Shown here: in pieces, positions 1 to 37,914 of the stretch
Position numbering within the stretch: the first letter of the stretch is position 1
Layout: every line of letters begins with the position of its first letter
DNA from: an uncultured Comamonadaceae bacterium
GTDB lineage: Bacteria > Pseudomonadota > Gammaproteobacteria > Burkholderiales > Burkholderiaceae
Direction of reading: 5' to 3'
DNA: 37,914 nucleotides
Assembly: GCA_946482115.1 (NCBI GenBank)
Contig: CAMLQP010000003.1
Location: 1 to 37,914 of the forward strand
Made by a program: the position numbers and the translations under genes
Notes under the pieces: generated by a model
What the model saw: the letters and a program-made list of their open reading frames with translations, nothing else
What the model was told of the DNA's origin: nothing
Databases searched by the model: none

Positions 1-58
1 CACCCGAGCGATACCATACCGATACGCGCGGGCCGCGCTGCCGTTGTACTTGTCATAA
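1..58 (+). CDS. C-terminal end of the winged-helix-like gene that begins at 37571 (circular junction)
   Basis: If base 37914 is joined to base 1, the frame that starts at 37571 continues without a stop and ends at TAA 56-58, giving a protein of 133 residues. The tail encoded here ends ARAALPLYLS. The integrase GTG follows ten bases later, with an AAGGAA ribosome site overlapping the stop codon, which is the spacing of consecutive operon genes. The open frame and stop are seen directly. Joining the ends is inference: without it these bases are simply the 3' end of some rightward gene. Confidence 0.6.
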   Translation, partial: TRAIPYRYARAALPLYLS

Positions 59-67
59 GGAATTTCC

Positions 68-1678
68 GTGTCTGGTCTCGTCTACAGCTACTTGCGCTTT
101 TCCGACCCGCGGCAGGCGGCTGGCCACTCCGCAGAGCGGCAGATGCAATACGCGGCGCGGTGGGCGGAGGAGCATGGCTTGCGGCTGGACGACTCGCTGT
201 CGCTGAGGGATGAAGGCCTGTCGGCGTACCACCAGCACCACGTCAAGTCGGGCGCCCTGGGCGCGTTCCTGGCGGCGGTGGAAGGCGGCCGCATCGCGCC
301 CGGCTCGGTCCTGGTCGTGGAGGGCCTTGACCGGCTGTCCCGGGCCGAACCCATCCAGGCGCAGGCCCAGCTGGCCCAGATTGTAAATGCCGGGATCACG
401 GTGGTGACGGCCAGCGACGGCAAGGCCTACAGCCGCGAAGCGCTGAAGGCGAACCCCATGGACCTGGTCTATTCGCTGCTGGTGATGATCCGGGCGCACG
501 AAGAGTCCGACACCAAGAGCAAGCGCGTCCTGGCCAGCATCAGGAGGCAGTGCGAGGGATGGCTCGCCGGCACCTGGCGGGGCGTGATCCGCAACGGCAA
601 GGACCCCGCGTGGGTGCGCCACGTCGACGGGAAGTGGGAGTTGATCCCCGAGCGGGTGGAGGCTGCCCGCGCCGGCCTGGCGATGTTCAAGCGCGGGTAT
701 GGGGCCCTGCGCATCGTGCGCGAGCTGGAGGCCCAAAAGCTTTGGCTGACCAGCCGCGGGCCGCAGGCGCTGCAGATCTATCGCCTGGTGCGCCAGCGCG
801 CGCTGATCGGCGAGAAGGAGCTGGAGCTGGACGGCGATACGTACCGGCTCCCCGGCTATTACCCGGCCCTGCTGACCGCCGAAGAGTGGTCGGACCTGCA
901 GAGCCTGGCGGACGAACGCGGCCGCCGGCGCGTGAAGGGTGAGCTGCCGCACGTGATCACCGGCATCGGCATCACGGTGTGCGGCTACTGCGGCGCGGCC
1001 CTCGTCGGCCAGAACAACACCAAGCGCCCGCGCCTGCCCGATGGCCGCGTGCGCGACTGCCACCGGCGACTGCACTGCATCAGCAACAGCCACGGCGACG
1101 GCTGCCCGGTCCGCGGGTCCGGGTCAGTGGCGGCGGTTGAGATCGCGCTTATGTCGTACTGCTCTGACCTGGTCAACCTGCAGGCGCTGTACGGAGGGGA
1201 CCGCGGGGCGGCACCGCGCGCCAGGCTCGCGGCGGCCCGCGCCCAGCTGGCCGAGCTGGACGCGAAGATCGACCGGATTACGGAGGCTCTGCTGGCCAGC
1301 GACGGCGCCGCGCCGGCGGCATTCACACGGCGCGCCCACGAGCTGGAAGCGGAAAAGGCCCGCGTGCAGAGCGACCTGGCGGCCGCGGAGCGCGAGCTGG
1401 CGGCCGCCGCGCGCACGGACCTGACGGGCGCCGACGCGCTTTGGCGTGCGCTGAGCCGCGGGGTGGAGATGCAGGAGTACGACGCACGGCTGCAGGCCCG
1501 CCAGCTCGTGGCGGACACGTTCGAGCGCATCGTGGTCTACCGCCGAGGCATCCGACCGCACGAGACGCCGGAGGGCATCATGGAAGTGATGCTGCTGGCC
1601 AAGGGCGGCACTGCGCGCATGCTGCGCATCGATGCCAAGGGCGGCTGGGTGGCCGCGGAGGGGCTGGTTCCAGCTTAG
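68..1678 (+). CDS. int: Large serine recombinase (phage integrase)
   Basis: A 536-residue large serine integrase, which should insert and excise the phage genome between short att sites. The N-terminal resolvase domain (about 1-150) carries YLRFSDPRQ with Ser12 as the likely nucleophile and Arg10 nearby, and the DRLSR motif near residue 90. A recombinase domain follows (about 170-280). A zinc ribbon has Cys305, Cys308, Cys331 and Cys337, and an Ala/Glu-rich coiled coil covers about 375-455. Start GTG 68 is preceded by AAGGAA at a good distance. The stop overlaps the stop of the convergent membrane gene by 3 bases. It appears to be the last gene of the rightward operon. I could not identify attP by eye; the closest non-coding DNA is 2137-2382. 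Confidence 0.95.
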   Translation: MSGLVYSYLRFSDPRQAAGHSAERQMQYAARWAEEHGLRLDDSLSLRDEGLSAYHQHHVKSGALGAFLAAVEGGRIAPGSVLVVEGLDRLSRAEPIQAQAQLAQIVNAGITVVTASDGKAYSREALKANPMDLVYSLLVMIRAHEESDTKSKRVLASIRRQCEGWLAGTWRGVIRNGKDPAWVRHVDGKWELIPERVEAARAGLAMFKRGYGALRIVRELEAQKLWLTSRGPQALQIYRLVRQRALIGEKELELDGDTYRLPGYYPALLTAEEWSDLQSLADERGRRRVKGELPHVITGIGITVCGYCGAALVGQNNTKRPRLPDGRVRDCHRRLHCISNSHGDGCPVRGSGSVAAVEIALMSYCSDLVNLQALYGGDRGAAPRARLAAARAQLAELDAKIDRITEALLASDGAAPAAFTRRAHELEAEKARVQSDLAAAERELAAAARTDLTGADALWRALSRGVEMQEYDARLQARQLVADTFERIVVYRRGIRPHETPEGIMEVMLLAKGGTARMLRIDAKGGWVAAEGLVPA

Positions 1679-2136
1679 GCCTGAGGCGGCGCGCCGGCCG
1701 CCGGCGGCGCCTGGACGTAGACGATTTGCTTGTCCCGGCCCACCAGCAGGCCGATCACCAGGAACACGGCGCCAAGGAAAAAGCCCACGATGCCCATGAT
1801 GCCGGACACCAGGCCGCCGCCGATCATGGCGCCGGTAGCCGCGGCACCGGAGTACTTGCCGCCGGCGGTGGCTGCCTCGGTCATGTGGGCCCCGGTGAAC
1901 ACGATTCCAGAGAGCGGCAGCAGGAAGGACAGCACCGCCAGGGTGATCAGGATCCGCCGCCAAGCCTTGGCGGTGCTGGGCGCCATCACGGCGATGACCA
2001 GGCCGGCGATCCAGAAGATGAAGAACGCGCCGGCGCCGACACCCGGGCTCTTGCCGCCGGCGGTTGCAACGCCGACGACGACGGCGCCGATGATGGCCAT
2101 GATCAAGCCGCCTAGGATCCCCGCAAGTACCTTCAT
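1675..2136 (-). CDS. Four-helix small membrane protein at the end of the leftward strand (accessory gene candidate)
   Basis: A 153-residue hydrophobic protein starting MKVLAGILGG. Four membrane spans are visible near residues 3-24, 35-52, 62-82 and 105-132, followed by a short Pro/Ala-rich tail. The motif TAGGK occurs twice, after helix 1 and after helix 3, so the protein may be an internal duplication of a two-helix unit. I chose ATG 2136 because GGAGG lies five bases upstream; a longer frame to 2250 has no such site and would spoil the hydrophobic N-terminus. It sits alone after a 246-base gap, next to the integrase and convergent with it, the usual place for lysogenic-conversion genes. Function is unknown. 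A membrane protein that alters the lysogen surface or blocks superinfection is an inference. Confidence 0.75.
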   Translation of the reverse strand: MKVLAGILGGLIMAIIGAVVVGVATAGGKSPGVGAGAFFIFWIAGLVIAVMAPSTAKAWRRILITLAVLSFLLPLSGIVFTGAHMTEAATAGGKYSGAAATGAMIGGGLVSGIMGIVGFFLGAVFLVIGLLVGRDKQIVYVQAPPAAGAPPQA

Positions 2137-2382
2137 CCCCGCCTCCGGTGGCTGTTGTGCGTGACGAAGTGTATTGACGCTGGCGGCTGCCGGGGAACGT
2201 GAATAGTTGGACGACGCACAGGCGTCTGTACACCGGTGCCTGGGGCGCACACCCCCTTAAGAGGGATGGCCACGGCCGGCTGCCGCGGGCACAGTGCACC
2301 CCGGGCCGGCCGCGGTGGCGAGCTGTGCACGGTTAGCCGGTCGGGGCGACTCGATGGCGCCGGCCCACCCCGCCGAAGTCGG
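2137..2382. other. Non-coding gap between the lysis region and the membrane accessory gene
   Basis: These 246 bases contain no convincing gene. They hold one copy of the dispersed 16-bp palindrome (2216-2231). A weak leftward promoter could lie near 2165-2190, with TTCCCC, 18 bases and then TACACT on the minus strand, and would serve the membrane gene. No hairpin with a T tract is visible. This is the only sizeable non-coding DNA near the integrase, so it is a place to look for attP, although no core was recognised. Confidence 0.45.
2216..2231. repeat. Dispersed 16-bp palindrome, copy 1
   Basis: GCACAGGCGTCTGTAC matches the consensus GTRCAGRCGYCTGYAC at 15 of 16 positions. It is intergenic, about 80 bases upstream of the membrane gene start at 2136. 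Confidence 0.7.
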
Positions 2383-3042
2383 TCAAGCCGGGATCGGCCG
2401 CAGCACGCAGTAATAGCGGGCGCCGGGAACCTCCCGGCGCGCCACCTGCACCGACGACGCGCCGTTGGTGGCGCCGTTTTCCTGCCAGCTCAGGTTGACG
2501 CACGTCGGGCCCCACACGTGGGTGATGACGGCATCCCGTGCCGGACTCTCGTCCGCGGCGAAGAACGCGCACGGCTGGCCCAGCGCCGGCCCGGCGGCGA
2601 ACAGCTTCTGAGCTGCGACGAAAGCGCCGATGTCCGACCAGTCCGGCAGGTCCTGGTCCATGCCCTGGCAGGCGTCCCGCAGCACTTCCCAGCACGCGAC
2701 GAACGGGTGATCCACGTCAACCGACGCAATCACCATGATGCGGTCGTGCAGGTCCTGCGCCGGGAACGGCGCCAGGCTGGTCAGGCCCTTGCAGGCGGCG
2801 ACCAATTCGTCCGCCAGCACGTCCGCCTGGCGGGGGTCGTACGGGCCGCCGGCCTGGCCCCAGGCATCGGCGAACTCGTCGACGCCGAGCATGAGGCGGT
2901 AGGCGCGGTCCTGCGCGCGCAGCAGGCGCGCGCCCTCGGCCCGCATGGACTCGGCCATCTGGTCCACCTTGGCCTGCAGGTCGCTGGCGCTGAGCAGCAG
3001 CGCGGCCAGGGCGGCCGCATGCACGGAAACGGTGTACTTCAT
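2383..3042 (-). CDS. Hypothetical protein after the spanins
   Basis: A 219-residue protein of unknown function. The N-terminus (MKYTVSVHAAALAALLLSAS) is hydrophobic and could be a signal sequence or a single membrane anchor; an acidic helical region follows and then a mixed domain with several Cys and Trp residues. Start ATG 3042 has AAGGAG about ten bases upstream, and this ribosome site spans the stop codon of Rz, so translation is probably coupled to the lysis genes. Its place at the end of the lysis cassette suggests a late-expressed accessory protein. I do not recognise a family and assign no function. Confidence 0.7.
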   Translation of the reverse strand: MKYTVSVHAAALAALLLSASDLQAKVDQMAESMRAEGARLLRAQDRAYRLMLGVDEFADAWGQAGGPYDPRQADVLADELVAACKGLTSLAPFPAQDLHDRIMVIASVDVDHPFVACWEVLRDACQGMDQDLPDWSDIGAFVAAQKLFAAGPALGQPCAFFAADESPARDAVITHVWGPTCVNLSWQENGATNGASSVQVARREVPGARYYCVLRPIPA

Positions 3043-3049
3043 AGGTCTC

Positions 3050-3619
3050 TCACTCCTTCGGGGGGTTGTCGGCGCCGTGCAGGCGCCTCAGTTCGTCGCT
3101 GATGCGCTCGCAGCGGAGGCCTCGGCGGCGGGCTTCGTCAAACGCTGCAGCGAGTTCTTCCGCCTCGCCGTCAGCGCTTCGGTACAGGTCGGCGAGCACC
3201 AGGCCGGGGCCGGCTGCTGACGCGCTTCCTGCGGGAGTGCCGGGAGCTGCGCACGCTGCACTGGTGGCGGCGGCGAGTTCGTCGGCGAGCTGCTGCACGC
3301 GCTGGCGAGCAGCGCGCAGGTCAGCTGCAGCGCGAGCTGCAGCCGGAGCATCGGTTTGCGCATGGCGCACCTCCTGTTGGACGATGGATTGGCCGGCCTG
3401 CTCGACCTGGCGTTCCTGCCGCTCGGCCCGCACCCAGGCCTCCAGGCGGCGGGCCCGGTCGGCATCCCACATGGCCTGCACGGCCGCCCTGCCCTCGGCT
3501 TCGCGCCCGTCGCCGTAGCGGGACACTGCCCACCAGGCAGCGAGGCAGGCGGCAACGACGCCGGCGGCGGCGCACCAGGTGCGCAGCGGCACCAACTTCA
3601 CGGCGGCAAGGGAGATCAC
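3050..3619 (-). CDS. Rz: Rz-like inner-membrane spanin
   Basis: A 189-residue i-spanin. In this family a single N-terminal membrane anchor is followed by a periplasmic coiled coil that pairs with the lipoprotein Rz1 and fuses the inner and outer membranes in the last step of lysis. Here the anchor is near residues 14-33, followed by a long charged Ala/Arg/Glu-rich helix with Gln heptads, typical of the family. Start GTG 3619 overlaps the previous stop as GTGA and has GAGGAA upstream; a longer frame to 3991 is excluded because it would run across the upstream genes. The Rz1 gene lies entirely inside it in another frame, the classic Rz/Rz1 nesting. Confidence 0.85.
   Translation of the reverse strand: MISLAAVKLVPLRTWCAAAGVVAACLAAWWAVSRYGDGREAEGRAAVQAMWDADRARRLEAWVRAERQERQVEQAGQSIVQQEVRHAQTDAPAAARAAADLRAARQRVQQLADELAAATSAACAAPGTPAGSASAAGPGLVLADLYRSADGEAEELAAAFDEARRRGLRCERISDELRRLHGADNPPKE
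3088..3363 (-). CDS. Rz1: Rz1-like outer-membrane spanin lipoprotein, nested in Rz
   Basis: A 91-residue protein read in a different frame within Rz. It starts MRKPM, has a hydrophobic signal peptide (about 6-22) and a lipobox LLASAC with the modified cysteine at residue 23. A serine and proline-rich stretch with four consecutive prolines follows, typical of o-spanins. Start ATG 3363 has AGGAGG six bases upstream, much better than the longer frame to 3555. The mature lipoprotein should sit in the outer membrane and bind the C-terminus of Rz. The C-terminal half is long for an Rz1, but the signal, lipobox and nesting make the call firm. Confidence 0.85.
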   Translation of the reverse strand: MRKPMLRLQLALQLTCALLASACSSSPTNSPPPPVQRAQLPALPQEARQQPAPAWCSPTCTEALTARRKNSLQRLTKPAAEASAASASATN

Positions 3620-3828
3620 GGCGCTTCCTCTTTCTGCGGCACCAGGCGCTCGGCCACGGTGTCGTCGCCAGGCGCGGCGTCGAACTCGGCGGACCCGCTG
3701 TTGAGGGCGTGCTCCAGGCCGGCTGGATTGCCCTCGTAGCTGATAAGCAGGGTGTTTTGCAGCTCCTGCACCTGCTCGCCCCGGGCGATGCGGGCGCGGC
3801 CGCTGTGCACCACGACGGCCTTGCTCAT
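3616..3828 (-). CDS. Small hypothetical protein between endolysin and spanins
   Basis: A 70-residue soluble, acidic protein starting MSKAVVVHSG. Its start ATG 3828 overlaps the endolysin stop as ATGA, and its own stop overlaps the Rz start as GTGA, so it is translated inside the lysis operon. No membrane span, signal or known motif is visible. Position suggests a lysis-related role or a neutral small gene; function unknown. The longer frame upstream (to 3963) would lie inside the endolysin and is not used. Confidence 0.65.
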   Translation of the reverse strand: MSKAVVVHSGRARIARGEQVQELQNTLLISYEGNPAGLEHALNSGSAEFDAAPGDDTVAERLVPQKEEAP

Positions 3829-4253
3829 GGGTTCGCCCTCGGGCGGAACACGCGGTTGCCCGAGCCAGGCGCGCGGGTCTGCAGGTGGCACCACCCGGGG
3901 GTGAAGTCGGGGTGCTCCAGCCACAGCTCCACGTCGACCAGTACGCCGGTGGCGCGCTGGCACCAGCGCGCGAGCTGGCCGGTGGGGTCATGCAGGTCGA
4001 TTGCTTCGCCCGTCATGTGCAGGCTGGTGGCGGCGGCCCCCGGTGTCTGCCGGTTGATGGACGGCGGCCGCCAGCCGCTGTTGGTCAGCGTGCCGTCGCT
4101 GCGCGCCTTGATCTGCACGCCGGCGCCCTTGGCCAAGGCCAGCAGCTTGTTCGCGCGCTCAACCGTCACCAGCGCAGCGCGGCGGATGGCCGGGGAGTAC
4201 TCCAGGCGATGGGACACGTCCCGGCCCATCAGGTATTCGGCAAGGGTGATCAC
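3825..4253 (-). CDS. Endolysin, M15-family zinc peptidase
   Basis: A 142-residue M15-type peptidase, expected to cut peptide cross-links of peptidoglycan at lysis. The zinc-binding pattern is visible: SLHMTGEAID gives His79 and Asp86, and GWCHLQT gives His123, with Glu113 as the likely general base. No signal peptide is present, so export should depend on the holins. Start GTG 4253 overlaps the holin stop as GTGA; an ATG further upstream would extend into the holin gene. The stop overlaps the next gene as ATGA. It lies between the holins and Rz/Rz1, the standard order. Confidence 0.85.
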   Translation of the reverse strand: MITLAEYLMGRDVSHRLEYSPAIRRAALVTVERANKLLALAKGAGVQIKARSDGTLTNSGWRPPSINRQTPGAAATSLHMTGEAIDLHDPTGQLARWCQRATGVLVDVELWLEHPDFTPGWCHLQTRAPGSGNRVFRPRANP

Positions 4254-4516
4254 GTGGGGCCTTTCTCGTAGGGAGGGCCATGGCGCCAGCGGGCCGCGCC
4301 CATCAGCAGGTAGGCGGCGACGCCGAGCGAGGCGACCGCGTTGCCGACGGCTGGCGGCAACACGAGGGACATGACGAGTGCGCAGGCCAGCTGCTCGTGC
4401 TGCCAGGCGATGAGGCGCGGGGTGGTGCGGGACATCGCGTTGAGCCGGCAAAACAGGCTGAAGATGGCCACCAGCGTGGCGCCCAAGCGCACCCAGCTCA
4501 CGACTTCATCGAGCAT
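4250..4516 (-). CDS. Probable holin (small membrane protein)
   Basis: An 88-residue protein with two hydrophobic segments (about 9-24 and 41-72; the second may be two short helices) and a charged C-terminal end. Size and position directly before the endolysin fit a holin, which opens the inner membrane at a set time. Start ATG 4516 lies 11 bases inside the end of the preceding membrane gene. With two small membrane proteins in a row, one may be holin and the other antiholin; the sequence alone does not say which. Confidence 0.7.
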   Translation of the reverse strand: MLDEVVSWVRLGATLVAIFSLFCRLNAMSRTTPRLIAWQHEQLACALVMSLVLPPAVGNAVASLGVAAYLLMGAARWRHGPPYEKGPT

Positions 4517-4901
4517 CGGGGTTCTCCTTGCCGCGCAGGCGCGCCAGCGCGGCCAGCGCCCAGTTCACGGCGCCGGGCCACTCATCGCCGATGCCGCTGA
4601 TGACGACGGCAATCGGCGCGAACAGCCACAGCGCCGGCACGTGGGCACGGGTGCTGGCAATCTCGGCCAGCGGCACGGTGATAAGCGCGGAGATCAGCGT
4701 CCACACGCACACGTGCAGCGCTGCGCCGGCGCGTGACCCCGCGTCACGCCGGCGCAGGCTGAGCAGCGCACCGCACAGGCCTGCCGCGACGATGACGGCA
4801 TAGGTCCCCAGCACCTGCGCCAGCGCTGGGCCGACGAATGCGCTCGCCAGCGTGATGGCCGCGGAAACGGCGTCCACGGCCGGGGGCGGCGGCGCGCTCA
4901 T
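4506..4901 (-). CDS. Holin or antiholin-like membrane protein
   Basis: A 131-residue protein with about three membrane spans (near 12-45, 60-80 and 88-104) and a positively charged C-terminus (RLRGKENPDAR). It is the first gene of the lysis cassette. Start ATG 4901 follows a short non-coding gap that carries a copy of the dispersed palindrome. The family was not recognised with certainty; a holin or its partner is the natural reading from size, hydrophobicity and the overlap with the next small membrane gene. Confidence 0.65.
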   Translation of the reverse strand: MSAPPPPAVDAVSAAITLASAFVGPALAQVLGTYAVIVAAGLCGALLSLRRRDAGSRAGAALHVCVWTLISALITVPLAEIASTRAHVPALWLFAPIAVVISGIGDEWPGAVNWALAALARLRGKENPDAR

Positions 4902-4910
4902 CGCGCCCCC

Positions 4911-4926
4911 GCACAGATGTCTGCAC
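4911..4926. repeat. Dispersed 16-bp palindrome, copy 2
   Basis: GCACAGATGTCTGCAC matches the consensus at 14 of 16 positions, with GATGTC in the centre. It lies in the short gap between the tail gene ending at 4930 and the first lysis gene starting at 4901. Confidence 0.6.
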
Positions 4927-4929
4927 TGG

Positions 4930-5352
4930 TCATAGTCCTCCCGCGGTGATGAATAGTTGGTCCAGCTGCTCGCCGGTGAGGTCGAGCAGGCTGGCCAGCC
5001 GCTGCAGCGTGGGGTCTGCGCGCTCGTAGGTCGCTGCGTCGTCCCAGTCGATCCGCACCGCGGTGCGCTCGGGCTCGGGCAGGTCGTTGATGGCCTCTTC
5101 CACGGCGTCCAGCAAGCTGGCGGCGTGAAGCGCGCGCCGCGCCTGCCGCCTGGTGACCGAGGCCGGCACCACGACGGGCGCCGGCGGCTCGAACACCTCC
5201 ATCACCCACATGAAGCGGCGCCACTGTGGCCAGGGCTCACCTGGCGTGCGCTCTTCGAGGTGCTCGGGCGGCGCGATGGTCGTGCTGCCGGGCGTGTCGT
5301 CGGGCACCTCGCCGGCGTACCAGCCGGCGCCGTCAAAGGCGTAGGCGGTCAC
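4930..5352 (-). CDS. Tail-associated protein with an XkdW-like C-terminal domain
   Basis: A 140-residue protein. The C-terminal half (about 67-137) has the pattern SVTRRQARRAL, then DAVEEAINDLPEPER, IDWDDAATYER and LDQLF, which resembles the small XkdW-type domain often found beside phage tail fibre genes. The N-terminal half is variable, with Trp and Pro-rich stretches. Start GTG 5352 overlaps the previous stop as GTGA. The role is probably in tail fibre or tip structure or assembly; this rests on resemblance and position only. Confidence 0.65.
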   Translation of the reverse strand: MTAYAFDGAGWYAGEVPDDTPGSTTIAPPEHLEERTPGEPWPQWRRFMWVMEVFEPPAPVVVPASVTRRQARRALHAASLLDAVEEAINDLPEPERTAVRIDWDDAATYERADPTLQRLASLLDLTGEQLDQLFITAGGL

Positions 5353-7274
5353 AGGCGTTCCCGGATGACGGCGGTCTTTGCGGTCGCGCCGTAGTCGGGT
5401 TCCTCGGTGTCGGTCAGTTCAAGGAACCGGCCGATGAAGCTCCACAGCGGCAGGCGCGCCTCGTCGTCCGGGTCGCGCGCCCAGTACACCTCTTCGCTGG
5501 TGCCCACCAGGGCATCGATGTACAGCAGTGCATCGAGGTCTTCGTCGTCGAGCAGCCGCCACGTCACGCGCGCCTCCCGCGGGCTCTGCTGCTTCACGCC
5601 GTACTCGGCGCCGCTGGCGGTCTCGCTGACCAGGTCGCGGTCCACGAACTTCATGCTGATGTCGCCATACGCGACGTTCACCGGTGGCTGCCAGACGGGG
5701 CCCATGAAGACGCGGCCGAGCTGCAGATAACCCTTGGGGTGCGTGGGCTCGATGAGATCCAGCCGCCAGTGCCCGCCTGTCTGCTCAGTGGGGCACATGA
5801 ACCCGGCATGCTTGTTGCGCAACGTGGCGCGCTGTTCGGCGGTGGTGGCCGACATCCATGCCGCCGGGAAGGCGTCCAAGTCCCCGGTGTCGAAATCGGC
5901 CGCCAGCTCCAGCTCCGTGGGGTCGCTCAGGGACTGCAGCTGTGTCGCGGTCATCGTGGGCGCGTACAGGCGCACGGTGCGCACGCAGTAGCAGCCGCCC
6001 CCCAGCACGATGTTCGACGCGGCGCCGTTGGGCTTTTGCACCGCCACGTCACTGGATGCCGCACCGCCGTCGAAGCTGCCACGCACGACTGTGCTGCCCT
6101 GCCAGCTGATGGCGGCCGTGAAGATGTCGCCAGCGGACCGCGCGGCTCCGCTGACGCCGGCGACGGTGTTGGTGCCCGTGCTGCTGTTGCGATAGGCCGC
6201 CTCGACCACTCCGCCTGTGGTCATCTCTACGCTGACACGATCGGCGGCCGCCAGCGTGGTGCCCACGGTCATCAAGGTGGCTGCTGCTGCCGGTCGGCCA
6301 AGCAGCTTGCCCTCCAGCAGCAAAGCCCCGTTGTTGAACGTGGCGCCCAGGGCACCCACACCCGCGAACGTCAGCGTGTCCGCCGCCCGGGTTGCGGCCG
6401 CTGCAGTGGTGTGGATGGGCGACGTGGGATCGGTGCGGCCCACCTCCAGCTGCACCGCATCGATGTTCACGTTCGGCAGGCCTCCACCATTCGGAAAGCG
6501 GATACCCACCTGCGTGCCCGTTACGCCCGCGACCTTGAAGCGCTGATATCCAGCCGTCAGTACAAACGTCTGCCATGTCGCGAAGCCATCCAGCGACAGC
6601 TGCACCGACCCACCGGCGCCGGTGTGCATGATGTAAGCCGACAGCACCGCGCTCTGCCCGGCAGTGACGGCCTGGGTGATGGTTGCGTCCGACCCGACCG
6701 AGGTGACCTGCGTGGCCGCATTGGCCACGCCATCAATCCCAGGCGCCAACTTCTGCACCGTGCAATTGAAGATGGTCCACTGGCCGGAGCTGGAGGTGAG
6801 ATCGCGGCTCCACTTGATGCTGTTCGTGGATGCTTCTTCGATCAGGTGACCCTGCAGCACGCCGCCTTCATAGTGCGGGCGGGTAACGTTCACGCCGGCG
6901 GTGTGCAACAACCCGTCGGCGCCGAAGTAGTTGGCATTGTCGGCGCGGGTCACGGCCCAGCCGGCGGGCAGCGCGGCATTGCGCGTGAAGTCAGCGGCCA
7001 CCAGGCCGGCGGGGTTGATGGTCGACCACTTGCGCCAACGGACCTTGCCAACCCCGGGCGTGAGGTTGTGACCGCAGACGGCTAGCCACTGCACCGCGAC
7101 GGAGTTGTCCCCGAGGTCAATGTACAGATAGGTGTAGCGCGGGTCCGCGGTGCGGGTGCGCGCCACCTTGCGCAGCTGCAAGTACTGCAGGAAGTCCAGC
7201 GGCAGCCCCGTTGACCAGGCGTCCGGCAGGCCGGAGAACGTTGCGGGTGCGGCGCGGTTCGGCGCCGAAATCAT
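5349..7274 (-). CDS. Large tail tip / receptor-binding protein
   Basis: A 641-residue structural protein. The N-terminal part (about 1-110) is a compact tail-type domain, the middle (about 125-400) is a run of Thr/Gly/Val-rich beta strands of the kind seen in carbohydrate-binding jelly-roll modules of phage fibres (phrases such as LIEEASTNSIKWSRD), and the C-terminal domain (about 480-640) is mixed and acidic. It follows the tail hub-like gene and precedes lysis, the normal place for the host-recognition protein. ATG 7274 makes a TGATG junction with the upstream stop; GTG 7277 and TTG 7286 are also possible. Receptor binding is inferred from context. Confidence 0.7.
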   Translation of the reverse strand: MISAPNRAAPATFSGLPDAWSTGLPLDFLQYLQLRKVARTRTADPRYTYLYIDLGDNSVAVQWLAVCGHNLTPGVGKVRWRKWSTINPAGLVAADFTRNAALPAGWAVTRADNANYFGADGLLHTAGVNVTRPHYEGGVLQGHLIEEASTNSIKWSRDLTSSSGQWTIFNCTVQKLAPGIDGVANAATQVTSVGSDATITQAVTAGQSAVLSAYIMHTGAGGSVQLSLDGFATWQTFVLTAGYQRFKVAGVTGTQVGIRFPNGGGLPNVNIDAVQLEVGRTDPTSPIHTTAAAATRAADTLTFAGVGALGATFNNGALLLEGKLLGRPAAAATLMTVGTTLAAADRVSVEMTTGGVVEAAYRNSSTGTNTVAGVSGAARSAGDIFTAAISWQGSTVVRGSFDGGAASSDVAVQKPNGAASNIVLGGGCYCVRTVRLYAPTMTATQLQSLSDPTELELAADFDTGDLDAFPAAWMSATTAEQRATLRNKHAGFMCPTEQTGGHWRLDLIEPTHPKGYLQLGRVFMGPVWQPPVNVAYGDISMKFVDRDLVSETASGAEYGVKQQSPREARVTWRLLDDEDLDALLYIDALVGTSEEVYWARDPDDEARLPLWSFIGRFLELTDTEEPDYGATAKTAVIRERL

Positions 7275-8839
7275 CACGTGTTCCAAGGTTCAGTCCCCCA
7301 CACGGTCAGGTCGCACTTGCCGAACTGGTAATCAACCACCAGGCCAGTGACGCGCCGCGCGATTTCCGTTTCTTCGTCAAATCCGTACCGGTCCCACAGC
7401 AGGCTGATCTCGTCGTCCAGATCGAGATCGAAAAGCACGTCGTCATCGAGCTGTGAGCCCTCGATCAGGTGCGCGAACAGCGGCTCGCTGGTGATGCCGA
7501 CCAGACGCGTGGCCTCGGCGTCGGCATCCGCCTTCGCAACGAACGCGGTGTCTCGCTTGCCAACCTCGGTCCGCTTGTGCGGGTTCGGGATGAGCGTCAC
7601 GTCATCGGTCGCCACGCGCCAGGCCTGGCCGAGGTCGGCCCGGTCGGCGTCGCTGACGGACGTGGCCACCTCGGTGCCCTGCAGCGGGCGGTGGTAGCGT
7701 GCGTACCGCAGTTCCCAGCTGGTGGTGGGCACGTTCTCGGTGGTGGGCACGCTGGTGACGCGCAGGGCGCTCCAATCCGCCAGCGTGGCCTTTGGTTGCG
7801 TGCCAGTGGGCAGCGCAATGCGGGCCATGCGGATGACGCCCAGGCGGTTCGCCCAGAACGCGGCGCCCACGGTGCGCGCCACCTCTTCCATGATGGCCAG
7901 CGTGTCGCGGTCATCGTTGATGAACACGCCCAGGACGGCGCCGTTCGCTGCGTCCAGGGCTGCCACGTCGGCGGCCTCAACCGTGAGGCCTCGTGCCTCG
8001 ACCAGCCGCTTGATGAGCGTGCCAGCCTTGCTGTTCGCCGTGGTGTCGGCGATCACATCGGCCGTGAGCACGTAGGTGGGCGCGGCACCGCCCCACCGGA
8101 ACATACCGCCGGCGGGCCACACGCGCACCTTGCCAGCTGTCGGCGCGTTCGCCTCCATGTCGGCCTGGCTCGTGTAGTTCGCCTCGGCCGCGACGGGCAG
8201 GCCACCGGAGTACACGGTCATCGACTGGATGGCCGCGACGCTGACCCGGTAAATCTGCTTCGACGGATTGACGCAGTCCGGCTGCACCTGCAGGCACTTG
8301 CCCAGGCACAGCGGGATGCGCTTGCCAGCCAGATCGGCGCCGCCGTCTACGCCGTTCGGCAGCACATTGGTGCCGCCATAGACGGTAGTGAGGTGCGTGC
8401 TTGCCAGCTCGTACAGCCGATCCTTGATGTGGATCTCGATCTCGTCGCGCGTGCGCACCACATCGCTGACCGTGACGGCCATCACCACCTGCGCGGTGCT
8501 GTACGGCATGCCGTCGCGCACTCGCAGCACAGTGGCTGGCCGCTCATGGAAGCTGATAGAAGCGCGGGAGAAGATGGTGTCCAGGGCACCATCGTTGTTC
8601 CGCAGCCGGATGATTCCGTAGGAAACCTGCACACGCTGGCCGAGCAGCGGGCTGCCGTTGCCCTGAGACATGCGGCGCACGATGTTGCCGGCGTGGATCA
8701 ACCGGTCTTCGTAGTGCGTGTCCGGCGGGGTATCGGTGGGCTCGGTGTTGTAGCCGAGCGAGCCGAACCGGTACACGGTGTATGTGGTCGTGTCCGTGTA
8801 TCCCGGCAGCTCCAGGAGGTACACCCAAGGGGCGATCAT
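7274..8839 (-). CDS. Tail tip / baseplate hub-like protein
   Basis: A 521-residue protein directly downstream of the tape measure gene (nine bases between them), the usual place for distal tail or hub proteins. It is Val/Thr/Ala-rich with many predicted beta strands, a DRLYELA segment near residue 140 and a short Cys-containing stretch (LCLGKCLQVQPDC) near 175. The C-terminal third (about 390-521) is charged. No enzymatic motif is visible. Start ATG 8839 is clear. Naming it hub or tip is by synteny with other long-tailed siphophages. Confidence 0.7.
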   Translation of the reverse strand: MIAPWVYLLELPGYTDTTTYTVYRFGSLGYNTEPTDTPPDTHYEDRLIHAGNIVRRMSQGNGSPLLGQRVQVSYGIIRLRNNDGALDTIFSRASISFHERPATVLRVRDGMPYSTAQVVMAVTVSDVVRTRDEIEIHIKDRLYELASTHLTTVYGGTNVLPNGVDGGADLAGKRIPLCLGKCLQVQPDCVNPSKQIYRVSVAAIQSMTVYSGGLPVAAEANYTSQADMEANAPTAGKVRVWPAGGMFRWGGAAPTYVLTADVIADTTANSKAGTLIKRLVEARGLTVEAADVAALDAANGAVLGVFINDDRDTLAIMEEVARTVGAAFWANRLGVIRMARIALPTGTQPKATLADWSALRVTSVPTTENVPTTSWELRYARYHRPLQGTEVATSVSDADRADLGQAWRVATDDVTLIPNPHKRTEVGKRDTAFVAKADADAEATRLVGITSEPLFAHLIEGSQLDDDVLFDLDLDDEISLLWDRYGFDEETEIARRVTGLVVDYQFGKCDLTVWGTEPWNT

Positions 8840-8848
8840 GGCGAGTCG

Positions 8849-11800
8849 TCAGGCCCGGAAGCCGATACGGCTGCTCGCGTCGAGCTTGCTTTGCGTGGAG
8901 GCCTCACGGGCCAGCTGGTTGCCGGCCTGCAGGGCTGCGCTGGTGGCTGTGGTGCCGGCCTTGACTGCCTCGATGTTCCGCTGCATCAGGCCCTCCATGG
9001 ACTCGCGCAGCGCCATCAACTCCTCCCACATGCCGTAAACCGCTTCCTTGTCGGCCGCGGCCCCGGTGCCGCCGCCGAAGTAGCTGTCCGACTCCCGCAG
9101 GAAGGAGTCTGCAGCGGACTGCCACGCGTCGAACGCCTCCCAATTGCCGGCCATGGCATCGGCATACAGGGCCGACAGGTTGTCGGATGCCAGCTCGTAT
9201 TGCTGCGTCGGATCGAGGTTAGAAAGATCACCCAGCTGCCAGTTGTTGGCCCAGTCGGTCATCGACTGCTCGATGCGGTCAAGCAGTTCCACCATGTCCA
9301 TCATCTGCTTGAGCTGGTCTTGCTCAGCACGCAGCTGCTCGGCGGCGGCAAGGTCCGCTTCACTCGGGCCGCGCGATTCGCTGTCGCCCCCACCGGCACC
9401 CATGCGCGCGCTTTCGCGCGCCTCAGCTTCGTTCTGCACACGGGCGTTCTCAAACACGTCCGTCTGCATCATGTACATGTTGAAGATGCCGCCTTGTGTC
9501 GGAACTGGGACGTTCTCCTTGCCGCCCCAATGACCGTCCACATAGTCCTGGAGGTTCTTGGGCAAAGTGCCGTTGTTCCAGTCCGATTCGAACGCGCCCA
9601 CGTGCGCTTCGAAACCTAGCCAGTCGCGATAAGCCTTGTCCGCTGCAGACGTCTGCGCTTGGCCGCGCAAGCGAATGCCGCCGAACTCCCGCGCCGCGGC
9701 GGCCGCCTCGTCCTTCAGGTCGGCCAGGCTGCCGGCCGCCCGCACCACGGCCAGCTCTGCCTCGCTGGCACCATCAGACAGGTTCACGAACGACGACGCG
9801 AAGGCCAGAATTTGGTCCTTGGTCGCGGCCTGCAGGGTGCCGACGTCGACCGTGATGCCCGCCAGCTCCTTCAGGTCCCGGATGATCATTCCGTACCGAT
9901 GGGTGAACTGCTCTTCGGGCTTCAGGAACTTCGGCAGCTCGCTGTCTATGGCGGCCTGCAGCTCCTGCATACGCGCCGCCTGCTCTGCGGCATCCGATGC
10001 GGCATAGATGCTCTGCTGCAGCGACACCAGCGCCGGGTCCAGCTTGCGCAGGGCCTCCAACTCGCGCTGGCGTTCCAGCGCAACGGCGCCAATCTCGTCG
10101 CCCTGGGCGCGCAGCAGCTGCACCTCGAGGTCGCCGCGCTTGTCCGCGATGGCCTCGCTGCGGGCCGCGACCACATCGAAGGCGTCGGCCACGCTCATCA
10201 ACGCGGCATAGTTGCGCCGGCCGGCCTCTGTTGACAGGTCCTGCGCTTCGACCAGGTCGCGGAAGGCCTCACGCGTGGCGGGCATCGTGGCGCCGTACTG
10301 AGCGAAGGCGTCGCGCACCGCCTGCGTCTGCAGCGCCGCACGCTCGGCCTCGGTGTAGTACTTGCCCAGGAAGTTGCCCGCCGCGCCTGCGAACTTGTCG
10401 AGCCCACCGAACATCTCGCCGAGCTGCACCGCGGCCTTGCCACCGTCGATGCTGGCGGCCAGGGCGCGCATGCCCAGGCTTTCCAGCACGCTGTTGACCT
10501 GCACGATGGCGCCGCCGACACGCGCAATGGTCTGAGCTGTCGTCTCACCGTAGATCGCCAGCGGCTTCACCTGGTCGGCGTAACCCGCGATTAGAGCGTC
10601 CCCATACTCGCCCAAGGCCTTCATGATCGAGGCCTTGTCCTTCTCCAGGTCGCCCGTCAACTGGACCTTGACGTCCTTGGTGATGCCGGCCATGAGCGAC
10701 GCCGGCAGGCCCAGCGCTTCGCCGTACTTCTTGGCCTGATCGTGCACGGACCGGGCGGCGTCGTCGAAGAACGCGTCGATGGTGCTGTCGAGCGTGTCGG
10801 CCACGGTGTAGCGCTTGTCCGACCGGAAGAGGCCGCCCTTTTCCAGCACGTCAGCGTACGCCTCGCCGCTGAAGGCGCCGCCGCTGAAGGTTCCGAGCAC
10901 GCCGCGACCCTGAACACGCGGCTCCGCGCGCCCGAACATATGGTTCCAGCGGACGGAGCCCGAGAGGATCTCGCTCCACTTTTCGCTCATGCCGAGCGAT
11001 TCGAAGAGCTTCAGGTTGACGGCCTTGTCTGAGTAGTCATACCAGCTCTTCCCCTCCAGCTGCTTTGAGCCCGTAAAGCCCTCGCCGTACAGCTTGCTCG
11101 CATACTGAGCGGCCGCGTAGATCATCGCGGCATAGGCCGCATAGGCACCCCAGGCGCCCATGGTGGAGCTGCCGCCGCCGCTGGCGCCTGCAGCACCGCT
11201 GCCGGCGGCCACGCCCTCGCCCGCGGCCGCGGCGCCCAGCGAGTTGCCAGCAGCCACACCACCCCAGGAGTTGTTGGCCGCGATCAGCGCGCCGAGGCCG
11301 TCGCCGCCGGCGGCGCCGACGGCGTTGGCGTACGCCAGCGAGACGCTGGACGCGCCCGCCGTGGTGCCAGCGCCCATGAAGCCCGCCAGCGCGTTGACGC
11401 CGCTGGAGTAGCCGGTGGCCGCGCTGTACATGCTGTTGAGGGTGCTCAGGTTGTTGAGCCCCGCGGCCACGCCGGCGCCGGCTCCCCCACCACCACCGCC
11501 TGCGCCGCCGGTAAGGAATGCCGCGATTGCCCCGGAGATCGGTGACACCACGGCCTGGATGATCGGACGCAGAACCATGCTGCGGAACAGGCCCTTCAGG
11601 TACTCGCCAGCGCTGCGCCCGCCTTCCATGAGCGCGTCCGCCAGCGCCTGGCCGGTTTGGTCGGCCAGGCGCTGCCAGTCGTCGGCCGCGGCCTTGGCGG
11701 CCGCCTCGTTCGCGTCGCGCACCTCTTGGCGGCGCATCAGGCCGATCAGCTCGCGCTGGGCGTTGATCTCGCGCTGCTTCGCCTCGTACAGCGTGGCGCC

Positions 11801-13435
11801 GGCGCGCAGGCCGGCCTGCTCGTCCAACAGGCGCTGCAGCGTCACCTCGGCGATTTGTGAGCGCAGCATGCCGTGGGTTTGGTACTCCAGGCGGGCCGCG
11901 CGCACGGCTTCCTCGGCGCCGCGCGCGGCCTGCAGCGCCCGCTCCTGCTCGCTCGCAATGTGAGCGTCCGCCGCTTCGCTGTCGCGACGGCGCACGTCGG
12001 CACGCGCTTCGGCCTCTGCGGTGGCTTTCTTCATCGCGGTGGCCAGGTCTTCCTCGGCCTTGATCTGCTCGATGAGGTTGACCAGCGCCTGCTTCTCCGC
12101 GTCGGTCAGGCGCACGCGCCCGTCCCGCAGGGCCTCCATGGCGTCGAGCGCGAACTTCTGCCCGGCGGTCAGCTGTTCGCCCAGTTCGCGCTCCTGGCGC
12201 AGCACCTGCAGGCGGGCCGTGGCGTCGCTCAGCAGCTTGCGCCCGGCATCCGTCTGTGCCTTGGTGGTGTCCTTGGTGGCGCCGCTGAACTTGAGCTGCG
12301 ACTGCGTCGCGGCCCCCAGCCGAGCATCGAGGCGGGCCGTCTCGGCTGCTGCCTCCTTCGTGCTGATGCCGTACTGCGCGACGATGCGCGAGGCCTCGGC
12401 CATGCGCGCCGTCGCGCCGAGCACCTTGGCCTGGTACTCGTCCAGCGCTTTGCGGGCGGCCTCCGCGTCATCCACCAACGCCTCACGGATGGCCATGAAG
12501 CCCCTGAAATCCAGGCTGAGCAGCGCGGCGATCTGCGCCGCCATGCCACCCACGTCACGGCCAATGCCCTTGATCACGAACATCACGTCAGCGCCGAGGG
12601 ACATGATGGTTTCCAGCACCGTGCCAAGCACCTGCGCGGACGTGCTCATGCCCGCCAGCTGCCCGCCTGTGGCCTCGGCGGCGCCGTCGACCGCGCCAAG
12701 CAAGGCCGTCAGCTCGGTGACCACCTGCAGCATCTGCAGGAGGGTGGGAAGCAGGCTGTTCGCAGCGACACGCTGCAGGGCCACCAGCTGGCCCATGAGC
12801 AGCGTGACGCCGTCATTGAACTGGTCCGCCGCCTGGGCCTGCTCTGTGGTGGTGGTGGCCACCAGCTCGTTCGCGCTGGCCAGGTCCTTCAGGAACGGCA
12901 GCAGATCGGCCCCGCTCTTGCCCAGCAGCGTCATCGCGACGGCGGACTTTCCGGTTCCGTCCTCGAACTTGCCCATGGCCTTGGCCAGCTCCACCAGCTG
13001 ATCGTCGGCCTTCAGCTGCTTGAAGCTCTCGATGTCCAGGCCAAGGGCCGCCAGGGCCGCGCCTGCCCCCTTCGACTCATCGTCGACCCCGGCCAGGGAC
13101 TTGGCCAGGCGGTTGGTCGCCGCTGCAATGGTGTCGGCGCTGGTGTCGGTTGTGCGGCCGATCTCGACCAGCGCAGACAGCCGCTCCACCGTCATGCCGG
13201 TCTTGATGGACAGGTCGTTCAGCGCCTCGGCGGCATCGATGGACCCCTTGATCATGCCGACGAAGGCGCCCACCGTGAGGCCCGAGGCAATGCCGGCAAG
13301 CGCGCCCCTCGCGAACTCGGCCGCCGCGCCCATGCGGGCGCTGGCACGCTCCACCAGGTCCTGCGCCTCGTCAAGCTGCTTCCTCAGGCGGACGATCTCC
13401 GCCAGCATCTGGATTTCGATTTGTCCAGCGATCAT
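8849..13435 (-). CDS. Tail tape measure protein
   Basis: A 1528-residue tape measure protein, which sets tail length and is ejected through the tail during infection. The first 120 residues show the typical start of such proteins, including a coiled coil and the phrase IKTGMTVERLSALVEIGR. Long Ala/Glu/Arg-rich helical stretches follow (about 380-600), then a Gly-rich hydrophobic segment (about 610-780) that could insert in the membrane, then a long helical C-terminus. By the family rule of roughly 0.15 nm per residue, the tail would be about 230 nm long (inference). Start ATG 13435 overlaps the chaperone stop as ATGA. It contains one copy of the dispersed palindrome. Confidence 0.93.
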   Translation of the reverse strand: MIAGQIEIQMLAEIVRLRKQLDEAQDLVERASARMGAAAEFARGALAGIASGLTVGAFVGMIKGSIDAAEALNDLSIKTGMTVERLSALVEIGRTTDTSADTIAAATNRLAKSLAGVDDESKGAGAALAALGLDIESFKQLKADDQLVELAKAMGKFEDGTGKSAVAMTLLGKSGADLLPFLKDLASANELVATTTTEQAQAADQFNDGVTLLMGQLVALQRVAANSLLPTLLQMLQVVTELTALLGAVDGAAEATGGQLAGMSTSAQVLGTVLETIMSLGADVMFVIKGIGRDVGGMAAQIAALLSLDFRGFMAIREALVDDAEAARKALDEYQAKVLGATARMAEASRIVAQYGISTKEAAAETARLDARLGAATQSQLKFSGATKDTTKAQTDAGRKLLSDATARLQVLRQERELGEQLTAGQKFALDAMEALRDGRVRLTDAEKQALVNLIEQIKAEEDLATAMKKATAEAEARADVRRRDSEAADAHIASEQERALQAARGAEEAVRAARLEYQTHGMLRSQIAEVTLQRLLDEQAGLRAGATLYEAKQREINAQRELIGLMRRQEVRDANEAAAKAAADDWQRLADQTGQALADALMEGGRSAGEYLKGLFRSMVLRPIIQAVVSPISGAIAAFLTGGAGGGGGGAGAGVAAGLNNLSTLNSMYSAATGYSSGVNALAGFMGAGTTAGASSVSLAYANAVGAAGGDGLGALIAANNSWGGVAAGNSLGAAAAGEGVAAGSGAAGASGGGSSTMGAWGAYAAYAAMIYAAAQYASKLYGEGFTGSKQLEGKSWYDYSDKAVNLKLFESLGMSEKWSEILSGSVRWNHMFGRAEPRVQGRGVLGTFSGGAFSGEAYADVLEKGGLFRSDKRYTVADTLDSTIDAFFDDAARSVHDQAKKYGEALGLPASLMAGITKDVKVQLTGDLEKDKASIMKALGEYGDALIAGYADQVKPLAIYGETTAQTIARVGGAIVQVNSVLESLGMRALAASIDGGKAAVQLGEMFGGLDKFAGAAGNFLGKYYTEAERAALQTQAVRDAFAQYGATMPATREAFRDLVEAQDLSTEAGRRNYAALMSVADAFDVVAARSEAIADKRGDLEVQLLRAQGDEIGAVALERQRELEALRKLDPALVSLQQSIYAASDAAEQAARMQELQAAIDSELPKFLKPEEQFTHRYGMIIRDLKELAGITVDVGTLQAATKDQILAFASSFVNLSDGASEAELAVVRAAGSLADLKDEAAAAAREFGGIRLRGQAQTSAADKAYRDWLGFEAHVGAFESDWNNGTLPKNLQDYVDGHWGGKENVPVPTQGGIFNMYMMQTDVFENARVQNEAEARESARMGAGGGDSESRGPSEADLAAAEQLRAEQDQLKQMMDMVELLDRIEQSMTDWANNWQLGDLSNLDPTQQYELASDNLSALYADAMAGNWEAFDAWQSAADSFLRESDSYFGGGTGAAADKEAVYGMWEELMALRESMEGLMQRNIEAVKAGTTATSAALQAGNQLAREASTQSKLDASSRIGFRA
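9643..9658. repeat. Dispersed 16-bp palindrome, copy 3 (inside the tape measure gene)
   Basis: CTGCAGACGTCTGCGC matches the consensus at 14 of 16 positions and has a perfect central TGCAGACGTCTGC core. On the coding strand it is read as AQTSAA. Confidence 0.6.
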
Positions 13436-13950
13436 TGCTCTTGTCCCTCGCGCAGGCGCCGACGCCTGGCTTTGCGGTTGGCCAAGGCCGCGGCCTTGGC
13501 TTCCTGCTTGGCGATGAGTCCGTCCAGCAGCGCGCGGAATCCGGCGTCAACGGCTTGCCGGTTCGTTTCCTCGTCGGGCACCCAGGGCGCCTTTGCCGCG
13601 GGGCTGGCCGCGGCGTGCGTCTCGCTGACGTACTCGCGCGACAGGCGGCGCAGGGTCTGCACTTCCCAGGGCCACAGCGCCAGGCCGGTCTGCTCCTGCC
13701 ACGCCTGCAGCTCCTGATAGCTCACCGGCACGGCGCCCATGCCTGTACCCGTCGCAGGACCCACCTCCAGCAGGTAGTCCAGCAGGTAGCGGCCACCATC
13801 AGGCAGCGGCGGCATGGGCGGCGGGCCAGCCTTCTTCGACCGGCTGGCCAGGCGCGACTTGCCGCGCTGCCCGCGGCCACGCTGTACAGGCGTCTGCAAA
13901 TAGGCCATGTGCCGGACGTAGACGCTCAGGTCGTCGGCGAGGCCGGCGAA
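13432..13950 (-). CDS. Tail assembly chaperone, downstream (T-like) frame reached by -1 frameshift
   Basis: This frame ends at TGA 13432 and is open from above the slippery site. Its first ATG is at 13908 (MAYLQTPVQR, 158 residues), but no good ribosome site precedes that ATG. The 14 codons before it, read from 13950 (FAGLADDLSVYVRH), look like ordinary protein. A -1 shift at 13956-13950 therefore adds 172 residues to the first 141 residues of the upstream product, making a 313-residue fusion. The segment is basic at both ends. In lambda the equivalent GT fusion recruits tail tube subunits to the tape measure. It lies directly before the tape measure gene, as expected. Confidence 0.8.
   Translation of the reverse strand, partial: FAGLADDLSVYVRHMAYLQTPVQRGRGQRGKSRLASRSKKAGPPPMPPLPDGGRYLLDYLLEVGPATGTGMGAVPVSYQELQAWQEQTGLALWPWEVQTLRRLSREYVSETHAAASPAAKAPWVPDEETNRQAVDAGFRALLDGLIAKQEAKAAALANRKARRRRLREGQEQ
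13884..13899. repeat. Dispersed 16-bp palindrome, copy 4 (inside the tail chaperone gene)
   Basis: GTACAGGCGTCTGCAA matches the consensus at 15 of 16 positions. On the coding strand it is read as LQTPVQ, close to the first ATG of the T-like frame. Confidence 0.65.
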
Positions 13951-14372
13951 AAATTTTCCCAGCGGTGCACGTCTTCATGGACCTGGTCGGCGATGAAGCC
14001 AAGCCGCGGGTTTGAATAGATCGCCAGCGCCAGGTCACGGCCCGTCAACGGGCGCCCGTTCTCGTCGTCTTCCTCCAGGCGCCGAATGGCGTGCGTCACG
14101 TCCGCCAGGAACTCGGCGGCCTCCTTTGCCTGGGATTCCGGCGTGGCCTTCGCGGCGCGGCCGCCGCGCTTCTGCAGCACGTTCACCAGGCGGTTCTGCT
14201 GCTCCGCCTTGGCGCGCCGGTACTGCTTGGTGCCGGGCCCGTACACATCGATTTCGACCGGCTTGGTTTCATCGGGCTTGCCGTCGGCGCCGAGGTCGTA
14301 CATGGGCGCGCCACTGGCGTCCTTGACGTGGATGGTGTGCAGATCCTTGACTGCAATGGTGCTGGTCTTCAT
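13926..14372 (-). CDS. Tail assembly chaperone, upstream (G-like) frame
   Basis: A 148-residue G-like tail assembly chaperone. It starts MKTSTIAVKDLHTIHVKD, is charged and helical in the middle (TKQYRRAKAEQQNRLVNVL), and ends seven residues after the slippery site in SPASPTT. Start ATG 14372 has AAAGG about ten bases upstream; the longer frame to 14414 is not needed. In lambda-like tails the G protein is made in excess and a minority of ribosomes shift frame to give GT; both coat the tape measure during assembly. The order tube, chaperones, tape measure is kept here. Confidence 0.8.
   Translation of the reverse strand: MKTSTIAVKDLHTIHVKDASGAPMYDLGADGKPDETKPVEIDVYGPGTKQYRRAKAEQQNRLVNVLQKRGGRAAKATPESQAKEAAEFLADVTHAIRRLEEDDENGRPLTGRDLALAIYSNPRLGFIADQVHEDVHRWENFSPASPTT
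13950..13956 (-). promoter_or_regulatory. Programmed -1 ribosomal frameshift site (AAATTTT)
   Basis: On the minus strand the codons read GAA AAT TTT TCG, so A AAT TTT is an X XXY YYZ slippery heptamer in the zero frame. Slipping back one base makes the next codon TTC at 13950, which enters the downstream frame. Downstream, GCCGG (13947-13943) can pair with CCGGC (13917-13913), a possible but long-looped stimulatory stem. The phase and position fit the G/GT frameshift of siphophage tail chaperones. Confidence 0.75.
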
Positions 14373-14406
14373 GTTGGACGTACCTTTCGCGGGGTAGGAA
14401 ACGACA

Positions 14407-14428
14407 GCGGCCACCCGGAGGTGGCCGC
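14407..14428 (-). terminator. GC-rich hairpin before the tail chaperone (terminator-like)
   Basis: Nine-base perfect stem GCGGCCACC / GGTGGCCGC with a four-base loop. On the minus strand it is followed only by a weak, interrupted T stretch. It stands in the leader of the tail chaperone gene, after the 167-residue structural gene. It could be a partial terminator or an mRNA-end stabiliser that lowers expression of the minor tail genes downstream. Confidence 0.5.
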
Positions 14429-14528
14429 ATGGAATGCGCCCGTGCCCAGCTGCGCCGCTCCCCCGCGAAAGGAAGCGAACGCAGCCGGGTCGGTGCGCTC
14501 GGTTGCGCGGCCCCTGGGGCCGCTGGGA

Positions 14529-15032
14529 TCAGTCGCCGATGATGACGATGTCGTACGTGACGCCGGTGCCGCCGGCGCTGTTGGCGATCTTGAGCTTGTC
14601 GCCAGTGCCGGCGGTGACCACCCAGCCGTTGGCGGCCGGGCTAGCCAACGCAAAGAAGCCGCCGGGCGGGATGGCCACGGTATCGGTGGCATCACCAAAG
14701 AGCGGCACGGCATTGGCCGCGGCACCGCCCACCACCACGTTGTTGGTGTTGCCGGCCGCGGCGGTGACAAGAATGGCCTTCACACTGGCGAAGGCCAGCA
14801 GGTTGCCGAACGCGTCTTCCAGCACGCCGGCCAGGTCCAGCTCTTCGTTCGCGCCGCCGGCGAGCGTGCGCGTCGCACGCCAGATCTTGTCGGCCTGGTT
14901 CGCGCCGGCGCCGTTGGCGAACGCCACGGACGCATTCTTCTGGATGTTGTCAGCGGCTTCACCGAAGCTCTGCGTACTGGTGAACAGCGCGGCGACGCTG
15001 CACTTGATGGATGCCTTGAGGGTTGTGGGCAT
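14529..15032 (-). CDS. Phage structural protein of unknown role (Gly/Ala-rich beta protein)
   Basis: A 167-residue protein with many short beta strands: KASIKCSVAALF at the start, ANQADKIWRATRTL, EELDLAG, NNVVVGGAAANAV, AIPPGGFFALA and GVTYDIVIIG at the end. I have seen this strand order in uncharacterised phage structural proteins, so the family looks genuine but its role is not established to my knowledge. It lies between the tube protein and the chaperones. Start ATG 15032 has GAAGGAAG upstream. Hairpins on both sides of the 15546-14529 pair suggest high expression. A second tube-related or decoration protein is possible. Confidence 0.7.
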   Translation of the reverse strand: MPTTLKASIKCSVAALFTSTQSFGEAADNIQKNASVAFANGAGANQADKIWRATRTLAGGANEELDLAGVLEDAFGNLLAFASVKAILVTAAAGNTNNVVVGGAAANAVPLFGDATDTVAIPPGGFFALASPAANGWVVTAGTGDKLKIANSAGGTGVTYDIVIIGD

Positions 15033-15084
15033 GACGTTCTTCCTTCAGGTGGTGATGGGGCGTGAAAGTGAGCGGCCAGCCCGA

Positions 15085-15546
15085 TCAGGCGGCCAGATCC
15101 TTCACGATGCCTTGGCCGGCGCTGTTGCTGGTCAGCTCGACCGTGGACTTGGCCGAGGTCACCTGGTCGACGTCACCGCCGCCGATGGTCCAGTCCATCA
15201 CCATGCCGAGCATGAAGTACTTGTCACCGTTCTGCATCGTGACGCGGAAGGCGTGCACTTCGTCGGACTCGGACGCGGCCATCATGATCTGCTGGCCGGC
15301 GTCGTCTTCGTCCAGCGCGAGTTCGAGCGGCAGCTGGCCCTCGTCGTAGCTGCCCTTGCGCTTCTGGGTGGCGCGGGTCTTGATCGGCTTGTGCGTGATC
15401 AGCGCGTACTTGCGGCCGAATTCGGGCAGGTTGGTCAGCTCGCCAACTTCAGCGAACGGCAGCGCGTTGAAGCCTGCGGCGTTGTGGGTGGCCGGCAAGG
15501 TTGCGCAGACCGCAAAGCTGGCGCCGGCATTGGTTTGAATGCTCAT
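15085..15546 (-). CDS. Major tail tube protein
   Basis: A 153-residue protein placed where the tail tube subunit is expected, between the tail completion proteins and the chaperones. It begins MSIQTNAGASFAVCATLPATHNAAGF, followed by EVGELTNLPEFGRKYALITH, which resembles the beta-strand entry of tube proteins, and has a Gly-rich acidic middle (LALDEDDAGQQIMM). Start ATG 15546 has a clear ribosome site (AAGGAGC) upstream. A strong hairpin with a T tract sits just before it. Confidence 0.85.
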   Translation of the reverse strand: MSIQTNAGASFAVCATLPATHNAAGFNALPFAEVGELTNLPEFGRKYALITHKPIKTRATQKRKGSYDEGQLPLELALDEDDAGQQIMMAASESDEVHAFRVTMQNGDKYFMLGMVMDWTIGGGDVDQVTSAKSTVELTSNSAGQGIVKDLAA

Positions 15547-15564
15547 GGAATGCTCCTTTGAATG

Positions 15565-15599
15565 AAAACCGCCCGCTGCACTTGCGTGCTAGCGGGCGG
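15565..15599 (-). terminator. Intrinsic-terminator-like hairpin before the tail tube gene
   Basis: Perfect nine-base stem CCGCCCGCT / AGCGGGCGG with a 13-base loop, followed on the minus strand by TTTTC. It lies in the 85-base gap between the tail completion gene (ends 15632) and the tail tube gene (starts 15546). Confidence 0.65.
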
Positions 15600-15631
15600 C
15601 GGGACTGCCGTTGCCGGCGGGTGCTCTTGTG

Positions 15632-16060
15632 CTACAGCGGTTCGCGGTAGGTGACCATGAAGTCGGTGGGCTCGATGGTCAGGTCGTTGGCGGTGTTCGG
15701 TGCCTCCGGGCTGCTCATCGCGGCGCTGACGCTGGAGCCTTCGAAGCCAGCCAGCGTGCCCTGCTTGTTGCCACAGGCCTGGCGGATGTGTTGCAGCAGC
15801 GTCTTGCCCACCACGTAGCCGCCGGCGGCCGGGCTGGGATAGAGGCCTGCGACGCGCATGCGGGCCCGGCACAGGGCAAAGCCGCCAGGCTTTGGCTTCA
15901 GCGGGCGGTGCAGCTGCTGCGCGTCGATGCGCTTGACGACGACGCACGGCACCGGCGCGCCATCCGGCGCCATGCCGGGATGCACGCCGTCTGCGCCCAC
16001 CAGCTCGGTAACGCCTGCATGCTCGCGCAGCAGGTGGATGAGGATTTGCTCGGGGATCAA
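15632..16060 (-). CDS. Tail completion protein, DUF3168-like
   Basis: A 142-residue protein with the features of DUF3168 tail completion proteins: a short N-terminal helix (PEQILIHLLREHAGVTELVG), then GVHPGMAPDGAPVPCVVVKRI, and a C-terminal strand ending DFMVTYREPL. In HK97 and SPP1-like phages this protein caps the head-proximal end of the tail. Start ATG 16060 overlaps the end of the upstream gene by four bases. It is the last gene before the hairpin that precedes the tail tube. Confidence 0.8.
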   Translation of the reverse strand: MIPEQILIHLLREHAGVTELVGADGVHPGMAPDGAPVPCVVVKRIDAQQLHRPLKPKPGGFALCRARMRVAGLYPSPAAGGYVVGKTLLQHIRQACGNKQGTLAGFEGSSVSAAMSSPEAPNTANDLTIEPTDFMVTYREPL

Positions 16061-16614
16061 TCAGCGCTCCCTGTGTCGGGCACATTGATGCCGTGCTTGC
16101 TGGCCAGGCGCTTGCGCACGTAGGCGGCCACGGCGCGCACCGCCTGGTCCGTGCCCTGGTCGAACGCTGGCTCCATGTACGGGTGCGGCTGGGCGCCTGG
16201 GTGCTGGACCTGCGTCACCACCCAGCCGCCGCTGCTGTTGCCGCCGATGTCCAGCGCGCGCGCGGAGACGATGCGGATGGTGTGGGGCTTCGTGCCCTTC
16301 TCCACCCAATTCGCGTAATAGGCGTCCGCCGACCCTACCCTGCCGCCGGCCACCACGCGCGCCGTGACGCGCCCGTTTTTCAACGACACGCGAACCCGGA
16401 TGGAATCCCGAAGCAGGCCGCGGCGCCCGCCGTACAGACGTCTGTTCTTTTCGCTGGGCTCGGCCTCGGGCGCCATCGTCCGCGCCAGGTCGGCATAGAC
16501 GCGCACGCCGGCGCGCAGGGCGCCGCGCATCACGTTCGCCTCCAGGCGGGCCGGCAGCGTGTCCAGCGCCTGCTGCAGCGCGGCCAGGCCCTTCACGCTC
16601 TTGGCGTCAGCCAT
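16057..16614 (-). CDS. HK97 gp10-like neck/tail completion protein
   Basis: A 185-residue protein of the HK97 gp10 type. The typical order is visible: a helix (KGLAALQQALDTLPARLEANVMRGALRAG), then APEAEPSEKNRRLYGGRRGLLRDSIRV, then YYANWVEKGTKPHTIR, the conserved GT-containing turn, and HPYMEPAFDQ near the end. These proteins join the tail to the head connector. The gene contains one copy of the dispersed palindrome, read as NRRLY. Start ATG 16614 overlaps the upstream gene by eight bases. Confidence 0.85.
   Translation of the reverse strand: MADAKSVKGLAALQQALDTLPARLEANVMRGALRAGVRVYADLARTMAPEAEPSEKNRRLYGGRRGLLRDSIRVRVSLKNGRVTARVVAGGRVGSADAYYANWVEKGTKPHTIRIVSARALDIGGNSSGGWVVTQVQHPGAQPHPYMEPAFDQGTDQAVRAVAAYVRKRLASKHGINVPDTGSAD
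16432..16447. repeat. Dispersed 16-bp palindrome, copy 5 (inside the gp10-like gene)
   Basis: GTACAGACGTCTGTTC matches the consensus at 15 of 16 positions. The coding strand reads it as NRRLY. Confidence 0.65.
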
Positions 16615-16966
16615 GCTGCTGGTGCCCCCACTCTTCGCACGCCAGCTCCAGCTCTTGCCGCCGACCCAGTTCGGCGGTGCCGGTGATGCGCAGGATGCGG
16701 CCGCCGAAGTTGATGCGCATGGTGGTGCGGTCGATGTCGCCGCGCCAGCGCATCCTGACCTTCGTGGGCCGCACGTAGGCGGCCACGCCCTCGGCCGCGC
16801 CCGGATTCGAACCGGGCTCGGTCGATGACTCGATGACCTGGGCCCAGGCTTTCTCGCCGTGGGGGACCCAGCTGACGGTGGGCGCGTTGAAGCGCTGGTC
16901 CTTGGTCTTGACCTGGACCTCGAACTGAATGAGGCGGTCGTACTTGCCGGCAGCGATCATGGTCAC
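16607..16966 (-). CDS. Head-tail adaptor / head closure protein
   Basis: A 119-residue head closure protein of the SPP1 gp16 / HK97 gp9 kind. It has the usual start (MIAAGKYDRLIQFEV), the Trp-rich middle (SWVPHGEKAWAQV) and the strand pair GGRILRITGTAEL near the C-terminus. These proteins bind the connector and close the capsid after packaging. Start GTG 16966 gives a GTGA overlap with the upstream stop; ATG 16960 is two codons later and equally possible. Confidence 0.82.
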   Translation of the reverse strand: MTMIAAGKYDRLIQFEVQVKTKDQRFNAPTVSWVPHGEKAWAQVIESSTEPGSNPGAAEGVAAYVRPTKVRMRWRGDIDRTTMRINFGGRILRITGTAELGRRQELELACEEWGHQQHG

Positions 16967-17544
16967 ACGCCCGCGTAATTGATCCAGGGATCCAGCTTGC
17001 GGTCCGCGTAGCAGTCCGGCAGCAGGGTGACCCGGCCGGTGGCGTCCAGCGCCTCGCGCTGGGCGTAGGACGCCGCCACGGTCATCAGCATCCAGTGCCG
17101 GATCGCAGCGGGCACGTCGGTGGGCTGCGGACCGAATCCGGCGCGGAGCGTGATGGTGACGGCGTCCACCACGTCATCCGTCGCCGGCCACTCGGTGCCG
17201 TCGGCCGGCAGGAGCCAGCCGGGCGACACGCGGCGGTCCAGCACATAGGACTCGGCATCCAGCGTCTGCAGGTCGCCGGCCTGGTCGACGTACTGCACGC
17301 TGACGATCTCCAGGACTGGCGGCTTCAGCAGCTTGATCGCGCCGCACGGGAACGCGTCCAGCGTCTGCTCCCAGGTCTGCGTGATCAGCGCCAGGCGCGT
17401 GCGCGTCTCCGCTTCCTCGCGCGCGGCCGCGATGTACAGCGACAGCAGCTCATCCTCGTCCTTGCCGGGGATCTTCGACTGGGCACGCACCAGGTCCAGG
17501 CTGATCGGCTCCTGTGCCGGTTCAACGGTCTTCCGAATTGCCAT
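16963..17544 (-). CDS. Head-tail connector, HK97 gp6-like
   Basis: A 193-residue gp6-like connector. It begins with a helix (PISLDLVRAQSKIPGKDEDELLSLYIAAAREEAETRT), the typical opening of this family, followed by TQTWEQTLDAFP and KPPVLEIVSVQYVD. It ends with a helix rich in Ala, AIRHWMLMTVAASYAQREAL. These proteins form the ring below the portal. It opens the neck gene cluster (17544 to 15632). The genes upstream of it on this strand are an unusual adhesin-like cassette. Confidence 0.87.
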   Translation of the reverse strand: MAIRKTVEPAQEPISLDLVRAQSKIPGKDEDELLSLYIAAAREEAETRTRLALITQTWEQTLDAFPCGAIKLLKPPVLEIVSVQYVDQAGDLQTLDAESYVLDRRVSPGWLLPADGTEWPATDDVVDAVTITLRAGFGPQPTDVPAAIRHWMLMTVAASYAQREALDATGRVTLLPDCYADRKLDPWINYAGV

Positions 17545-17556
17545 GTCTTTTGCCTG

Positions 17557-18102
17557 CTATTGCTTGGGCCTGCGGGCACCGGCTCGCTGCAGCGGTCGGG
17601 CGCCGCCGCTGCGCAGGGACGCGCGCACCTGGCGCAACACGCCGACGATGCCGCCGCCGCCCTGCGCGTCATCGAGCGTGACATCACCGCCAAGGGTGAC
17701 GGCGCCCATCAGCGTGCCGCCCGGCTGCACGTCATCGAGCTGCACATTGCCGGACAGGCCGCTGCCCACGTTCAGCTCAATCCGGCCGATCCCCGCGCCG
17801 AAGCCAATGTCCAGCGCGCTGGGCTCACCGTCCACGATGAGCCAGAAAAGGGCGTAGTCGGACGGCGACTCGGCCGGGTAGTCGAATGCCCCATCCGCGT
17901 ACACGGTGAGGCCGGCCGCCGGCCAGCGGGTGATCGGCCCGCGCACGCGCTTGCCAGCATCGGCCGGCAGCGTGACGCAGGGGGCCAGGTAGCCAGGGCC
18001 ATCCACGCCCTCGGTCGCAAGCTGCTCGGCCAGCACGCCCAGCGCGTGCCCGCCGTAGTAGCCACCGTCCAGGCCCAGCGGGGGCGCGCCGTACACCTCC
18101 AT
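17557..18102 (-). CDS. Adhesin/decoration cassette protein A, with two repeats
   Basis: A 181-residue protein of unknown function. Residues 1-110 are a Gly/Tyr/Pro-rich beta-type domain (MEVYGAPPLGLDGGYYGGHA); residues 116-131 and 136-152 are two copies of a short repeat, consensus LxGNVxLDDVxxxGTL. The C-terminus (153-181) is very basic (RSGGARPLQRAGARRPKQ). Start ATG 18102 gives a one-base overlap with the upstream stop. It lies between capsid and connector genes, so it may be a virion surface protein. The basic tail may dock to the capsid or nucleic acid; this is speculation. Confidence 0.65.
   Translation of the reverse strand: MEVYGAPPLGLDGGYYGGHALGVLAEQLATEGVDGPGYLAPCVTLPADAGKRVRGPITRWPAAGLTVYADGAFDYPAESPSDYALFWLIVDGEPSALDIGFGAGIGRIELNVGSGLSGNVQLDDVQPGGTLMGAVTLGGDVTLDDAQGGGGIVGVLRQVRASLRSGGARPLQRAGARRPKQ
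17647..17757 (-). repeat. Two copies of the GNVxLDDV repeat (protein A)
   Basis: Encodes LSGNVQLDDVQPGGTL and LGGDVTLDDAQGGGGI. The DNA of the first copy is nearly the same as a copy in the next gene (near 18385-18425), so recent duplication or recombination between neighbours is likely. Confidence 0.7.
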
Positions 18103-19253
18103 CAGGCCGCCCCCGCCTGCCGGATCCACACGCCGGCCTTGGTGCGGTCGGTGTGCCAGGCCGCGATGACGTACCACACGCCAGGCACCAGAGCGGCACT
18201 GGTGACCACCAGGTCACCCGCACCGGTGGTCACCTGGTTGGCCAGCACCAGGACCTGGGCGGCGTCCGTCAAGCGCTGGACCGTCACGAAGGGGATGGTG
18301 ATCCCGAGCTGCGGGCCGTTGTTCTCGTTGACCACCCTGATGGTCATGGTCCCCGGAGCGAGGCCAAGGATGCCGGAGGGCATCACATCGTCCAGCTGCA
18401 CGTTGCCGGACAGGTCGCTGCCGGACGAACTGAGCGTGCCCGCGGGCAGCACGTCGTCCAGCGTGACATTGCCGGTCAGCGCGGAGACCACCGGCGCCGG
18501 CGCCAGGTCGACGCGGCGGCGCCGCACCACATCAATCTCGCCCAGCGACCAGGCGGCGCACTCCTCATCCGTCAGCACTCGCTGCCAGATGCGCGGGCGG
18601 CCGATGTAGCCCTCGTGCGGGTTGTTGCCGGCGTCGTTGGCGCCGAAGCGGAAGCCCGCAGTGGTGTTGGCGCTGAGCGCGCCCGTGGCGGCCGTGGTGT
18701 AGCGCACGCCGTTGCGCCACAGCACGTAATTGCCCACCGCGCCGTTGCCCATCCCGGCCGCCAAGGTCAGGACGAACCGATCGCAACGCAGGGATGTCGC
18801 TGAACCGATTGACGCGCTGAAGTTCGGCCCGTTGGAGCCCGACCGCGGACCAGCGATGAAGTAGGAGCTGCTGTCGCTGAAGGCCTCCAGGATCAGGAAG
18901 CCGTGCGTGCTGTTGACCGGCGGCCTGATGAACAAGATGGTGTTGTACGCGGTGCTGGCGCGCGGCTGCTGCTCCCACGCCACCGTGGTGGGTTTCGTCG
19001 CGTCCAGCGTCGCAGGCGCCGCGAAGTCGACATAGCTGCCCGTGCCGTACATCGGCCCTTCGCCGCCCAGCGGGCTGGCCGCGCGCCCCGTACCTGTACG
19101 CACGCCGAACTTCTGGCTCACCAGGTCGAACTTCGTCGTGCCGACGTTGGCGCCAGCGAACAGCAGCCCCGCCATCAGGGGCGACCGCTCATCCAGGCGC
19201 GGTAGTCGCGTGCCGAAGCGGTCCGGGGTGCGCCTGCGCGCTGCCGTGCTCAT
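18102..19253 (-). CDS. Adhesin/decoration cassette protein B, LamG-like domain plus repeats
   Basis: A 383-residue protein. Residues about 25-245 have the strand order of a LamG/concanavalin-like jelly roll: STAYNTILFIRPPVNSTHGFLILEAFSDSS, then GNYVLWRNGVRYTTAATG, and YIGRPRIWQRVLTDEECAAWSLGE, the typical closing helix of phage and bacterial LamG modules. Residues 258-275 and 280-297 are two GNVxLDDV repeats, and a C-terminal beta domain follows (about 300-383). LamG domains bind sugars or proteins, so a host or surface-adhesion role is plausible. Start ATG 19253. Being in the head region, it may sit on the capsid. Confidence 0.75.
   Translation of the reverse strand: MSTAARRRTPDRFGTRLPRLDERSPLMAGLLFAGANVGTTKFDLVSQKFGVRTGTGRAASPLGGEGPMYGTGSYVDFAAPATLDATKPTTVAWEQQPRASTAYNTILFIRPPVNSTHGFLILEAFSDSSSYFIAGPRSGSNGPNFSASIGSATSLRCDRFVLTLAAGMGNGAVGNYVLWRNGVRYTTAATGALSANTTAGFRFGANDAGNNPHEGYIGRPRIWQRVLTDEECAAWSLGEIDVVRRRRVDLAPAPVVSALTGNVTLDDVLPAGTLSSSGSDLSGNVQLDDVMPSGILGLAPGTMTIRVVNENNGPQLGITIPFVTVQRLTDAAQVLVLANQVTTGAGDLVVTSAALVPGVWYVIAAWHTDRTKAGVWIRQAGAA
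18363..18482 (-). repeat. Two copies of the GNVxLDDV repeat (protein B)
   Basis: Encodes LTGNVTLDDVLPAGTL and LSGNVQLDDVMPSGIL, placed between the LamG-like domain and the C-terminal domain. Confidence 0.7.
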
Positions 19254-19259
19254 TGCGTG

Positions 19260-19712
19260 TTACGCAGCAATCTTGTAGGTGCGCGGCAGAGCCACGAGGT
19301 CCCACGAAGAGATCGCCTGGCCGGTGTCGTTTCGCAGGTAGTACTCAGCGAGCAGCGGCACATCCTCAGCGAAGTCACCCCGCAGCAGCAGGTACTGCGC
19401 CGACGTCACATCGTCGACCTCGAAAACACCGATGACGCGGGTGGGCCGGGCAACCTCGGGCACCGGGGCGTCATTGGTGCCCGAGATGTCCAGGGGGCGG
19501 GCAACCAGTACCAGCAGGGAGCCCTGCACCGGCGCTGCGGCGCCGAACGTGACGGTCAGAACGAACTGCACGTCGGGGTAGCCCAGCCCGTCCGTGACCA
19601 CGGAATAGTTTGCGGTCGATGCCACCAGCTGGGCCCCGGCGGCAATGGCGCCGCCACCGGTCATCAAGGCCTTTGGCGTGCCCACCGAAACGATTCGATC
19701 ACCTGTTGCCAT
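19260..19712 (-). CDS. Adhesin/decoration cassette protein C, small beta protein
   Basis: A 150-residue beta-rich protein starting MATGDRIVSVGTPKALMTGGG. The phrases DISGTNDAPVPEVARPTRVIGVFEVDDV and LAEYYLRNDTGQAISSWDL recall uncharacterised phage structural proteins that accompany fibre genes. No repeat copy or membrane span is present. Start ATG 19712; it lies six bases before gene B and twelve after gene D in the same operon. Role unknown; likely virion surface or attachment. Confidence 0.65.
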   Translation of the reverse strand: MATGDRIVSVGTPKALMTGGGAIAAGAQLVASTANYSVVTDGLGYPDVQFVLTVTFGAAAPVQGSLLVLVARPLDISGTNDAPVPEVARPTRVIGVFEVDDVTSAQYLLLRGDFAEDVPLLAEYYLRNDTGQAISSWDLVALPRTYKIAA

Positions 19713-19724
19713 TGGTCGCCTCCT

Positions 19725-21113
19725 TTAGGCGATAGCGAAGAAGTAAACCGGTTGCGTGGTTGAGAACCACGCGAAAAAGCCCTTGAGCCGGCTGCTGTAC
19801 CAGAAGCGGGTCATCAGGCCATCAGCCGGCGACACCGGCGGGACGACGGTGTTGCCCGGGTCGACGGGAATGACGGTGCGCGCCCAAGGGAGCGAGGTGT
19901 TATCGCTCGTCGGCTCGATGACCGTGATCTCGGTCGTGAGGCTCGTCTGCTGATACACCGCGACGGCACCACGCGGGCCGTAGTCCGGGCACCAGCAGGC
20001 ACCGAAGCCGTCGACGGATGAACGGATTGCAAAGCCCGCGCTGCGGGCGCCGGTGACCGTGGGCACCTGCTGATTCGTGGCACCCGCGCCGACGCGCCAT
20101 ACGCCAGCCACGTCGCCACGCGAGACCGCGACCACCGACCGCAGCGGGCCGCCGGCATAGACGATCTGGTCGCCGAAGTACGGCGTGATCGTGTGCTGGT
20201 CGATCAGCTGGCAGTCCCACGGACCGGAGGCAGTCGGCGTGACTTTGAAAAGCCCCGCGTCCGTGGACTTGTTCGTGATCCACAGGACGCCGCCGTCCGT
20301 GTCCGGGTCCCAGCAGTTCATCCCCGCGCCGGAACCGGACACCGCGCCCGCGCCCGTGAACGCGGTGTAGTCGAGCACCAGGTCATTGGTGCCGTCCGGG
20401 TTGGCGCGGCGAATCTGGCGGATGTTGCCGTTGCCACTGTAGTGGACGCTCGACATCCGCGTTAGGTAGTCCCCCTTGCCCAGCCCATCAGCGCGACCGG
20501 GAATGTGGATTACATGCGCGTAGGTGTGGCTCGCGCGCAGGCGCCCGTCGCTGTAGCACGCGGTGAAGTCGAGGCCATCACCGACCGTGGTGATGGCGGG
20601 GCCCGGCAATGCGCCCGAGGGCGCCCACAGCATGCGCATGCTGGGGCTGTTTGCGCCGAACGCGCAGCCGTAGCCCTCATTGCCGCCGTAGTCCGTGTGC
20701 CCACCGCCATTGATCAAGCGGGCTTCGAGCAGGGACTCATCCCAGACGGTCCCCACCCACGCGCTCATGATGCCCGCGGTCATGCCGCGGGTGCGCCAGT
20801 CCGCGCCTGCCGGCGTGATGAGGTTGAGCCCGGCCTGCAGGTCTTCCAGCTTGCTGCTGGTCGCAATCCCCCACGTGAACGGCGCAATCGCAGCGCGCCA
20901 GGTCGGCCAGACGTGACCTTCCAGCGTGCCCGCCGCGACGGCCGGATCCAGTAGCACATTGCCGGCCAGGGCGGATTCCTGCACGCCCAACGTGCCGGCC
21001 GCGATGGCGGCGGCCAAGGTCACGGCGCCACTCAGGCGGCCGCCTGGGAAACGGCCGCCGTGAATGGGCTGCCCCGTGCCCACGTTGTATCGCAGGTGCA
21101 CCGGCATTGCCAC
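19725..21113 (-). CDS. Adhesin/decoration cassette protein D, beta-propeller-like with N-terminal repeats
   Basis: A 462-residue protein. Residues 26-43 and 48-65 are two copies of the short repeat (LSGAVTLAAAIAAGTL, LAGNVLLDPAVAAGTL). The rest looks like a beta-propeller: repeated Trp/Gly strands with GGGHTDYGGNEGYGCAF near 136, MNCWDPDTDGGVLWITNKS near 260 and SSRLKGFFAWFS near the end, reminiscent of galactose-oxidase or Kelch-type blades. Such domains bind or cut carbohydrates in phage spikes. No catalytic residue can be named from sequence. The repeats at the N-terminus may be the virion anchor. Confidence 0.7.
   Translation of the reverse strand: MAMPVHLRYNVGTGQPIHGGRFPGGRLSGAVTLAAAIAAGTLGVQESALAGNVLLDPAVAAGTLEGHVWPTWRAAIAPFTWGIATSSKLEDLQAGLNLITPAGADWRTRGMTAGIMSAWVGTVWDESLLEARLINGGGHTDYGGNEGYGCAFGANSPSMRMLWAPSGALPGPAITTVGDGLDFTACYSDGRLRASHTYAHVIHIPGRADGLGKGDYLTRMSSVHYSGNGNIRQIRRANPDGTNDLVLDYTAFTGAGAVSGSGAGMNCWDPDTDGGVLWITNKSTDAGLFKVTPTASGPWDCQLIDQHTITPYFGDQIVYAGGPLRSVVAVSRGDVAGVWRVGAGATNQQVPTVTGARSAGFAIRSSVDGFGACWCPDYGPRGAVAVYQQTSLTTEITVIEPTSDNTSLPWARTVIPVDPGNTVVPPVSPADGLMTRFWYSSRLKGFFAWFSTTQPVYFFAIA
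20919..21038 (-). repeat. Two copies of the GNVxLDDV-type repeat (protein D)
   Basis: Encodes LSGAVTLAAAIAAGTL and LAGNVLLDPAVAAGTL near the N-terminus of the beta-propeller-like protein. They are more divergent than the copies in A and B but keep the G-V-L...GTL frame and the spacing of about 22 residues. Confidence 0.6.
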
Positions 21114-21127
21114 GCGTATCTCCCGCG

Positions 21128-21673
21128 TTACTGGTTGCCGTCGGTCATCGTCAGGCCGGTGACGGTGACGTTTTGCCCCGTGACCACCGTGCCGTTGAAC
21201 GTCACGTTCCCCGCGCCGGCGCCGATGTCGTTGTCCGCCACCGCCGTGCCGCCGGACGTGGAGTAGCGGATGAATGTCGGCGTGCCGCTGACGTGCAATG
21301 AGTTGTTCTGCGTCACGCTGCCGATGGTCAACACGCCGTTGGAGACGGTGCCCGCAGTGGCGCCCAGCTGCAGCGTGGCCAGCAGCGTGCCGGTCGGTGT
21401 GCCCAGGTCAGCGGGGCGGGTGCCGCTGTAGATCTTGATCGTGCCATTGCTCAGCAGCGAATTGATCGCTTCGAGGCGCGCATTGCGCGCCGCGGTGCTG
21501 AACTCCAGCGCGGCATCGGCCGTTGACGGCGCAATGGCGGTGATGCCGATCGCGACCGCGGCCGCAGGCGCGCCGAGGCGCAGCGCGGTGGTTGGCAGGA
21601 CGGACAGCAGCGCCAGCAAGCCGGCGACGAACAGCGCGCCGAGCTGCTTGCGCAGGTGATCGAAGGTCTTCAT
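21128..21673 (-). CDS. Adhesin/decoration cassette protein E, with hydrophobic N-terminus
   Basis: A 181-residue protein. Residues about 58-181 (STAARNARLEAINSLLSNGTIKIYSG, then TGTLLATLQL, then GTPTFIRYSTSGGTAVADN) match a phage structural domain I have seen without a known function. Residues about 10-55 form two hydrophobic stretches, which is unusual for that domain and resembles a signal or membrane anchor. Start ATG 21673 has AGGAG upstream. It is the first gene of the cassette after the hairpin at 21695. It could be a virion protein that contacts membranes, or a true exported protein. Confidence 0.65.
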   Translation of the reverse strand: MKTFDHLRKQLGALFVAGLLALLSVLPTTALRLGAPAAAVAIGITAIAPSTADAALEFSTAARNARLEAINSLLSNGTIKIYSGTRPADLGTPTGTLLATLQLGATAGTVSNGVLTIGSVTQNNSLHVSGTPTFIRYSTSGGTAVADNDIGAGAGNVTFNGTVVTGQNVTVTGLTMTDGNQ

Positions 21674-21694
21674 GTGGGGTGGCTCCTGAAAGAC

Positions 21695-21720
21695 CGAGGG
21701 GCGCCGATTGGCGCCCCTCG
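21695..21720 (-). terminator. Strong hairpin between head genes and adhesin cassette (terminator-like)
   Basis: Eleven-base perfect stem CGAGGGGCGCC / GGCGCCCCTCG with a four-base loop. On the minus strand the following sequence is GTCTTTC, a weak T tract. It separates the capsid pair (ending 21744) from gene E (starting 21673). Confidence 0.55.
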
Positions 21721-21743
21721 TGGGTGGTGATGCAGGCGGCGCG

Positions 21744-22097
21744 TCAGCCCAGCGCGGCCAGCTCGTCGAAGCGAGCCTTCAACGCGGCCAGCTTCGCGTC
21801 CAGCGCGGCCGCGGTGGCCTCGTCCGTGGCCTTGGCCTTCAGGTCATCGAGCTGGGCGGCCTCGATGCGCAGCGCGTCCATTTCGGCCTGGCGCTGTTCG
21901 GCCGCCACCGTAATGGCGCTGCGAACGACCTGCGCGCCCTGCTGCCTGGCGTAGGCCACGGCTTCCTTGTGCGGATCGACGGAGCCGTCCTTGGCAAGCT
22001 GCTTGATCAGCTCCGCGTCGGCTTCCAGGACTTGGCCTGCCTTCAGGCCATGGGCGCCCACGTCACACAGGACGCGAGCAAATGCGAGCTTGGACAT
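21744..22097 (-). CDS. Hypothetical head-region protein
   Basis: A 117-residue protein starting MSKLAFARVLCDVGAHGL, with a long Ala/Lys/Asp-rich helix at the C-terminus (about 60-117) that is probably a coiled coil. It follows the major capsid gene by 86 bases (22098-22183), a gap that holds a perfect copy of the dispersed palindrome. Position suggests a head accessory or decoration protein; the family was not recognised. Start ATG 22097 is the only good one. Confidence 0.65.
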   Translation of the reverse strand: MSKLAFARVLCDVGAHGLKAGQVLEADAELIKQLAKDGSVDPHKEAVAYARQQGAQVVRSAITVAAEQRQAEMDALRIEAAQLDDLKAKATDEATAAALDAKLAALKARFDELAALG

Positions 22098-22145
22098 GGG
22101 GATTGGTCCTTGTCGGTGGGAGGATGGGGAGAGAGACGGAGGAAG

Positions 22146-22161
22146 GTGCAGGCGTCTGCAC
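22146..22161. repeat. Dispersed 16-bp palindrome, copy 6 (perfect match)
   Basis: GTGCAGGCGTCTGCAC, 16 of 16 to the consensus, in the gap between the capsid gene (ends 22184) and the next gene (starts 22097). Confidence 0.75.
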
Positions 22162-22183
22162 CCTCCCCCACCGCAGGCCTGGA

Positions 22184-23455
22184 TCAGGTGGCCGAGTTGG
22201 CGTAGTGCTTGACCGCGCCGCCGGCGTCGACCAGGTTGCCGCCCATGCGTTCGAAGGCGACGAAACCGACCTGGCCGAGCGTGGTGAACGCGCTGTCCGT
22301 CATGCGGAACATCGTCAGATCCATCACCTTCCGAATGATGTACTTCTTGAAGTCGCCGAACAGGATCGACTTGGCATTGGCGGCCATCGCCGGCACGTCG
22401 TCATTGATGGCGATTTCCTTGCCCATCAGGCGATCCGGTGCGCCACCCGGGTTGCCTTGCTCGTAGCCCGGCACGAAGATGGGGCGGCCCTCACTGTCCT
22501 TGATCTTGCGCAGGACCTTGAGCGACGAGTCCGCGAACATCCAGCGCGCAGCCGCACGATAGGCGCGGTTCACGGAGTGCTCCAGGTCCACCAAGTCGTC
22601 ATAGATGACGGTCAACGTTTGGCCCGTGGTGCCAGTCTTACCGACCGCCGAGCCCGTGACGATGCCGCGCGGCTGACCGGTGCCGGTCCCGATCGTCCAG
22701 TGCTTGTTCGTGATGCGGCCCAGGCGCACGGCCAGCACCCCCATCACGTAGGCCTCAATGTCCAGGAAAGAGTCCTGGATCAGCTCCCAGGGCAGGGCGA
22801 TCTTCTTGCTGCTGTACTTGTAGGTGTCCAGCACCGTGTTCCCGAAACCAGTGTCAGCACCGGTGGCGCCGGTGTTCTGCCCGACGATCTCGCCCTCTTC
22901 CGCGGTGGCGTCCGCGGTGGGGAAGTTCATGGAGGCGCCGCTGGCGGTGTTGATCACGCTCGCCACGCCCAGCATGCCGCCGTAGGCCTTCATGGCCTCC
23001 TCCAGCGACCGCATGTATTCGGTGGCAGTGGTGTAGCCGCCTTCGGCGGGCGTCGTGGTGCTCATCGCGCCCTGCGGACGGACGCCCATCGCCTGGCGGA
23101 TATCCTCGGTCTGCCGCCCGAACATCTCGGTCCGCTGCTGCTCGGTCAGCGCCGCAACGCCGCCGATCAGGTACGCGCGCAGCGCCTTGCTGTGCTCGCT
23201 CTGGCGCGCCGGATCACGGGTGGACTCGTCGCGGACCCGGTTCAGCAGGTTGTCGGTCTGCTCGCTGGCCAGCTGCGCCAGGCGCGTTTCGCGCTTGATC
23301 TCGTCGTCGATCGCTTCGATCTCGGCCAGCATGGCGTCCAGGCGATCGACGTCTTCCTTCGGCATGCGCTTGTCCGCCGGGTACTTCGCGTTCAGTTCGT
23401 TGGCGTCCTTCGCCTTGGCGTTGCGACGCTCGCGCAGTTGAGCGAGTTTGCTCAT
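22184..23455 (-). CDS. Major capsid protein, HK97 fold
   Basis: A 423-residue HK97-type major capsid protein. The first 105 residues form a charged helical delta domain (AQLRERRNAKAKDANELNAKYP, ending near SKALRAYLIGG), which serves as internal scaffold and is normally cut off by the head protease. The mature shell domain follows: GGYTTATEYMRSLEEAMKAYGG, VLDTYKYSSKKIALPWELIQDSFLDIEAYV, NKHWTIGTGTGQPRGI and the C-terminal A-domain strands. Start ATG 23455 is clear. A textbook terminator lies just upstream. Confidence 0.95.
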   Translation of the reverse strand: MSKLAQLRERRNAKAKDANELNAKYPADKRMPKEDVDRLDAMLAEIEAIDDEIKRETRLAQLASEQTDNLLNRVRDESTRDPARQSEHSKALRAYLIGGVAALTEQQRTEMFGRQTEDIRQAMGVRPQGAMSTTTPAEGGYTTATEYMRSLEEAMKAYGGMLGVASVINTASGASMNFPTADATAEEGEIVGQNTGATGADTGFGNTVLDTYKYSSKKIALPWELIQDSFLDIEAYVMGVLAVRLGRITNKHWTIGTGTGQPRGIVTGSAVGKTGTTGQTLTVIYDDLVDLEHSVNRAYRAAARWMFADSSLKVLRKIKDSEGRPIFVPGYEQGNPGGAPDRLMGKEIAINDDVPAMAANAKSILFGDFKKYIIRKVMDLTMFRMTDSAFTTLGQVGFVAFERMGGNLVDAGGAVKHYANSAT

Positions 23456-23478
23456 GGTGTGGTCCTTTCGGTGGTGTC

Positions 23479-23504
23479 AAAGAAAAGGCCCGCCGAAGCG
23501 GGCC
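23479..23504 (-). terminator. Intrinsic terminator before the major capsid gene
   Basis: On the minus strand: seven-base stem GGCCCGC / GCGGGCC with a TTCG tetraloop, followed by TTTTCTTTG. This is a canonical rho-independent terminator. It lies in the 70-base gap between the protease (ends 23526) and the capsid gene (starts 23455). Confidence 0.8.
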
Positions 23505-23525
23505 TGGCTCGGTCGCGCGAGGGCG

Positions 23526-24299
23526 CTACGCGATCTGCAAGCGCTCGATCAGCTGCAGGCGCTGCAGCTGGCGGGCGCGGTGGTCTTGGTCGGCCTGGCT
23601 GGCCGCGGGCGGCTGTGCAGGCGTCTGCACGGGCTTGCGGTCCATCAGGTATGCGTTCAGCTTCCAGTCAGGGGCCTGGGCGGACGGCGCGGCGCCGGTG
23701 ATGGCGATGCTGTCGGCGAAGCCGGCATCCACCGCCTCTTCGGCCGTGAACCAGGTCTCTGCCTCGCACCACTGCCGCACCTGGTCCAGGTCAGCGCCGG
23801 TCTTCCGGACGTACTCGGCGTACATGGACGAGTCGCACTTGTTCAGCAGCTCGATCAGCGCGGCGAAGTCCTGGGCGTTCCCCCAGCCCATCGTCCACGA
23901 CTGATGGACCATGAACTTCGAGTTGGAGGTGATCAGCACCTCGTCGGCGTTCGAGGTGATCACGGTCGCCGCGCTGGCCGCAAGGCCCTCGATCTGGGCG
24001 ACCACGTGCGCGCTTTGCTCACGGATGGCCTGGCAGAAGGCCTCGGCAGCGAACACGTCGCCGCCGGGACAGTTGACGTACAGGCGGATCTTCTCGGCCT
24101 CGATCGCGCGGAACGCGGGCACGAAGTCCTGCGGGCACACGCCGCCCCACCACTCCGCGGTCATCCGGTCAGCGACGATCGGGTCGTACAGGTACACCGC
24201 CACCTCGCTGGAGGCCTCGGCGCGCACGATGCGCGACTCGATGGGAGTGAAGGCCCGGCGGTTGTCAGCCAGCAGTTGCATCAGGCGATTGCGGCGCAT
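23526..24299 (-). CDS. ClpP-like head maturation protease
   Basis: A 257-residue S14/ClpP-type protease that should cut the capsid delta domain during head maturation. Ser109 in EGLAASAATVI and His132 in SKFMVHQSW are the catalytic pair. Where ClpP has Asp before the conserved W-F-x-A-E-E-A segment, this protein has Glu181 (AETWFTAEEA). The C-terminus (about 205-257) is a Pro/Gln-rich linker and helix; the dispersed palindrome encodes VQTPA in it. Start ATG 24299 has AGAGGA five bases upstream and lies inside the portal end by 35 bases; ATG 24281 is possible. The order portal, protease, capsid is standard. Confidence 0.9.
   Translation of the reverse strand: MRRNRLMQLLADNRRAFTPIESRIVRAEASSEVAVYLYDPIVADRMTAEWWGGVCPQDFVPAFRAIEAEKIRLYVNCPGGDVFAAEAFCQAIREQSAHVVAQIEGLAASAATVITSNADEVLITSNSKFMVHQSWTMGWGNAQDFAALIELLNKCDSSMYAEYVRKTGADLDQVRQWCEAETWFTAEEAVDAGFADSIAITGAAPSAQAPDWKLNAYLMDRKPVQTPAQPPAASQADQDHRARQLQRLQLIERLQIA
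23615..23630. repeat. Dispersed 16-bp palindrome, copy 7 (perfect match, inside the protease gene)
   Basis: GTGCAGGCGTCTGCAC, 16 of 16. The coding strand reads VQTPA in the C-terminal linker of the protease. Confidence 0.75.
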
Positions 24300-25584
24300 C
24301 GTCGTCGTCCTCTTTCGGGTTGGGCTGTTGAACCGCGGGAGCGGCCCGCAGGTTGGCATTCGGTGGCAGGTTCTCGCGCCGGCGGATTTCGTCCACGTCC
24401 AGGAACGGCTGCTCGCCGGCACGGCCGAGGCCGATGCGATAGGACTCGAATCGAGCCTTCATATCGCCGGCCTGCAATGCGGACGGGTCGTGTTCGACGA
24501 AGTAGCGCGCCCGCGTCGGCCACAGCTTCCGGTTCAGTTCCTGACCCGTCGGCACCGTGTGTCGGCGCAGCGCGTACCGCACGAAGGCCGAACCCTGCTG
24601 CTCAAGGCCAGTGCCCCAGCTGGTGGACTTCTCGGTGTGGCCGATCAGGAATGGCGGGACGCCGAAGATGCGGCAGATCTCTTCGACCGTGAACAGACGC
24701 GTGCCGAGGATCTCGGCGTCCTTGCTGTTGACGCTGAGCTGTGCGGGCTCGAGCCCGTTGTAAAGGATCAGCGGTGCGCGGGAGCCGGCCATGCGCGCCT
24801 TCAGCGTTGCCCTCAGGTCCTCCAGCTGCGTCGGGTCCATGCTCTTCGCAGTCTTCAGCGCGTAGTCGAAGGTTGCACCCTCGCTGAAGAACTTCCCGGT
24901 GTAGCGCTGGCCGGCCAGTGCCACGCCCACGGCTTCCCGCGCCGCATAGGTGATTGGGCTCGGGCTTGTCACGCCGTCGAAGCCGATGCTCGACAGGTGC
25001 AACACGTCGTCGGCATGCAGCACGCGCTGAGGCCCGATCTCGGGCTGGAAGCGATACAGCAGTTGCCCCGTGCCCGGGTCCTTGAACGGCTGCGTCCTCC
25101 AGCGCGGCATCGGGCGGAATCCGATCACGCGCGAGCTGTAGATGCTGGGGCGCAGCAGCTCGGCGAAGCCATCACCGTGCAGCAGCTTCGACAGATAGAC
25201 CATCTCCCACGCCGTGGCGCTGGTCATATCGTCGTTGGCCGACTCGTTCAGGAACCACCAGTAGTCGTGCTCGGTCGGCTGCCGGTCCTGGCCCACGCGC
25301 TCGAAGAGGCCGAGGGGCAACGTGCTGAGCGTCCCGGCCAGCAGCGAGACGCAGGCATACACCGCGGAAACGCGCATCGCGGTTTCGGCCGTCACGTTCT
25401 CGCCCGAGCTGGACATGCCGACGACGCCAAGCTGCTCCATCAGCTGCTCCAGCGTCAGGCCGGTCGTGACCGAGTTCTCACCGCCGGCGGCCTGGACGCT
25501 GCCACCGCTGCGGCGGCCGGCCATCCAGCCGGTCAGGATCTCAGACGGCCGGTAGCGCGCTTCGAGATTGAAGACGTTGCTCAT
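24265..25584 (-). CDS. Portal protein, HK97 gp3-like
   Basis: A 439-residue portal subunit of the HK97 type: AETAMRVSAVYACVSLLAGTLSTLPL near residue 70, then YWWFLNESANDDMTSATAWEMVYLSKLLHGDGFAEL, and FTVEEICRIFGVPPFLIG near 330, the family signature. The dodecamer forms the DNA entry vertex. The C-terminal end is acidic (NPKEDDDDAPQ). Start ATG 25584 overlaps the terminase stop as ATGA; a longer frame to 25833 would run within the terminase gene and is rejected. Confidence 0.95.
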   Translation of the reverse strand: MSNVFNLEARYRPSEILTGWMAGRRSGGSVQAAGGENSVTTGLTLEQLMEQLGVVGMSSSGENVTAETAMRVSAVYACVSLLAGTLSTLPLGLFERVGQDRQPTEHDYWWFLNESANDDMTSATAWEMVYLSKLLHGDGFAELLRPSIYSSRVIGFRPMPRWRTQPFKDPGTGQLLYRFQPEIGPQRVLHADDVLHLSSIGFDGVTSPSPITYAAREAVGVALAGQRYTGKFFSEGATFDYALKTAKSMDPTQLEDLRATLKARMAGSRAPLILYNGLEPAQLSVNSKDAEILGTRLFTVEEICRIFGVPPFLIGHTEKSTSWGTGLEQQGSAFVRYALRRHTVPTGQELNRKLWPTRARYFVEHDPSALQAGDMKARFESYRIGLGRAGEQPFLDVDEIRRRENLPPNANLRAAPAVQQPNPKEDDDDAPQSPDATAG

Positions 25585-27275
25585 GCTGTCGTCAGGTCCA
25601 GCACGATGGCGCCCGGTGCGCCCTCTTCCTCTTCCTGCGGCGCGATTGCCCGGCCCAGGGCCATCACCAGCGCGACCATGCCGTCGATCTTGTTGCGAAC
25701 CTTCGCACGGTCGAACTTGATGTTGTCGGCTGCGTCTTTCGTGGCGACCACGTTGCTGGCCATCCAGCGCAACACCTTGTGCCCCCCGTGGGCAAGTCGG
25801 TGACTCATGTACAGCCGCTCCAATTCCTTGCAAGGCCCGCTCATGCTGGCGAAGCCTTGCCCGACATTGACCACCTCCACCCCGTCATCCTGCAGGTCGG
25901 TCACCAGCTGCGAGCTGTTCCACCGGTCGGCGCCCAGCTGCACCAGGTTGAAGTTCTCTCGGTCCTCATTGATGGTCTTGCGAATGAACGAGTAGTCGGC
26001 AACGTTGCCGGGCGTCACCTTGATCAGCCCCGCCTCGATCCAGGAATCCAGGTCCTTGAGCAAGCCCTTCGCGCGCAGCTTGTCGACGGCCGCCTGCGGC
26101 AACCAGAGGCGCACCACCACCTCCCACAGGCCGGTCTCAACCAAAGGCGGGAACACGTAGACGCAAGCCGTGAAGTCGCTGACCGAAGCCAGATCCAGCC
26201 CGCCAAAGCATCGGCGGCCGCGGAGCAGCACCTCGTCCACTGGCGTGGAACACAGCTTCCAGTGCTCCATGTCCACCCAGTTTTCGCTCGCTTCTGTCCA
26301 GCGACAGAAGTTCAACCGCAGCACAAGGCTGCGCTTGCTGGGCAGACTCTTCGCCTCCAGTACCTGCTCGCGCAGGTACGTCCTTGTGACCGACTGGCCC
26401 AGGTTCGGATTTGCCTTCGGCCAGCAGGCCTCATCCGCGAACGGATCATCCTTCTTGTCCAGGGCCGCGATGAAAGCGAACCAGGCGTCGTTCTCCAGCA
26501 CACCCTGCAGCACCTGAATGCTGTACTCATGGTGTTCGAAACACACCGTGGTTTCGTCATAGCCGCTGTTCGTGATCTCAAAGATGAGCGAGCGCGTGCG
26601 GCCTTTCGTGCCAGCTCGCATCTTCTCCACCACTACCGGCGACGGGTGCTCGTGCAGCTCATCAACGATGACGACATGCGGCCGCTTCCCATCCAGGCCC
26701 CGCCCCTCAGCGGACACCGGCCGGAAGTAGCTGGACGTGGCCAAGTAGGCCAAGTTTGAGTGCCCGACCTGCAGGCGCCGCAGCAGCGGTAGCGATGCAT
26801 TCACGAACTCCTTCGCGTCCGTGAAGCAAATGCCAGCCTGGTCGCGCGAGGTCGCCGCGCTGTACACCTCGGCGCCCGCTTCACCATCTGCCACCAACGC
26901 ATAGAGCGCGATCCCAGCGGCCAGCGGTGTCTTTCCGTTGCCCTTGGCAATCTCAACGTAGGCGACGCGAAAGCGCCGCCCGCCGTCGGCGGCATACCAG
27001 CCGAAGACGCTGCCGACAATGAAGCACTGGAACGGCGACAGAACAAACCGCTTACCAGCGTGTTCACCCTGGTAATGCCGCAGACACTCGATGAAGCCGA
27101 TGGCGTGCGCAGCGGCTTCCGGCCGCCAGGTCAAGCCACGGGCTGGCCCCGTCTCCAGGTCGCGCAGATGCCGCGCGGCAGCCAGGCGCACCCACGGGCC
27201 TGCAATCTCCTCGCCCGAGGCAACGCGCAGCGCATAGTCGGTCGCGCGATCAGCAACCGACTGATGCTCAGCCAT
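25581..27275 (-). CDS. terL: Terminase large subunit
   Basis: A 564-residue packaging ATPase and nuclease. The Walker A-type motif AKGNGKT has Lys115 and Thr116; Walker B VVIVDELHE has Asp205 and Glu206. The C-terminal RNase H-like nuclease has GGLDLASVSDF with Asp361 and Asp367. Length is normal for the HK97-like group. Start ATG 27275 overlaps the small subunit stop by one base (TGATG). It works with the small subunit and portal to cut and pump DNA. Confidence 0.95.
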   Translation of the reverse strand: MAEHQSVADRATDYALRVASGEEIAGPWVRLAAARHLRDLETGPARGLTWRPEAAAHAIGFIECLRHYQGEHAGKRFVLSPFQCFIVGSVFGWYAADGGRRFRVAYVEIAKGNGKTPLAAGIALYALVADGEAGAEVYSAATSRDQAGICFTDAKEFVNASLPLLRRLQVGHSNLAYLATSSYFRPVSAEGRGLDGKRPHVVIVDELHEHPSPVVVEKMRAGTKGRTRSLIFEITNSGYDETTVCFEHHEYSIQVLQGVLENDAWFAFIAALDKKDDPFADEACWPKANPNLGQSVTRTYLREQVLEAKSLPSKRSLVLRLNFCRWTEASENWVDMEHWKLCSTPVDEVLLRGRRCFGGLDLASVSDFTACVYVFPPLVETGLWEVVVRLWLPQAAVDKLRAKGLLKDLDSWIEAGLIKVTPGNVADYSFIRKTINEDRENFNLVQLGADRWNSSQLVTDLQDDGVEVVNVGQGFASMSGPCKELERLYMSHRLAHGGHKVLRWMASNVVATKDAADNIKFDRAKVRNKIDGMVALVMALGRAIAPQEEEEGAPGAIVLDLTTA

Positions 27276-27808
27276 CAGGTGGCGCTCCCGCGCGGCAGCG
27301 CGCCACCGGCCTGAAGGAAGCCTTCCATCGGATCGTCGGGCATCCCCGGCAGCGCCATCTGCTGACCAGCCGTCGACGCAATGCGAGACGCGGGCGTCAA
27401 CCCGAACTCCTTCGCGAAGCGAAGCATCCGGTCGAGTGCGCGATCCCTGGCCTGGGCCAACGCAGACACCTGCTTGTACCCGCTGGGCGTCACATCCACC
27501 AACGCGTCAGCGCCGTTCGTGCCGATCAGGTCCTTCACCTTGCGCTCCAGCACGGCCCACTCGCCCCAGGCTTGGCAGTAGCCGGCCAGCGCAGCGCGGT
27601 CCAGCTCAGTGACCAGGCCGGCGGTGACCAGGTGAGGCGAGATGCGGCGCCACTCAGCACGGGCTTCCGGTCCCAGGTGCTGGGGGCAGGCCGGCACGAC
27701 GATCGGCACGCGCACTGCTGTGCCGCCCGCCAGTTCCTCATCGCTCTTCTTACTCGGGTTCCCTCTGATGAGGTGAACGTTCGAAGGGAGCGCCTTGCGA
27801 CCTGCCAT
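27275..27808 (-). CDS. terS: Terminase small subunit, P27 family
   Basis: A 177-residue protein with the P27-type pattern: MAGRKALPSNVHLIRGNPSKK at the start, VPACPQHLGPEARAEWRRISPHLVTAGLVTELDRAALAGYCQAWGEW in the middle, and DRMLRFAKEFGLTPASR near the end. It recognises the packaging site and recruits the large subunit. I chose ATG 27808; an upstream frame to 27856 would extend into the HNH gene. It follows the HNH gene by one base, an arrangement common in cos-type phages. Confidence 0.92.
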   Translation of the reverse strand: MAGRKALPSNVHLIRGNPSKKSDEELAGGTAVRVPIVVPACPQHLGPEARAEWRRISPHLVTAGLVTELDRAALAGYCQAWGEWAVLERKVKDLIGTNGADALVDVTPSGYKQVSALAQARDRALDRMLRFAKEFGLTPASRIASTAGQQMALPGMPDDPMEGFLQAGGALPRGSAT

Positions 27809-27809
27809 G

Positions 27810-28319
27810 TCAGACCCCTCCGGGGGATACCCCCCCCTCCCCATTTCCCGGCGCATCGCAGAGTGCTAGGCAACCGGTCCCGTCTTGGGCGGCCCCAGAG
27901 TTTTCCACCCCCCCCTGCTGAGCGATGAGACGGGAGAAGCGGCCGGCGCCTTGCGCACCCTCGCGACCGGACTTCGATCGGTGCCAGTCAGCGCAGACGC
28001 ACCAGAGGTTCGTCTCATCGTCACAACCGACGAGTGAGCCGTGCAGACGTTGCCATTCGGCCTTGTTCGTCTTGTGGTCCACGTGCGTTCCCCGGTGCAC
28101 GAGGCCTTCAGCAAGGTGCGGCTGGCAGGTGCCCTCGTCACGGCGCAGGATGAGTTCACGCCGGCGGTCCCACGCGCTACCGTAGCCGCGCGCATGGCGG
28201 CTACCGCGGTTCGGGTCAGCGAAGTCTCCGGGGCTGATCCGGTGCTTGGCACATCGGCTCGTGCCGTCGCGCACGGTCACACCACACTTCGTGCATGGCT
28301 TCAGGGCAGCGGTCGGCAT
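27810..28319 (-). CDS. HNH endonuclease of the packaging module
   Basis: A 169-residue HNH nuclease. The N-terminal zinc knuckle has Cys9, Cys12, Cys23 and His26; the HNH core runs HVDHK (His79, Asp81, His82), Asn104 and His113. In HK97-like cos phages such enzymes act with TerL/TerS at the cos site. No ribosome site is visible before ATG 28319, which starts only ten bases after the U tract of a terminator. The last 40 residues (QGGVENSGAAQ onwards) lie between two runs of eight G and are low-complexity, so the true C-terminus could be shorter or vary by slippage. Confidence 0.85.
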   Translation of the reverse strand: MPTAALKPCTKCGVTVRDGTSRCAKHRISPGDFADPNRGSRHARGYGSAWDRRRELILRRDEGTCQPHLAEGLVHRGTHVDHKTNKAEWQRLHGSLVGCDDETNLWCVCADWHRSKSGREGAQGAGRFSRLIAQQGGVENSGAAQDGTGCLALCDAPGNGEGGVSPGGV

Positions 28320-28329
28320 GGCGGGTGGG

Positions 28330-28369
28330 AAAAGAAGCGGCCCGCGCTCATCGCTGAGCAGCGGGCCGC
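28330..28369 (-). terminator. Intrinsic terminator upstream of the packaging genes (tR'-like)
   Basis: On the minus strand, outer stem GCGGCCCGC / GCGGGCCGC of nine pairs with an inner GCTC/GAGC pairing, followed by TTCTTTT. It stands about 60 bases downstream of a promoter-like sequence and upstream of all late genes, exactly where a Q-dependent terminator is expected. Confidence 0.75.
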
Positions 28370-28436
28370 ATGGACGCACTTGAGGAGACTCACCGATGCA
28401 TGGGAGGTTGGGGACCCCGCGCACCAGCGTGCCCGA

Positions 28437-28464
28437 AATGTAGGGAGAAGCGATAACGCGTAAA
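28437..28464 (-). promoter_or_regulatory. Putative late promoter (pR'-like)
   Basis: On the minus strand TTTACG, a 16-base spacer and TACATT, four of six matches each to the -35 and -10 consensus. Transcription would start near 28430 and meet the terminator at 28369 after about 60 bases. The match is moderate; the context makes it more likely. Confidence 0.5.
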
Positions 28465-28489
28465 ACCCCCTCAGGTTCACTCGCTGAGG
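28461..28489 (-). terminator. Terminator at the end of the antiterminator gene
   Basis: Stem CCTCAG / CTGAGG with a nine-base loop, then GGG and TTTT on the minus strand. It overlaps the last codons and stop of the Q-like gene, and would end the early transcript. Confidence 0.6.
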
Positions 28490-28836
28490 TACAGGCCGAT
28501 CTGACGATGCGCCTCGCGAATGCGATACCGCACCGTGCTCTCGGCGCACTGCAGGCGCCGGGCAGCGGGCTGGCCGCGCAGGCCAATGCAGTAGTGCACG
28601 ACGATGGTGTTCGCCAGGCGGACCGACAGCATGCCGATCGCGCGGTGCGTCTCCCGAACTCGCCCGTGCTTCCCGTCTACGGTCTTGAGCGTGGGCGTGG
28701 TGCCCGGCGCTGGTGGCATCCACGACTGGTGCAGCACGTTGGTCACCGGGTAGCCGTTGCCGCCCTTCACCGTCACCCAGGCGGCCCACTCCTGCAGCCG
28801 ACGCTCCACCACGACCTCGATGACTTCATCACGCAC
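28477..28836 (-). CDS. Q: Antitermination protein Q (phage 82-type)
   Basis: A 119-residue protein with the layout of Q from phage 82: an N-terminal helix with LQEWAAWVTVKGGNG, a middle region with AIGMLSVRLANTIVVHYCIGL, and a C-terminal helix-turn-helix RLQCAESTVRYRIREAHRQIGLYL. Such proteins load on RNA polymerase paused at the late promoter and let it read through the first terminator. Here a promoter and a strong terminator lie immediately downstream (28464-28330), before all late genes. Start GTG 28836 overlaps the upstream gene by eight bases. Confidence 0.75.
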   Translation of the reverse strand: MRDEVIEVVVERRLQEWAAWVTVKGGNGYPVTNVLHQSWMPPAPGTTPTLKTVDGKHGRVRETHRAIGMLSVRLANTIVVHYCIGLRGQPAARRLQCAESTVRYRIREAHRQIGLYLSE

Positions 28837-29113
28837 CAGCCGGCTCCCTCAGGATGAGCAGCGCCTGCGTGCTGGTGACGCTGGCCGCTGCGAAGTTGGC
28901 CAGCAGCGGGTCATCCCAAGGCGTGCCCACCGCCAGCGCACCCTCACGCGCAAAGAACCACCCGGGCTGCCGCTCGATGACGCCGCGCCTCCAGCACTCG
29001 CCCACGTGCGCGGCCCCCAGCTTGGCCCGCTTCTCGGCCATCAGCTTCGCCACACCAGGCATTTGGGCCGGCAGCCAGGCCCATCGGTTCTTGCTCGTGT
29101 CCATCCTGTCCAT
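28829..29113 (-). CDS. Small hypothetical protein upstream of Q
   Basis: A 94-residue protein starting MDRMDTSKNRWAWLPAQMPGVAKL, with a basic helix (MAEKRAKLGAAHVGECWRRGVIERQPGWFFAREG) that looks like a small DNA-binding or adaptor fold, and an Ala/Thr-rich end. ATG 29113 has AAGGAA directly upstream; earlier starts (29137, 29206) lack one. Its end overlaps Q by eight bases, so they are coupled. The family was not recognised. Confidence 0.6.
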   Translation of the reverse strand: MDRMDTSKNRWAWLPAQMPGVAKLMAEKRAKLGAAHVGECWRRGVIERQPGWFFAREGALAVGTPWDDPLLANFAAASVTSTQALLILREPAGA

Positions 29114-29383
29114 GTTCCTTTCTTCGATCTGCCACATGGGATTCGGGCTCGGGCGGGCGCGTCCGCGCGCGCGTGCACCTGCGCCCGCCATGCTGAGCCC
29201 CGGCACACGGACCTGTCGGCGTGGCTCCGCCCGGCTGGCCTGCTGACAGGGCTTGAGCCTGGCGGCAGATCAGTGCAACGAACGTGGACACGTGGACAGG
29301 TCCGGGTGCGCCCGGTCGCGGCCAGCTACATGGCCGCCACCCAGCGACCGCTGACCTTGTCCGGCACGCCTGCCGATCGGGGG
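29114..29383. other. Non-coding gap between primase and Q genes
   Basis: These 270 bases hold no gene I believe. They include an inverted repeat GGCGGGCGC (29152-29160) / GCGCCCGCC (29181-29189) around a CG-alternating loop, a seven-base hairpin GCGGCCA / TGGCCGC (29318-29337), and a tandem pair of ACGTGGAC (29282-29297). Candidates are an mRNA processing region or a replication origin; neither is supported strongly. Confidence 0.35.
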
Positions 29384-32116
29384 TCAGAACGGGATCGCAT
29401 CAGGGTCCTCTACGGTTTGGCCCTGCGTCGGGCCGGGTGCGACTGGTGATCCAGGGCTGCCGCTCGCTGGGGGCGGGCGGTCCGAGGCCTTCGGCCGCAC
29501 GTACACGCGCGGCCTGCCGGGAAGGCTGGTGCGGCGCACCTCCCAGCCCAGCATGTGCATGACGGCGCCGGCCTTCTTGATGACGGCGTCGGTCTGCTTG
29601 TCGATGGTGAAGCCGATGCGGGACAGCAGCTCGCTCATGCCGATCTCCGACACCAGCGAGCCATTCACTCCCTGGTGCGGGACCTTCTGGTCTTCGTCGT
29701 ACAGGTAGTGCCTGATCGCGGCCTCGATGCCGCTTTCCATCGAGCGGGCCTTTTGCTGCGGGTCGAACAGCTCTCGCTGTTCCTTCGCGCTCGGCCAGAA
29801 CGGTTCGTTGCGGTCCAGGCAGTCGATGGCCTCGGCGAACAGCTGGTCGACGTTCTCCCGCAGCCAGTCCACGTCGAGCCGGCGCGTGATGCGCACCGGC
29901 CAGAAGCGCCGGTTGCCCGTGGTGTCGCTCAGGTAGTGCGATTCGTTCGTCGTGCCGACGAACACCACCTGGCGCGGGTAGTCCCGCGGCCGCCTGTCGA
30001 AGCTGGCCCGGAACCGGTCCTTCGACGAACTGATGAAGGACTTGACCTTCGTCACCTCCTGGCGGGACATGCTGTCCAGCTCGCCCCACTCGTACACCCG
30101 AATACCCTGGATGTTCTGGTACGAGTCTTTTTCGCCCAGCGTCAGACCCGTGTCGGCGAAGTACTCGCCGCCCAGCACCTTGGCCACGGTGGACTTTCCG
30201 TAGCCCTGCGGCCCCTCCAGGATGAGCATGTAATCGAACTTGGTGCCGGGCCCGCGCACGATGTCGGCGCCGCGCTTTTCGGGCGGTAGAACCCGGCAGC
30301 ACATGGCCATGATGAACCACTTGCCGGCCAGCGCCAGATAGCGGTACAGGTCGCGCACATCGGGCCGCGAATCGTCGTCGTCCCACTCATCCTCTTCCAG
30401 GCAGCACCGCCGAAGCCACGTCTCCAGCCGCTTGGTGCCGTCCCAGGTGTTGCGGCAGGCCTCCAGCTGCTCGCGCACCGGGTGATAGGCGTGCAGGTGA
30501 GCGACCATCAGCACGGCCTGTTCCAGCTGCTCGCGCGGCATGCTGGGCAGGCCATGCTCACGCACCAGCCACTGGCCCATCAGCAGCTCGTCGCACTCTT
30601 CCCAGGGCCCGGCATCCGTGCCCCAGGGGGTTGCCTTCAGCTTGTCCACGTTGTTCGTGAACTGGTTGAAGGCAATGATGCCCACCGCCTCAGGCACGCC
30701 GGCGATGTTGCGGTCCGGCCAGCCGTCCAGCGCCAGGACCACGTTCTCGCGCACCGGCTTGATGCTGCCCGTGCTCGACAGGATGAGGTGCTTCCGCCAT
30801 GGCGCCTCGCCAGCATCCTCGGCCGGCGCCTCATCCCCACCAGCTGCGGGAGCCCTGGAACGCGCGATTTTTTCGCCAGCACCGTTCAGGCCCGCCGCCG
30901 CGCGCACCGAGTCATCCGGCGGGACGAAAGGCGCAGCTGCGCGGATGTAGTCGCGCACCTGGTCAGCCGTCCAGCCATCGTCGATCGCGTCGGCAATATC
31001 CCAGCCGTCGCGCACGTCGCCCGGCTTCGGGATGTTGACGCGGAACACCGTACACGCCTGGTCCTTGACCAGCTGCGTGCCGATGCCAGCCATGGCCGCA
31101 TTGCCCGGCTGCAGCGGCTCGGGAAGCAGCGGCTTCGATTCCGGGTCGATCCCGCGCTCACGCTCTTCGCGTGATAGGCGTTTGCGCTTCGCGTCGCAGT
31201 CCGGCCACAGGTAGACCGTGCGGTTCATGAGCCATGCCCAACTGGCCATGGCCCAGGCCTTGGCGCCGCCTGGCCAGCTCACGAAATCGAACTCGTGCCC
31301 GAGCAGCTTGTGCCCGGCCTCGGCGCACTTCTCGCCCTCCACGATCACGACGGGCAGGGACAGGTCCGCGGAAAGCAGCGTGGCGGGCACGTACAGCGGG
31401 CGCGGCGCCTCCCACTGCTTCCAATGCCATTTCATGGTGCGCCGGCCATCGGACTCGTCCACGCACCAGGTGAGCGGCAGGGTGTCCTTCGTCACCTCAC
31501 CCGCGGAGTTGAAGCGCTCGAAGCGCGCCACGTAGCCGTAGCGCGTGCCCTCGAACACGTACTCCCACGTGCGCACCGCCTGCAAGCGCACGTAGGTGTC
31601 CGTCTTCTTGTCCCGGAAGCCCCATTCGAAGACCGGTGCGGGAACCTTCGCTGGCACCGGGACCAGCGCCCGCCACATGCTGCGCCGCTTCACCCCCGCC
31701 GGCGCCGGCGTGTCGGGCAGGGGCTCATCGAGCCAGGGCGGCATGCTGTCGTCCTGCGGCTCCGCGCCGGCCGAGCTGCGGCGTGCAGGCGTCTGCACGG
31801 GCGTGCTGCCCGCGCGGTCCCAGCCCATGTCTTGCATCAGCTCGCGCGCGGCCTGGCCATTGTTCAGGCCGCGAATGCGCGCGTACAGGCTGATGAGGTC
31901 GCCGCCCTTGTCCTCATCGGGCGCGGCGTTGTCGATCCATTGGCCGGTCTGCAGGTTGACGTTCGCGCTCTCGCCGGGCGAGCCGTCGAAGTCGCCCACA
32001 TACCAGCGGCCGTTGCGCTCGATGCCGGCCGGCAGCCACTGCGGCACCAGGTGGTGCGCCTGGTCGAGCAGTGCAGCGGCCAGCCGTGGAAAGTCAATCG
32101 GCGTGCGGTCAGCCAT
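29384..32116 (-). CDS. Primase-helicase: Toprim-like primase with VapE-type ATPase
   Basis: A 910-residue replication protein. The N-terminal part has GGDLISLYARIRGL (about 70-90); a Toprim-like core has VVIVEGEKCAEAGHKLLG near 255 and LWPDCDAKR near 303. The C-terminal half is a VapE-type superfamily ATPase: Walker A GPQGYGKST near 635, an acidic Walker B-like EWGELDS near 680, sensor VVFVGTTNESHYL near 715 and arginine finger GNRRFWPV. It should prime and unwind phage DNA. The linker near residue 108 carries a copy of the dispersed palindrome, read as VQTPA. Start ATG 32116 has CAGGA upstream, partly held in a hairpin. No other replication protein is visible. Confidence 0.9.
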   Translation of the reverse strand: MADRTPIDFPRLAAALLDQAHHLVPQWLPAGIERNGRWYVGDFDGSPGESANVNLQTGQWIDNAAPDEDKGGDLISLYARIRGLNNGQAARELMQDMGWDRAGSTPVQTPARRSSAGAEPQDDSMPPWLDEPLPDTPAPAGVKRRSMWRALVPVPAKVPAPVFEWGFRDKKTDTYVRLQAVRTWEYVFEGTRYGYVARFERFNSAGEVTKDTLPLTWCVDESDGRRTMKWHWKQWEAPRPLYVPATLLSADLSLPVVIVEGEKCAEAGHKLLGHEFDFVSWPGGAKAWAMASWAWLMNRTVYLWPDCDAKRKRLSREERERGIDPESKPLLPEPLQPGNAAMAGIGTQLVKDQACTVFRVNIPKPGDVRDGWDIADAIDDGWTADQVRDYIRAAAPFVPPDDSVRAAAGLNGAGEKIARSRAPAAGGDEAPAEDAGEAPWRKHLILSSTGSIKPVRENVVLALDGWPDRNIAGVPEAVGIIAFNQFTNNVDKLKATPWGTDAGPWEECDELLMGQWLVREHGLPSMPREQLEQAVLMVAHLHAYHPVREQLEACRNTWDGTKRLETWLRRCCLEEDEWDDDDSRPDVRDLYRYLALAGKWFIMAMCCRVLPPEKRGADIVRGPGTKFDYMLILEGPQGYGKSTVAKVLGGEYFADTGLTLGEKDSYQNIQGIRVYEWGELDSMSRQEVTKVKSFISSSKDRFRASFDRRPRDYPRQVVFVGTTNESHYLSDTTGNRRFWPVRITRRLDVDWLRENVDQLFAEAIDCLDRNEPFWPSAKEQRELFDPQQKARSMESGIEAAIRHYLYDEDQKVPHQGVNGSLVSEIGMSELLSRIGFTIDKQTDAVIKKAGAVMHMLGWEVRRTSLPGRPRVYVRPKASDRPPPASGSPGSPVAPGPTQGQTVEDPDAIPF
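31783..31798. repeat. Dispersed 16-bp palindrome, copy 8 (perfect match, inside the primase gene)
   Basis: GTGCAGGCGTCTGCAC, 16 of 16. The coding strand reads VQTPA in a linker before the Toprim-like domain. Confidence 0.75.
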
Positions 32117-32122
32117 CCGTGT

Positions 32123-32151
32123 CCTGCGGGGAGTGCCATCCTCCCCGCAGG
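32123..32151 (-). promoter_or_regulatory. Hairpin covering the primase ribosome-binding site
   Basis: An 11-pair stem (CCTGCGGGGAG / CTCCCCGCAGG, loop seven bases) whose 3' arm contains the CAGG of the primase ribosome site, seven bases before its ATG. There is no T tract, so it is more likely a translational control element than a terminator. Confidence 0.45.
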
Positions 32152-32195
32152 TCCCCCACCTTTTTCATCGCGTTGTCCCCGTGCGTCTCGTCGTT

Positions 32196-32480
32196 CTAGG
32201 TGTGCGCTGGGAACTGCGCCCAGCAGGTGATGAGGGACCAGTCCTGCGGCGGTGAGGCTGCCGCAGGTTTGGGCCCGTACACGGGCACCGGCCGCTTCAC
32301 GCCGGGGAGGCGCGCGGTGTTCACCACCACCGCTTCCTCGGCGCGGAGCATGTTGTCCAGCGTGCGCCGCGTGGCGGTGATGCCGATGCCCGTGCGCATG
32401 GCCAGGTCGCGCGTGGTACCCGTGACGCCGCTGCCGAACGCGTCAGCCAGAAGCGCGCGGAGTTCGCCGCGCGGCCTCAC
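32196..32480 (-). CDS. Small winged-helix-like protein
   Basis: A 94-residue protein with a helix-turn-helix pattern: ELRALLADAFGSGVTGTTRDLAMRTGIGITATRRTLDNMLRAEEAVVVN (residues about 5-55), followed by a Pro-rich tail (KRPVPVYGPKP). It looks like a compact winged helix that binds DNA. Start GTG 32480 overlaps the upstream stop as GTGA. It lies between CII and the primase, where a replication or regulatory factor is expected. Confidence 0.65.
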   Translation of the reverse strand: MRPRGELRALLADAFGSGVTGTTRDLAMRTGIGITATRRTLDNMLRAEEAVVVNTARLPGVKRPVPVYGPKPAAASPPQDWSLITCWAQFPAHT

Positions 32481-32785
32481 GTCGGCGTCCCTCGCGACGA
32501 GGGGGCGTCCAGCCCTGCAACCCAGTCAAACACCTTCCTCGCCCACGGCAGCGGCCCGCGATAGTCGTTCCCCACGAACTCCTGCGCCGCCTTGAGCACA
32601 TCAGCTGGCGGCTGGGTGCCGGCCTCGATGGCACGCCGCACCCCCTGAAGGGCGGACAGCGCGGCCGAACGTGCGATGTCCGCCTTGCTGGCACTCTGAT
32701 GGTTCGCGGCGTCGGTGACGCACATGGCGTATTCATTCACCCGGGCGCGGATCGCGGCCCACTGCTCATCCGTCAGCCTAGCCAT
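32477..32785 (-). CDS. Small hypothetical helical protein
   Basis: A 102-residue protein starting MARLTDEQWAAIRARVNEY, mostly helical, with Ala and Ser-rich repeats (HQSASKADIARSAALSALQGVRRAIEAGTQ). ATG 32785 overlaps the CII stop as TGATG; GTG 32788 is one codon earlier. No known family recognised. It is in the early leftward operon with CII, so an early regulatory or replication role is possible. Confidence 0.6.
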   Translation of the reverse strand: MARLTDEQWAAIRARVNEYAMCVTDAANHQSASKADIARSAALSALQGVRRAIEAGTQPPADVLKAAQEFVGNDYRGPLPWARKVFDWVAGLDAPSSRGTPT

Positions 32786-33267
32786 CACGCCACCGCCTGC
32801 AGCGCCGCCCGCTGCTGCTGATCCTTGCCCGCGGTGTTGATCGCACGGACCTCTGCCAGCACGGCCTGCACGGCGCCCAGCAGCTCGCCGCCCTCGCGCT
32901 CGATGCGTTCACGCTCGTTGTCACTGATCTGGCCATCGGCAAGACCAGCAGCGCAAGCGCCCATCAGTTCACCGAACTCGCGCGCCAAGGTTGCAATGCG
33001 CGCGGCCGCAGACTCGGCCCCTGGCACGCTCGCTGCCAGCGGCACCACCATGCAGCCCAGCTCGGCAGCGAAGGCATTGAGCACTTGCCGATCACCCGTC
33101 CAGCCGCTCAGCTTCACCGCGTCGAGCAGTCCCAGCTTTGCAGTCGGATAGCTCGGGCTTACCTCGTGGCTCAACGTGGCGCCCGACTTGCCCACTACGG
33201 GCCCGAGTGCATTGGCTCCGCCCGGCCAATCGTGGACCAGTCGGAATGCCGCCATGCTCACATCCAT
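32785..33267 (-). CDS. CII-type regulatory protein (P2/CP76 family)
   Basis: A 160-residue protein of the phage CII/CP76 family. The pattern FRLVHDWPGGANALGPVVGKSGATLSHEVSPSYPTAKLGLLDAVKLSGWTG at the N-terminus is characteristic, and a long acidic helix follows (REFGELMGACAAGLADGQISDNERERIEREGGELL). Members are transcription regulators of the lysis-lysogeny choice or of early genes. I chose ATG 33267, with AGGTGG upstream; GTG 33276 and ATG 33255 are alternatives. A perfect 11-base inverted repeat lies 28 bases upstream. Confidence 0.8.
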   Translation of the reverse strand: MDVSMAAFRLVHDWPGGANALGPVVGKSGATLSHEVSPSYPTAKLGLLDAVKLSGWTGDRQVLNAFAAELGCMVVPLAASVPGAESAAARIATLAREFGELMGACAAGLADGQISDNERERIEREGGELLGAVQAVLAEVRAINTAGKDQQQRAALQAVA

Positions 33268-33294
33268 TGCGACCACCTTTCTGCGGCGGCGTCA

Positions 33295-33321
33295 ATGTCA
33301 ACGCGCGGCCCGCGTTGACAT
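33295..33321. promoter_or_regulatory. Perfect inverted repeat before the CII gene (operator candidate)
   Basis: ATGTCAACGCG and CGCGTTGACAT, 11 bases each, separated by five bases. Each arm contains TTGACA reading outward. It could be a binding site for a dimeric regulator (CII itself, or Cro) or a hairpin in the CII leader. Confidence 0.6.
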
Positions 33322-33463
33322 GGCGCCTCGCCGCGCATTTGACGAAGATCAGTCCTAGCGCAATACATGCGCGGCAGGAAGAACGGTCAAGTGAACTGTG
33401 CCGATACGTCGCATTCGCGACACGGCGCAATTCAATCGATTCAACGCAACCACTCGATTCAAT

Positions 33464-33760
33464 ATGGCAGCCCCCAAAACCACTCGAAATGGAAACGTGG
33501 AAGCATTGATTGAGGTCCAACTCTGCATTCCCGAGGAACAGGAACGGTTCGTGCCTAAGCGCCGGCGTGCCCCTCAGTTCCTGCCTCTCTCCTGCCCGAT
33601 CCCCAGGAAAGGAGAGGTCATCTACCTGGCCCAGGGCAGCCCTTGGGCCGTGAGCCTCGTGGTTCACCAGTGGCGAGGCCCGGCGTACGTGCGGGTGGAG
33701 GTGTGGTTGGAGCACCTGGGCACCATGGGCAGGCCTGCAGGCTTCGCACTCACGCAGTAG
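33464..33760 (+). CDS. Hypothetical protein antisense to the cro-CII interval
   Basis: A 98-residue protein on the plus strand between two minus-strand genes. The phrases RKGEVIYLAQGSPWAVSLVVHQWRGPAYVRVEVWLEHLG read like a compact beta-strand-rich domain, unlike a chance frame. ATG 33464 has no clear ribosome site; GTG 33398 would add 22 residues. Upstream, ATTCAA occurs three times (33430, 33439, 33457). Its end overlaps the end of cro by 11 bases. Leftward transcription from cro would cross it in antisense. Function unknown. Confidence 0.5.
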   Translation: MAAPKTTRNGNVEALIEVQLCIPEEQERFVPKRRRAPQFLPLSCPIPRKGEVIYLAQGSPWAVSLVVHQWRGPAYVRVEVWLEHLGTMGRPAGFALTQ

Positions 33761-33989
33761 CAGCACTGCCATGCTCGCTGCCATCGCGCCCCCCCACGAT
33801 CAACACTGCACCGGGCGCGTCATCGAAGGCTTCCGGGCGCAACAGCTCCAGGTACATCCGGCGCGCCTTCGGGATGCCGGCGCGTCGCCAGCTGCTCACC
33901 GCCTGGGGGCTGATGCCTCCGCACAGGCGCGCCACAGCTGTCGCACCGCCGAGGGTGTCGATGATCTTGGTGTCCGGGTGCAGCTCCAT
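33750..33989 (-). CDS. cro: Cro-like repressor (YdaS/Cro helix-turn-helix)
   Basis: A 79-residue Cro/YdaS-type DNA-binding protein: TKIIDTLGGATAVARLCGGISPQAVSSWRRAGIPKARRMYLELL is a typical helix-turn-helix for this group. It is the first gene of the leftward lytic strand, divergent from the repressor. The start is ATG 33989, with no ribosome site before it. The putative -10 (34001-33996) lies just upstream, so the mRNA may be leaderless. It should switch the circuit towards lysis by blocking the repressor side. Confidence 0.8.
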   Translation of the reverse strand: MELHPDTKIIDTLGGATAVARLCGGISPQAVSSWRRAGIPKARRMYLELLRPEAFDDAPGAVLIVGGRDGSEHGSAATA

Positions 33990-33995
33990 CGAAGC

Positions 33996-34028
33996 AGTGT
34001 AAATCAGCTTACAGTTAATCTGCAAGGC
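33996..34028 (-). promoter_or_regulatory. Leftward lytic promoter with operator 1
   Basis: On the minus strand TTGCAG (34028-34023), an 18-base spacer and TACACT (34001-33996). The spacer and -10 contain the operator TGTAA-N6-TTACA (33998-34013). About 29 bases here match, in inverted orientation, the rightward promoter at 34858-34886, which supports both. Repressor or Cro binding would block RNA polymerase. The predicted start coincides with the cro ATG. Confidence 0.7.
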
Positions 34029-34037
34029 AGCTTTCGG

Positions 34038-34448
34038 ATGGGCTTCTACCCTCCGAAAATGGATCTACAACACCTGCTGACGCCTCAAGACCGCATCGCG
34101 TGGGCAATCGAGCGTGCCAAGGCCAATGGCATCCCTCCCGAGACCTTGGCGAGCCGTGCGGGACTCAGCCGCCCGGGCATGCTCCACTGGACAAAGGAGA
34201 CAACCAACGTCATGGGCGTCGGCATCGGACCGCTCATGAAGTTCGCACAGGCGGCAGGGGTGAACCTGGATTGGATCGTCACGGGCCGAGGGGATCCAAT
34301 TAAGACGTACACGCCCAGCGAGGAAGCACAAGATCTGGCTCGCGCGCTGGACGTGATCGCCGCAGAGGAGCCGGCAGAGTACCGCGTCCTGAGCCGGATG
34401 ATCTTGGATGCTTCCCGCCGCCATCCCACTGGAGGAGACCCCCAATGA
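34038..34448 (+). CDS. Prophage repressor (CI-like, no peptidase domain)
   Basis: A 136-residue repressor with an N-terminal XRE-type helix-turn-helix: DRIAWAIERAKANGIPPETLASRAGLSRPGMLHWTKETTN, followed by GPLMKFAQAAGVNLDWIVTGRGDP, the usual end of such a domain. The C-terminal part is a short acidic helix. There is no LexA/S24 self-cleavage domain, so it is not obviously RecA-sensitive. ATG 34038 is preferred because AAGG lies upstream; ATG 34059 is possible. Its stop overlaps the next ATG. It should bind the two TGTAA-N6-TTACA operators that flank its operon. Confidence 0.75.
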   Translation: MGFYPPKMDLQHLLTPQDRIAWAIERAKANGIPPETLASRAGLSRPGMLHWTKETTNVMGVGIGPLMKFAQAAGVNLDWIVTGRGDPIKTYTPSEEAQDLARALDVIAAEEPAEYRVLSRMILDASRRHPTGGDPQ

Positions 34449-34849
34449 AGCGCAGCCGCGGCCTGCTGATCGCAATCCTGTGGCCGACCTTGGTCTTCAG
34501 TTCGCCGGACGTGCCTGAGTGCGCGAAGGCAAAGGGAGCAGCCCTGGCAAAGTGCCGCTCGAGGATCATGTCTGACGCCCTTAGGGAGCAGCTCAAGCGA
34601 AACCTCAAGGACCCCTATTCCGCCGTGTTCACGGACGAGGGACTCTACAGATCGGATGACCCCGAGGCATTTGCACTCTGCGGGCGCGTCAATGCCAAGA
34701 ACAGCTACGGCGGGTTCACTGGTGTGTCGGGCTTCATATCGACCACCACGGGTCTCGTCCGCCTGGAACACGATCAACCGAGCGCATTCGGGGACCTCCG
34801 TGCAATGTTCTGCAGCCAGCCAGCTGTAAACATGTCACCACCCAAATGA
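34445..34849 (+). CDS. Exported protein in the rex position (accessory, co-transcribed with the repressor)
   Basis: A 134-residue protein with an N-terminal signal sequence (MKRSRGLLIAILWPTLVFSS). The mature part has four Cys (Cys26, Cys37, Cys79 and Cys123) and the phrase LKDPYSAVFTDE...LCGRVNAKNSYGGFTG, a pattern I know from uncharacterised exported bacterial proteins. It overlaps the repressor stop as ATGA, so it is expressed in the lysogen. In lambda the rex exclusion genes hold this place. A surface or periplasmic role, for example superinfection exclusion, is inference. Confidence 0.7.
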   Translation: MKRSRGLLIAILWPTLVFSSPDVPECAKAKGAALAKCRSRIMSDALREQLKRNLKDPYSAVFTDEGLYRSDDPEAFALCGRVNAKNSYGGFTGVSGFISTTTGLVRLEHDQPSAFGDLRAMFCSQPAVNMSPPK

Positions 34850-34857
34850 AAGCAGGC

Positions 34858-34886
34858 TTGCAGTTGACTGTAAGCTGATTTACAGT
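34858..34886 (+). promoter_or_regulatory. Rightward promoter with operator 2
   Basis: TTGCAG (34858-34863), 17 bases, then TACAGT (34881-34886); the operator TGTAAGCTGATTTACA at 34869-34884 is the exact reverse complement of operator 1. Transcription would start near 34893, ahead of the gene at 34916. It should be repressed in the lysogen together with the leftward promoter. Confidence 0.7.
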
Positions 34887-34915
34887 GCGCCCCGTCACCC
34901 TGACGGGAGCGCACT

Positions 34916-34931
34916 GTGCAGACGCCTACAC
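34916..34931. repeat. Dispersed 16-bp palindrome, copy 9 (overlaps a GTG start)
   Basis: GTGCAGACGCCTACAC matches the consensus at 15 of 16 positions. It begins exactly at the GTG start codon of the first rightward gene and is read as MQTPT. Confidence 0.7.
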
Positions 34932-35212
34932 CGAGGGCCTCGAACCCTCACCCCAGCCGGAAAGCGCCAAAGTGCGTCGATTGCCGGCATTTCCAGGCTT
35001 GGCAGCTCGATAGCCGAGTCCCCACGACGCCGATGACCATCGGCGGATGCACGCACCCGGCCGCTCCGGTGTGCCTGGTCACCGGCGTGCCCAACGAGCC
35101 GGCACTCGTCATGCGGCGCCTGGGTTGCGACGCGGCAAATCGCCTCAGCCGCACCGCGTGCGGCCCCGCCGGCAACCTGTTCGAAGCCCGCACTGAGGAG
35201 CGGCAAGCATGA
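34916..35212 (+). CDS. Small cysteine-rich protein, first gene of the rightward operon
   Basis: A 98-residue protein. CVDCRHF (residues 20-26), GGCTHP, PVCLVTG, LGCDAA and RTACGP place seven cysteines in a pattern that suggests a zinc-binding fold. Start GTG 34916 has GGGAG upstream. The start codon is also the first base triplet of a dispersed palindrome copy (MQTPTP). Its end overlaps the next gene as ATGA. Function unknown; a small early host-interaction protein is possible. Confidence 0.65.
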   Translation: MQTPTPRASNPHPSRKAPKCVDCRHFQAWQLDSRVPTTPMTIGGCTHPAAPVCLVTGVPNEPALVMRRLGCDAANRLSRTACGPAGNLFEARTEERQA

Positions 35213-35445
35213 CGCCGCTGCAGATCGCGGGCGCCTGCATCGCCGTCTGCCTGGGTGGCACCTGGCTGGCTTGCGCGCTGATGGCGCGGGCCGATCGCCG
35301 AGGCGAAAGTGCGCCGCCGGCGGACATTGAAGACCCTTGCCCCATCACCGGCGGGCAGCTGGTGATGGCCGCCATCGCGGTGGCGCTGGCCTGCCTGGTC
35401 AGCTCGGTGTTCCCCATGGGCTTCGCGCCGGGGATGCCGTCATGA
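35209..35445 (+). CDS. Small membrane protein
   Basis: A 78-residue protein with two membrane spans (about 5-27 and 48-68), separated by a short charged loop (MARADRRGESAPPADIEDP). ATGA overlaps at both ends couple it to its neighbours. Function unknown. Confidence 0.65.
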   Translation: MTPLQIAGACIAVCLGGTWLACALMARADRRGESAPPADIEDPCPITGGQLVMAAIAVALACLVSSVFPMGFAPGMPS

Positions 35446-35651
35446 GCCGCCCGCGCACCGCCCTGCAGGCCGCGCGGGAAGCCCTGATGCCCGGCCCGCA
35501 CCACCCGAACGCCTTCGACCTGGTCACGCGCATCGACGCGTTCGAGCGCCACGTGTACCTGCGCGGCTGGGTGCACGGCTGCACTTGGGGCGCGGCGATC
35601 GCCGGCGGATCGGTGTCCATCGGCCTGCTGCTGATCTTCCTGGCGGGCTGA
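35442..35651 (+). CDS. Small protein with a C-terminal membrane helix
   Basis: A 69-residue protein: a basic soluble N-terminal part (RPRTALQAAREALMPGPHHP, then DLVTRIDAFERHVYLRGWVHG) and one membrane span at the C-terminus (AAIAGGSVSIGLLLIFLAG). ATG 35442 overlaps the previous stop; the longer frame to 35337 is rejected. It may pair with the preceding membrane protein. Function unknown. Confidence 0.6.
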   Translation: MSRPRTALQAAREALMPGPHHPNAFDLVTRIDAFERHVYLRGWVHGCTWGAAIAGGSVSIGLLLIFLAG

Positions 35652-35653
35652 CC

Positions 35654-35845
35654 ATGGGCGCCGCCGCTCGCCGGCTGTGCAGACGCCTGCACGCCGCCAT
35701 GCTGTACACGCGCGTGGCCCAGCTGCGCGTGGCCGCCTCTGCCGTGCGGTGCACCACCGCGGCGGAGTGCGTCTACCAGGCCCAGCTGCTCGCCCGCGCC
35801 TCCGTCGCGCGGTGCGAGCTGGCCGCGCTGGAGGCCCGGCAGTGA
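35654..35845 (+). CDS. Very small basic protein
   Basis: A 63-residue Ala/Arg-rich helical protein with four Cys residues (MGAAARRLCRRLHAAML). It starts two bases after the previous gene and overlaps the next as GTGA. A perfect copy of the dispersed palindrome encodes CRRLH in its N-terminus. It may be a real small protein or a bridging frame; confidence is limited. Confidence 0.5.
   Translation: MGAAARRLCRRLHAAMLYTRVAQLRVAASAVRCTTAAECVYQAQLLARASVARCELAALEARQ
35677..35692. repeat. Dispersed 16-bp palindrome, copy 10 (perfect match)
   Basis: GTGCAGACGCCTGCAC, 16 of 16 (reverse orientation of copies 6-8). It is read as CRRLH in the small basic protein. Confidence 0.75.
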
Positions 35846-36201
35846 CCCCGCCCATCCAGCGCCTGGACCTGAGCAAGTTCGCCAAGGTGCGCGTCAGCGG
35901 CGCCCTGACCAGGGACGCTCACCTAGTGCCCACGATGGGCGGCCAGCCGCACATGCTGCTGGTGCTGGACTTCGCGCCCGCGCGCGGCCTGCCGTACCAC
36001 GCCCGCATCGACCTGGGCACCGACGCCACCGACCACATGGCCGCTCAAGCCGAGCTGCCGGCGCTGCGCTGCGGCGCATTCGTCAGCGTCGGCGGCAGCG
36101 CGCTGCAGCTGTGCCGCGACCACGGCCACGAGCTGCTGCGGGTCGTCGACGCGCGTGACCTGGTCATCTTCTCCGACCCCATCAAGGAGCACACGCCTTG
36201 A
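35842..36201 (+). CDS. Hypothetical protein, rightward operon
   Basis: A 119-residue protein starting MTPPIQRLDLSKFAKVRVSG, with beta strands (HMLLVLDFAPARGLPYHARIDLG) and a C-terminal half (AFVSVGGSALQLCRDHGHELLRVVDARDLVIFS) suggesting a compact alpha/beta or OB-like fold. GTG 35842 overlaps the previous stop. An OB-type DNA-binding role is conceivable but not shown. Confidence 0.6.
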   Translation: MTPPIQRLDLSKFAKVRVSGALTRDAHLVPTMGGQPHMLLVLDFAPARGLPYHARIDLGTDATDHMAAQAELPALRCGAFVSVGGSALQLCRDHGHELLRVVDARDLVIFSDPIKEHTP

Positions 36202-36551
36202 ACCTCCACGAAATGAAGCAGCGGCGGGACGCGATCACCACGCGCCGGCTGCATATCGAGGCCGAACTGGCCGAGATGAAACGCGCCTGGTTGGCCGACG
36301 GCGCATCGACCAACCAGGCGCACCGCGCCACGCTGGAGGCCGAGCACGCGGCCCTGGAGCTGGAGCGGCATGAGCTGCGCCTGGTGCTGGACATGGCCGG
36401 CAAGATCGAGCGCCGGCTGCACGCGGCGACCACGCACGCGGTGCTCATCGGCCTGCTGCGGGACCGCGGCCTGGGCGAGCTGGTGGTGGAGGCGAACCGC
36501 CTGGCCATCGAGCGCCAGGCCTTGCTGACGGGGGCCGCTCATGCTGCCTGA
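36198..36551 (+). CDS. Coiled-coil protein, rightward operon
   Basis: A 117-residue, almost fully helical protein: NLHEMKQRRDAITTRRLHIEAELAEMKRAWL, then ATLEAEHAALELERHELRLVLDMAGKIERRLHAA, a clear coiled coil. The start is TTG 36198, directly overlapping the previous stop as TTGA, with AAGGAG eight bases upstream; an ATG 15 bases later is the alternative. Function unknown; it may be a scaffold or a partner of a host protein. Confidence 0.6.
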   Translation: MNLHEMKQRRDAITTRRLHIEAELAEMKRAWLADGASTNQAHRATLEAEHAALELERHELRLVLDMAGKIERRLHAATTHAVLIGLLRDRGLGELVVEANRLAIERQALLTGAAHAA

Positions 36552-36996
36552 TACCCGCGTCATCCTCCGGCATCACCCCTACGAGGTGCACGCCGAGCGC
36601 CACGAAGTGATGTGGCGCGACGGCTCCTCCGTCGTCCTGCACCCGGTGTTCGCCCACGGCATGCCCATGCTGCTGCTGCGCGCCCTGGCACTAGAGCCGG
36701 GCCGGCTGCGGCTGTTCGACTTGTCTGCCTTGCACCGCCCCTTTGACGCCAGCCTGCGCCACACGCACCAGCGCGACGTGGCGGGCTTCGTTTTCTTCAC
36801 CTTGCGGGCAGAGTACCTCACGGCTGCCGCCTTCAGCGCTCACGTTGCCCGGCACTGCATGGGCACGTGGAGCGACGCCGGCGACGGCACCAGCACCTGG
36901 ACCCCGCGGCGTGATGCATCCGGCCAGGCGGCGCTGCTGGACGTGAGCGCGCCGGGCTACCCGCGCGGCCCGATGTCGGAGGCGGTCGCAGCATGA
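36541..36996 (+). CDS. Hypothetical protein, rightward operon
   Basis: A 151-residue protein starting MLPDTRVILRHHPYEVHAERHEV, rich in His and Arg, with a hydrophobic helix (FAHGMPMLLLRALAL) and an aromatic pair of strands (DVAGFVFFTLRAEYL). It overlaps both neighbours (11 and 4 bases). I do not recognise it. Confidence 0.6.
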   Translation: MLPDTRVILRHHPYEVHAERHEVMWRDGSSVVLHPVFAHGMPMLLLRALALEPGRLRLFDLSALHRPFDASLRHTHQRDVAGFVFFTLRAEYLTAAAFSAHVARHCMGTWSDAGDGTSTWTPRRDASGQAALLDVSAPGYPRGPMSEAVAA

Positions 36997-37571
36997 AGGC
37001 GCCTGACCCCCTCATCCTCGGCCTGTGCGGCCCGGCCGGCGCCGGGAAGGACACGGCGGCGAACTACCTGTGTTCTGCCCACGGCTTCGAGCGCTATGCG
37101 TTCGCCGAGCCGATGCGCGACATGCTGGAGGCCCTGTTCGTGCCGGCGGGCCTGGACTACGCCTACATCCACGAGCCGCACCTCAAGGAACAGCCCGTGC
37201 CGGGGCTGGGCTTCAGCTACCGCCACATGGCGCAGACGCTGGGCACCGAGTGGGCGCGCGCCCATCTGGACCCGAACTTCTGGTTGCGCATCGCAGAGCT
37301 GCGCCTGGGCCTGCCGAACGCGCCCATCCACGACCGAATCGTCATCACGGACGTGCGGTTCACGAACGAGCTGGCGTGGATCGTCAACCACGATGGCGTC
37401 ACGGCGCGCATCGAGCGACCGGGCGTGGCGCCGGTGCGCGCGCACGTGAGCGAGCAGCAGGTGGCCGTGGACGGGCACGCGCGGCACATCGTCGACAACA
37501 GCGGCGACATCCAGTGGCTTCACTGGCAACTGGACGCCCTGGTCGAGCACCTGGTCACCGGAGCGCAGTAA
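36993..37571 (+). CDS. Deoxynucleoside monophosphate kinase
   Basis: A 192-residue P-loop kinase that should phosphorylate dNMPs for phage DNA synthesis. Walker A is GPAGAGKDT (residues 13-21); YRHMAQTLGTEWARAHLDPNFW and VITDVRFTNELAWI match the conserved substrate and Asp/Arg motifs of phage dNMP kinases. Length is normal. It overlaps the previous gene as ATGA and the next as TAATG. It is the only clear metabolic gene in the window. Confidence 0.88.
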   Translation: MKAPDPLILGLCGPAGAGKDTAANYLCSAHGFERYAFAEPMRDMLEALFVPAGLDYAYIHEPHLKEQPVPGLGFSYRHMAQTLGTEWARAHLDPNFWLRIAELRLGLPNAPIHDRIVITDVRFTNELAWIVNHDGVTARIERPGVAPVRAHVSEQQVAVDGHARHIVDNSGDIQWLHWQLDALVEHLVTGAQ

Positions 37572-37914
37572 TGGACCTGGCCGACCTTGGCGCCACCGCC
37601 CGTCACATCATCGGCTTGTCCAAGCGCTCGCAAGGCGTCTCGGCCGCCGAGGTGGAAGCCACGTGCTTTCTGTCGCGCAACGAAGCGGAGAAGTGCCTGG
37701 CCGGCCTGGCGCAGCTTGGCCACTTGCAGCCCACCGGCCGCGGCCGCTACGTCGACGCGGCGCGCATCGTGGCACCCACCAGGGTGCCACCAGCTCCACC
37801 TGCGCCGGCACCGCCCGCCACGGCGCACCAGGCGCCCGCGCTGTCACCCATCGGCGCGCCGGTAAGGGGCGAGCCCGCACGCGCGCGCGGCGGCCCGGCC
37901 GCCTGGCGCCCTGC
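37571..37914 (+). CDS. Winged-helix-like protein, runs off the right end (continues at base 1)
   Basis: The frame is open from ATG 37571 to the window end (114 codons). Residues 1-62 look like a winged helix: ARHIIGLSKRSQGVSAAEVEATCFLSRNEAEKCLAGLAQLGHLQPTGRGRYVDAARI, in which helix, turn and wing can be followed. A Pro/Ala-rich linker follows (TRVPPAPPAPAPPATA). Joined to bases 1-58 it would be 133 residues and end just before the integrase. A small DNA-binding protein directly before a serine integrase is a good candidate for the recombination directionality factor; this is inference. Confidence 0.7.
   Translation, partial: MDLADLGATARHIIGLSKRSQGVSAAEVEATCFLSRNEAEKCLAGLAQLGHLQPTGRGRYVDAARIVAPTRVPPAPPAPAPPATAHQAPALSPIGAPVRGEPARARGGPAAWRP

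Follow-up and report, generated by a model that had tools for sequence, protein, structure and literature searches.

A dispersed 16-bp palindrome in temperate phages as a predicted loading site of an orphan ParB-family protein

The stretch of DNA analysed here (the window, 37,914 nt) carries one 16-bp near-palindrome, GTRCAGRCGYCTGYAC, many times over, which raises the question of why a phage should keep such a word and which protein might read it. With up to two mismatches, 10 copies are present, compared with 0.41 expected from 100 dinucleotide-preserving shuffles; the same shuffles give 0.02 for up to one mismatch and 3.54 for up to three, where the window holds 8 and 11 copies, respectively. 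Exact IUPAC matches occur at 22146, 23615, 31783 and 35677. A preliminary description of this DNA had listed ten copies, four of them exact, and all were confirmed. A stricter form, GTGCA-N-R-CG-Y-N-TGCAC, retains five copies at up to one mismatch (22146, 23615, 31783, 34916 and 35677), against a mean of 0.03 in 30 mononucleotide shuffles and one in the window read backwards. The remaining five copies are more degenerate, and some may have arisen by chance. The ten copies are as follows.

22146..22161, + strand: strong site GTGCAGGCGTCTGCAC, located 22 bp after the gene for the major head protein and ahead of the next gene (start at 22097)
23615..23630, + strand: strong site GTGCAGGCGTCTGCAC within the gene for the head protease (23526-24299), where it is read as VQTPA at residue 224 of 257
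31783..31798, + strand: strong site where the VapE-type primase gene encodes an N-terminal linker, VQTPA codons, residue 107
34916..34931, + strand: site GTGCAGACGCCTACAC, placed between genes by the gene model, within the immunity/early region
35677..35692, + strand: strong site GTGCAGACGCCTGCAC in the small ORF 35654-35845, read as LCRRLH
2216..2231, + strand: weaker site GCACAGGCGTCTGTAC, intergenic
4911..4926, + strand: weaker site GCACAGATGTCTGCAC, between two genes that are 28 bp apart
9643..9658, + strand: weaker site CTGCAGACGTCTGCGC within an ORF of 1528 aa that resembles a tape-measure gene in size and place
13884..13899, + strand: weaker site GTACAGGCGTCTGCAA, close to the 5' end of gene 13432-13908
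16432..16447, + strand: weaker site GTACAGACGTCTGTTC inside the tail completion/neck gene 16057-16614

Intergenic DNA is overrepresented among these positions, with four of the ten copies (2216, 4911, 22146 and 34916) lying in the 6.5% of the window that is non-coding (binomial p = 0.0027). The presence of copies between genes had been described before; their number, then given as three, is four by the gene model, a count of five having been lowered because 35677 falls within the small ORF 35654-35845. The LCRRLH-type reading of the 35677 word recurs in small ORFs of two other sequences, G001 and L192, and no kinship between these ORFs and 35654-35845 was shown beyond the word itself.

Copies inside genes show that the word is selected as DNA and not as protein. 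The site in the primase gene is a case in point.

29384..32116, − strand: site-bearing VapE-type primase/helicase gene (PHROG DNA primase/helicase)

In the window, the linker of this protein reads VQTPA, while in contigs G001 and G004 it reads VQASA, with linker and frame identical and the word inverted. Four further distinct homologues read QASA, QTPA or QTSA, and their word carries one to three mismatches. Among the 11 homologues compared (L157 and L165 being alike), nine others have an alignable linker, and seven of these hold the word at the same place in either orientation. The word is missing from the homologues L158 and L160, whose contigs (G010 and G012) contain neither it nor ParB. 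Moreover, the codons that spell the word are rare in the genes of the window (TCT is 3% of Ser, CCT 8% of Pro and GCA 9% of Ala). The short peptides VQTPA, VQASA and SADVCT track the DNA, as the site is kept within unrelated reading frames. This agrees with the earlier proposal that protein sequence follows the DNA word; the contrary pattern, in which QTPA residues are kept and their codons changed, was looked for in the homologues, and the opposite was seen.

A short word, repeated and found within linkers, could also be a self-inserting mobile mini-palindrome of the RPE or REP type, as had been suggested. This explanation is hardly credible: in 129 exact copies, no position beside the word has a base above about 50%, the same primase linker is occupied in relatives, some site positions are common to distant phages, and the centre of the word varies with lineage.

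Such variation indicates that the window word is one lineage "dialect" in a family of 16-bp palindromes whose centres differ by lineage. Judging from the sequences, this family occurs in temperate phages encoding a ParB-family protein composed of ParB_N, a helix-turn-helix (HTH) domain and a cysteine motif. Its named carriers are Variovorax phage VarioGold, with the dialect GTGCAGACGTCTGCAC, and Acidovorax phage Aval, with the dialect GTGCACACGTGTGCAC; each has a ParB gene and five strong sites in its own dialect (about 0 in shuffles), and one of the five in Aval lies within parB. A site follows the capsid gene by 30 bp in VarioGold and by 8 bp in Aval, and one is found at the protease/capsid-gene junction of G001 (17752). 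A position directly downstream of the capsid gene was nevertheless rejected as a general rule, as it holds for the window, VarioGold and Aval and fails in G001. No cultured phage matched the window or one G001 stretch by megablast, and a terminase search of genome contigs returned only a distant Butyrivibrio locus.

Across 80 ParB loci, the arms GTGCA-N6-TGCAC occur 123 times, compared with a mean of 3.0 and a maximum of 26 for 59 other arm permutations; they were not found in 19 of the 80. Unsupervised palindrome clustering ranked the family top in only 39 of 82 sequences, Aval not being one of them. Some dialects are perfect palindromes. HTH residues that differ by dialect, VarioGold positions 191 and 193 among them, were set aside because they are confounded with lineage. 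The hybrid sites, GTGCACACGTCTGCAC or its complement, account for 40 of the 123 occurrences and bear on the idea that the word acts as an RNA hairpin with a 6-bp stem and a 4-base loop, serving as a processing or antitermination signal. Although GUGCAG-N4-CUGCAC can form on either strand, these many natural hybrids are mismatched at the sixth stem pair, and the link to a DNA-clamp gene would be left unexplained, which makes an RNA signal highly improbable.

That link was examined in contigs selected by the word alone, and phages with the word tend to encode one particular ParB family. Contigs chosen by the window word contained a ParB of the VarioGold/Aval family in 22 of 38 cases, including two (G001 and G003) that had supplied query sequences; these 38 are the contigs of at least 18.9 kb among 73 listed, the 35 shorter ones and stretches L081-L120 lying outside the search. 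Contigs chosen by GTGCACACGTGTGCAC alone encoded the family ParB in 25 of 34 cases, and those chosen by the reversed word in none of eight; the sets searched were the contigs of 19 kb or more, namely 34 of 48 distinct GTGCACACGTGTGCAC contigs and 8 of 13 reversed-word contigs. Taken together, ParB was found in 47 of 72 word-selected contigs versus 0 of 8 in the small control set (Fisher 5e-4). In the whole collection, the reversed word is present in 13 stretches and the window word in at least 120. The alignment search found no ParB match in 25 of the 72 word-bearing contigs, and a ParB_N search of these 25 added one protein, in G092. Some of the ParB-negative contigs, such as G006, are cut at the relevant end. 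In G089 (IMGVR_UViG_3300034152_000419) the ParB_N search matched nothing and there is no obvious reason for this, though it carries eight distinct palindrome copies; it is 76.8 kb long, with about 50% G+C in the pieces examined.

The example of G089, together with the sharing of the exact word by several phages of little kinship, would also fit an origin in the host, either as the target of one of its chromosomal proteins or as a highly iterated palindrome that its phages carry, the latter being another earlier suggestion. Such a host origin is unlikely: a count over plasmids alone gave no match in 14 records totalling about 10.3 Mb, of which eight are betaproteobacterial (exact word in one set, up to one mismatch in the other), and dialects differ between phages from two Comamonadaceae hosts. 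Polaromonas, Rhodoferax, Cupriavidus and Methylibium replicons were dropped as host-group candidates, with 0 word matches.

The protein that accompanies the word has the features of a ParB. The VarioGold ParB, VG_p35, scores 80.6 bits against PF02195 (cut-off 26.3) and 60.1 bits against the helix-turn-helix domain PF17762, and searches with the family against PDB sequences gave ParB, Noc and KorB matches down to 1.9e-32. The best matches of the predicted fold are ParB and Noc structures, including DNA complexes, and it also matches the KorB structures 8qa8 and 8qa9. In an alignment of 42 of 75 ParB sequences, picked because they have the two final cysteines of the motif, the ParB box residues (GxRR, ENxxR) G71, R74, E105, N106 and R109 are invariant; the invariance of the two cysteines follows from that choice. 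The KorB domain PF08535 reaches 17.6 bits in the VarioGold ParB, under its cut-off of 22.3, and is absent from the Aval ParB. No ParA was detected in a search with the family PF13614 alone in any of 28 ParB-bearing records, some of which are perhaps fragments, versus 14 of 14 control genomes, and the ParA-binding motif was found in none of 80 ParB proteins within their first 120 residues.

Another connection between word and protein lies in parB itself. In 79 loci (L193 being left out of the count), 41 sites are internal to parB and the remaining ones are dispersed; in B. subtilis spo0J, too, parS is located inside or next to parB. At this site, Ser is encoded by AGT in 40 of 41 cases, Gly by GGT in 23 of 26 and Ala by GCA in 52 of 60, compared with 6%, 10% and 13% elsewhere in those genes, the analysis leaving out four of 80 loci without the Cys pattern. 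With one gene per 60%-identity cluster, the counts are 12/13, 6/9 and 16/20, respectively. The parB-internal site is thus held in place by rare codons. Additionally, the dialect of the Val codon in parB agrees with that of the dispersed sites (loci 19, 2, 1 and 9; p = 2.5e-5, after exclusion of 11 of 42 loci that have mixed or other letters); after removal of relatives, seven clusters give p = 0.048.

These observations also bear on a rival view, in which the word would serve as operator for a different phage regulator, a CI/Cro-like repressor or CII-like activator acting genome-wide. The stoperators of cluster A mycobacteriophages, which are asymmetric, have a fixed orientation to transcription and are bound by the immunity repressor, offer a model; the word is palindromic, dispersed and often intergenic, and several word-bearing relatives, like the window, have a CII-like gene. 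Nevertheless, the word is common to phages otherwise little akin to the window in the compared parts (G002 and G003), tracks one ParB family and is embedded in parB, while its dialects, unlike stoperators, include perfect palindromes. Asymmetric sites have one orientation to transcription in 7 of 7 cases in the window, but orientations are mixed in G001, and a fixed orientation was rejected as a rule. An operator of this kind is therefore unlikely, with a slim chance of being correct.

A parB gene was not found within the 37,914 nt of the window, and the contig stops where relatives have it.

36993..37571, + strand: deoxynucleoside monophosphate (dNMP) kinase gene, which in relatives is soon followed downstream by parB
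37571..37914, + strand: ORF cut by the contig end, with parB expected just beyond by synteny

In L198 (G009), for instance, the kinase match (9036-9551) is followed by a ParB match from 10007. By synteny, the window phage presumably has its own parB just past the contig end. Wrapping the contig end around to reach parB was tried and abandoned, as there is no terminal repeat and the joined reading runs into a stop. The earlier view of a selected DNA word bound by a host or phage protein is well supported at the sequence level, and for the binder, then unnamed, the evidence points to a phage-encoded ParB.

The closest known layout is that of plasmid RK2, whose KorB is a ParB-fold CTP clamp serving as a regulator (PMC11790492) and, by a title cited there, has 12 binding sites on one mobile genome. 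The phage system resembles it in its dispersed sites and, at the level of predicted fold, in its ParB. It differs in that RK2 is a plasmid with another site sequence, its KorB has a ParA-type partner, IncC (PMC3235114), and the VarioGold ParB remains below the PF08535 cut-off. Chromosomal ParB recognises parS, likewise a 16-bp site (PMC8494293), and both ParB-parS and Noc-NBS share with the phage family the ParB_N and HTH domains and a site in or near parB; the phage-borne protein is distinguished by an extra cysteine motif, a long C-terminus, genome-wide sites, no detected ParA and no ParA-binding motif. Phage ParB proteins with more than one site are described for the phage-plasmid N15, a linear prophage with ParA, ParB and dispersed centromeres (PMC3235114), and for mycobacteriophage RedRock, which has parABS, lacks an integrase and is maintained as a plasmid (PMC7157519); here, in contrast, integrases are present and ParA was not detected. 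VirB is an orphan ParB-like clamp acting on transcription from virS upstream of promoters (PMC10770331), whereas the phage sites are many, dispersed and often in coding DNA. Phage ParB-fold proteins outside parAB operons, a likeness to the present family, are reported in a PNAS 2025 survey, whose accessible part covers folds, nucleotides and fusions, genome-spread binding sites not being found there (PMC12704722). According to a 2023 paper, its authors knew of no characterised phage with ParB only (PMC10286716). In the open-access literature, no report was found of what ParA-less phage ParB proteins bind; neither the word itself nor parS-like sites across an integrating phage were found in that literature, which included few subscription papers or preprints.

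The word is likely to be a parS-like loading site of an orphan ParB-family clamp encoded by the phage itself, in a KorB/RK2-like layout. The family ParB would very probably bind these sites in the phage genome. By analogy with ParB, Noc, KorB and VirB, it may then, with fair probability, load at them with CTP and slide. Coating of several genome stretches could control phage transcription, or mark or organise phage DNA; regulation or anti-silencing is tentatively favoured as the main role, and DNA organisation or marking is somewhat doubtful in that place. A role in packaging or condensation, another earlier idea, could follow from ParB binding. The protein would probably act early after induction, because the operon that parB shares with the dNMP kinase gene is an early one. 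The least likely role is to partition an extrachromosomal prophage, because the window phage, VarioGold and Aval have integrases and no ParA was found.

The analysis yields a predicted binding site together with its dialects, names two phages in which it can be tested, and shows that a DNA site can persist within unrelated reading frames. More broadly, it is quite possible that a widespread group of integrating phages writes about 5 to 10 ParB loading sites into its own genome, some within reading frames, from which a ParA-less ParB-CTP clamp would be able to coat the whole phage chromosome. If so, such a clamp would represent a genome-wide switch, or a means of self-marking against host silencers or SMC-type defence, or for replication or packaging, and the private dialects of each lineage would prevent cross-reaction between co-resident prophages.

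The window, with a G+C content of 68% and head genes of the HK97 type, is a contig from a temperate tailed phage; megablast against cultured phages returned zero matches. The features needed here are the following:

68-1678, serine-recombinase-type integrase
29384-32116, VapE-type primase
32785-33267, CII-like regulator
22146, 23615, 31783, 34916 and 35677, the five best copies of the 16-bp word

The preliminary description had counted about ten repeats of this word, and the count is confirmed, with 10 copies at up to two mismatches (0.41 expected) and 8 at up to one (0.02 expected). All seven copies with a GGCGTC/GACGCC centre (2216, 13884, 22146, 23615, 31783, 34916, 35677) read GACGCC on the same strand as the genes around them, a rule broken in the viral contig G001. 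Every strong site of the window and G001 is a hybrid that pairs an A half with a G half (GACGCC or GGCGTC), and none is a perfect palindrome. Immediately ahead of copy 34916 lies a strong inverted repeat (34885-34914, GTGCGCCCCGTCACCCTGACGGGAGCGCAC), which resembles a terminator stem but has no T-run.

It had also been proposed that protein sequence follows the DNA word, and the comparison of 11 primase homologues bears this out. At residue 107 of the window primase the word codes for VQTPA, whereas the primases of the viral contigs G001 and G004 (~56-60% identity to it) carry its reverse complement in the same linker and frame, read as VQASA; the word is kept but inverted. Five further homologues (L156, L157, L159, L164, L165) have QASA, QTPA or QTSA there, one to three mismatches away from the word; L157 and L165 appear to be one sequence. 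The word is missing from the linker in L158 and L160, and the linker region is absent or unalignable in L162 and L163. The primase-site codons TCT, CCT and GCA are rare in window genes. Copy 35677 is also coding, read as LCRRLH in a small ORF, and this reading recurs in small ORFs of G001 and of the ParB locus L192, with no apparent kinship of the ORFs outside the word. Around 129 exact copies in viral contigs, no flanking base exceeds ~50% at any position. Sequence comparison shows that the word is selected as DNA.

The window word is also one dialect, that is, one lineage-specific centre, of a wider palindrome. The dialect of the Variovorax phage VarioGold is GTGCAGACGTCTGCAC, plus near copies, and that of the Acidovorax phage Aval is GTGCACACGTGTGCAC. 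In both phages five strong sites were counted (in Aval one of them within parB) against about zero in shuffles, and their sequences read backwards contain none. A site stands downstream of the major capsid gene in the window (22 bp), VarioGold (30 bp) and Aval (8 bp), in differing dialects; G001 lacks it. Additionally, a small early gene ~1.3-1.6 kb upstream of parB has a site near its 5' end in VarioGold (L189:31899) and Aval (L190:7662), and these two genes look dissimilar, with VHTSA and SAHVCT as the site readings.

The candidate binder of the word is a ParB-family protein that both phages encode, VG_p35 in VarioGold and gp06c in Aval, with matches to PF02195 and PF17762. Among solved proteins, VarioGold ParB matches ParB, Spo0J, Noc and KorB (best E 1.9e-32), and the nearest structures to an AlphaFold2 model of G001 ParB (mean pLDDT 79.5, first 300 residues mostly >90) are ParB and Noc, with KorB ranked lower. 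Relatives were found by tblastn in many word-bearing contigs, and a nine-sequence alignment used as query retrieved 427 from viral contigs; the best 80 of these (L191-L270) were retained. Past the HTH, all nine query sequences share four invariant cysteines, and a four-cysteine pattern is present in 78 of the 80, ~250-280 residues in; we infer that the cysteines form a metal site. The C-terminal part is long and variable. Among 50,697 cultured-phage records, matches with 80% coverage or more of the first 330 residues of VarioGold ParB come only from VarioGold itself, Aval and one uncultured faecal record. ParA (PF13614) was found in 0 of 28 ParB-bearing records, some of which may be incomplete, versus 14 of 14 control genomes, and a ParA-binding motif in none of the 80 proteins.

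Unsupervised palindrome clustering of the 80 ParB loci, VarioGold and Aval ranked the GTGCA...TGCAC family first in 39 of these 82 sequences. The 80 stretches (1.24 Mb) contain 123 copies of GTGCA-N6-TGCAC, against an average of 3.0 for 59 arm permutations (maximum 26), and 18 terminase-relative stretches (0.22 Mb) contain zero. At least one copy is present in 61 of the 80 loci and at least two in 40; the other 19 have none. Outside parB, 32 of 63 sites fall 1 to 3 kb upstream of the gene, and 25 of 63 are intergenic versus 12.8% non-coding DNA (p = 8e-8, uncorrected for kinship). SAHVCT is the reading of 13 of the 38 coding sites outside parB.

The association of word and protein was assessed in contigs picked by the DNA word alone, ~19 kb or longer. 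The ParB family is present in 22 of 38 window-word contigs (20 of 36 without G001 and G003, which had contributed sequences to the ParB query), in 25 of 34 picked by GTGCACACGTGTGCAC and in 0 of 8 picked by the window word read in reverse as a control. The whole collection holds 13 stretches with the reversed word, 65 with the palindromic dialect and at least 120 with the window word. Terminase relatives picked without the word gave one weak ParB match in 18 (3.4e-18), and Burkholderia phage KS9 another (2.4e-12); among the primase relatives searched, all four with the window word (G008, G009, G014, G015) have ParB. ParB of this family is missing from 25 of 72 word-bearing contigs, where a ParB_N search added only one protein, in G092, unmatched by the ParB alignment. 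Some of these absences arise because the contig ends there; G006, for instance, starts ~3 kb left of the CII gene, short of the expected parB place. The 76.8-kb contig G089 (IMGVR_UViG_3300034152_000419; stretches L308, L309, L352, L353, L364, L367; G+C ~50% in the pieces sampled) shows zero ParB_N match despite eight distinct copies of GTGCACACGTGTGCAC. A ParB loading site leaves it unexplained, and it perhaps has another binder for the palindrome.

Within parB itself, 41 internal copies in 79 loci span the codons for [S/G]-[A/P]-D-V-C-T of the cysteine motif. Codon usage there departs from that elsewhere in the same genes, as follows.

Codons at the parB-internal site (by cluster: a single gene for each of 25 clusters at 60% identity)
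Ser AGT: 40/41 at the site; 12/13 by cluster; 6% elsewhere
Gly GGT: 23/26 at the site; 6/9 by cluster; 10% elsewhere
Ala GCA: 52/60 at the site; 16/20 by cluster; 13% elsewhere
Pro CCA: 8/11 at the site; 1/3 by cluster; 12% elsewhere

The residues vary and the DNA stays constant. G001 and L192, in which the dispersed sites share the window's centre (GGCGTC or its complement), have GGC (Gly) in place of the Asp codon GAC; there too the protein follows the DNA word. The synonymous Val codon likewise matches the dialect found at the dispersed sites: GTG accompanies C-type sites in 19 cases and G-type in 2, and GTC/ATC in 1 and 9 (p = 2.5e-5); after relatives are dropped, only seven independent clusters remain (p = 0.048).

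The window phage is predicted to have its own parB just past the contig end, because in G009 a dNMP-kinase match is followed ~0.45 kb on by a ParB match, and the window stops after its kinase gene (end 37571), within the next ORF (contig end 37914). The layout of G008 agrees, with a kinase match that stops 437 bp from one contig end and a ParB match that begins at 579 from the other. The two window ends, 1 and 37914, share no direct terminal repeat, and the stretch that would join the dNMP-kinase region to the integrase seems to be missing from the contig.

Dispersed centromere-like sites are already described for N15, RK2 and pSM19035 (PMC3235114), and orphan ParB proteins in a survey (PMC12704722). 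The VarioGold paper (PMC9658991) names the ParB domain, and a word search of its text found no mention of palindromes, repeats or operators. The open-access literature searched, as far as its text was available, yielded no report of a site for the orphan ParB of an integrating phage.

A short palindrome is the binding site of ParB-type proteins, which close as CTP-dependent clamps and slide. Sites spaced over a 36-40 kb genome would bring most phage promoters within reach of the predicted clamps or let them cover most of the phage DNA. KorB silences RK2 promoters from distant sites (PMC11790492), and VirB counters silencing after loading at virS sites (PMC10770331). The favoured role of the predicted ParB-site system would be genome-wide regulation or anti-silencing early in lytic development; organising or marking the DNA ranks second.
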